A stretch of 38,278 nucleotides of DNA from an uncultured Oscillospiraceae bacterium. Lineage in GTDB: Bacteria; Bacillota; Clostridia; Oscillospirales; Oscillospiraceae. This document shows positions 1 through 38,278 of this stretch, piece by piece. How positions within the stretch are numbered: position 1 is the first letter of the stretch; the number at the start of each line of letters is the position of its first letter. The notes beneath the pieces were generated by a model that was not told the origin of the DNA, made no database searches, and saw only the letters and a program-made list of their open reading frames with translations. The translations under genes and the position numbers were made by a program. The DNA lies in contig CANQZJ010000016.1 in assembly GCA_947628315.1 (NCBI GenBank), forward strand, positions 1-38,278, given 5' to 3'.

Positions 1-24
1 ACCCCTAGCATCGCCGGCTCTTCG

Positions 25-47
25 AAAATTCTCCGGGGGAGATTTTT
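25..47 (+). terminator. Terminator-like hairpin at the left edge
   Basis: Arms 25-34 and 38-47 pair over ten positions with one T-T mismatch around a GGG loop. The core is TCTCC/GGAGA, flanked by an A run on the left and a T run on the right, so the structure could act in both directions. It probably ends the transcript that enters from the left and separates it from the late operon that starts near 205. The GC core is short, so efficiency is uncertain. Confidence 0.5.
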
Positions 48-50
48 CCT

Positions 51-131
51 GAGAGTCTTCCGGCTGCCCGAACGCCCGAAATGAGTCCACTCGCTCCCTC
101 AGTTCGACGTTCGGGCATTCGGAGGACTCTC
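51..131. repeat. Large imperfect inverted repeat upstream of the late operon
   Basis: Two nested inverted repeats are visible. The outer arms are 51-62 and 120-131, 12 nt with one mismatch. The inner arms are 68-80 and 110-122, 13 nt with one mismatch. Together they form a bulged stem with a loop of about 29 nt just upstream of the packaging genes. No T tract follows, so it is not a simple terminator. A protein-binding site, an mRNA leader structure or a packaging (pac/cos-type) site near the terminase genes are possible. The sequence does not decide among them. Confidence 0.5.
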
Positions 132-204
132 GGTAAGTGCTGAAAACTACCTGAAAACCCACCAATCTTAGGGGTGAACATGGAGGAAAGCTGAGGAGAC
201 AGAA
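132..204 (+). promoter_or_regulatory. Leader of the late operon with short direct repeats
   Basis: This gene-free stretch holds two copies of CTGAAAAC at 140-147 and 151-158, an 11-nt period that would put them on one face of the helix. A four-codon mini-ORF (ATG at 180, TGA ending at 194) runs into the ribosome site GAGGAG (193-198) of the first gene. I see no convincing -35/-10 pair. An activator-dependent late promoter is an inference. Confidence 0.3.
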
Positions 205-549
205 ATGAGCCGCTCTAAAAGCACCGACAAACCGGCCAAGAAGCCACGGCGTACCCGCAGGGCCCGCACTCCGGAGGAGCGAGAGCAGGAGATGATAGGG
301 CTCGCGATGGACTTGGCGGAGGAACAGCTCAGGAACGGCACTGCTTCAGCACAGGTCATAGCCCATTTCCTCAAACTCGGGTCTACGAGAGAGAAGGCCG
401 AGCTGGACATGATTCGCAGAAAGACGGAAAATCTCGATGCAAAGACCGAGAGCATACGTCAGGGCGGTCATATCGAGGAACTTTACGCCGAGGCGATGAG
501 GGCCATGCGGGAATACAAGGGACTTGACGCGGATGAAGACGTACAGTGA
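205..549 (+). CDS. Possible small terminase subunit or packaging-associated protein
   Basis: This is a 114-residue, strongly charged, mostly helical protein. The first 30 residues are Lys/Arg-rich, then helices run through residues 30-85 with an acidic C-terminus. The ATG follows GAGGAG (193-198) by 6 nt. Proteins of this size and type commonly sit first in late operons of gut siphophages, before HNH and terminase genes, and are often named small terminase. Small terminases bind the packaging site and hand DNA to the large subunit. I see no textbook helix-turn-helix, so the assignment rests on position, size and charge. It overlaps the HNH gene by a few codons, which suggests translational coupling. 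A DNA-binding regulator is the main alternative. Confidence 0.5.
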   Translation: MSRSKSTDKPAKKPRRTRRARTPEEREQEMIGLAMDLAEEQLRNGTASAQVIAHFLKLGSTREKAELDMIRRKTENLDAKTESIRQGGHIEELYAEAMRAMREYKGLDADEDVQ

Positions 550-952
550 GTGCGTCTCCCTTCCGACGTTCAAAGAAAGGTTCGACTACCTGAAATTAAC
601 CGGTGTGGTCGGAGAGAGGACCTTCGGTCGGGAGAGAAGTCTCAATCAGGAGCTCTATCATTCCCCAGAATGGCAGAAAGTTCGGAGCGAGTGCATAATT
701 CGGGACGGTTCGTGCGACTTGGCGGTGCCGGACAGGTACATCCGGCGCTTCATAGTCGTGCATCACATCCGCCCCGTCACGGAGGAGCAGATACTCAGCC
801 GGGACCCGTGCCTCTGGGACCCGGAGAACCTCATATGCGTACATTTCCAGACGCACAACGCCATACACTACGGGGACTTCTCACTGATAGACGCCCCCGT
901 CTCCGTGGAACGACGCCCAAACGACACATGCCCTTGGAAAGGAGGGACGTGA
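533..952 (+). CDS. HNH endonuclease
   Basis: The product is 139 residues from the ATG. An in-frame TTG at 524 is possible, but AAGGGA (517-522) is better spaced for 533. The HNH signature lies in the C-terminal half: HH at 77-78 in a VVHHIRPV context, N99 in PENLICVH, then H108/N109 and H112. HNH nucleases next to terminases are known in many HK97-type phages to help terminase-dependent cleavage of concatemers during packaging. That role is inferred here from position. There are no clear zinc-binding CxxC pairs. It overlaps the previous gene, and its TGA overlaps the next ATG (ATGA-type junction), so the first three genes look coupled. Confidence 0.88.
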   Translation: MKTYSECVSLPTFKERFDYLKLTGVVGERTFGRERSLNQELYHSPEWQKVRSECIIRDGSCDLAVPDRYIRRFIVVHHIRPVTEEQILSRDPCLWDPENLICVHFQTHNAIHYGDFSLIDAPVSVERRPNDTCPWKGGT

Positions 953-1536
953 TGGGAAGTGGTGGACGAGATACGACAGACGGCAAGGATGTGGCGCCTG
1001 CACCTGAAGCTGGTGGGACAGAGGCACGCACTTATCCGAGCCAAACGCAGGCATCGCCGGATTCTTCAGCAGCATCGTCTTCTGACCTCTCTTCTGAGCA
1101 GGTTCGGGAGTCAATCCTCCTCTCCGTCAAGCAGGCTCTGGGCATAGTGCCCGACTACCGGCCCTTCGACGATGCCATAATCATGCACATCAACTCGGTG
1201 TTCTCGACGCTCCACCAGTTGGGCGTCGGGCCCGCCGAGCCCTTCTACATCACGGGCGACGAGGAGCGCTGGGAGGACTTCATAAATCAGGAAGCCACCC
1301 AGATGGCGCGCTCCTACATGTACTACAAGGTGCGTCTCCTGTTCGACCCGCCGACCGCGAACTCCTCCATGTACGATTCCTTCGACAAGCTCACGAAGGA
1401 GTACGAGTGGAGGCTTCGCGTGGCCGGCGACGAGGACAGGAGGCTGCACGGGACCGTGTCCGCGTCAAACCGAGAGGAGACGTCGGGCGACTTCGACGAC
1501 CTGCCGGGAGGAGGGACCGAAGATGTTGGTTGGTGA
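952..1536 (+). CDS. Head-tail connector (head completion) protein
   Basis: The product is 194 residues. The ATG overlaps the HNH stop and follows GGAGGG (941-946). From about residue 50 the sequence reads as the gp6-like connector family common in gut phages: an ESILLSVKQALGI start, then DDAIIMHINSVFSTLHQLGVG, and a late YMYYKVRLLFDPP block. These proteins form a ring under the portal that joins head to tail. The first 50 residues are Ser/Ala/Pro-rich and extend beyond what the family usually has. They look disordered. Its position before the large terminase, not after the capsid gene, is a noteworthy order. It overlaps the next gene by 14 nt. Confidence 0.82.
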   Translation: MGSGGRDTTDGKDVAPAPEAGGTEARTYPSQTQASPDSSAASSSDLSSEQVRESILLSVKQALGIVPDYRPFDDAIIMHINSVFSTLHQLGVGPAEPFYITGDEERWEDFINQEATQMARSYMYYKVRLLFDPPTANSSMYDSFDKLTKEYEWRLRVAGDEDRRLHGTVSASNREETSGDFDDLPGGGTEDVGW

Positions 1537-2017
1537 GAACGAGCTCAGGCACTACGGCGTCCTAGGCATGAAGTGGGGCGTCAGGCACGACCGCAAGCGG
1601 AGCGGGGCCGGCTCGAAGCGCAAGGCCGAGGCCAAGAGGGCGCCGACTCCAAAGAGCACCGCCAAGGCCAAGGTCCCGCTCAGCGAGGCCGGCGGCAAGA
1701 GGGCGGCGTCCAAGGTCTCGCAGATGTCGGACGCCGAGCTCAACCGGCAGATTAGGCGCCTCCAGCAGGAGCGCGAGTACAACCGGCTCACGAACGAGGT
1801 CCGCAAGCCCCGCCGCACGGCGGCCAAGAACATGGCGGCCGCCACGGCCAAGAGCGCCGCCAGCAACGTGGCCTCCGCGCTCACCAGCGCCGCCATAATC
1901 ATGGCCCTCTCCAGAGCCTTCGACTCCACCCACAGCAAGGACCTCGCCGAGCTGGGCGAGATGACGGTGGCGGGGCTCCGCAACAAGGCCGGCGTCGGGA
2001 AGAAGAAGCAGAGATGA
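1523..2017 (+). CDS. GMKWGV-motif head-module protein A
   Basis: This 164-residue, very basic protein has the motif HYGVLGMKWGVR at about residues 10-21. A Lys/Arg/Ala-rich helical middle follows, then a hydrophobic Ala-rich stretch around residues 105-130 (AAASNVASALTSAAIIMALS-like) that could be a membrane or packed helix. The same motif recurs in the genes at 3769 (twice) and 5615. It is a recognised but uncharacterised N-terminal signature of proteins in gut-phage head modules, and I know of no established function. The start overlaps the connector gene, and GGAGGAGGG lies upstream. Its stop overlaps the terminase ATG. A minor capsid or packaged protein is an inference from location. Confidence 0.8.
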   Translation: MLVGENELRHYGVLGMKWGVRHDRKRSGAGSKRKAEAKRAPTPKSTAKAKVPLSEAGGKRAASKVSQMSDAELNRQIRRLQQEREYNRLTNEVRKPRRTAAKNMAAATAKSAASNVASALTSAAIIMALSRAFDSTHSKDLAELGEMTVAGLRNKAGVGKKKQR

Positions 2018-3759
2018 GCCTCTCCAACACCGCCACGCCCAGATACTACGGGGAGTTCCGGAGGAAGGTGCTCGCCGGGGAGATTCCCGTCTGCAAGGAA
2101 ATCTCGATGGAGATGAACCGCATCGACGACCTCATCGCCAACCCCGGCGTCTACTACGACGAGGAGGCCATAAACGGCTGGAAGAAGTTCTGCGAGGACG
2201 AGCTGACGCTGACCGACGGCGGGGACGTCCACCTTCTGGACACGTTCCTCCTGTGGGGCGAGCAGCTCTTCGGCTGGTTCTACTTCACGGAGCGCTCCGT
2301 CTTCGTCCCGGACGAGAACGGTGGCTCCTACGTCAACAAGTGGATTAAGCGCCGGCTCGTGAACAAGCAGTACCTCATCGTCGGGCGCGGGGCCGCCAAG
2401 ACCATGTACGGCAGCTTCATCCAGAACTACTTTCTCAACGTGGACACCTCCACCACCCATCAGATAACCGTGGCCCCGACCATGAAGCAGGCGGAGGAGG
2501 TCCTCGCCCCCATCCGCACGTCCATAACGAGGCACAAGGGCCCGCTGTTCGAGTTCCTCACCGAGGGCTCGCTCCAGAACACCACCGGGAGCAAGATGAA
2601 CCGGCAGAAGCTGGCCTCGACGAAGAAGGGCATCGAGAACTTCCTGACCGGGAGCCTGCTCGAAATCCGGCCCATGTCCATCGAGAAGCTTCAGGGCCTC
2701 CGGACCAAGTGCAACACCGTCGACGAGTGGCTCTCCGTGGACATCCGCGAGGACGTGGTGGGCGCCATCGAGCAGGGTGCCGCCAAGGTGGACGACTGGC
2801 TCATCATAGCCATGTCCTCCGAGGGAACGGTGCGCAACGGGGCCGGGGACGACATCAAAATGGAGCTGATGTCCATCCTCAAGGGGGACTACGTCAACCC
2901 GCACGTCTCCATCTGGTACTACAGGCTCGACGACATCGACGAGGTCAACTACCCGATGATGTGGGTGAAGGCCAACCCGAACCTCGGGAAGACCGTCTCC
3001 TACGAGACCTACCAGCAGGACGTCGAGAGGGCCGAGCACAACCCGACGGCGCGCAACGACATCCTCGCCAAGCGCTTCGGCATCCCGATGGAGGGGTACA
3101 CGTACTTCTTCACCTACGAGGAGACCCTCCCGCACCGCAAGAGGGACTATTGGAAGATGGCCTGCTCCCTCGGGGCGGACCTCTCGCAGGGCGACGACTT
3201 CTGCGCGTTCACGTTCATGTTCCCGCTGGACAGCACCATGGACACGTTCGGGATAAAGACGCGCAGCTACATCTCATCCCGCACGTTGCAGAAGCTCCCC
3301 GGGTCGATGCGTCAGAAGTACGAGGAGTTCATGCGGGAGGGGTCGCTGATAGTCCTCAACGGGACCATCCTCGACATGAACGAGGTCTACGAGGACCTCG
3401 ACCTCCACATCCAGCAGTGCGACTACGACGTGCGCACCTTCGGGTACGACCCGTACAACGCCAAGGACTTCGTCCAGCGATGGGAGCAGGAGCACGGGTC
3501 GTTCGGCGTCGAGGTCGTGAAGCAGGGTGTGAAGACCGAGTCCGTCCCGTTGGGGGAGCTCAAGAAGCTCGCCGAGGACAGGGCCCTCCTGTTCGACCAG
3601 AAGCTCATGACGTACACCATGGGGAACTGCATCGTCATGGAGGACAACAACGGCAACCGCAAGCTCCTCAAGAAGCGGTACGACCAGAAGATAGACAACG
3701 TGTCGGCCATGATGGACGCCTTCGTGGCGCTCAAGAACAACCGCGACTACTTCGACTAG
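2014..3759 (+). CDS. terL: Terminase large subunit
   Basis: This 581-residue protein matches the usual length of phage packaging motors. The ATPase half has a Walker A-like VGRGAAKT at residues 123-130 and a Walker B region VDEW with D237/E238. The nuclease half has acidic residues in the expected order: D389 in GADLSQGDD, D479 in GYDP, and D561/D568 in KIDNVSAMMDA. It would bind the portal, pump DNA into the prohead using ATP and cut the concatemer. The ATG at 2014 overlaps the previous TGA. It sits between two GMKWGV-motif genes, and the portal gene comes two genes later. Nothing suggests truncation. Confidence 0.95.
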   Translation: MSLSNTATPRYYGEFRRKVLAGEIPVCKEISMEMNRIDDLIANPGVYYDEEAINGWKKFCEDELTLTDGGDVHLLDTFLLWGEQLFGWFYFTERSVFVPDENGGSYVNKWIKRRLVNKQYLIVGRGAAKTMYGSFIQNYFLNVDTSTTHQITVAPTMKQAEEVLAPIRTSITRHKGPLFEFLTEGSLQNTTGSKMNRQKLASTKKGIENFLTGSLLEIRPMSIEKLQGLRTKCNTVDEWLSVDIREDVVGAIEQGAAKVDDWLIIAMSSEGTVRNGAGDDIKMELMSILKGDYVNPHVSIWYYRLDDIDEVNYPMMWVKANPNLGKTVSYETYQQDVERAEHNPTARNDILAKRFGIPMEGYTYFFTYEETLPHRKRDYWKMACSLGADLSQGDDFCAFTFMFPLDSTMDTFGIKTRSYISSRTLQKLPGSMRQKYEEFMREGSLIVLNGTILDMNEVYEDLDLHIQQCDYDVRTFGYDPYNAKDFVQRWEQEHGSFGVEVVKQGVKTESVPLGELKKLAEDRALLFDQKLMTYTMGNCIVMEDNNGNRKLLKKRYDQKIDNVSAMMDAFVALKNNRDYFD

Positions 3760-3768
3760 GGAGGGAAG

Positions 3769-5613
3769 ATGCAACAGTCCGAAGAGCTCATGCACCACGG
3801 CATCCTCGGGATGAAGTGGGGCGTCAAAAACGGCCCGCCGTATCCGCTGAAACCCGAGGTGTCGGCGCGGGTCAGCAAGGGGAGGAAGCCGTCGTCCGGG
3901 AGCTCGTCGGGGTCAGGTTCGGGCGGCTCCCGCAGACGTCCGGCGAAGCCCCAACCGAGGCAGTCGAGCCCATCGCCCCGCAGGTCGTCCCAGCGGGCCT
4001 CGGAGAAGCGCTCGGGGTCCACGTCGGGCGGCTCCAGCCATCCCCGCGCCCAGTCGAAGCCGAGCCCCAAATCCCCCGAGCCCACCCGGTCCAAGACGGA
4101 GACAGGCCGGCGGGACGCCAAGGTGGAGGCGGCGAAGCGCTCCGCCCGCGAGTTCGAGCGCAGGACCGCGCCCCTTGAGAGGGACTTCGACGAGGCGGAC
4201 GCCCGGCACGACGACGAGGCGAAGGCCAAGATAGGCGCGAAGATAAGCAAGTTCTACGACGAGCACAAGACCGCAATCCACATAGCAATCGGGGCCGCGA
4301 TGGGCGTCGGCGCGGTGGCCGGTGGAATGGCGGCCGCGAAGTACATCAGGGAGCAGCGGATAAAGGCCCCGCTCCGCAAGAACTACTTCAAGAACGTGGA
4401 GAACAGGGCCGGCTCCGTCGGCAAGTTCGCCGAGTTCATGAAGAACGGGAAGGTCTCCGACCTGCCGGACGAGGACACGACGTTCCACGTCGGGCACGAG
4501 TTCCAGCGGGTGAGCGTGCCGGGCGGAGACGCCTTCCACGTCGACGGCACGAAGCAGGACATGACCTACGTCACGACCAACAGGGCCGACGCCACGCGCG
4601 TCGCGAGCCTCTTCCCGTCGTACTTCGGCCGCAGGGACAAGACCGACAACTTCCACCAGATGACGTACAAGGCCACCAAGGAGGTCCGCTCGCCGTCCGC
4701 GAGGAAGCGGTACATGCTGTTCGTGAACCTGTGCCGGAAGAACCCCGAGTTCTGCGAGGCCCTCGTCGGTGACTGCGTCATCCACTTCGGTCAGGTCCCG
4801 TCGTTCAACTACGAGGCCAACCAGTCGAAGGCGGACCGCGAGTTCATGGCCGCCTACCGCGTCTTCTGTAGGAAGTTCGGGGGTCGCGGCGACTCCGCCA
4901 AAATCTACGTCGACGAGCTCAAGAAGATGGGATACAACGCCATCATCGACGACAACGACGCCGGAATCCTCACCGACATGCCGCTCGTCATATTCGATAA
5001 CTCGACCTACGAGCAGACGGGCGACAAGGTGTGGAACTACTACTCCGACGAGTTCCGCGAGTTCGCCAAGACCATCGAGCAGTTCGACGGCATGGACACG
5101 TGGAAGACGCCGCTCAACCACGGGGCCCTCATGCACCATGGCGTGCTGGGGATGAAGTGGGGCGTCCGCAAGGAGAAGCCGCGGGCCGTCGGAAAGCGCA
5201 AGTCGAAGGAGCCCGAGAAGAGGCAGCGCAAGAGGCTCCCGAAGGGGGCCGTGGCCGCCATAGGCGTGTCTGCCGCGTTGACGGCCCCGATTTGGATGCC
5301 CCACGCGAAGAATGGCTACAGGTACCTTGAGGAAGTCGGGGCCATAGGCGCGATTTCCAAGGGGGCGTCAGCCGTCGTGAAGGGGGGCAAGGTCGCTGGG
5401 GCCACTGCCGGGAAGGTCGCCAAGGTCGGCGGAAAGGCGGCCGGCACGGTCCTGAAGGCCGGGGGAAGGGTCGCCGGGGAGACCCTACGGACCGCCGGGC
5501 AGATTGCGTCGTCCGGCTCCGACGAATTGAAAGAGTCTGTGCGGAGGAATCGCAGGACCATAGCCAAGAACGTCGGGCGCAACGCACGGCGGATGATGCG
5601 GAAGGGAGGGTGA
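3769..5613 (+). CDS. GMKWGV-motif head-module protein B, two motifs around an ART-like domain
   Basis: The product is 614 residues, behind GGGAGGG. Motif copy 1 (HHGILGMKWGVK) is at 9-20. A Ser/Pro/Arg-rich linker spans 30-130. A Gly/Ala hydrophobic segment lies at 168-191, and a folded domain at about 205-445. Motif copy 2 (HHGVLGMKWGVR) is at 456-467. A second hydrophobic segment lies at 492-510, followed by a basic Gly/Ala/Val-rich helical tail. The domain contains an R in FQRVS (247), a YVTTNRADA segment near 267-275 and GYNAIIDDNDAG followed by PLVIFD at 388-410. This order recalls ADP-ribosyltransferase-like domains of phage head proteins and polymorphic toxins. The family call is an inference and the full catalytic triad is not certain. 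The layout looks like a duplicated motif-plus-membrane-segment unit. Confidence 0.75.
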   Translation: MQQSEELMHHGILGMKWGVKNGPPYPLKPEVSARVSKGRKPSSGSSSGSGSGGSRRRPAKPQPRQSSPSPRRSSQRASEKRSGSTSGGSSHPRAQSKPSPKSPEPTRSKTETGRRDAKVEAAKRSAREFERRTAPLERDFDEADARHDDEAKAKIGAKISKFYDEHKTAIHIAIGAAMGVGAVAGGMAAAKYIREQRIKAPLRKNYFKNVENRAGSVGKFAEFMKNGKVSDLPDEDTTFHVGHEFQRVSVPGGDAFHVDGTKQDMTYVTTNRADATRVASLFPSYFGRRDKTDNFHQMTYKATKEVRSPSARKRYMLFVNLCRKNPEFCEALVGDCVIHFGQVPSFNYEANQSKADREFMAAYRVFCRKFGGRGDSAKIYVDELKKMGYNAIIDDNDAGILTDMPLVIFDNSTYEQTGDKVWNYYSDEFREFAKTIEQFDGMDTWKTPLNHGALMHHGVLGMKWGVRKEKPRAVGKRKSKEPEKRQRKRLPKGAVAAIGVSAALTAPIWMPHAKNGYRYLEEVGAIGAISKGASAVVKGGKVAGATAGKVAKVGGKAAGTVLKAGGRVAGETLRTAGQIASSGSDELKESVRRNRRTIAKNVGRNARRMMRKGG

Positions 5614-5614
5614 G

Positions 5615-6277
5615 ATGTACCAAGGGACCCATCCCAAGGGCGACGACGAGCTCATGCACTACGGCGTCCTCGGGATGAAGTGGGGCGTACGCAAAGCGCG
5701 CAGGTACGAATCCCGGACCAGAAAGCTCCAGTCGAAGGCAGATAAGTACAGAGCGAAGCTCCGCGCCAAGGAGTCGAAGCTGAGGGGTAAGCGCACGAAG
5801 AACCTCAGGACCGACAGACTCCGCGGCAAGGCGGCCCGGTTGCAGTCCCTAGCGGACTACAGGCGGGCCCGTTCGGCCATATACACCAGTGACAAGAAGG
5901 CGACGACAGCCCAGAAGGACCGTCTCCGCACGTCACGACTCGACAAGAACAGCAACTACATGCTCGACGACCGTGCGGTCGGAGTCAAGGAACGACACAT
6001 CAAGTCCGACAACTCCGGGAGGCGCACGAGGGCCGCCGTACGGTCGTCCACGATGCGCGCCTATGCGGGCCAGACGGTCCGGTACGTCGTCGGGGACACC
6101 CTCGCGTCTACGGCCGGCAGGGCCGCCGTCGGTATCGGGGCCGCCGTCGTCGCCAACGCGATGCGAAAGAACCGCTCCAACAGACTCGGTGGCGCCGAGA
6201 ACCCGACCTACGAGACCCCGTGGGACTACGACCGCGAGCTCCGCTCCCGCAGATTGCTCGGCTCCGGACGACGCTGA
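5615..6277 (+). CDS. GMKWGV-motif head-module protein C
   Basis: This 220-residue, highly basic protein starts 1 nt after the previous stop, behind GAAGGGAGGG. The motif HYGVLGMKWGVR lies at about residues 15-26. A long Lys/Arg-rich helical region follows (about 27-150), then an Ala/Gly/Val-rich hydrophobic stretch around 158-183 and a polar tail. The architecture (motif, basic helix, hydrophobic segment) matches the genes at 1523 and the second half of 3769, so the three probably descend from one unit. No enzyme motif is visible. A DNA-associated or prohead-packaged protein is an inference from charge and from the position directly before the portal gene. Confidence 0.78.
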   Translation: MYQGTHPKGDDELMHYGVLGMKWGVRKARRYESRTRKLQSKADKYRAKLRAKESKLRGKRTKNLRTDRLRGKAARLQSLADYRRARSAIYTSDKKATTAQKDRLRTSRLDKNSNYMLDDRAVGVKERHIKSDNSGRRTRAAVRSSTMRAYAGQTVRYVVGDTLASTAGRAAVGIGAAVVANAMRKNRSNRLGGAENPTYETPWDYDRELRSRRLLGSGRR

Positions 6278-6295
6278 CATATGGAAGGGGGACGT

Positions 6296-7609
6296 ATGGC
6301 ATCGGACGACAAGCCGCGCTTCCGCGACAGGCTGGCCCATGCTTGGAACGCCTTCACGAGCGAGCAGACGACGCTCGCCCCTCCCGTCGTATACGGGCCG
6401 ATGACATCCTACGTCCCGTATCAGACGATGTCCTCGGGCTACAGGTTCTCCACCGCGGACAAGACCATCATCACGGCCGTCTACAACCGGCTCGCCACGG
6501 ACATATCGCTCGTGAACATCATGCACGTGCGCGTGGACGAGAACGGCGGGTTCCTCGGGACCATGGACAGCGGCCTGAACAACTGCCTGACCGTGGAGGC
6601 CAACATCGACCAGACCGCGCGGGAGTTCATCATGGACCTCTCGCTCTCCCTCTTCGACGAGGGCGTGGTCGCCGTCGTTCCCGTGGAGACGCAGCGCAGC
6701 CCGGTGACGTACGACTCCGTCGACATCCGCACCATGCGGGTGGCGAAGATAACCAACTGGATGCCCCGCTACGTGGGGCTTGAGGTCTATGACGACCGCG
6801 ACGGTCGGCGAAAGCCCATCGTCATGCCGAAGAGCGCCGTGGCCATCATCAAGAACCCGTTCTACAACGTCATGAACGCCCAGAACAGCACCCTGAAGCG
6901 ACTCGTGAGGAAGCTGAACACGCTGGACGTCGTCGACGACCAGATTGGGTCGAAGAAGCTGGACCTCATCATCCAGCTCCCGTACGTCATCAAGAGCGAC
7001 ACGCAGCGCAATCAGGCCAACGAGCGCCGGCAGGCAATCGAGGACCAGCTGGCGAACTCCAAGTACGGAATAGCCTACACGGACGGCACCGAGCGCATCA
7101 CGCAGCTCAACCGCTCCATAGAGAACAACCTCCTCCCGCAGGTGGAGTACCTCCAGAAGATGCTCTACTCGCAGCTGGGCCTGACGGAGGAGATTCTCAA
7201 CGGCACCGCGGACGAGAACGCGATGCTGAACTACTACACGAGGACCATCAATCCGTTCCTGAATGCCATCTGCGACGAGATGGAGCGGAAGTTCCTCACG
7301 AAGACCGCTCGTACACAGCTTCAGGCGATTCGCTACTACCGCGAGCCGTTCAGCCTCACCACCTCCGAGAAGATAGCAGACCTCGCTGACAGACTAACAC
7401 GCAACGAGATACTGTCTCCGAACGAGATGAGGGGCATCATCGGCTTCCGCCCGGTGGCGGACGAACGCGCCGACGAGCTTCGCAACAGGAACCTCAACCC
7501 CTCGGAGTTCGAGGCCCTCGACCCGGTGATGACCACGCCCGGAGAGGAGCCCGAGTACCCCGAGGACGGTGGTGTGTACGAAGTCCCCAATGAAGACCAG
7601 TTGTACTGA
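6296..7609 (+). CDS. Portal protein (HK97-type)
   Basis: The product is 437 residues from ATG 6296, chosen because GGAAGGGGG lies just upstream. The alternative ATG at 6281 has no ribosome site. Landmarks typical of the family are an early SSGYRFSTADKTIITAVYNRLATDIS block, DIRTMRVAKITNWMPRYVGLEVYDD, and the conserved LTEEILNGTADENAMLNYYTRTINPFL region near residues 290-320. This is followed by the NEILSPNEMRGIIGF C-terminal region. The dodecameric portal forms the DNA channel at one vertex and docks the terminase and then the connector. It is followed by the protease-capsid gene, as expected for an HK97 head module. Confidence 0.92.
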   Translation: MASDDKPRFRDRLAHAWNAFTSEQTTLAPPVVYGPMTSYVPYQTMSSGYRFSTADKTIITAVYNRLATDISLVNIMHVRVDENGGFLGTMDSGLNNCLTVEANIDQTAREFIMDLSLSLFDEGVVAVVPVETQRSPVTYDSVDIRTMRVAKITNWMPRYVGLEVYDDRDGRRKPIVMPKSAVAIIKNPFYNVMNAQNSTLKRLVRKLNTLDVVDDQIGSKKLDLIIQLPYVIKSDTQRNQANERRQAIEDQLANSKYGIAYTDGTERITQLNRSIENNLLPQVEYLQKMLYSQLGLTEEILNGTADENAMLNYYTRTINPFLNAICDEMERKFLTKTARTQLQAIRYYREPFSLTTSEKIADLADRLTRNEILSPNEMRGIIGFRPVADERADELRNRNLNPSEFEALDPVMTTPGEEPEYPEDGGVYEVPNEDQLY

Positions 7610-7629
7610 GTCGGAAGAGGTGAAACTGC

Positions 7630-9498
7630 ATGGCATACGATTTCAGCGGGTATGCGACCAAGAACGACATCCGTTGCTCCGACGGTCGCGTAATCCGCAG
7701 CGGTGCGTTTCAGGACTGCGACGGCAAGACCGTCCCACTGGTCTGGAACCACCTTCACACGGAGATGGAGAACGTCCTCGGCCACGCCCGGCTTGAGAAC
7801 CGCAACGACGGCGTGTACGCCTACTGCACGCTGAACGACACGGAGGCCGGCCGTCAGGCGCGCGCCCTCGTGAAGAACGGCGACCTCACGGCGCTCTCCA
7901 TCTACGCCAACGAGCTCCAGCAGCAGGGTGCCAACGTCGTCCACGGGAACATCCGCGAGGTCAGCGTCGTGCTGTCCGGCGCGAATCCCGGGGCGATGAT
8001 TGACAACCTGAGCTTCGAGCATGACGGCATGTTCGACCCAATCGACGACGAGGCCATCATCTACTCGGGTCTTGAGCACTCCGTGTCCCTCGCCCATCAG
8101 GCCGGCGGCGCCGTCGCGGAACGCATCCCCGTCGAGGAGAGGGAAGAGGAGGGTGCACCCGAGCCCACCGTTCAGGACATCCTCGACACGCTCACCGAGG
8201 ACCAGATGGACGCCGTCTACGCGCTCATCGGCGCCACCGTTCAGGACCTTGAGGACGGGGAGGCCGAGGACTACGCGGACGACGAGGACTATGACGAGGA
8301 GATTGAGCAGAGCGGCATCTCGGACGGCGAGTCCGACTCGATGGCGCAGAGCGACTCAGAAGAGGGGGTTGCCCTTATGAACCAGAACGTTTTCGACAAC
8401 GACGCCGAGGCCATCCAGCACGACGGCGTGATGACCAAGACCGAGATGGAGTCCATCTTCGCGGACGCCCGCCGCATCGGCAGCCTCAAGGAGGCCGTCA
8501 TCGAGCACGGCTTCGAGGACCTCACCGTCTCCGAGCCCTCCGTCTCCATGCAGGACCGGGCCCTCGCGCACGGCGTCGAGACCATCGACATGCTGTTCCC
8601 CGACTTCAAGAACATCCCCTCCTCCCCCGCGGTGCTCGCGCGCCCGATGGAGTGGGTGTCCGGCGTCCTCGGCGGCATCTCCAAGAGCCCGTTCAACCGC
8701 ATCCGCTCGATGGCCTTCGACATCACGGCCGAGGAGGCCCGTGCACGGGGATACATCAAGGGCAAGAAGAAGGTCGAGGAGCAAATCAAGGCGCTCAAGC
8801 GGACCACCACCCCGCAGACCGTCTACAAGCTCCAGAAGCTCGACCGTGACGACGTCATCGACATCACCGACTTCGACATCGTCGCGTTCCTCAAGTCCGA
8901 GATGCGCATGATGCTCGACGAGGAGCTCGCCCGGGCCATCCTCGTCGGCGACGGCCGCACCGCCATCGACGAGAGCAAAATCAAGGAGGACAACATCCGT
9001 CCGGTGTGGGGCGACGACGAGGTCTACACCATCAATCACCGGTACGACACCAAGCCCTCCTCCAAGGAGGAGCTGGAGCAGTTCATCGACGACATCATCC
9101 GCAGCCGCAAGGACTACCGCGGCTCCGGCAACCCGACGCTCTTCATCGGGACCGACCTGCTCACCGAGATGCGCCTCATCCGAGACGCCGACGGCTACCG
9201 TCGCTACAAGAACGACACCGAGCTCGCTCAGGACCTCCGCGTCTCCAAGATTGTCGACGTGCAGCTGCTCGACGGCCTCAAGCGCGAGGTCTCCGGCAAG
9301 CAGCGCGAGTTCGGCGCGCTCATCGTCAACCTGCGCGACTACACCATGGGCGCCACCCGCGGCGGTCAGGTCACGCTGTTCGACGACTTCGACCTGAACT
9401 ACAACAAGATGGAATACCTCATCGAGACCCGCTGCTGCGGCGCCCTCACCCAGCCGAAGTCCGCACTCGCCTTCGAGTTCGGAGAGGCCGAGGATTAG
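7630..9498 (+). CDS. Prohead protease fused to major capsid protein
   Basis: The product is 622 residues. Residues 1-130 form an S78-type prohead protease with H41 in VWNHLH and S90 in LTALSIYAN, the expected catalytic pair. Residues 135-248 are acidic and helical (VQDILDTLTEDQMDAVYALI), resembling a scaffolding delta region. From M250 onward an HK97-fold capsid protein runs to the end, with long-arm and E-loop-like segments, then FIGTDLLTEMRLI and YLIETRCCGALTQPKSAL. Protease, scaffold and capsid in one ORF are known in some gut phages. Cleavage near residue 250 would release the capsid subunit. An internal ribosome site and ATG at 8377 could also make capsid protein directly. Confidence 0.9.
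   Translation: MAYDFSGYATKNDIRCSDGRVIRSGAFQDCDGKTVPLVWNHLHTEMENVLGHARLENRNDGVYAYCTLNDTEAGRQARALVKNGDLTALSIYANELQQQGANVVHGNIREVSVVLSGANPGAMIDNLSFEHDGMFDPIDDEAIIYSGLEHSVSLAHQAGGAVAERIPVEEREEEGAPEPTVQDILDTLTEDQMDAVYALIGATVQDLEDGEAEDYADDEDYDEEIEQSGISDGESDSMAQSDSEEGVALMNQNVFDNDAEAIQHDGVMTKTEMESIFADARRIGSLKEAVIEHGFEDLTVSEPSVSMQDRALAHGVETIDMLFPDFKNIPSSPAVLARPMEWVSGVLGGISKSPFNRIRSMAFDITAEEARARGYIKGKKKVEEQIKALKRTTTPQTVYKLQKLDRDDVIDITDFDIVAFLKSEMRMMLDEELARAILVGDGRTAIDESKIKEDNIRPVWGDDEVYTINHRYDTKPSSKEELEQFIDDIIRSRKDYRGSGNPTLFIGTDLLTEMRLIRDADGYRRYKNDTELAQDLRVSKIVDVQLLDGLKREVSGKQREFGALIVNLRDYTMGATRGGQVTLFDDFDLNYNKMEYLIETRCCGALTQPKSALAFEFGEAED
8361..8379 (+). promoter_or_regulatory. Internal ribosome site and ATG for the capsid domain
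   Basis: AGAGGGGG at 8361-8368 stands 8 nt before an in-frame ATG at 8377, which encodes M250 of the protease-capsid fusion. This falls exactly at the predicted border between scaffold and capsid. It would let the cell make many capsid subunits per protease. The sequence also encodes Glu-Glu-Gly, so chance is possible. Confidence 0.5.
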
Positions 9499-9510
9499 AG
9501 AGAGAGCCTT

Positions 9511-9672
9511 GTGCCGGAACCCCTTGAGGAGGACTACGATGGCGACAAGGTGGGCGACGAGGTCATGAAGACCGAGACGACCGACCAGCCGCTGGAGGTC
9601 CTCAAGCCCAATCCGGACTTGCAGGTCAATGAGGTGCGGGCCCGAGGGGACATCGCACCGGGCCACGACTAG
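9511..9672 (+). CDS. Small acidic hypothetical protein
   Basis: A GTG at 9511 follows the purine tract AGAGAGAG and opens a complete 53-residue frame ending in TAG at 9670-9672, 11 nt before the next gene. The product begins MPEPLEEDYDGDK and is rich in Glu/Asp and Pro with no hydrophobic core, so it is probably disordered. Its place between the capsid gene and the head-closure gene suggests a head accessory role, but nothing in the sequence proves function. The tight fit between neighbours and the intact frame support it as a real gene. Confidence 0.55.
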   Translation: MPEPLEEDYDGDKVGDEVMKTETTDQPLEVLKPNPDLQVNEVRARGDIAPGHD

Positions 9673-9683
9673 GAGAATTCAAA

Positions 9684-10010
9684 ATGGCTAGGTTCTACGG
9701 ATACGTCGGCTTCATCGAGACCGTCGACGACGGGACCGGCATATGGGAGGAGCGGGAGACGGTGAGGCCGTACTACGGCGACGTCAGCCGCAACATCCGT
9801 CGCTGGGACCACCAGCAGAACGCGACCGCGGACAACCTCCAGCTGAACAACACCATCTCGATACTGGCGGACGCATTCGCCTACGAGAACCTAGAGGCCA
9901 TGAGGTGGGTCGAGTACAACGGCACGAAGTGGCGCGTGACGTCCGCGGAGCTCAACTACCCGCGCATCACGCTGTTCTTTGGAGGGGTGTGGAATGGGCC
10001 TTCTGACTAG
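9684..10010 (+). CDS. Head closure (stopper) protein
   Basis: This 108-residue, beta-rich protein has FYGYVGFIETVDDGTGIWEE near the start and AMRWVEYNGTKWRVTSAEL followed by PRITLFFGGVW at the end. This pattern is typical of small head-closure proteins found directly after capsid genes in gut siphophages. They plug the head-tail channel below the connector. The ATG lies in the recurrent cassette GAATTCAAAATGG, with AGGAGA 5-10 nt upstream. The stop overlaps the next gene by 17 nt. A neck protein is well supported by context, but the exact ring (stopper or terminator) is not. Confidence 0.68.
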   Translation: MARFYGYVGFIETVDDGTGIWEERETVRPYYGDVSRNIRRWDHQQNATADNLQLNNTISILADAFAYENLEAMRWVEYNGTKWRVTSAELNYPRITLFFGGVWNGPSD

Positions 10011-10329
10011 GCAGGACCTTCACGAAGCACTCGTCGACGCCTTGGGCTCGAACAACGTCTACTACGAGCCCCCGGAGAGCGTGAAGCTGAACTACCCATG
10101 CATCGTCTACTACCTGTCCCGGATGCACAACCGAGGCGCGAACAACCGCCCGACGTACATCCGCTATGACAGCTACACCGTCACGTACATCGACCCGAAG
10201 GTCGAGCAGACGAGGCGGTTCGGCGAGAGCGTGCCGGAGAGGCTCCTCGCCCTCGGGGGCTCGGTGTACGACCGCCAGTTCACGGCCGACAACCTGCATC
10301 ACTACGTCTTCACAATCTACCTCGGATAG
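9994..10329 (+). CDS. Tail completion / tail terminator-like protein
   Basis: The product is 111 residues from ATG 9994, behind GGAGGGG (9981-9987). An upstream in-frame TTG at 9979 precedes that site and is unlikely. The protein starts MGLLTRQDLHEALVDALG and contains KLNYPCIVYYLSRMHNRGANNRPTYIRYDSYTVTYIDP and a final HHYVFTIYLG. This profile is shared by neck and tail-completion proteins that cap the tail tube and connect it to the head. The position just before the tail tube genes fits. It overlaps the preceding gene by 17 nt, which implies coupled translation. Confidence 0.68.
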   Translation: MGLLTRQDLHEALVDALGSNNVYYEPPESVKLNYPCIVYYLSRMHNRGANNRPTYIRYDSYTVTYIDPKVEQTRRFGESVPERLLALGGSVYDRQFTADNLHHYVFTIYLG

Positions 10330-10338
10330 GAGGTGCGA

Positions 10339-11859
10339 ATGGCAGCTCTCGTATGGGATGCGGTCGGCGAACACCGGTTTGAAATCGGAGTCGACCACGG
10401 CATCCTGTTCCCCGTCAAGAACGGCAAGTACCAGACAGGCGTCGCTTGGAACGGCCTGACGGCCGTAACGGAGAGCCCAGAGGGCGCAGAGCCCAACGAC
10501 CAGTACGCGGACAACATCAAGTACCTGACCCTCCGCTCCACCGAGACCTTCAACGCGACCATCGAGGCGTTCACGTACCCGGACGAGTTCCTTGAGTGCG
10601 ACGGCACGCTCAGCCCGATGGCCGGCGTGCACTTCGGGCAGCAGACGCGCACCCCGTTCGGCTTCGCCTACCGCACGAAGGTGGGCAACGACGTTCAGGG
10701 AATGGACGCCGGGTACATCCTCCATCTCATCTACGGCTGCACGGTCTCCCCGGCCGAGCGCTCGTACCAGACGGTGAACGACTCGCCCGAGGCCATGACG
10801 TTCAGCTGGGAGCTGGACTCCACGCCGGTTCAGGCGCCCGGTTACAAGCCGGTCTCCTCGGTCACAATCAACTCGACCGAGGTCTCCCCGGAGATGATGG
10901 CACGCATCGAGGCCGTCCTCTGCGGGAGCGTAACCGGTGACCCGCGGCTCCCGATGCCGGACGAGATTCCCGGAATCCTGTCGACGCCCATGGCGTTCTT
11001 CAAGGTCTCCGTGCCAGATGAGTCGCTCGAAGTCGGCAACCGCACCATCGCCGACTTCATCGACGACGTCAAGGTGGACGACGAGGCCGGCGCCATGTCC
11101 GGCACGGTCAAGAAGGTGCGCGGATGGAGCGGGCCCGGCCCCAGCGTCCAGAATATCAGCAACTACATCCTGCCGGTGAAGCTTGAGCAGGACCCGGGCA
11201 AGACCGTCCGCCTCAGCGTCAAGAGCAAGGACGGCGGCGTGCTGGCGACCCTCAAGGGGCGCAACGGCATCGAGTACGTCATCGTGCCCAAGAACCACGA
11301 CGGCGCCTACGTGCGCATCCAGCAGTCGGACTCCGGCGACCTCGCCGAGGACGTGACCGTCGAGCAGGACTACGACCTGAGCGGCATCGCGTACGAGGAG
11401 TCCTCGGCACCCGCCGACCAGATGGAGCCCAGCACCACGTCCACGTACATCAAGCAGTACATGGACGAGAAGCACCCGGACAAGACGGTGGACGACCTTC
11501 AGTCGAACCTCGTCATCCGCAACACCGGCGACGCGAGCTACCAGCTTGAGGGTACGGTCCACTACGTCACGGGCTTCACGTCATTCTACGACAAGGAGAG
11601 CCCGGACGGGCGCTTCGCCATCTTCCGCTTCGCACCGAAGGACAAGACGCATCGCATCGGATGCAAGGGCTCCGAGGCGAAGGGCGGGAACGACTCCGTC
11701 TTCGACGCGAACGACTTCATCGTCCTCGCGCGTCTCGACGGGTACATGGAGCAGGAGGACCACTCCCTGACCGTCTACGAGTACGCCGCGGACGGCCAGC
11801 AGAAGCTCAACACCTTCACCTTCGACCTCGACACCCTCACCTTCGACCTCAGGCAGTAA
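10339..11859 (+). CDS. Major tail protein, long paralogue
   Basis: The product is 506 residues, starting at ATG 10339 behind AGGAGG. The first 215 or so residues are the tail tube domain: ALVWDAVGEHRFEIGVDHGI, then the NGLTAVTESPEGAEPNDQYADN region and the VNDSPEAMTFSWELDS signature. They are about four-fifths identical to the next gene. The remaining ~285 residues, after the LPMPDEI block, are absent from the neighbour. They contain charged beta-rich segments (HDGAYVRIQQSDSGDLAEDV, GTVHYVTGFTSFYDKESPDG) that could decorate the tube surface. Tail tube proteins polymerise around the tape measure. Confidence 0.88.
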   Translation: MAALVWDAVGEHRFEIGVDHGILFPVKNGKYQTGVAWNGLTAVTESPEGAEPNDQYADNIKYLTLRSTETFNATIEAFTYPDEFLECDGTLSPMAGVHFGQQTRTPFGFAYRTKVGNDVQGMDAGYILHLIYGCTVSPAERSYQTVNDSPEAMTFSWELDSTPVQAPGYKPVSSVTINSTEVSPEMMARIEAVLCGSVTGDPRLPMPDEIPGILSTPMAFFKVSVPDESLEVGNRTIADFIDDVKVDDEAGAMSGTVKKVRGWSGPGPSVQNISNYILPVKLEQDPGKTVRLSVKSKDGGVLATLKGRNGIEYVIVPKNHDGAYVRIQQSDSGDLAEDVTVEQDYDLSGIAYEESSAPADQMEPSTTSTYIKQYMDEKHPDKTVDDLQSNLVIRNTGDASYQLEGTVHYVTGFTSFYDKESPDGRFAIFRFAPKDKTHRIGCKGSEAKGGNDSVFDANDFIVLARLDGYMEQEDHSLTVYEYAADGQQKLNTFTFDLDTLTFDLRQ

Positions 11860-11875
11860 GAGAGGAGTGACACGC

Positions 11876-12547
11876 ATGTCCGCACTAGTATGGGACAAGG
11901 TCGGCGAACACAAGTTCGAGATTGGCGTCGACCATGGCGTCATCTACCCAGTCAATCAGGAGACCGGCGAGTACCAGAACGGCGTCGCTTGGAACGGCCT
12001 GACGGCCGTCACCGAGAGCCCCGAGGGCGCCGAGCCCAACGACCAGTACGCCGACAACATCAAGTACCTAACCCTCCGCTCCACCGAGACCTTCGGCGCG
12101 ACCATCGAGGCGTTCACGTACCCGGAGGAGTTCGCCCTCTGCGACGGCTCCGCCGAGCTGTCGGACGGCGTGCGAATCGGCCAGCAGCCGCGCATCCCGT
12201 TCGGGTTCGTGTACCGCACCAAGGTGGGCAACGACGTTCAGGGCATGGACGCCGGCTACCTCCTGCACGTGGTCTACGGCTGCACGGTATCCCCGTCCGA
12301 AAGGGCCTACCAGACCGTCAACGACTCGCCGGAGGCCATGACGTTCAGCTGGGAGCTGGACTCCAACCCCGTGCCGGTCACCGGCCACAAGCCCGCGTCC
12401 ACCGTCACCATCGACTCCACCCTCGTGGAACCCGAGAAGCTCAAGAGGCTTGAGGACTACCTCTTCGGGACCGAGGGCGAGCTGCCCGAGAACGAGCCCC
12501 GAATCCTCCTTCCCGACGAAATCGTCGCACTCATGGAGGGCGACTGA
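11876..12547 (+). CDS. Major tail protein, short paralogue
   Basis: The product is 223 residues, ATG 11876 behind AGAGGAG. It repeats the tube domain of the preceding gene almost residue for residue (VAWNGLTAVTESPEG, QYADNIKYLTLRSTETF, KVGNDVQGMDAGY, VNDSPEAMTFSWELDS). It ends 16 residues past the point where the long paralogue continues into its C-terminal extension (RILLPDEIVALMEGD against RLPMPDEIPGIL). This looks like a recent tandem duplication, with the extension gained or lost in one copy. The phage may build a mixed tube of plain and decorated subunits, or use one for the tube and one for a terminal ring. That is an inference. Confidence 0.88.
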   Translation: MSALVWDKVGEHKFEIGVDHGVIYPVNQETGEYQNGVAWNGLTAVTESPEGAEPNDQYADNIKYLTLRSTETFGATIEAFTYPEEFALCDGSAELSDGVRIGQQPRIPFGFVYRTKVGNDVQGMDAGYLLHVVYGCTVSPSERAYQTVNDSPEAMTFSWELDSNPVPVTGHKPASTVTIDSTLVEPEKLKRLEDYLFGTEGELPENEPRILLPDEIVALMEGD

Positions 12548-12601
12548 AGGGGGTCCTCGATTCTCGCCCCAGACGGCGCCGCCAGATTCGGTGGCAGGTA
12601 C

Positions 12602-13042
12602 GTGAACGAGTTTCAGGACAGGGTGCACGTCAGCGATGAGTTCGGGTACATCGACGGGCGGCTCTTCGCCCTCGAACCGGACCCGGACTTGGAGCTTCAA
12701 AATGGACACGCCCTTCTCCTCACGCTGCCCCCGGGGTCGTCCTCGTCGACCGTGGCGACCTTGGAGGTGCAGGAGGAGACCGGAGACCCGACGGACCCGT
12801 ACTCGACGACCTTCGAGACCGTCATCCACGGTGGTGAGACCGCGGCCCTGCCGATTCAGTCGCCGAGCGACGAGCTCGTGAGGGCGAGAATCAGGGTCAA
12901 CCGCCGACTCGTGAGCGACCGGCGGTACACGTTGAGCGACGACCACGACGGCACCCCGTCCGACCCGCACGTGCACGAGCTGCGGCTCATGGCCGTGGGC
13001 CCGAGGCGCACGGACGAGGTCGTCGGGGGGCCGCAGGCATGA
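12602..13042 (+). CDS. Hypothetical tail-region protein, uncertain start
   Basis: The product is 146 residues from GTG 12602, a start with only a weak GGCAGG upstream. The frame is open back to the previous stop, and AAGGGGG (12547-12553) stands 6 nt before an in-frame ATT at 12560, which would give 160 residues starting ILAPDGAARFGGRYVNEF. Visible features are an early FQDRVHVSDEFGYIDGRLF, a Ser-rich beta segment and a PHVHELRLMAVGP end. I do not recognise the family. Its site between the tail tube and the tail chaperones suggests a tail protein. The ribosome site argues for the longer form if ATT can initiate here. Confidence 0.6.
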   Translation: MNEFQDRVHVSDEFGYIDGRLFALEPDPDLELQNGHALLLTLPPGSSSSTVATLEVQEETGDPTDPYSTTFETVIHGGETAALPIQSPSDELVRARIRVNRRLVSDRRYTLSDDHDGTPSDPHVHELRLMAVGPRRTDEVVGGPQA

Positions 13043-13049
13043 CGATGAG

Positions 13050-13088
13050 GACGGGGCGGTGCCGGATGACGCCTCCCGCCGCTCCGTC
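13050..13088 (+). terminator. Stable hairpin before the tail chaperone genes
   Basis: Arms 13050-13061 and 13077-13088 pair at all 12 positions (two G-T wobbles) around a 15-nt loop. There is no long T tract after it, only CTTGTCC. It stands in the 81-nt gap between the 12602 gene and the chaperone gene. It may attenuate transcription or protect the 3' end of the abundant tail tube message. Either role is an inference. Confidence 0.4.
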
Positions 13089-13123
13089 CTTGTCCATATC
13101 CCTTGCAGATAAAGGAGCGAGAC

Positions 13124-13657
13124 ATGCTCAAGCAGACCATCACCTACATCAACTACAACGGCCAGAAGCGCACGCGCGACTTCTACTTCAACCTCAACCG
13201 GTACGAGCTCACCAAGCTCATGGCCGGCAAGGACAACATGTCCTTCCAAGACTACCTCGTCGCCATCTCTCAGGAGCAGAACCTTGAGAAGCTCATCGAG
13301 CTCCTCAAGGACGTCATCCTGATGTCGTACGGCGAGAAGTCGTCCGACGGAGAGACCTTCGTCAAGAACGACCAGCTCAGAGAGGACTTCCTGAACAGCC
13401 CGGCGTTCTCCGAGCTGTACATGTCGCTCCTCAACGACACGGACGCGGCCGTCAAGTTCGTCACGGGTGTCCTACCGCCCGACCTGCGGCTCTCCAGCGA
13501 GCAGATGCAGGACATGCGGAGGAGCGCCGCGGACGCCACCGCGGAGGCCCGAGCGAGCTTCAACGCGGACCCGACCATGACGGTCGAGGCCGACCCAATC
13601 GGACCCGAGAGCCTGAAGCTGGTGCCCGATGCTGACCATAACAGTCGAGCCGACTGA
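13124..13657 (+). CDS. Tail assembly chaperone 1 (gpG-like)
   Basis: The product is 177 residues. ATG 13124 is chosen over the in-frame CTG/TTG positions upstream because AAAGGAG (13111-13117) sits 6 nt before it. The protein begins MLKQTITYINYNGQKRTRDFYFNLNRYELTKL, a form widespread in gut siphophages between tail tube and tape measure genes. There, lambda gpG-type chaperones keep the tape measure soluble and recruit tube subunits. The middle is helical (LEKLIELLKDVILMSYGEKSSDG), and the tail is acidic and Ala-rich. It overlaps the next gene by 29 nt in another frame, the arrangement expected for a gpG/gpGT pair, though the second gene has its own ATG. Confidence 0.8.
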   Translation: MLKQTITYINYNGQKRTRDFYFNLNRYELTKLMAGKDNMSFQDYLVAISQEQNLEKLIELLKDVILMSYGEKSSDGETFVKNDQLREDFLNSPAFSELYMSLLNDTDAAVKFVTGVLPPDLRLSSEQMQDMRRSAADATAEARASFNADPTMTVEADPIGPESLKLVPDADHNSRAD

Positions 13658-14189
13658 GAAGTTCGACTACGAGACCGAGCGCTTCGTCAAGCCCCCGGTG
13701 GACCACCCGGTGACGCTGCACCTTGAGCACTCTCTCATATCGCTGTCCAAGTGGGAGTCCAAGTGGAAGGTGCCGTTCCTCGTCGAGAACGCGACCGAGC
13801 ACACTGCCGAGCAGATGCTCGACTACATCAAGTGCATGACGGTCAATCAGGTTCCCGACGCCATATACGACTACCTCACCCCCGAGAACGTCCGGGACAT
13901 CTACGCCTACATACAGGACAGCATGACGGCCACGACGTTCTCCAAGGGGGACAGGACGGCCGTGGGCAGGAAGCGCGAGGTCATAACCGCCGAGGTCATC
14001 TACTACTGGATGGTGACCTTCGGGATAAGCAAGGACTACGAGAAGTGGCACCTGAACAGGCTGCTCACCCTGATAAACGTCTGTTCGGTCAAGAACCAGC
14101 CGTCGAAGAAGATGAGCAGGAATCAGGTGCTCATGCAGCAGCGGGCACTCAATCAGGCCCGCAGGAGGAAGTACGGCACTAGGGGGTAG
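13629..14189 (+). CDS. Tail assembly chaperone 2 (gpT-like) / tail protein
   Basis: The product is 186 residues. It starts MLTITVEPTEKFDYE and contains LEHSLISLSKWESKWKVPFL, a TAEVIYYWMVTFGI block and WHLNRLLTLINVCSVKNQPSKKMS, all landmarks of a conserved gut-phage family found directly before the tape measure region. The ATG lies inside the upstream gene, with only a weak ribosome site, so coupling or a frameshift may feed it. The frame relation would need a +1 or -2 shift, and I saw no obvious slippery site. Its likely role is to help assemble the tail around the tape measure. It follows the gpG-like gene, as in other siphophages. Confidence 0.75.
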   Translation: MLTITVEPTEKFDYETERFVKPPVDHPVTLHLEHSLISLSKWESKWKVPFLVENATEHTAEQMLDYIKCMTVNQVPDAIYDYLTPENVRDIYAYIQDSMTATTFSKGDRTAVGRKREVITAEVIYYWMVTFGISKDYEKWHLNRLLTLINVCSVKNQPSKKMSRNQVLMQQRALNQARRRKYGTRG

Positions 14190-14192
14190 GCG

Positions 14193-14576
14193 GTGTCCAT
14201 AGTAACCGTTTCCTCGTCCGGCGACTTCGGGAAGATGGAGAAGTTCCTTCAGGCCATGGCCGAGGAACGTGAATTCGCCAGAATCGAGGAGTTCGCCGCA
14301 CGGGGAGTGGAGGCTCTGGCCGCCGCCACCCCGGTGCGCACCGGTGCGACCGCCGCCGCGTGGGACTACGAGATAGAGCGCGGTGGCGGCAACGTCACGA
14401 TAAACTGGACGAACAGCAACGAGAACGACGGGTTCAACGTCGCCGTCGGCCTCCAGTACGGTCACGGCACCGGCACCGGGGGCTACGTGCCGGCGATTGA
14501 CTACGTCAACCCCGCGATGCGGGACGTGTTCCAGCAGATAGCCGACGAGGTCTGGGGGGAGGTCGAGAGGGCGTGA
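14193..14576 (+). CDS. HK97 gp10-like tail/neck protein
   Basis: The product is 127 residues. It starts at GTG 14193 behind AGGGGGTAGG. Helix-rich residues 10-45 are followed by ALAAATPVRTGATAAAWDYEI, then NWTNSNENDGFNVAVGLQYGHGTGTGGYVPAIDYVNPAM, the recognisable core of gp10-like proteins. These act at the head-tail joint or tail terminus. In most phages this gene lies nearer the head-closure genes. Here it has been placed directly before the tape measure. Its stop overlaps the GTG start of the tape measure gene. Confidence 0.82.
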   Translation: MSIVTVSSSGDFGKMEKFLQAMAEEREFARIEEFAARGVEALAAATPVRTGATAAAWDYEIERGGGNVTINWTNSNENDGFNVAVGLQYGHGTGTGGYVPAIDYVNPAMRDVFQQIADEVWGEVERA

Positions 14577-17500
14577 GTTCGGTTGACAACAGAATCGTCA
14601 ACATGGGCTTCAACGGGAGCCAGTTCTTCAGCGGCGTCATGCAGGCCATCGGCCTGTTGGGGCAGTTGCAGAACTCCCTTAAGCTCACCGAGGCGACTCA
14701 GGGCATGGACAAGCTGTCCGCGGCGGCGAACAAAATCGACGTCTCGGGCCTACAGAGCAGCGTGGACGGCATAGCCAGTCGCTTCAGCACACTGGGCGTC
14801 ATCGGCATGTCCGCCCTCAACAACCTCACAAGCCGCGCGATAAACGCCGGTGCCCAGATGGTCAAGGCCCTGACGGTGGCCCCCGTCATGACCGGCTTCA
14901 ACGAGATGGAACTCAAGATGAAGTCCATCCAGACCATCTTGAGCAACACCCAGTCGCGCTACGGCACCAACGTCGGGGACGTCACGAGGGCCCTCGACGA
15001 GCTGAACACGTATGCGGACAAGACCATCTACAACTTCGCCGAGATGACCCAGAACATCGGCCGATTCACCACGGCCGGTCTGGACCTCGACACCTCCATC
15101 ACGGGCATCAAGGGCCTCGCGAACCTCGGTGCGTTCTTCAACGCGGGCTCCACGAACGTCACCCGCGCCATGTACCAGATGTCTCAGGCCATGGCGGCGG
15201 GCAGCGTCAAGCTGATGGACTGGAACTCATTGGTGAACGCCAACATGGGCGGCACCGAGTTCGTCGACGACATCATGCGGGTGGCCCGGAAGCACGGTGT
15301 GGCCATCGACGAGATGATTGCCGACCAAGGCAGCTTCCGCGAGACCCTTCGCGAGGGCTGGCTGACCAACGACATCTTCCTAGAGTCGCTGAGCCACTTC
15401 TCGACGGACGTCGACGCCATCGGCGAGGACGTCTACCGCGCGCAGCTGGCCGCCGAGGGCTGGTCGGACGCCGAAATCGACAAGATTGTCTATCTCGGCA
15501 GGACCGCCACCGAGGCGGCGACCAAGGTGCGCTCGTGGACTCAGCTCTGGGACACCCTCTCCGAGGAGGCCGGCTCCAGCTGGGCCACCACGTGGGAGAC
15601 CATATTCGGCAACTTCGAGGACTCCACCGAGCTCTTCAACGGCGCCTACAAGATGCTCAACCCGTTCATCAGCGGCATGGGGCAGTGGCGGAACGACCTG
15701 CTCGGCGGATGGGCGCAGCTCGGAGGGCGCGATTCCCTCATCAGGACCGTCACCACGCTCGGCGAGGACCTGCTCGGGACGCTCTCCATCATCGGGGACG
15801 CCGCGTCCGACGCGTTCGACATCTCCCCGCAGGGTCTCGTCAACATGACGACCGACCTTGAGAAGTTCGTCAGCAGCCTCCAGCTCAGCGAGGATGCCGT
15901 CAACGACGCCAAGGCCACGTTCGAGGGGTTCTTCTCCCTGTTCGACATCGCCGGACAGGTCGGAGGGTTCCTCCTCGGGGTCGGCGGGGAGGTCGTGAAG
16001 GCCCTGTTTCCGCTCACGGACGGTCTCCTCGACATCACCGGCTTCTTCGGCGGCGGGATGACGGGCTTCAGCAAGTGGCTCGACGAGTCCAACCTGCTCG
16101 ACGACGCCCTCGCCAACATCCACGGGTTCCTCACGCCCATCCGCGACCTCATGTCGGACGTCTCGGCGGGCATCGGCGACTTCGTGGACTTCTCCGCGTC
16201 CAAGTTGCAGGAGCTCCAGCCCGTGTTCGACGCTGTCTTCGGCGGCATGGGCGACGCCATGGGCGGCTTTCAGGAGTGGCTCGACGGCGTGCGTGGCTCT
16301 TGGAGTGACGTCCTCGACAACTTCGGGCGCAACCTTCAAAATGGCATCCCCGGATTCGGAGAGGGCGTCGACGGCTTCGTTCAGGGCCTCGTCGACATGG
16401 TTACGCCGAATCCCGAGACCATGGACGACGTCGAGCAGAAGAAGACCATGCTCGGCAGGTTCGGTGAGACCATCGGCACGTTCGTCACGGACTTCGCCAA
16501 GGGCGTTCAGGACTTCTTCCGGGGCACCTCGGAGATAAACATCGGGACCGTCAGCGCCGACGCGGGCTCCGTCCTCGGCAACGTGGTGGAGATGTTCACC
16601 TCGATACCGTGGGCGGACGTCCTCGCGGTCGTGGGCATATTCGGCACGGCCAAGGTCTTCGCCAACATGGCGTCCACCTTCACGGCGGCGAGCCGCGCCT
16701 TCAAGGGCGTCTTCCGCATCGTGGACGACTTCGGCGACTTGGTCCAGTCGTTCAAGAAGATTGGCAACGCGACCGCCCTCTACATCAAGCTTCAGGGGCT
16801 CGCCGCGTTCGTGGAGGCCCTCGCGCCCGTCATAGCGGCCATAGCGGCCCTCGCGTTCGTGGAGGGAATGGCCCCCGGCTCCGCCGGTCGCGCCATAGAG
16901 GCGCTCCAGTCCATCCTCTGGCAGTTCGCCGGCCTCGTCGCCGTCGTCTCGGCGCTCGGGAGCAAGGTCAAGGTCGGGTCCGTCATGGGGCTCGCCCAGA
17001 CCCTCGTCACGTTCGCCATCGCCATGATGGTCATAGCGGGCGCGGTGATGCTGCTGGCCGACATACCGCAGGCCAACCTAGACGCCGGCGTGGGCGCCAT
17101 GGTCACCCTGATGCGGATGCTCGGCACGATGACCGTCCTGATGAGCAGCACCGGCTCGTTCACGGGCAAGCACTCGTCGCTCAACCTCAACTCCGGCCGC
17201 GTGCGGGGGCAGATTCTACAGATAATCGCGATAGTCGGTGCCGTCATGGCCCTCGCCAACGTCGTCCAGCAGCTCGGGTCGATGAACCCGGACGCCGTGG
17301 CAACCGGACTCGACGCGGTCACGCGGATAATGACGTCCGTCACAGCAGCCCTGACCGCGCTCAGCATGGCCGCCGGACTGTCGTTCAACTCCGACATGTT
17401 CGGCGTGTCCTACAAGGGCGGAACCGCGACCCCGCTTCGCAACATACTGGCGCTGATAGCCGTCATGGAGTCCGTAAAGATGCTCTCCGACGTCGTGCGG

Positions 17501-20500
17501 TCGCTCGGGTCGATGAACCCGGACGGCGTGGCGCAGGGCCTTGCGGCCATGTCGACCATACTCAACGCCGTCATCGCCGCGATGGCGGCCGTCAGCGCCC
17601 TCGCGGGCATGTCCTACAGCTCCGACACGTTCGGCGTGTCCTACAAGGGCGGAAAGGCCACCCCTCTCCGCAACATATTGGCGCTCATCGCCATCGCGGG
17701 CTCCGTCAAGGCGCTCGCGGACGTCGTGGGCGACCTAGGCGGGATGGACGCCGGGGCCGTGGCTCAGGGCATACAGGGCATGGGGCAGGTGCTTCTCGCC
17801 CTCGTCGGGGCCATGGGCGCCATGGCGCTCATATCCAAGACCATGGGTGCGGTCAAGATTCGCAACATAGCCACGATAATCGTGCTCGTCAGCGCGATGA
17901 AGGGCTTGGCGGACGTGGTGCACCAACTCGGCAGCATGTACGGGGCCAACATGGGCAACGGCATCGCCGGGTTGCAGGCCCTCGCGGGCATCCTTGAGGC
18001 GCTCATGGCCGTCATGACCATCATCTCCAACTTCTCCGGGGGCTTCACGTCATCGCTCGGCACCATTCTCCTGATGACCACGTCGGTCAACGCGCTCGTC
18101 AAGCTCGTCGACGTCGTCAGGCAGCTCTCCGACGTGGGCCTCGCGGGCATAGGGACCGGGGCGGTCGGCATATTCGCCGTCCTGACGGCCCTCGCGGGCG
18201 GTCTCGCGCTGCTCAACGCGGCCGGACGGAACGCACCCGTCGCCGGTCTGATGGCCTATGCGGCCACCCTCGGGCTCCTCGCGGCGGCGTTCAAGTCCTT
18301 CGCGGACCTCTCGTTCGAGCAGACGGCTCAGGGCATCGTGGCCATGGCCGGCGCGCTCGCCGTCATAGGCATATCCGCCGCGCTCCTCAGCGGCTCCGCG
18401 CTCGCCATAGCGGAGCTGGGCGGGGCGCTGCTGATATTCAACACGGCGGCCCTCATCGGCGCGGCGGCGGTCTGGGTGCTGGCGGAGGCGTTCACCGTCC
18501 TCGGCAACATCACCGGGCCCGCCCTCGCGGCGCTGCTCGAAAACCTGCCCAAGGTGGCCGTGGCCATCGTCAACGCCTTCCTCGACGCGGTTCAGGCGCT
18601 CGCCTCCCGCGCGGCGGAGTTCGGCACGGCAATCGGCCAGATACTACTCGGTGCGCTACAGGGCCTCCTCGGCATAGCGGAGGAGCTCACCGCCACGCTG
18701 GCACAGCTCCTGATAGACGTGTTCAACGGCATCGGCGAGTACGCCCCTCAGCTGGTGGACGCGCTCATCAACATGCTCTGCAACATATTCGACGCGGTCG
18801 CCCGCAACGCGGACCGGTTCATGGGGTCCCTCAAGAACCTCACGGACGCCATAGCGCAGGCGTTCGGCAAGTCCTTCGGGGAAATCCAGTTCGACCAGTC
18901 CACCGTGGACGGCATCGTCAAGTCCATGTACGAGATTTTCGCGCTCATAGCGCTGATGAAGTTCAGCGGCGTGGGCATCAAGGACGCCCTCAAGACCGTG
19001 GCCGAGCTCGGCCTCGTCTTCGGCGCCATGGTCGGCCTGTACGCCCTCATCTCGCTCTGCGCGTCCGACGAGGCCAACGAGGCCCTCGGCAAGATTAACG
19101 AGTCCGTGGCCATAATCACGGCCGTGTGCGTGGCGTTCTCCGTCATACCGTGGCAGGGCGCGGTCAACGCCATCGTCGGCCTCGACCTGTTCATCGCCAA
19201 CCTGACCGCGATACTCGCGGCGTTGGGCGCCCTCAAGCAGATACCCGGCTTCGAGTGGCTCATCTCCGAGGGAGGCCAGCTGCTCGGCACGCTGGGCGAG
19301 GCCATCGGGCGCTTCATAGGTGGCATCGGTCAGGGAATGGTGGAGCAGTTCAGCGGCAGCTTCGGCGAGGTCGGCAGGAACCTCTCGGATTTCGCCACGA
19401 ACGCGGGGCCGTTCTTCGAGTTCGTCGGCAGCCTCGACCCGAGCATCAACGAGAAGCTCACCTCCTTCAAGGAGGTTGTGGACGTAATCGGCAAGCTCGG
19501 CACCAAGACCACCAACGGCTACAACGACTTCAGCTCCCAGAAGCTCAAGCAGCTCGGGGAGTTCCTGCCGCAGCTGGCCACGATGATGTCCGACTTCCAG
19601 ACCAACCTCGGGGACGTCGACCCGGCCGCGCTCACGTCGGTCGGCACGCTCTTGGAGAGCATCGGCGGACTCGTGGAGAAGATGCCAAAGAAGCTGTCCG
19701 GAACCACCGACAGCTACGGCGTGATGTCGCTCAGCGAGTTCGCCACGGACCTCAGCGGGTTCGCGACGGAGGTCAAGAGCGTCATCGACACAATCGGGCC
19801 GGCCGACAGCTTCGACACCAGCGGCGTGGAGGCAATCATCGGCCTCGCCCGCGAGCTCAACGGCCTACAGCAGGAGCTCCCGCCGATTAACAACGGCAGC
19901 AGCGCTTGGTGGACCGGCAGCACGCAGACCCTCAACTCCTTCGCGACGGGCATCGCCGACCTAGGCGAGTCGATTCAGGGGCTCATCGAGCTCTACCCGA
20001 CCGCGGAGGGTCTGGACCTGTCCGGTGTCAGGGCCATAGCGGAGCTGGCCAAGGAATTCATCCAGATGCAGATAGACCTCGCCTCGGGGACCACCATGGA
20101 CACCAGCTGGTTCTCGTGGGAGCAGTTCATGGGCATCGGCGAGTTCGGCAACCAGCTCGGCATATTCGCAGACCACCTCAAGGGCAAGGACCTGAGCTTC
20201 AAGGAGTTCGGTCAGGAGTCCGGCTTCGACATGGGCCGGGTCCGGAACATGCTCACCGTCGTCAGCGCCCTCGCCGAGATACAGGGCGAGCTGGCGCAGG
20301 CCACCCAGACCGAGAGCGGCTGGACCGGCGGTACGGACTTCACCACCATCGGCGGGCTTGTCGAGCAGATAGCCGCGCACAGCGAGGACTTCCAGAAGCT
20401 CAGCGACATATCCATCGACGAGGAGACGGCGGCCGGCGTCGGTCGGCTCGGAACGGCGCTCTCGGCGCTCGCCACGGCGTTCAGCACCGACATGGCGGAC

Positions 20501-21730
20501 TACAACCCCGTGAACGTCAACAACCTCGTCAACAACCTGAACAGCCTGTCTCAGATATTCTCCGGCAACGGGCTGAACGGGAGCGTCATGGGCGGCATCG
20601 ACTTCGCGACGGTGTCGTCCAACATCCAGCAGATTTCCACCGTCCTTCCCGGGCTCATAGGGGCGTTCTCGTCCCTCAGCACGGCCACGGGGGAGAACGG
20701 CGAGACCATGGGCGGCAGCATCCAAGGGTTCTTGGACAGCCTCGACCGCCTGTTCCAGTACGACTTCGGTGCGATACTCACCAACATCGACACGTCCGTG
20801 CAGGGCATCCAGAACTCCATAGGCAACATGCTCACCCAGATGTCCAACGACCTCACGACCAAGACGGAGGAGTTCCGGACGGCCGGCGAGAACATGGGCA
20901 AGGCCCTCATCGAGGGCATGAACGCAGCGGGCACGGACACCAGTGCCCTGACCGCACTCGTTCAGGCCGCCTTGGACGCCATCGCCTCCAAGGAGGGCGA
21001 CTTCAAGACCAAGGGCGAGACGTCGGGCCAGAACTACGTCGACGGCGTGTCGTCCAAGCAGGGCCCCGCGGCCGACGCGGCGCGCCAGATGGCCTCCGAG
21101 GCCGCGTCTGCGGCGGAGGGCGGCTACGACGCGTTCTACAGCGCGGGCGCCAACGCGGCACAGGGCTACGTCGATGGCATCGAGGCGAAGATTGGCGAGG
21201 CTAGGACCAAGGCCGCCGAGCTCGCGTCCGTCGCCGCCGCGGCCACAAACGCCGCACAGCAGTCCCACTCCCCGTCCCGGGTGTTCATGAAGATAGGCGC
21301 GAACGCCGCCATGGGGTACATTCTGGGGATGAGGGACCAACAGGGTGCCGTCAAGAGCGAGGCCGGGTCCATGGTGGCCGGTGCCCTCGCCAAGGCGTAC
21401 GACTTGGCCCAGCGCGAGAAGAACTTCCAGCCCGTCATCGCCCCGGTGTACGACGGCTCCTCCATCGAGGAGGGCGTGGCGACGTCCGAGATGCTCCTCA
21501 AGGGGCTCCAGACGCGCGCCCTGTCCCACGCAATCGGCCTGTCCGACAGCATCTCCACCGCCATGAGGCCGGAGGAGAGGGACGAGGCGGAGTCCGAGGG
21601 CACCGGAGCCACGCAGATAGTCCAGAACTTCACCCAGAACAACACGTCGCCCAAGGCGCTCAGCCGCCTCGACATCTACCGTGACACCCGCAACCTGTTC
21701 GCGCTCGCAAAGGAGGCCGCCGTCAAATGA
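14573..21730 (+). CDS. Tail tape measure protein
   Basis: The product is 2385 residues from GTG 14573, overlapping the previous stop. Residues 105-230 match the tape measure core of TP901-like phages (MELKMKSIQTILSNTQ, then GRFTTAGLDLDTSITGIKGLANL). From about 740 to 1330 the protein is strongly hydrophobic, with tandem units near 77 residues long. The C-terminal third is Gly/Ser-rich and helical, and SPSRVF at about 2231 is followed by GANAAMGYILGMRDQQG, a usual end block. It fixes tail length and is expelled at infection. The hydrophobic repeats may form or cross the host membrane channel. At about 0.15 nm per residue, the tail would be near 350 nm. Confidence 0.95.
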   Translation: MSSVDNRIVNMGFNGSQFFSGVMQAIGLLGQLQNSLKLTEATQGMDKLSAAANKIDVSGLQSSVDGIASRFSTLGVIGMSALNNLTSRAINAGAQMVKALTVAPVMTGFNEMELKMKSIQTILSNTQSRYGTNVGDVTRALDELNTYADKTIYNFAEMTQNIGRFTTAGLDLDTSITGIKGLANLGAFFNAGSTNVTRAMYQMSQAMAAGSVKLMDWNSLVNANMGGTEFVDDIMRVARKHGVAIDEMIADQGSFRETLREGWLTNDIFLESLSHFSTDVDAIGEDVYRAQLAAEGWSDAEIDKIVYLGRTATEAATKVRSWTQLWDTLSEEAGSSWATTWETIFGNFEDSTELFNGAYKMLNPFISGMGQWRNDLLGGWAQLGGRDSLIRTVTTLGEDLLGTLSIIGDAASDAFDISPQGLVNMTTDLEKFVSSLQLSEDAVNDAKATFEGFFSLFDIAGQVGGFLLGVGGEVVKALFPLTDGLLDITGFFGGGMTGFSKWLDESNLLDDALANIHGFLTPIRDLMSDVSAGIGDFVDFSASKLQELQPVFDAVFGGMGDAMGGFQEWLDGVRGSWSDVLDNFGRNLQNGIPGFGEGVDGFVQGLVDMVTPNPETMDDVEQKKTMLGRFGETIGTFVTDFAKGVQDFFRGTSEINIGTVSADAGSVLGNVVEMFTSIPWADVLAVVGIFGTAKVFANMASTFTAASRAFKGVFRIVDDFGDLVQSFKKIGNATALYIKLQGLAAFVEALAPVIAAIAALAFVEGMAPGSAGRAIEALQSILWQFAGLVAVVSALGSKVKVGSVMGLAQTLVTFAIAMMVIAGAVMLLADIPQANLDAGVGAMVTLMRMLGTMTVLMSSTGSFTGKHSSLNLNSGRVRGQILQIIAIVGAVMALANVVQQLGSMNPDAVATGLDAVTRIMTSVTAALTALSMAAGLSFNSDMFGVSYKGGTATPLRNILALIAVMESVKMLSDVVRSLGSMNPDGVAQGLAAMSTILNAVIAAMAAVSALAGMSYSSDTFGVSYKGGKATPLRNILALIAIAGSVKALADVVGDLGGMDAGAVAQGIQGMGQVLLALVGAMGAMALISKTMGAVKIRNIATIIVLVSAMKGLADVVHQLGSMYGANMGNGIAGLQALAGILEALMAVMTIISNFSGGFTSSLGTILLMTTSVNALVKLVDVVRQLSDVGLAGIGTGAVGIFAVLTALAGGLALLNAAGRNAPVAGLMAYAATLGLLAAAFKSFADLSFEQTAQGIVAMAGALAVIGISAALLSGSALAIAELGGALLIFNTAALIGAAAVWVLAEAFTVLGNITGPALAALLENLPKVAVAIVNAFLDAVQALASRAAEFGTAIGQILLGALQGLLGIAEELTATLAQLLIDVFNGIGEYAPQLVDALINMLCNIFDAVARNADRFMGSLKNLTDAIAQAFGKSFGEIQFDQSTVDGIVKSMYEIFALIALMKFSGVGIKDALKTVAELGLVFGAMVGLYALISLCASDEANEALGKINESVAIITAVCVAFSVIPWQGAVNAIVGLDLFIANLTAILAALGALKQIPGFEWLISEGGQLLGTLGEAIGRFIGGIGQGMVEQFSGSFGEVGRNLSDFATNAGPFFEFVGSLDPSINEKLTSFKEVVDVIGKLGTKTTNGYNDFSSQKLKQLGEFLPQLATMMSDFQTNLGDVDPAALTSVGTLLESIGGLVEKMPKKLSGTTDSYGVMSLSEFATDLSGFATEVKSVIDTIGPADSFDTSGVEAIIGLARELNGLQQELPPINNGSSAWWTGSTQTLNSFATGIADLGESIQGLIELYPTAEGLDLSGVRAIAELAKEFIQMQIDLASGTTMDTSWFSWEQFMGIGEFGNQLGIFADHLKGKDLSFKEFGQESGFDMGRVRNMLTVVSALAEIQGELAQATQTESGWTGGTDFTTIGGLVEQIAAHSEDFQKLSDISIDEETAAGVGRLGTALSALATAFSTDMADYNPVNVNNLVNNLNSLSQIFSGNGLNGSVMGGIDFATVSSNIQQISTVLPGLIGAFSSLSTATGENGETMGGSIQGFLDSLDRLFQYDFGAILTNIDTSVQGIQNSIGNMLTQMSNDLTTKTEEFRTAGENMGKALIEGMNAAGTDTSALTALVQAALDAIASKEGDFKTKGETSGQNYVDGVSSKQGPAADAARQMASEAASAAEGGYDAFYSAGANAAQGYVDGIEAKIGEARTKAAELASVAAAATNAAQQSHSPSRVFMKIGANAAMGYILGMRDQQGAVKSEAGSMVAGALAKAYDLAQREKNFQPVIAPVYDGSSIEEGVATSEMLLKGLQTRALSHAIGLSDSISTAMRPEERDEAESEGTGATQIVQNFTQNNTSPKALSRLDIYRDTRNLFALAKEAAVK
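17195..18060 (+). repeat. Tandem repeats inside the tape measure gene
   Basis: Repeats of about 77 codons are visible. The clearest pair shares the FGVSYKGG coding segment, starting at 17398 and at 17629, exactly 231 nt apart. Each unit runs through a hydrophobic helix (NILALIAVMESVK-like), a (V/L)GSMN-type turn with GVAQG and a second Ala-rich helix. Two more diverged units follow (KIRNIATII at about 17857). They point to internal duplication as a route to changing tail length. Confidence 0.75.
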
Positions 21731-22962
21731 TTCAGTCAGTGACCATAGACAACTTCCTCGGCGAGCGCGTCACGTGCGACTTGGACAACCCGTTCGGGCA
21801 CGGCCTCAACGTCACCGGTGTGGACGGCATAGCGCCGGAGAACATAGGCATCGTGACGCAGGACCTAGCCCTGCTGGACGGGTCGGTGTACTCATCCAGC
21901 AGGGCCCCCGAGCGGGAGATTACAATCTCGTTCAGGTTCCTCGGGGTCGGCACGGACGACGTGGAGCAGACGAGGCACCGTCTCTACAGGTGCTTCGGCG
22001 GGCTCGGTCGCCCCGTGCGGCTCCACTTCCAGACCGAGGACAACGTCCTCTACATAGACGGGCTCGTCAAGTCCTCGACGGCGGACATCTTCAGCGACAG
22101 CGAGACCGCCGCCGTGACAATCGTCTGCCCGGACCCGTGGTTCAGGTCGGAGACGGTCCTGAAGACCGTGGTGTTCGACCACATCAACGAGGGCGAGGGC
22201 TTCGAGTTCGACGCCAAGGACTACGGCTACGAGATTCAAAATAGGATTGAGTTCGGGTCCTACGACAGCAGGTACGCGTTCAGGGACTCGGTGTCGTTCG
22301 AGGTGTACAACCCGGGGGACCGGGACATAGGGTGCATCATCAGGGCGATGTGCACGAAGAACACCGACGTGGACGGCTCGATAAAGCTCATGCACATATC
22401 GTTCGAGAACTCTACGACCGGGGAGCTCTCCATGGCCAACCTCTCCACCGAGAAGGACGAGGTTCTGGAGTTCCACCAGTGGGACATCTACGAGATGAAC
22501 TCGATACCCGGCTACAAGATGATTAACTTCTACAAGTACGGGGTCACTGACGAACGCTCCCACGCGCGGGTGTCGGACACCTACAAGGTCATGCCGGCGC
22601 TCCCGTGGGAGCAGGTCCCGGACTTCTTCTCCAAGACGTGGGCGGAGCAGGCCAAGCTCATGACGGACTACCGGGAGCGGTACGCCGGATGGTTCCCGAG
22701 GCTGACCGAGGCCGCCTACCCCATGGGGTACTTTCAGGACTCCGAGCTGCTCTACAACGGCGGCAAGGGGGTCCCGGCCGACACGTACACGGTCACACCC
22801 CACCTCAACCTGTACGACAGGAACCACAAGTGGTTCAAGTTGCAGAAGGGGTGGAACACCGTGCAGGTCGGCCTCCGGAGCGGGCACTGGGGCGACAGCA
22901 AGAACGAGCTGCCGAACTTCGAGGTGTCCATCGAATACGAGCCTATGTACGAGGGGGTGTGA
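21727..22962 (+). CDS. Distal tail protein (Dit-like)
   Basis: The product is 411 residues. The ATG overlaps the tape measure TGA. It opens MIQSVTIDNFLGERVTCDLDNPFGHGLNVTGVDGIAP, followed by the APEREITISFRFLG strand pattern and the VCPDPWFRS turn that mark the siphovirus tail-tip family. The N-terminal half would form the hexameric ring closing the tail tube. The C-terminal half (from about 190) carries a beta-sandwich and an inserted helical region near residues 290-335 (PDFFSKTWAEQAKLMTDYRE), then a final beta domain. It is followed by the hub gene in the usual order. Confidence is high for the tail-tip role, less for any carbohydrate binding by the C-terminal part. Confidence 0.88.
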   Translation: MIQSVTIDNFLGERVTCDLDNPFGHGLNVTGVDGIAPENIGIVTQDLALLDGSVYSSSRAPEREITISFRFLGVGTDDVEQTRHRLYRCFGGLGRPVRLHFQTEDNVLYIDGLVKSSTADIFSDSETAAVTIVCPDPWFRSETVLKTVVFDHINEGEGFEFDAKDYGYEIQNRIEFGSYDSRYAFRDSVSFEVYNPGDRDIGCIIRAMCTKNTDVDGSIKLMHISFENSTTGELSMANLSTEKDEVLEFHQWDIYEMNSIPGYKMINFYKYGVTDERSHARVSDTYKVMPALPWEQVPDFFSKTWAEQAKLMTDYRERYAGWFPRLTEAAYPMGYFQDSELLYNGGKGVPADTYTVTPHLNLYDRNHKWFKLQKGWNTVQVGLRSGHWGDSKNELPNFEVSIEYEPMYEGV

Positions 22963-22965
22963 CAC

Positions 22966-25122
22966 TTGGATTCCTTCAGGGACGTATCCTACTCGGACGC
23001 GGACATCTACGTCATAGACAGCGTGACGGGCCGCACCAAGGCGGTCGTGGACGAGTTCTTCTCTCTGGTCTGGACGGAGCGGTTCAACGAGTGCGGAGAC
23101 TTCGAGCTCAGCGGCCCCGAGGGGACCATGTGGGCCGGGGTCATAGAGGAGGGCGACTACCTCCACTTCACGGGCAGCGGCGTCGGCAGGGGCGGCAGAT
23201 GCACGATGGTCGTCGAGAGCCGGTACACCGTCTGGGACGCGGACGACGGATACACCGTGTTCGCCAACGGGCGCTCTCTGGAGTGCCTGTTGGAGCGGCG
23301 GGTGAACCTCGGGCTCGTCAAGTACGACCCGACCGACCCCAAGGCGTACGAGGAGTTCAAGTGGTACGCCTACGCCCCCATCCACCCGAACGACCCGATG
23401 GACATGTCCGCTTGGCCGCACAAGAGGAACTTCACGGGCGACCGCGACCTCTACTACCCCATGGACGACCAGCACATCGTCACGCCCTACGCCATCGAGC
23501 GCATAGACAGGTCCAACTCGGCTCAGGGCGCCGACGTCATCGGAACCATATACGCCCTCATCCAGTCCAACGTCGGACCGGACGCCAAGGAGTCCCGCCA
23601 GTTCGGCGACACCTTCGACACGTACAGGTACCCGACGTACCGCACGGACTCCAAGGACGAGGACGGGCGGTACCACGAGTACACGGGCGAGCCCTTCCAC
23701 ATGCCGGAGCCCATGGACGGCCGGTTCGAGAACCTCTACGACCTGATAGTCGAGCTCTTGGAGGCCACGGCGCGCTACAAGAACGCCCTCGGCATGAAGC
23801 TGACGGGCGAGATGCGGCAGGTGTCGGAGGGCTCCGCCGACACGGTCTTCCACATGACCTTCGAGGTGTATCAGGGCAGGGACCTCACCATCGACAACAG
23901 GGACGGCAACGAGCCCGTCATATTCGCCAAGGACTGGGACAACGCCATAACGCTCCAGTACGTCTCCGGCGAGGCCAACCTCAAGAACAGCCTGCTCTAC
24001 GACACCGGCCTGACCTACACGCCGGCCGACACATACGAGCTGGAGCAGCTGCTCTCGTCCCTCGACCTTGAGAATCAGGCCATCCAGATTGAGGCGAACT
24101 ACCCCGAGCCCCCGGAGCTGCCAAAGCGCGAGGACTACGACGACGAGTACGACTACAACGAAGCCATGGAGCAGTACGACGAGACCATGGAGAACTACGA
24201 GAAGCAGATGCGGGCCTTGGAGCGTCTCAAGACGAAGATGGAGAAGCAGGCGACGCGTCTGGAGCGCGAGCTCCGTACCCGTGACGAGGAGATTGCGAGA
24301 GTCGACGCGGAGCTGGCGAAGCCCGACGTCTCCGAGAGCGACAAGAAGAGGCTCGAAGAAGAGAAGTCGAAAATCGAGGGACGCAAGAAGGAGGACCAAG
24401 AGAGGCTCGACAAGCTCAGGTACCGCCGCGGGCAGATTGACGAGAACCACGAGTTCAAGGCTCCGGACGAGGCCGACGAGGCGACGAAGAAGTCCCTCCA
24501 GCGCAAGGAGAAGGAACGCCAGAAGGCCCTCAAGGCCGAGCAGGACGCCATCAGCGAGCTCAACGAGACGCTCACCAAGCGCAAGGAGGCCCGCGAGAAG
24601 GAGTACGACGACCGCGGGTACGAGGAGGTCTACTACGGTACCTACGGCCGCGACTACGCCAACCCCAACTGGACGGACGCCTCTTGGAGCGACGCAGACC
24701 AAGGCCCCATCGGGTACGACCGCCGCGAGATGTACCTACAGAAGGTGCCGGTGGAGTGGATGCGCGACCGATGGACCGGACGGTTCGGCGAGTACAGCTA
24801 CGACACCGACGACGATGGCGCCGACATCATGTGGTACCCCGACTGGAGCTACTTCTGCGAGACGATGCACAGGTCGTCGCGCACCGAGCTGAAGAAGGAC
24901 GACAACTCCCGCGAGTCGGACCTAGAGGCGACGGTGAACTACAACGTCATGTTCAAGCCGTTGACCGACTACAACGTCGGCGACAGGGTGACCACCATGG
25001 GAATCTGGAACAACGAGAGCGTGCGCGAGATGCGCTGTCAGGAGATTGTCTACTCCATCGACTCGTCGGGCTACACGGTGGTTCCGTCCTTCGTCATGAT
25101 TGAAGAGAGCGTAGGTACCTGA
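22966..25122 (+). CDS. Tail hub / tail-associated protein (Gp37-like) with coiled-coil insertion
   Basis: The product is 718 residues from TTG 22966, with GGGGG about 7 nt upstream. The N-terminal region (SVTGRTKAVVDEFFSLVWTERFNECGDFEL, then GRSLECLLERRV) is typical of the Gp37-like/hub family that sits under the distal tail ring. The last 80 residues (NYNVMFKPLTDYNVGDRVTTMG, MRCQEIVYSID) match the family end. Between about 375 and 545 lies a Lys/Glu/Arg-rich, almost uninterrupted coiled coil that splits this domain order. Insertions at this point are uncommon in my knowledge of the family. It may form a trimeric stalk that extends the tip. No lytic domain is apparent. Confidence 0.82.
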   Translation: MDSFRDVSYSDADIYVIDSVTGRTKAVVDEFFSLVWTERFNECGDFELSGPEGTMWAGVIEEGDYLHFTGSGVGRGGRCTMVVESRYTVWDADDGYTVFANGRSLECLLERRVNLGLVKYDPTDPKAYEEFKWYAYAPIHPNDPMDMSAWPHKRNFTGDRDLYYPMDDQHIVTPYAIERIDRSNSAQGADVIGTIYALIQSNVGPDAKESRQFGDTFDTYRYPTYRTDSKDEDGRYHEYTGEPFHMPEPMDGRFENLYDLIVELLEATARYKNALGMKLTGEMRQVSEGSADTVFHMTFEVYQGRDLTIDNRDGNEPVIFAKDWDNAITLQYVSGEANLKNSLLYDTGLTYTPADTYELEQLLSSLDLENQAIQIEANYPEPPELPKREDYDDEYDYNEAMEQYDETMENYEKQMRALERLKTKMEKQATRLERELRTRDEEIARVDAELAKPDVSESDKKRLEEEKSKIEGRKKEDQERLDKLRYRRGQIDENHEFKAPDEADEATKKSLQRKEKERQKALKAEQDAISELNETLTKRKEAREKEYDDRGYEEVYYGTYGRDYANPNWTDASWSDADQGPIGYDRREMYLQKVPVEWMRDRWTGRFGEYSYDTDDDGADIMWYPDWSYFCETMHRSSRTELKKDDNSRESDLEATVNYNVMFKPLTDYNVGDRVTTMGIWNNESVREMRCQEIVYSIDSSGYTVVPSFVMIEESVGT

Positions 25123-25124
25123 CC

Positions 25125-27053
25125 ATGGCCATAACCAGCGGATTCTTCGATTCCATCAACCACGACCGTCGGTACACGGCCAGCCAGTTCGGTGGAATCA
25201 TGGACTACCTCATCACGGATGGGGTGTACTCGTACTACCCGGACACGGGGGTCGTGTACGACGAGCGCGAGAAGCGCAACCGCACCATCGCGCCATTCAA
25301 AATAAGCACGGTGTCCGGCACGGATGCTTGGAAGGTCCCCACCGGGGACGGCGTCGTGGTGGGTCCGGGGCGCGCTTGGTTCGACCACACATGGACCCAC
25401 GTCTCCACCCCGGAGATTGTGACGCTCCCGCCGGCCCCCAAGACCGGTGACAGAATCGACGTCGTCGTCCTCCAGATGAACAAGACGGAGTCGGTGAGGG
25501 CCAACCGCATCGTCGCCAAGTCGGCGCTGAAGACCTTCGAGAACGGCGAGCTGCATCTGTCGGCCAGACTTCCGGCGAACGTCCCCAAGCCCAACGACGC
25601 CGACTACAACACGCTCAAGGACTTCTTCCCGGAGCTCCTCGGCTCGTACATGCACAACGACGAGGTGCACGACGTCCCCCTCGCGTACATATACCGTCCC
25701 GTCGGAGTCAACGGGGTGAGCGTCAACAACATCTACACGGCGGTCGGGCTCAAGGAGTGCCCGTACGTGACGACCATCGGGGACAGCACGTTCTCGGTGG
25801 ACACCATCTACCTCAACTGGTCGCAGCAGTTCGAGACTTGGTGGGAGGACTACAAGCAGCGGATTCAGGATGAGTACAGCGACTGGCACGCCAACATCCT
25901 CGCCGTGGGCCCCGAGTGGGAGGCGTTCCTCAACGAGAGGGCCGCCGACTTCATGCGGTGGCTCAAGATGTACGACCGCATGTGGCACGTCTGGTATCAG
26001 GGCTCGGTGAACTTCACGTACGAGCAGCTCCGCAAGTTCGAGGCCGCGCAGGGTGACTTCCAGTCCAGATGGGCCTCCGCCATCACCAAGGCCGAGTACC
26101 TCATCGAGAACGGCATATCCGAATACACGAAGAAGATTGAACAGCTCATCTCCCAGATGTCCGACATCGACAATCTGGTCGACGCCAAGACGAAGGAGCT
26201 TGAGGCCAAGGTCGACGAGGTCACCGAGGAGCTCGAACAGACCCTGCGCGACTCCGCCAAGGAAGTGGTGACGGAGGTCATTCGGGAGAACATCCAGACC
26301 ATATCCGAGACGGTGGTCGAGCTGGCCGCCCCGGACATCGAGCAGTCGCTTCGCGAGGACGTCCTCAACTCCTTCGGCGACGACATAGAGGGAATCGTCA
26401 AGGAGAAGGTCGACGCGATGGCCTTCTCCGTCCAACAGCAGGTGGCCAATCAGGTGGAGAGTCTCGCAAGTCAGTACGAGGCCCTCCTCACCTCGCTTCG
26501 GGACGATGTCGCTACCGCGGTCTCGGATGCGTTCCAGAACGAAGAGTCCATGACGGAGATGTTCAAGTCGATACTGGACCCCCTCGTGAACGAGTACGTC
26601 AGGACGTACATACAGGACCGGCTGGACGAGCTCGTCGACGAGGACCTCGCGTCCCGCGTGACGGCCACACTGGCCCTCACCCAATTCGCCGAGACCGACC
26701 TGAACAGGTATTACGGCGACAAGTACGCAGGACGGACGTTCCATCAGACCGCCGAGCAGGTCCTGACCAACGGCCCTGACGGGGTCGACAGATTCTCCGT
26801 GCAGGTGGTCAAGACCGGCCCTTCGAGTACGGCGCAGCTCCTCTTCGCCGCGGACGGGTCGTCCGTCTGGTTCCGCTCCGGCGCCGACGGGACCGTATCC
26901 GATGAGGGTGTCGAGACCGAGACGTACTCCGCCGTGTGGCAGAAGCTCTATCCAGCTCCCGCCGGGGAGATATCCGACGTTGTCGAGAAGAGGCTCAAGG
27001 CGCTCGAAGACGACATGACGGTGGTCAAGCGCGACTACCTCGAACGCGGGTAG
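25125..27053 (+). CDS. Tail tip / receptor-binding baseplate protein
   Basis: The product is 642 residues. The N-terminus MAITSGFFDSINHDRRYTASQFGGIMDYLITDGVY, followed by GRAWFDHTW and RIDVVVLQMNKTESVRANRI, is the widespread baseplate-anchored module of gut siphophage adhesion proteins. Residues 320-480 form a long helical stalk rich in Glu/Lys/Val. The C-terminal 140 residues are a compact beta region (PDGVDRFSVQVVKTGPSSTAQLLFAADGSSVWFRSG) before a short coiled end. It would trimerise and hold or contain a receptor-binding head. It starts 2 nt after the hub gene. No enzymatic motif is visible. Confidence 0.78.
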   Translation: MAITSGFFDSINHDRRYTASQFGGIMDYLITDGVYSYYPDTGVVYDEREKRNRTIAPFKISTVSGTDAWKVPTGDGVVVGPGRAWFDHTWTHVSTPEIVTLPPAPKTGDRIDVVVLQMNKTESVRANRIVAKSALKTFENGELHLSARLPANVPKPNDADYNTLKDFFPELLGSYMHNDEVHDVPLAYIYRPVGVNGVSVNNIYTAVGLKECPYVTTIGDSTFSVDTIYLNWSQQFETWWEDYKQRIQDEYSDWHANILAVGPEWEAFLNERAADFMRWLKMYDRMWHVWYQGSVNFTYEQLRKFEAAQGDFQSRWASAITKAEYLIENGISEYTKKIEQLISQMSDIDNLVDAKTKELEAKVDEVTEELEQTLRDSAKEVVTEVIRENIQTISETVVELAAPDIEQSLREDVLNSFGDDIEGIVKEKVDAMAFSVQQQVANQVESLASQYEALLTSLRDDVATAVSDAFQNEESMTEMFKSILDPLVNEYVRTYIQDRLDELVDEDLASRVTATLALTQFAETDLNRYYGDKYAGRTFHQTAEQVLTNGPDGVDRFSVQVVKTGPSSTAQLLFAADGSSVWFRSGADGTVSDEGVETETYSAVWQKLYPAPAGEISDVVEKRLKALEDDMTVVKRDYLERG

Positions 27054-27064
27054 GGAGGTGAGAC

Positions 27065-27700
27065 ATGGCAACCATAGACACCTTCCCGACGATAACGCCG
27101 ACATCGGCGGACTACCTCATCATCGAGAGGGCGGATGGCAGCGGCACGTCCAAGTCGACCATCGCCAACGCGGCCTTGCAGGGCCCGGTCGGCCCCGCAG
27201 GTCCGGCAGGTGCGGCGGGGACCCCCGGTGCGGCCGGCGCCAAGGGGGACGCCGGTCCCGCAGGCCACACCCCGGTGCTCTACTCGGGCGAGGCCGTAAC
27301 CGGCACCGAAGCGAGCTCCACGGCGACCGTCTCCGGAGCCGTCACGGGGGACATCTACCTCAACACGTCAACCGGCAACCTGTACGGATGCACGGGGACG
27401 AACACATGGCACTACGTCGGATGCATCAAGGGGCCGAAGGGCGACAAGGGCTCCGACGGGGCCGCGGGTGCGGCAGGTCCGGCGGGGCCCGCTGGTCCGG
27501 CAGGCGCACAGGGACCGGCCGGTTCCGACGCAACGGTCCCCATCGCGACGACCACGATAGCAGGCAAGGTCATACCGGACGGCACCACGATAACCGTGGA
27601 CTCGACGGGCAAGATTTCGGCGAAGCAGCCCGACCTGTCCAACTACATCACGAAGGACGCGCTGGCGACGGCGTTGCAGAACTACCTTGAGCGCGGCTGA
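27065..27700 (+). CDS. Collagen-like tail fibre, tip cluster
   Basis: The product is 211 residues, behind GGGAGG. The N-terminus MATIDTFPTITPTSADYLIIERADG is the anchor module shared with four other genes in this window (27724, 35166, 35954, 36726). Gly-X-Y collagen-like repeats span residues 40-67 and 123-153 (GPAGPAGAAG-type), separated by a beta segment. The end is a short DLSNYITKDALATALQNYLERG helix. Collagen-like triple helices are known spacers in phage fibres. The anchor probably attaches it to the baseplate. The short C-terminus makes a receptor head unlikely, so this may be a linker. Confidence 0.8.
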   Translation: MATIDTFPTITPTSADYLIIERADGSGTSKSTIANAALQGPVGPAGPAGAAGTPGAAGAKGDAGPAGHTPVLYSGEAVTGTEASSTATVSGAVTGDIYLNTSTGNLYGCTGTNTWHYVGCIKGPKGDKGSDGAAGAAGPAGPAGPAGAQGPAGSDATVPIATTTIAGKVIPDGTTITVDSTGKISAKQPDLSNYITKDALATALQNYLERG

Positions 27701-27723
27701 CGCGCTTGGAGAGGAGATTCAAA

Positions 27724-28452
27724 ATGGCGACCATCTCTACACTTCCAAGTCGGCAAATCAAGTCCACCGACTACTTCATCATCGAGACCGAGGGCGAGGC
27801 CACCGCTAGGACCCAATGGAACCTTGAGGCGCTCGGCCTCGTGGCCAAGGCCGCGTTCGACGAGCTCAAGACCAAGGTCGACGGGCTCAAGGACGAAATC
27901 AAGGGCGAAATCGAGGGAGAGATTGCCAGCGCCTACACGGCCAAGGGCAGCGTCGAGTTCGGTTCCCTCCCCGACCTGACGTCCGCGTCCGTCGGATGGG
28001 TCTACAACGTGACCGACGAGTTCGACACCGACGAGAACTTCGTGGAGGGCGAAGGCAAGCACTACCCGGCCAACACCAACGTCGTCGTCACCGACTACGA
28101 GGGCAGCGGCACCAAGAAGTGGGACGTCCTCGGCGGGTTCCTCGACCTGTCCGGGTACGCCCTGAAGACCGAGCTCCAGTCCGCCACGTCCGACATCACG
28201 CAGCTCCAGTCTGACGTCAAGACGGCCCAGACGGCCGCCGAGACCGCTCAGGCAGCCGCGGACCTCGCCAAGCAGAACGCCGCGACCGCCCAGAGTGCGG
28301 CGGAGGAGGCATCCACGGCCGCTTCGCAGGCTCAGAGCAAGGCCGAGACCGCCGAGACCGCGGCGAACGGGGCGCAGAGTGCCCTCGACTCGTTCAAGTC
28401 CGAGGTCAAGAAGAACTACATCGAGATTACGACCGCTTCCGAGGCGGTCTAG
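27724..28452 (+). CDS. Coiled-coil tail fibre protein with shared anchor module
   Basis: The product is 242 residues from ATG 27724, in the cassette GATTCAAAATGG with GAGAGGAG upstream. A TTG at 27706 is possible but lacks a site. It begins MATISTLPSRQIKSTDYFIIETEG, the same anchor module as the preceding collagen-like gene. A helix (FDELKTKVDGLKDEIKGEIEG) follows, then a central beta domain (GSLPDLTSASVGWVYNVTDEF, NTNVVVTDYEGSGTKKWDVLGG) known from many gut-phage fibres. A long Ala/Gln/Glu coiled coil (about 165-225) completes it. It was probably a fibre or tip accessory. No C-terminal head domain follows the coil. Confidence 0.75.
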   Translation: MATISTLPSRQIKSTDYFIIETEGEATARTQWNLEALGLVAKAAFDELKTKVDGLKDEIKGEIEGEIASAYTAKGSVEFGSLPDLTSASVGWVYNVTDEFDTDENFVEGEGKHYPANTNVVVTDYEGSGTKKWDVLGGFLDLSGYALKTELQSATSDITQLQSDVKTAQTAAETAQAAADLAKQNAATAQSAAEEASTAASQAQSKAETAETAANGAQSALDSFKSEVKKNYIEITTASEAV

Positions 28453-28479
28453 CAGGCCGATTGGAGGGTGTAGGGCGCC

Positions 28480-28728
28480 ATGAAGTTCTCATCGAAGATA
28501 GTCGTCGCGAGCGTGACCGCCGTGGTGCTCTACACCCTCGCGATTCTGGCCCTCGAATGGGCCAACCTTGAGCACCTGACGAACATACAGGTACCGTCCG
28601 AGGTGACCGTGAGCTGGTACGCGTTCTGGACGGTGGAGCTGGTGTCTCTGGCTTCCATAGAGAAGTCCAAGATTAAGAACAAGTACCACAAGGACGAAGG
28701 AGCGAACGATGGCGACATGCGACTCTGA
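28480..28728 (+). CDS. Small two-helix membrane protein
   Basis: The product is 82 residues. Hydrophobic helices lie at about 6-28 (SKIVVASVTAVVLYTLAILAL) and 44-62 (VSWYAFWTVELVSLASI), and the tail is Lys-rich. Small proteins of this layout are frequent near tail fibre or lysis genes in gut phages, and a holin-like role is possible. The family has no settled function that I know of. It has ATG 28480 behind AGGG/GGAGGG and overlaps the next gene by 20 nt. Confidence 0.6.
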   Translation: MKFSSKIVVASVTAVVLYTLAILALEWANLEHLTNIQVPSEVTVSWYAFWTVELVSLASIEKSKIKNKYHKDEGANDGDMRL

Positions 28729-30124
28729 GCGCCCCGAGGGCTTCACGTACGACCCCGAGTACAACCTGCGAAGTCTGCACACCGACGACTCCGACAGGTG
28801 GTACGAGGCGGAGGAGCCCGCCGACGGGACGTACCATCCGCACGACGAGGCCACGGTGCACGACGCCGAGCCTCAAAATGGAGAGCCCCCGGCGTACCTG
28901 CCCAAGGTCAACACCGTCGTCCCAGACGCGGCGTATCCGGCGTCGGAGCCCGGCAGCCTGCACATCATGACGTACGGGACCGTCGAGGACGTGGCGTTCG
29001 CGGACGGCGAGAACGACCCGCAGCGGCGCAACGGCCTCGTGCAGATGTCCATACGCGACGAGATGGACGACCTCATCCACACCGACTTCCACACGGCCAA
29101 TCCCCTGAGCCTGCTCAACGAGCAGAACGTGCAGGTGGGGAAGCGCGTCCGCATAGACATTCAGGACTACAAGAACGTCATCGAGTGGTTCGTCTACAAC
29201 TACCCGACGCTTCTGCGCCAGTCCGACCTGACGGTCAAGCGGGCCTCCGACGGCACGTGGTACACCGGTGGGAGCATCTCCAAGGACGCCTCGTACACGG
29301 GCAAGACCACCGGCGGCACGGGCGAGGACTGGGAGCACAAGCCCTCCGGCGGATGGAGGCAGTTCGACAAGTCGTTTCTCGAAGTCGGCCAGATGGACGG
29401 CAACAAGAAGATTACGCTGGCGGAGGCCCTCCAGATTGTGCAGGACTTCTTCCACATCGACGACATCTGGGGCAAGCTGCGCGACCACGAGAAGCGCATC
29501 ATAGACCTTGAGAAGGACGTGCGCTCCGAGGACACGCAGCGCTCCGGGTACAACAGGACGAGCATCGACAGGAACTTCTTCTCGCTCCTCACCGGGCACA
29601 CCAACTGGGGGTCCGTCACGAACCCCAACCGCGGCGACGCCGTGTTCGTCGGGAACAAGGAGCAGGAGTACATCGAGCTCAACGTCACCTACAGGGACTC
29701 CATACACACCGTTGTCGAGGGGAACATCAGCCCGTATCTGACGAACGTTGAGAACAAGCTCGGTGTGGACGCCCTCAAGATTCTGTCGCCGGGGGCCATC
29801 CCTCAGGACTTCCGCCCCACCAAGTTCCACTGGATTTACAACTACGGCCTCGTCTACATCGAGCCGGGCGGCTGGCAGCGGCTCATCAACACGCTCACGG
29901 GCATCGACTTCGGATTCGAGTCGGACGGAAGCGTGTGGGTCCCGAGGAGCCAGCTCCCTTGGTTCGACATGGACCAGCCGTTCTACGGGTTCTTCAACAG
30001 CAAGGAGAACGGCGGGCATCCGGAGTACCACACGTGGATTGACCACGTCATCGACTACGGCATCACGATAATGTCGTTCGGAGGGGTCATCCCGACGTCG
30101 ACCGGACCGAGCGGGGAGTGGTGA
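28709..30124 (+). CDS. Unknown virion-type protein, paralogue 1
   Basis: The product is 471 residues, ATG 28709 behind AAGGAG. I do not recognise the family. Residues 109-250 (GLVQMSIRDEMDDLIHTD, VFYNYPT-like FVYNYPTLLRQ, then FLEVGQMDGNKKITLAEAL) are clearly related to residues 119-223 of the gene at 31024. Here that region contains an extra loop of about 35 residues (175-210, Gly/Thr/Ser-rich). A Lys/Glu helix follows (DHEKRIIDLEKDVRSED), then a C-terminal beta-rich domain (KFHWIYNYGLVYIEPGGWQ). No signal peptide or enzyme motif is visible. Its place between tip proteins and lysis genes suggests a virion or fibre-associated protein. Confidence 0.65.
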   Translation: MATCDSERPEGFTYDPEYNLRSLHTDDSDRWYEAEEPADGTYHPHDEATVHDAEPQNGEPPAYLPKVNTVVPDAAYPASEPGSLHIMTYGTVEDVAFADGENDPQRRNGLVQMSIRDEMDDLIHTDFHTANPLSLLNEQNVQVGKRVRIDIQDYKNVIEWFVYNYPTLLRQSDLTVKRASDGTWYTGGSISKDASYTGKTTGGTGEDWEHKPSGGWRQFDKSFLEVGQMDGNKKITLAEALQIVQDFFHIDDIWGKLRDHEKRIIDLEKDVRSEDTQRSGYNRTSIDRNFFSLLTGHTNWGSVTNPNRGDAVFVGNKEQEYIELNVTYRDSIHTVVEGNISPYLTNVENKLGVDALKILSPGAIPQDFRPTKFHWIYNYGLVYIEPGGWQRLINTLTGIDFGFESDGSVWVPRSQLPWFDMDQPFYGFFNSKENGGHPEYHTWIDHVIDYGITIMSFGGVIPTSTGPSGEW

Positions 30125-30498
30125 CATTGGGAATTCAAAATGGAACGGCCGCGCAGGTCTACGAGAGAGACGTCGAGCCCCTGTCGGCCGTTCGGCCGCT
30201 CGTCGCCATCGGTCTCATAGACGACGTCTACTGGGAGGACTCGTCCAATCGGTACCTGCGCGGGTTCGTGCTGCTCGACACCGACATGCAGTTCGGGACG
30301 GGCATGTCCATGCTCACGTACCACCACCAGCCGCTGCAACCCCCGAGCAAGAGGCCGGACTTCGAGATGCAGAGGTACCAGAGGGGGAAGTTCTGCCGCG
30401 TGACCTTCGAGGTCTTCGACACCTATGAGGAGGCGAAGAATGGCGTGGCATCCGCTTACGCAGGACATCCGTGCATATCAGATGCTCCTGATAACTGA
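30118..30498 (+). CDS. Unknown protein between paralogues 1 and 2 (first)
   Basis: The product is 126 residues if GTG 30118 starts it. TTG 30127 is better spaced from GGGGAG (30113-30118) and would give 123. The product holds SAVRPLVAIGLIDDVYWEDSSNRYLRGFVLLDTD, a beta-strand pattern, then an acidic/basic mix and no membrane segment. The 9-mer TCAAAATGG lies at codons 6-9, encoding Gln-Asn-Gly. The gene overlaps the preceding stop and runs 59 nt into the next gene. I do not recognise a family. Both neighbours and both overlaps point to a coupled accessory protein of the paralogue pair. Confidence 0.55.
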   Translation: MVTLGIQNGTAAQVYERDVEPLSAVRPLVAIGLIDDVYWEDSSNRYLRGFVLLDTDMQFGTGMSMLTYHHQPLQPPSKRPDFEMQRYQRGKFCRVTFEVFDTYEEAKNGVASAYAGHPCISDAPDN

Positions 30499-31012
30499 CG
30501 GCGTCCTTGAGAACAACCCGGGGGAGCCCCCGGACTACTCGCCCTACGACGACTCCATCGACACGCTCCACATCAACGCCTTCAGCGACGAGGGGGACGT
30601 ATTCTTCTTCGTGCCCGCGGGGTCCCACACCGTGCAGGGGCGCCTCATCGACAGGAGCTTCGTCGAGTCGTACCTCAAGGGCAAGACCGTCACGCTGGTC
30701 AACATCTACAACCTGATGGAGCTCCGGAACGACACGACCACGAGACCCATCTGGGAGTATCAGGAGCTCCTCTCGTTCGAGCAGTACACCCTACAGGACC
30801 TCCAGCCGAAGTGGCGCGGCTACAACATGGCCTCGCAATGGTACTGGGAGTCCTCGGAGGACATGCTGGACGAGCCGGAGTACATAGAGTGCGCGACATG
30901 GTCCATATCGCAGGAGGACCTCAAGAAGGTCAGCCGCGTCCTCTCCCCGCTGATGACGCAGGACGAGGTCGGCAGGGAGCTTGAGGCCATGTACGCGGTC
31001 ATCAGGCCGTAG
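30440..31012 (+). CDS. Unknown protein between paralogues 1 and 2 (second)
   Basis: The product is 190 residues from ATG 30440, behind GAGGAGG (30427-30433). It starts inside the previous gene. The protein is acidic with many aromatic residues (YSPYDDSIDTLHINAFSDEGDVFFFVPAG, WRGYNMASQWYWESSEDMLDEPEYIEC) and a helical end (QEDLKKVSRVLSPLMTQDEVG). I do not recognise the family. The beta-rich N-terminal half with surface aromatics would suit a carbohydrate- or fibre-contacting protein, but this is speculative. It ends 11 nt before paralogue 2. Confidence 0.6.
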   Translation: MAWHPLTQDIRAYQMLLITDGVLENNPGEPPDYSPYDDSIDTLHINAFSDEGDVFFFVPAGSHTVQGRLIDRSFVESYLKGKTVTLVNIYNLMELRNDTTTRPIWEYQELLSFEQYTLQDLQPKWRGYNMASQWYWESSEDMLDEPEYIECATWSISQEDLKKVSRVLSPLMTQDEVGRELEAMYAVIRP

Positions 31013-31023
31013 GGAGGTGCGAC

Positions 31024-32229
31024 ATGACAGACCGGAACGACTACGAGAGGAACTGGTACATCGACCGGGATGGCAACCGCATCCCCTACGACCCGGAGAC
31101 GCAGCAGCCACCCGCCGTCTACGGGGAGGCGCCGTTCGCCGCCTCGGACATCGGTGCGGACGAGACCGTCGGCCCGGAGGGACTCATACACCACTACAGC
31201 CACGGCGAGTACGAGCCGTATCCGCTCACCCAGCCGATGGGCGCCCCGGTGGCGGAGCCCAACGTGCCGGACCAGTCGCTGGCGAACGAGACCGGGAAGT
31301 TCCATATCCGCTACTACGGCACCGTCGAGCACTGCATGACGCTCCCGCCGGACCCGGACGACTTGGAGAACAGGCGCGGCGGCCTCATATCCATGTCGAT
31401 ACGGGACGACTTGGAGAGCCACCTGCACACGGACATCCACTCGTACAAGCCGCTGGTTCTCCTCGGCGAGGGCAACGTCTGCACCGGGCAGAAGGTCGTC
31501 GTCGACGTCCACGACTGGGACAGTGTCATCGCCAGCTACATCTACAACTACCCGACCCAGCTCTTTCAGACGGACTGGGAGGCCGACCCGACCGGATTCG
31601 CCCGCGACACGTTCGTCGAGATGGGCCAATGGGACGGCAACAAGAAGATGCGTCTCGTCGACTTCCTCGCGGTGATAGCCAAGGCGTACGGCACGGACCT
31701 CGGGGACCTCTACGAGACCCTCGACGAGTACGTCAGGGACCACGCGTGGATTCAGGCCGCCCCCACCCAAATCGGCATGACGCTGGACCCGGACGACGCT
31801 TGGCGCCTGCCATATTCCCACCTGCCGAAGCCGTCGCTCCACGGCGAGTTCTCGTACAATCCCGCCACGCGCATCGCCGGGCTGTCGTTCGACTACGTCG
31901 ACTACATCCTGAAGCCGGCGCGGACCGACGAGCGCATCTACCAGATGCCGAATCCGAAGGTGCTCAGGTCGGGGACCATCCCGGCGGCCATCAGGCCCAA
32001 GCAGCCCGTCAGGCTCCCGGCGTACGCCCACGTCACCGTCAGGCGCGGGTGCAGCGTCGTCATGGACGAGGACACCGACACGGTGGACCTTCTGCTCCAG
32101 ACCGACGGCTCCGTGCTTGTCGACGGCACGCTGTATTTCCAGCATCACGGGGCGCTGTCACCCGACCGCGACCTGAACGACCGATGGCGCGTGGAAATCA
32201 GCGCCGACGGTGCCCCGCTGTTCCTATAG
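31024..32229 (+). CDS. Unknown virion-type protein, paralogue 2
   Basis: The product is 401 residues, ATG 31024 behind GGGAGG. Residues 96-223 (YYGTVEHCMTLPPDPDD, GLISMSIRDDLESHLHTDIHSYKPLVLLGEGNV, IYNYPTQLFQTDW, FVEMGQWDGNKKMRLVDFLAVI) are paralogous to 85-250 of the gene at 28709. The C-terminal half differs: a proline-bounded beta region and a repetitive end (VTVRRGCSVVMDEDTD, LLLQTDGSVLVDGTLYFQHH) that reads like beta-solenoid or head-domain strands. Shared middle and divergent ends fit alternative adhesion proteins on a common core. That is an inference. The function is unknown. Confidence 0.65.
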   Translation: MTDRNDYERNWYIDRDGNRIPYDPETQQPPAVYGEAPFAASDIGADETVGPEGLIHHYSHGEYEPYPLTQPMGAPVAEPNVPDQSLANETGKFHIRYYGTVEHCMTLPPDPDDLENRRGGLISMSIRDDLESHLHTDIHSYKPLVLLGEGNVCTGQKVVVDVHDWDSVIASYIYNYPTQLFQTDWEADPTGFARDTFVEMGQWDGNKKMRLVDFLAVIAKAYGTDLGDLYETLDEYVRDHAWIQAAPTQIGMTLDPDDAWRLPYSHLPKPSLHGEFSYNPATRIAGLSFDYVDYILKPARTDERIYQMPNPKVLRSGTIPAAIRPKQPVRLPAYAHVTVRRGCSVVMDEDTDTVDLLLQTDGSVLVDGTLYFQHHGALSPDRDLNDRWRVEISADGAPLFL

Positions 32230-32240
32230 GAGGCGAGCAC

Positions 32241-32699
32241 ATGGGCAAGGAAGGAAGACTGCTCGGACACGAGGTGTTCGAGGATGGAAGCCAGCTGTGG
32301 TACGGGGAGGCGGGGGACCCGGAGGTGCCCCCAGAGGACCCGGGGCCACCACCCGACGCGGACGCCGACATGGAGGGCCCGTCGATGGAGGAGACGACCG
32401 AGCCGTTCGACCCGGTGGCCGCCGGGCTGCAACCGCCGATAGACCACTCGGACGACTTGCCGGAGGAGGAGGCCGCCAAGCCACTTCCCATCTGGTCGAC
32501 GCAAGAGGCGCTCGCAGCGCAGGCGCTCAAGGACGCGATGGAGGCCGGCGACGTGGAGTTCCCGTATCTGCCGGAGCCAATCGAGCCGCCGAGCGTGGAC
32601 ATTCCGGAGACGCCGCCGAGCGACTCGGCCATATATGTCGAGGACGTCTCGCACGACTCCCCGCTATACACAGAGGATGTATTGGAGGACTTCGCATGA
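32241..32699 (+). CDS. Acidic proline-rich hypothetical protein
   Basis: The product is 152 residues from ATG 32241, behind AGGAGG. It has an N-terminal GRLLGHEVFEDGSQLWYGE strand, then a Pro/Glu/Asp-rich disordered stretch (GDPEVPPEDPGPPPDADAD). A helix around 85-105 (STQEALAAQALKDAMEAGD) follows. The end contains two near-repeats, AIYVEDV and PLYTEDV, 11 residues apart. I do not recognise the family. The twin YxEDV motifs could be short docking peptides, because a similar STYVENVS occurs in the membrane protein encoded at 32912. That link is weak. It overlaps the next start by 4 nt. Confidence 0.6.
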   Translation: MGKEGRLLGHEVFEDGSQLWYGEAGDPEVPPEDPGPPPDADADMEGPSMEETTEPFDPVAAGLQPPIDHSDDLPEEEAAKPLPIWSTQEALAAQALKDAMEAGDVEFPYLPEPIEPPSVDIPETPPSDSAIYVEDVSHDSPLYTEDVLEDFA

Positions 32700-32902
32700 G
32701 CAACGAGACTCACCCGGAGGGGCCGGCGACACCCCCTCCCATGCAAATCAAGGTGACGATGAACGCCAACTCGAAGGGAGGGTCGGGCACCGACTTGGTC
32801 GAGTGCCGCCTACAGGAGTACGACCTGCTTGAGAGGCAGATTTCCGCCGGCAAGTACGACCCGGACGGACCGGCCGACGTGTCCCCCGTCAAGAGCACGT
32901 AA
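32696..32902 (+). CDS. Small hypothetical protein
   Basis: The product is 68 residues. The ATG at 32696 overlaps the previous TGA, with GGAGGA 7 nt upstream. It begins MSNETHPEGPATPPPMQIKVTMNAN, followed by a GGSGTDLVECRLQEYDLLERQISAGKYD segment. It is mixed charge, with no membrane helix. The family is unknown. The coupled start and clean frame support a real gene. Its placement immediately before the holin candidate gives no further hint. Confidence 0.6.
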   Translation: MSNETHPEGPATPPPMQIKVTMNANSKGGSGTDLVECRLQEYDLLERQISAGKYDPDGPADVSPVKST

Positions 32903-32911
32903 GGATTCAAA

Positions 32912-33241
32912 ATGGAGAAGTTCAAGTCGAGGAAGTTCCTCATGGCCCTCGCCGCGTTCCTCGCCTCCCTCGGCACCGGCATCACCGGCCTGTGCACTGG
33001 CAACGAGGCCGTCGCGATGACCGGGGGCATCCTCTGCGTCGTGTCGTCGGCCATATACGCCTTCTGCGAGGCGTACGTGGACGGCGCTTCCGTCAAGTCC
33101 GAGACCTCGACGTACGTCGAGAACGTCTCCGTCCAGAGCAGCGCCAAGAGCGACGAGCTGTCCAAGGCCGCCGCGGCGAAGATGACCCCCAAGGAGGTTC
33201 AGGTGGAAACGCCCCCGGCCGCAGATTCGACGGTGCAGTGA
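32912..33241 (+). CDS. Holin-like membrane protein
   Basis: The product is 109 residues, ATG 32912 in the cassette GGATTCAAAATGG. It begins MEKFKSRKFLMALAAFLASLGTGITGL (hydrophobic helix about 8-26), with a second helix at about 33-54 (AVAMTGGILCVVSSAIYAFCEAYV) and a long polar Ser/Lys tail. Two short helices, small size and position two genes before the endolysin fit a holin, which would open the inner membrane at lysis time. No conserved holin family motif is certain. Its stop overlaps the next ATG. Confidence 0.6.
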   Translation: MEKFKSRKFLMALAAFLASLGTGITGLCTGNEAVAMTGGILCVVSSAIYAFCEAYVDGASVKSETSTYVENVSVQSSAKSDELSKAAAAKMTPKEVQVETPPAADSTVQ

Positions 33242-33870
33242 TGCGCCCCCGGGACTCCCGTCCGAGCGCATATTCCCGCAGGGGGCAGGTCGGGTGCCTG
33301 CTTCCGCTGATATTGGGGCTGTTCGTCTGCCTCGTGCTGCTCACCGTGTGCTTCGGCACGGTCGTGGCGGTGAACGCGCCGACCGATGAGCCCTCCGCGC
33401 TGGACACGCGGCTGTCCACGCCGTTGCGGGTGCACTACATGTACGAGTGGACCGACGACGACCTAGCCGGGGACTACGCCCCGGTGACGGCCGCCTGCGA
33501 CATATTGCTGAAGGCCAACCGCCTTCCGGACGACAGGGACGAGATAGCCCAGTACGTGGAGCCCGGTGCGACCGAGGCGCTCCCAGTGTCCGAGGGCCTC
33601 AACCGAATACTCAACGTCACGAGAGTCGCCGTGCCCATCGTGGGCTCGAACGTCATGTTCCTTCCGGCCCCCTCCGTCATCTGGATTGACGACGGGGCCG
33701 TGAGGCCGGTGGTCCTCCTCTACGCCGACGAGGCGACCGTGACCATAGCCGACCCCGAGGCGGGGGTCTCGGCGCAGCCGTTCTCGCTGCTGTGCAGGCA
33801 GTACGACGCGGCGAACAGGCAGGCCGTGTACATCGCCGACCGCGGTTACACGGCGGAGAGCGACATGTGA
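33241..33870 (+). CDS. Membrane-anchored C39-like protein lacking catalytic residues
   Basis: The product is 209 residues. A basic N-terminus precedes one strong transmembrane helix at about 17-44, so the rest probably lies outside the membrane. Residues 65-205 follow the order of the C39 peptidase fold. A CxPT-type helix start reads DYAPVTAACDIL (catalytic Cys position Y79). The HxVxVxGy strand reads RPVVLLY (catalytic His position R155), followed by the usual VTIADPEAG turn and an FSLLCRQYDAANRQAVYI end. The fold match is by eye and both catalytic residues appear lost. A membrane-tethered binding protein or anti-host factor in the lysis cassette is possible. Confidence 0.5.
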   Translation: MRPRDSRPSAYSRRGQVGCLLPLILGLFVCLVLLTVCFGTVVAVNAPTDEPSALDTRLSTPLRVHYMYEWTDDDLAGDYAPVTAACDILLKANRLPDDRDEIAQYVEPGATEALPVSEGLNRILNVTRVAVPIVGSNVMFLPAPSVIWIDDGAVRPVVLLYADEATVTIADPEAGVSAQPFSLLCRQYDAANRQAVYIADRGYTAESDM

Positions 33871-33879
33871 GGGGGACCC

Positions 33880-34206
33880 ATGGCCGAACTTACGATGGAG
33901 ATGGTCGGGACGTTCTGCATCGTCCTTTTCGTGCTCATATCGGCGCTGGTGTCGGTGTGGAGTGCGGTGAAGGTGGTGCGGGAGATGCGCGCGCCCGGCA
34001 TAGACAGGGAGAAGCGCATCGAGGCCCTCGAACGAAGGGCCGATGAGAACGCCACGCACATATCCGACCTCAACGCCGCCACGAAGCTGATGCTCAAGTC
34101 CAACAGCGTCATGATAGAGCACCTCAAGAGCGGCGGCCATGAGGAGGAGCTCGACAAGATGGCGCAGGAGCTGAACCAGTACCTGTGGAACCACTTGGAC
34201 GGATAG
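33880..34206 (+). CDS. Membrane-anchored coiled-coil protein of the lysis cassette
   Basis: The product is 108 residues. An N-terminal transmembrane helix spans about 8-32 (VGTFCIVLFVLISALVSVWSAV), then a basic hinge and a coiled coil (DREKRIEALERRADENATHISDL). The C-terminal part contains LMLKSNSVMIEHLKSGG, followed by a helix. This arrangement, with the VMIEHLKSG-type segment, is widespread directly before endolysin genes in gut phages. A holin-associated or antiholin role is often assumed but not proven. It starts 9 nt after the previous gene and ends 10 nt before the endolysin. Confidence 0.65.
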   Translation: MAELTMEMVGTFCIVLFVLISALVSVWSAVKVVREMRAPGIDREKRIEALERRADENATHISDLNAATKLMLKSNSVMIEHLKSGGHEEELDKMAQELNQYLWNHLDG

Positions 34207-34216
34207 GAGGGAGAGA

Positions 34217-35161
34217 ATGGGAAACAACGCGAACGACGTCCTCAGCGTGGCCCGCGGCGAGTTGGGATATTCCCGCGCCGCGGACCCCCAGAGGGGCTCC
34301 AAGTACGGCCGCTGGTACGGAGCCAAGTACGGCGACGTGTTCGTCGAGGCCGCATGGTGCTACATGTTCGTCAGCTGGGTCTTCAACCAAGCCGGGGCGA
34401 CCGCGCCCTGCATCCCCGGCGCGTATTGCCCCACCGGCGTGAACCAGACCAAGGCCGCCGGCAGGAACGTGGCGGCGAGGAGCGCCGTGGCGGGCGATAT
34501 CGTGTTCTTCGACTGGGGACCGGACGGGACGTCGGACCACGTGGGCATCGTCGAGTCCAACAACGGCTCGTACCTGACGACCATAGAGGGGAACACCGGC
34601 GGCGGCTCCGGGTACGTCCAGAGGCGCACCCGCGCATATTCCACGGTCTGCGCGGTGTGCCGTCCGACGTACGGAGGGGCGAGCCCGTCCATCGACCCGC
34701 AGAAGGGCGGGAGGACCGGCGCGGACGCCATCCGGGACATGCAGGAGTACCTGAGGAAGTGGGGGTACGACCTTGGACCGCGGGGAGCGGACGGCCTGAC
34801 CAACCCGGACACCGCCAAGGCGCTCGTGTCCTACATCCAGTACAACATGAACGCCTACGGCGAGGGGCTCACGGTCGACGGTGTCCTCAGTGACACAGTG
34901 GTCAACCTGTGGCGCGACAAGTACGGACCGGTGTATTCCGAGAGGGCTGTGGACTACGGTCGCGACAACTACCTCTACATGGTCAAGGCCGTGCAGATGG
35001 GGTTGGAGTTCTGGGGGCTCAGCATCGGGCCGGACGGCATCGACGGGTCCTGCGGCCCCGCAACGACCGCCGCCATCCGACAGTTGCAGCAGGGGCACCA
35101 TCTGGAGGTCGACGGCGTGGCCGGGCCGGACACCCTTCGCGACATGGTGACGATGAGGTGA
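34217..35161 (+). CDS. Endolysin: CHAP peptidase with two peptidoglycan-binding domains
   Basis: The product is 314 residues, ATG 34217 behind GGAGGGAG. The CHAP domain spans about 1-150: C48 in AAWCYMFVSWVF, H108 in GTSDHVGIVES and E124/N126 in TIEGN, the expected catalytic set of amidase/endopeptidases that cleave peptidoglycan. Two PG_binding_1-like domains follow at about 168-228 and 252-312, each with a GYDLGP/GLSIGP start and a DGxxGP(A/D)T turn. No signal peptide is visible, so release should depend on a holin. It sits after three membrane-protein genes and before fibre genes. Confidence 0.93.
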   Translation: MGNNANDVLSVARGELGYSRAADPQRGSKYGRWYGAKYGDVFVEAAWCYMFVSWVFNQAGATAPCIPGAYCPTGVNQTKAAGRNVAARSAVAGDIVFFDWGPDGTSDHVGIVESNNGSYLTTIEGNTGGGSGYVQRRTRAYSTVCAVCRPTYGGASPSIDPQKGGRTGADAIRDMQEYLRKWGYDLGPRGADGLTNPDTAKALVSYIQYNMNAYGEGLTVDGVLSDTVVNLWRDKYGPVYSERAVDYGRDNYLYMVKAVQMGLEFWGLSIGPDGIDGSCGPATTAAIRQLQQGHHLEVDGVAGPDTLRDMVTMR

Positions 35162-35165
35162 GGCC

Positions 35166-37020
<1,855 letters not shown>

Positions 37021-37628
37021 CGACGGGCCCTCAGGGCTACACGGGTGCGACCGGTTCCGCCGGGAGGGACTGCTACTCGTACGCGGGCACGTGGTACCAC
37101 TGGATAAACAGCACAAGCTCTACCTTGTGGGGTTCGGTGCCCAGTGGCATATGGACGACCGGGACCGGGTGGAGCTCCTCCTTCTCCGCAGCGTCGATGG
37201 GTAACTCCTACGGGGGATACCTTGTCGGACTCCCCACGGTCGTGGGCGACACGTACCAGCCGTACGCCTGCCTGCTCGTCTCGAACGCCGTCATCGGGAC
37301 GGATGGAGGGGCGCTCAGCTCGACGAGGACGCCCACGCTTACGGTCGGATGGGCAGGAGGCACCACGGGCACGAAACCCCATGCGACGACCGCGCAGACC
37401 ATAGGGTACGGGGTGGTGCACGACAGCCGCATACTGTGGAGTGCATGGTCGGACACGGCGTGGGTCCTATACCAGTATGCGAACAAGTACACGCCCGTGT
37501 GCGTGCAGGTGGTATATCCGGGAGGGACCTTCTCGCTGCTGTCGCCGGTGACCGACAACGTCTACAACAACTCCGAATTCGCAGGCAAATACTTCAGTGG
37601 CGTGTTCATGTACAACCGCCTGCTCTGA

Positions 37629-37698
37629 CACGGGTCGCACATATTTTACGGCCCATAGTGAAGAGCCGTAGCGAGAGAATGCTATGAAAGGAGCGAGC
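37629..37698 (+). promoter_or_regulatory. Gap with a small inverted repeat before the 37699 gene
   Basis: A 6-nt inverted repeat (37647-37652 and 37665-37670) with a 12-nt loop follows a short T run. It is too weak to call a terminator. The gap ends in ATGAAAGGAGCGA (37684-37696), a mini-leader that contains the ribosome site of the next gene. The same 13-mer recurs at 38176. No clear promoter is seen. Confidence 0.3.
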
Positions 37699-38055
37699 AT
37701 GGACATAAAGCGATTGAAGCAGGAGGAGGAGTGTCTGCACGCGGTGATGAGCGGTCTCTACGACGCGCTGCAAGGCGCGGACGAGGGGTCCGAGCACTAC
37801 CGTCAGCTGCTGATACAGCTCAAGCTGGCGCAGACCGTTCAACGCGACCAAGCCTCGGTGATATTCGAGTACGAGAGGGACAACCGGGCTACGCCGTGGT
37901 GGGAGGTCGTCGACTGGGGGCTGGTCACGCAGGTGTCCGTGGGCGCCGGTCTCCTCGGACTGTGCCTCGTGCTTGAGGCGTCGGCCAAGGGAATCATCAC
38001 GCCGCCGAAGTGGATACGGTCGATATTGCACATCGGAACCGCCGGTTTGCTCTAG
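37699..38055 (+). CDS. Small membrane protein of unknown role
   Basis: The product is 118 residues from ATG 37699, 5 nt after AAAGGAG. An in-frame ATG at 37684 precedes that site and is unlikely. The first 70 residues are charged and helical (KRLKQEEECLHAVMSGLYDALQG, HYRQLLIQLKLAQTVQRDQASVIFEYERD). A transmembrane helix follows at about 78-100 (VTQVSVGAGLLGLCLVLEA), then SAKGIITPPKWIRSILHI. Proteins with this plan (coiled helix, one membrane span, G-x-I-T-P/S-x end) occur in gut phages without known function. It is the last gene before the terminator. Confidence 0.65.
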   Translation: MDIKRLKQEEECLHAVMSGLYDALQGADEGSEHYRQLLIQLKLAQTVQRDQASVIFEYERDNRATPWWEVVDWGLVTQVSVGAGLLGLCLVLEASAKGIITPPKWIRSILHIGTAGLL

Positions 38056-38088
38056 GGGGGCAAGACGAGGCTGCGGCTCTGACGCGAC

Positions 38089-38130
38089 GGGGTCGTGTGG
38101 ACGCAAAGTCTGCACGGCCCCATATTTTTT
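38089..38130 (+). terminator. Intrinsic terminator of the late operon
   Basis: Arms 38089-38102 and 38108-38121 pair at all 14 positions (three wobbles), with a GCAAA loop. ATATTTTTT follows directly at 38122-38130. It closes the rightward late transcript that covers the whole window and stands 33 nt after the last stop codon. Confidence 0.88.
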
Positions 38131-38159
38131 CAATTCGCAAAAAAATCACATCCTATAAT
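38130..38159 (+). promoter_or_regulatory. Promoter of the next transcript
   Basis: A perfect -10 box TATAAT lies at 38154-38159 in an A/T-rich patch that is unlike the rest of the window. No consensus -35 is present. TTCAAT at 38130-38135 is the nearest candidate, with an 18-nt spacer. It comes right after the terminator and 30 nt before the next start codon. Confidence 0.6.
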
Positions 38160-38189
38160 GAATCTATAAGTCTCCATGAAAGGAGCGAC

Positions 38190-38278
38190 ATGGTCGGAAT
38201 CAAGGAGCTTGCGATTCTCGGAGGCGTCGCCTTCGGGGCATCGTTCGCGGGCAGCTTCGCCGGCACCGCGGTGAACGG
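38190..38278 (+). CDS. Start of a hydrophobic protein, cut by the window edge
   Basis: ATG 38190 follows AAAGGAG by 5 nt. The 29 visible codons read MVGIKELAILGGVAFGASFAGSFAGTAVN with no stop before the edge. The Ala/Gly/Phe-rich stretch is probably a membrane helix or signal-like segment. It belongs to the transcript driven by the TATAAT promoter. The family cannot be judged from this fragment. Confidence 0.5.
   Translation, partial: MVGIKELAILGGVAFGASFAGSFAGTAVN

Follow-up and report, generated by a model that had tools for sequence, protein, structure and literature searches.

Loss of Type II restriction sites from a phage fragment

In a 38,278-nucleotide (nt) stretch of DNA, hereafter the window (positions 1 to 38278, apparently the complete contig CANQZJ010000016.1, as the size ranking of the adjacent bin contigs C15 and C17 suggests), we found no GATC, no CCAGG or CCTGG (together CCWGG), and no CTCGAG, CTGCAG or AGGCCT. 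We consider it highly probable (about 0.88) that selection has cleared the window, a phage fragment, of targets for several restriction enzymes of the orthodox Type II class. We take the site types to be those of Sau3AI/MboI (GATC), EcoRII/BstNI (CCWGG), XhoI (CTCGAG), PstI (CTGCAG) and StuI (AGGCCT). AGGCCT was probably purged as well and is the weakest case of the five.

The window belongs to a tailed phage and spans structural and lysis genes of siphophage type; the metagenome bin that holds it is mixed. All features named here lie on the plus strand. The first listed gene (205..549) encodes a small phage protein without assigned function (phrog_4259) and is followed by genes for the terminase large subunit (2014..3759), the portal protein (6281..7609) and a head maturation protease/major capsid fusion (7630..9498), for which the best matches in viral contigs were approximately 50% identical. 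Two tail genes (10333..12547) have a duplicated 300-base stretch in common (86%), and the major tail protein was assigned within this region by DNA similarity to Gordonia phages. Size and position suggest that the 2,385-amino-acid open reading frame (ORF) at 14573..21730 encodes the tape measure protein. A Sipho_tail (RIFT-related) protein (21727..22962) and a Sipho_Gp37-like tail protein (22966..25122) follow. The latter had no match in the phage collection and no pattern match in viral contigs; among 300 genomes of the bin's family, it was present in its own bin only, with short partial matches in two others. The search for close relatives gave no matches in viral contigs for two tail proteins. 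The next protein (25125..27053), a putative tail/baseplate component, resembles four phage records in its N-terminal part (26-30%), including Bifidobacterium phage BitterVaud1. For the endolysin (CHAP and PG_binding_1 domains; 34217..35161), Bifidobacterium phage Bbif-1 was the sole phage record matching at least 80% of the length (35% identity). A collagen-like tail fibre gene region with three blocks of 9-base-period repeats (35166..37628) completes the series.

Site counts compared with codon-shuffled sequences

To obtain expected counts, codons were shuffled inside genes 300 times, so that proteins and codon usage were retained. The shuffled set comprised 34 of the 35 listed genes (all except 959-1536), corresponding to 92% of the window; the remainder stayed unshuffled. 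Instead of the observed zeros, the shuffles contained on average 141 CCWGG (minimum, 117) and 130 GATC (minimum, 107), while an order-2 Markov model predicted 115 and 128, respectively. CTCGAG was expected 30 times by shuffling (at least 17 in the shuffles) and 29.5 times by the Markov model. The expectations were lower for CTGCAG (14 by shuffling and just 5.7 by the Markov model) and for AGGCCT (9 and 15.4). In contrast, CCSGG occurred 153 times, close to the shuffle mean of 158. The first-pass annotation had reported that CCWGG is missing against well over 100 expected, that GATC is missing too, and that CCSGG is normal. The codon-shuffled control that it had proposed bears this out: CCWGG was far from its normal frequency, and related pentamers were not equally missing. 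The absence of CTCGAG and CTGCAG and the probable purge of AGGCCT had been overlooked, so that the observation was right but understated.

The depletion was specific to recognition words and was not due to composition or protein sequence, as indicated by the shuffle controls and by neighboring words. CCGG (327 copies), GGCC (365 copies) and GCGC were close to expectation. The twelve four-base palindromes tested besides GATC had ratios of 0.91-1.21 to the shuffles, with ACGT somewhat over-used (z of approximately 4) and CGCG slightly under-used (z of approximately -2). In a scan of 4- to 6-mers, the strongest depletion was that of GATC, CCAGG/CCTGG and words containing or overlapping them, followed by CTCGAG. 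When words with the first four sites were excluded, AGGCCT alone among 58 palindromic hexamers reached p < 0.04. Some other words were also depleted under shuffling (CTTA, 23 versus 61; CCCCCC, 5 versus 27.5; CCTTA, 3 versus 21), and to our knowledge these are the target of no enzyme. We think that the depletion of CCTTA, CTTA and AATG is a by-product of shuffling marker codons (CTT and ATT) out of context. Applying published avoidance thresholds (observed/expected < 0.1, expectation > 15; PMC6286503), GATC, CCWGG and CTCGAG passed with both the shuffling and the Markov expectations, while CTGCAG and AGGCCT did not pass on both.

Synonymous codon choice at removed sites

The sites were removed via synonymous codons. 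After codons ending in G, the 116 Ile codons comprised no ATC, 65 ATA and 51 ATT, compared with 293 ATC, 100 ATA and 5 ATT among 398 after codons ending in C. CTC GAG was used for none of 53 Leu-Glu pairs (27 expected) and CTT GAG for 23 (3.4 expected); similarly, none of 47 Leu-Gln pairs was CTG CAG (12 expected). ATT was found mostly where ATC would create a site (54 of 59 codons), and a one-step, commoner synonym would create a site at 16 of 32 CAA, 26 of 50 TTG and 15 of 25 CTA codons. Comparable losses were seen in a codon alignment of the terminase gene with those of two Streptomyces phages, which carry 23 (7 CCWGG and 16 GATC) and 19 (6 and 13) of these sites. All are absent from the window, several of them through synonymous differences.

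These marks confirm the earlier suggestion that the coding sequence bends around CCWGG, exemplified by the Ala-Trp codons GCTTGG at 11987..11992 (+), where GCC would yield CCTGG. Six of nine positions reported for TTGG marks were exact, and three were off by 1-2 bases. The claim that Trp is always preceded by xCT was contradicted, since the 47 Ala, Pro, Ser and Thr codons before TGG comprised 14 xCT, 19 xCG, 6 xCA and 8 AGC. As claimed, Gln before G was CAA whenever a C preceded (9 of 9); the alternative of a T-ending codon before it accounted for 52 of 136 cases.

Alternative explanations for the missing sites

We weighed whether the zeros arise from base composition, codon bias or general palindrome avoidance. 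The codon bias of the phage is extreme, and host-type sequence of the bin (280 kb) itself under-uses some palindromes (ratios of 0.26 for CTCGAG and 0.46 for AGGCCT). However, shuffles that keep this codon usage and the proteins still contain at least 107 copies of each main site and at least 17 of CTCGAG, which refutes the explanation for GATC, CCWGG and CTCGAG; AGGCCT is again the weakest case. The near-normal CCSGG, CCGG, GGCC and GCGC counts and the lack of clear depletion among the remaining palindromic hexamers also speak against it, and we find it scarcely credible. Mutational loss, in which the methylated cytosine of CCWGG and of other methylated sites deaminates without selection, would fit the many C-to-T replacements: GCT was used in 8 of 15 Ala codons before Trp, and Leu TTG after a C-ending codon was found 17 times with a G following and 4 times without. 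Nevertheless, Gln codons before G point to changes mostly at the outer C, which is unmethylated given the position of the methylated C within CCWGG; T-CAG outnumbered C-CAA (52 versus 9), although deamination predicts CAA. Moreover, Pro-Gly used CCC or CCG in 27 of 27 cases, where deamination has no synonymous route, GATC is lost as well, and host-type bin sequence has retained CCWGG and GATC at ordinary counts. Mutational loss is thus very unlikely.

GATC is the Dam target and CCWGG the Dcm target, and the first-pass annotation had read their joint loss as a double Dam/Dcm signature. Dam/Dcm biology, for example modification-dependent enzymes acting on Dam/Dcm-marked phage DNA, would account for this pair, and two bin contigs, C3 and C24, encode methylases matching the broad dcm superfamily model and the Dam subfamily, respectively. 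Yet CTCGAG and CTGCAG, neither of which is a Dam or Dcm site, are also absent, and passages of Rusinov et al. (2018, PMC6286503) explain the weak avoidance of modification-dependent sites by the fact that such sites overlap those of orthodox Type II enzymes. With four, probably five unrelated Type II specificities purged, Dam/Dcm identity adds nothing. This origin of the pair is therefore highly improbable; there is good support for selection against restriction targets, while the Dam/Dcm framing was too narrow and unnecessary.

Under selection by Type II enzymes, the site loss would have been imposed by restriction enzymes of hosts that the phage infects now or infected earlier, and unmodified phage DNA without sites would be uncuttable in hosts with such systems. 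Passages of Rusinov et al. (PMC6286503) document this elimination of orthodox Type II palindromic sites for double-stranded DNA phages; the window differs from the phages described there in that four, probably five sites are gone within 38 kb. Similarly, a review passage (PMC6532042) describes the elimination of GATC by Staphylococcus phage K against Sau3A. That passage concerns one site, whereas the window also lacks CCWGG, CTCGAG, CTGCAG and, probably through purging, AGGCCT. The strategy is already known and is found here in unusually complete form; our literature searches revealed no published description of the five-site combination.

Candidate enzymes and hosts

The EcoRII/BstNI-type enzyme search proposed in the first-pass annotation yielded a candidate. 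C3 carries a complete EcoRII-type cassette of a C5 methylase (PF00145, 5.8e-96), an endonuclease with EcoRII N and C domains (PF09217, 1.8e-28; PF09019, 2.3e-60) and, next in tandem, Vsr (PF03852, 1.6e-30). Judged by its domains, the cassette would cleave CCWGG. EcoRII-C was present in 4 of 300 family genomes, including the window's bin. C3 is a mobile-element contig with phage-type and conjugation genes (names partly from ORF reading) and a GC content of approximately 0.44-0.48, while the bin also includes host-type contigs (GC mostly approximately 0.56-0.66) and, on ORF reading, the low-GC C7 with a related phage tail module and C24, which resembles a Bacteroides-type conjugative element. 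The bin thus seems to contain foreign contigs, and we rejected it as proof of the host. The cassette, which lies on C3 and not on the phage contig, is a lead rather than a proven match and may belong to another cell than the phage host. In addition, EcoRII requires two sites, so EcoRII alone would hardly drive CCWGG to zero.

In the bin (77% complete), we found neither DpnII- nor MutH/Sau3AI-family GATC cutters, nor an XhoI-family enzyme, for which the search control gave no signal. The Dam-like methylase of C24 has as neighbors a CcrM-like methylase and a Type II endonuclease with no assigned specificity; nothing links the methylase to the cutting of GATC, and we rejected it as a sign of a GATC enzyme in the bin. 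Cas1 was not found in the bin, which closed the CRISPR route to the host there. Given the location of the cassette, the seemingly foreign contigs and the missing DpnII and MutH, the phage host is unproven.

Relatives with zero CCWGG were also detected in the genomes of L087, L089, L092 and L098, but among 17 genomes (a set without L088), EcoRII was present in the window's own bin alone, so that avoidance and enzyme are mismatched across relatives. The genomes of L092 and L098 did yield DpnII, with GATC at 30 versus 67 and 36 versus 74 expected, while GATC was scarcer in L085 (3 versus 49) and L086 (7 versus 58), in whose genomes DpnII was not found. Pairing avoidance with enzymes across these genomes was therefore abandoned.

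Bifidobacterium as the host is a lead only, resting on the endolysin and N-terminal tail/baseplate matches. According to passages of published reports, two B. longum strains carry systems for CCWGG and CTGCAG (PMC4618763), B. adolescentis has Sau3AI (PMC12016496) and CCWGG is methylated in B. kashiwanohense (PMC8112702), a repertoire covering three of the five purged sites. However, Bbif-1 (84 CCWGG, 171 GATC) and BitterVaud1 (128 and 151 in the 40.6 kb counted) are not purged of either word. Codon correlations with the window (Streptomyces phage, 0.95; Bbif-1, 0.92; bin sequence, 0.88) do not decide the matter, because the gene caller misread part of the window, as seen from Arg usage differing from gene-based counts.

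Age of the purge and implications

The first-pass annotation had proposed long exposure to two defence systems. The data do not demonstrate this, and the excess of transition-type replacements could mean a recent purge. In the window, ATT:ATA was 51:65 where ATC is forbidden versus 5:100 after C-ending codons, and Leu CTT:CTG was 23:6 before GAG versus 1:14 before GAC/GAT (shift p, 4e-6). A reversible mutation-selection balance would keep such ratios constant, so the shifts may reflect codons out of equilibrium. In RosaAsantewaa, a relative without GATC avoidance, ATT:ATA was also higher after G (19:4 versus 26:20; odds ratio of 3.7 compared with 15.7 in the window, difference p of 0.07), which weakens dating from this ratio. 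Its Leu CTT:CTG shift was not significant (p, 0.30), and it lacks CTCGAG itself. Since part of the transition excess is shared with this relative, it is an uncertain guide to the age of the purge. It is possible, though rather doubtful, that the phage's restriction history can be read from the contig, with five Type II specificities met across its host range and their sites recently removed. If so, phage sequence alone could reveal, through codon marks, which restriction-modification repertoire a host has and when it was acquired.

A phage stretch that has lost every site of four, probably five specificities is a clean natural experiment, revealing the extent to which restriction can bend synonymous codon choice, with many rare codons at removed sites, and the fingerprint of GATC, CCWGG, CTCGAG, CTGCAG and AGGCCT can be used to seek the host among gut bacteria.

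Results

Exact counting found no CCAGG, no CCTGG and no GATC in the window. As a control, synonymous codons were shuffled 300 times inside each gene, using the 34 genes with a clean frame (92% of the window) out of the 35 forward-strand genes listed in the ORF table. The shuffled sequences contained a mean of 141 CCWGG (minimum 117) and 130 GATC (minimum 107). CCSGG was near expectation (153 observed versus 158 shuffled), and four-base control words including CCGG, GGCC, GCGC and CATG had observed/shuffled ratios of 0.91 to 1.21. Since the shuffles bring the sites back and the control words are about normal, the zeros are not due to codon bias, composition or protein sequence. The first-pass annotation, which had claimed that CCWGG and GATC are absent while CCSGG is normal, is borne out by these comparisons.

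A depletion scan of all 4-, 5- and 6-mers, plus 3+3 words gapped by 1 to 9, was run against 300 shuffles. It was headed by GATC, CCWGG and words overlapping or containing either. Among palindromic hexamers without GATC, CTCGAG (0 versus 29.8 shuffled, p about 1e-13; order-2 Markov 29.5) and CTGCAG (0 versus 13.5 shuffled, p about 1e-6; order-2 Markov only 5.7) were also missing. AGGCCT, probably a fifth purged site (0 versus 8.9 shuffled, p 1.3e-4; order-2 Markov 15.4), ranked first of 58 palindromic hexamers once words holding the other four sites were excluded (runner-up p 0.046). The original list of two sites was thus correct but incomplete. GCATGC (0 versus 2.8 shuffled) was left off because of its low expectation. 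CTTA (23 versus 61) and CCTTA (3 versus 21) were also depleted relative to the codon shuffles, and CCCCCC/GGGGGG was strongly depleted over the whole window (5 versus 27.5).

The purge has left its marks on codon choice. Isoleucine following a G-ending codon (n = 116) was encoded by ATA 65 times, by ATT 51 times and never by ATC; after a C-ending codon (n = 398), the counts were 293 ATC, 100 ATA and 5 ATT. T-ending codons of eight further amino acids gained share after G by a factor of about two at most (Tyr, Val). In the Streptomyces phage RosaAsantewaa, where GATC is normal, ATC was used for 200 of 223 isoleucines after G. Among 53 Leu-Glu pairs, CTC GAG was absent (27 expected), with CTT GAG (23 versus 3.4 expected) and CTC GAA (11 versus 2.5) as substitutes. 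Similarly, 47 Leu-Gln pairs contained no CTG CAG (12 expected) and nine TTG CAG (2.4 expected). At 54/59 ATT, 16/32 CAA, 26/50 TTG, 15/25 CTA and 17/39 GCT codons, switching to a one-step, commoner synonym would generate one of the five sites. The proposed rule, by which xCC is always replaced with xCT ahead of Trp, proved wrong (xCT in 14 of 47), and six of nine codon positions quoted for such replacements were exact, the other three being shifted by 1 to 2 bases.

Within its metagenome bin (198 contigs totalling 2.69 Mb, 77% complete), the window occupies C16:1-38278. It encodes terminase, portal, a protease-capsid fusion, tail proteins, endolysin and collagen-like fibre genes, and no tRNA was found in it. 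No replication or lysogeny gene was recognised among the 17 of 35 listed genes scanned against PHROGs or Pfam, so the window is probably part of a phage genome. A short motif, H(Y/H)G(V/I)LGMKWGV (DUF7211), occurs in four copies in three neighbouring proteins (1523-2017, 3769-5613 and 5615-6277). A 300-base duplication (86%; 10418-10717 and 11961-12260) lies close to the start of each of two adjoining tail genes, and the tail fibre region (35384-37090) carries collagen-like repeats of 9-base period in three blocks.

The terminase was 71.6 to 74.4% identical to the best 20 phage records (faecal, Streptomyces and Arthrobacter phages) and up to 77% identical to viral contigs. The codon-aligned terminase genes of the Streptomyces phages Annihilus (7 CCWGG, 16 GATC) and RosaAsantewaa (6 CCWGG, 13 GATC) contain sites that are all absent in the window. 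Weak resemblances link the endolysin to phages of Bifidobacterium and Actinomyces, and one of the tail proteins to a Bifidobacterium phage.

For comparison, sites were counted in 261 fetched loci, five of them stretches of phage records and the others picked for similarity in terminase, capsid or endolysin; since a few share a contig, the loci are not all independent. Counting zeros only where the order-2 expectation was at least 5, we found none of the site in 17/230 loci for CCWGG, 3/261 for GATC, 8/22 for CTCGAG, 13/39 for CTGCAG and 5/18 for AGGCCT. At least two such zeros occurred in 7/261 loci, the maximum was three and none had five, though few loci were able to show all five because most fall below the window in both length and GC. 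Both GATC and CCWGG were missing from L088, a Clostridia record (0/31 and 0/8.6 observed/expected), and from locus L249 (0/31.8 and 0/7.1). RosaAsantewaa showed a different fingerprint (CTCGAG 0 versus 26 expected, GCATGC 0 versus 10; GATC and CCWGG normal), and the Bifidobacterium phage BitterVaud1 had 0 CTGCAG (11.6 expected) and 1 GCATGC (14 expected). A low-GC phage tail module in the window's own bin (contig C7, L110:95-9034), related to that of the window and with a similar tape-measure C-terminus, is unpurged (6 CCWGG and 75 GATC in 20 kb).

The first-pass annotation had suggested looking for EcoRII/BstNI-type enzymes in candidate hosts, and a complete EcoRII-type cassette is present in the bin on contig C3 (L103:5703-8474), with overlapping genes for a C5 methylase, an EcoRII N+C endonuclease and Vsr, in this order. 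EcoRII-C was found in 4 of 300 genomes sampled from the bin's family, a count that includes this bin and one weaker partial match, which makes its presence here a notable coincidence. The cassette is a possible enzyme source behind the CCWGG purge, but low-GC C3 is of mobile type, with phage-type genes on one side of the cassette and conjugation genes on the other, and further contigs in the bin also look foreign. Searches for the DpnII and MutH families found neither in the 77% complete bin; the XhoI family had no match there, and its control search gave no signal either. Downstream of two putative integrases, contig C24 (L298:7353-10885) carries paired CcrM-like and Dam-like methylases together with a convergent gene for a Type II endonuclease (REase_II in PADLOC, no Pfam hit); the contig reads as a Bacteroides-type conjugative element and is probably misbinned. 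On C11:1-20000 (L114), a single ORF of about 6,457 codons, a giant gene, spans nearly the whole stretch.

In the bin's host-type sequence, one stretch of which reads as a high-GC gut Firmicute, CCWGG and GATC occurred at ordinary numbers. Across 14 stretches (280 kb, GC above 0.55), observed/expected was 0.26 for CTCGAG, 0.46 for AGGCCT and 0.74 for CTGCAG. Host-type DNA therefore under-uses the first two hexamers, yet still contains them.

Discussion

Deamination at the methylated cytosine could in principle erode CCWGG without selection, but such decay does not fit the codons. The outer C of CCWGG is the unmethylated one, and for Gln before G a change at this base (T-CAG, 52/136) was much commoner than the deamination-type product C-CAA (9). 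Pro-Gly sites have no synonymous deamination product available, yet CCC or CCG was used in 27/27 cases. Both results are consistent with selection against the recognition word rather than with decay.

The age of these replacements can be approached through their ratios. Under a reversible balance of mutation and codon selection, ATT:ATA should be the same where ATC is forbidden. The window showed 51:65 at such places versus 5:100 following C-ending codons, an odds ratio of 15.7 (p 3e-12). RosaAsantewaa, with no GATC avoidance, had a milder shift in the same direction (odds ratio 3.7, p 0.04; 19:4 versus 26:20). The odds ratios of the two phages are separated only at p 0.07, and mutation that depends on neighbouring bases may account for part of the ATT:ATA shift. 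In the window, Leu CTT:CTG was 1:14 when GAC or GAT followed but 23:6 when GAG followed (p 4e-6); the matching RosaAsantewaa counts were 8:21 and 14:20 (p 0.30), although that phage likewise lacks CTCGAG. The replacements may thus be young, but a recent purge is a rather unlikely reading, and the RosaAsantewaa comparison has weakened it.

According to excerpts of Rusinov et al. (PMC6286503), avoidance mostly affects orthodox Type II sites, is stronger when the phage is non-temperate, and reaches completeness, or nearly so, in roughly one tenth of viral genomes; a passage of PMC6532042 names phage K as an example for GATC. The window belongs to this known phenomenon of phage restriction-site avoidance and is a new, unusually complete case of it.
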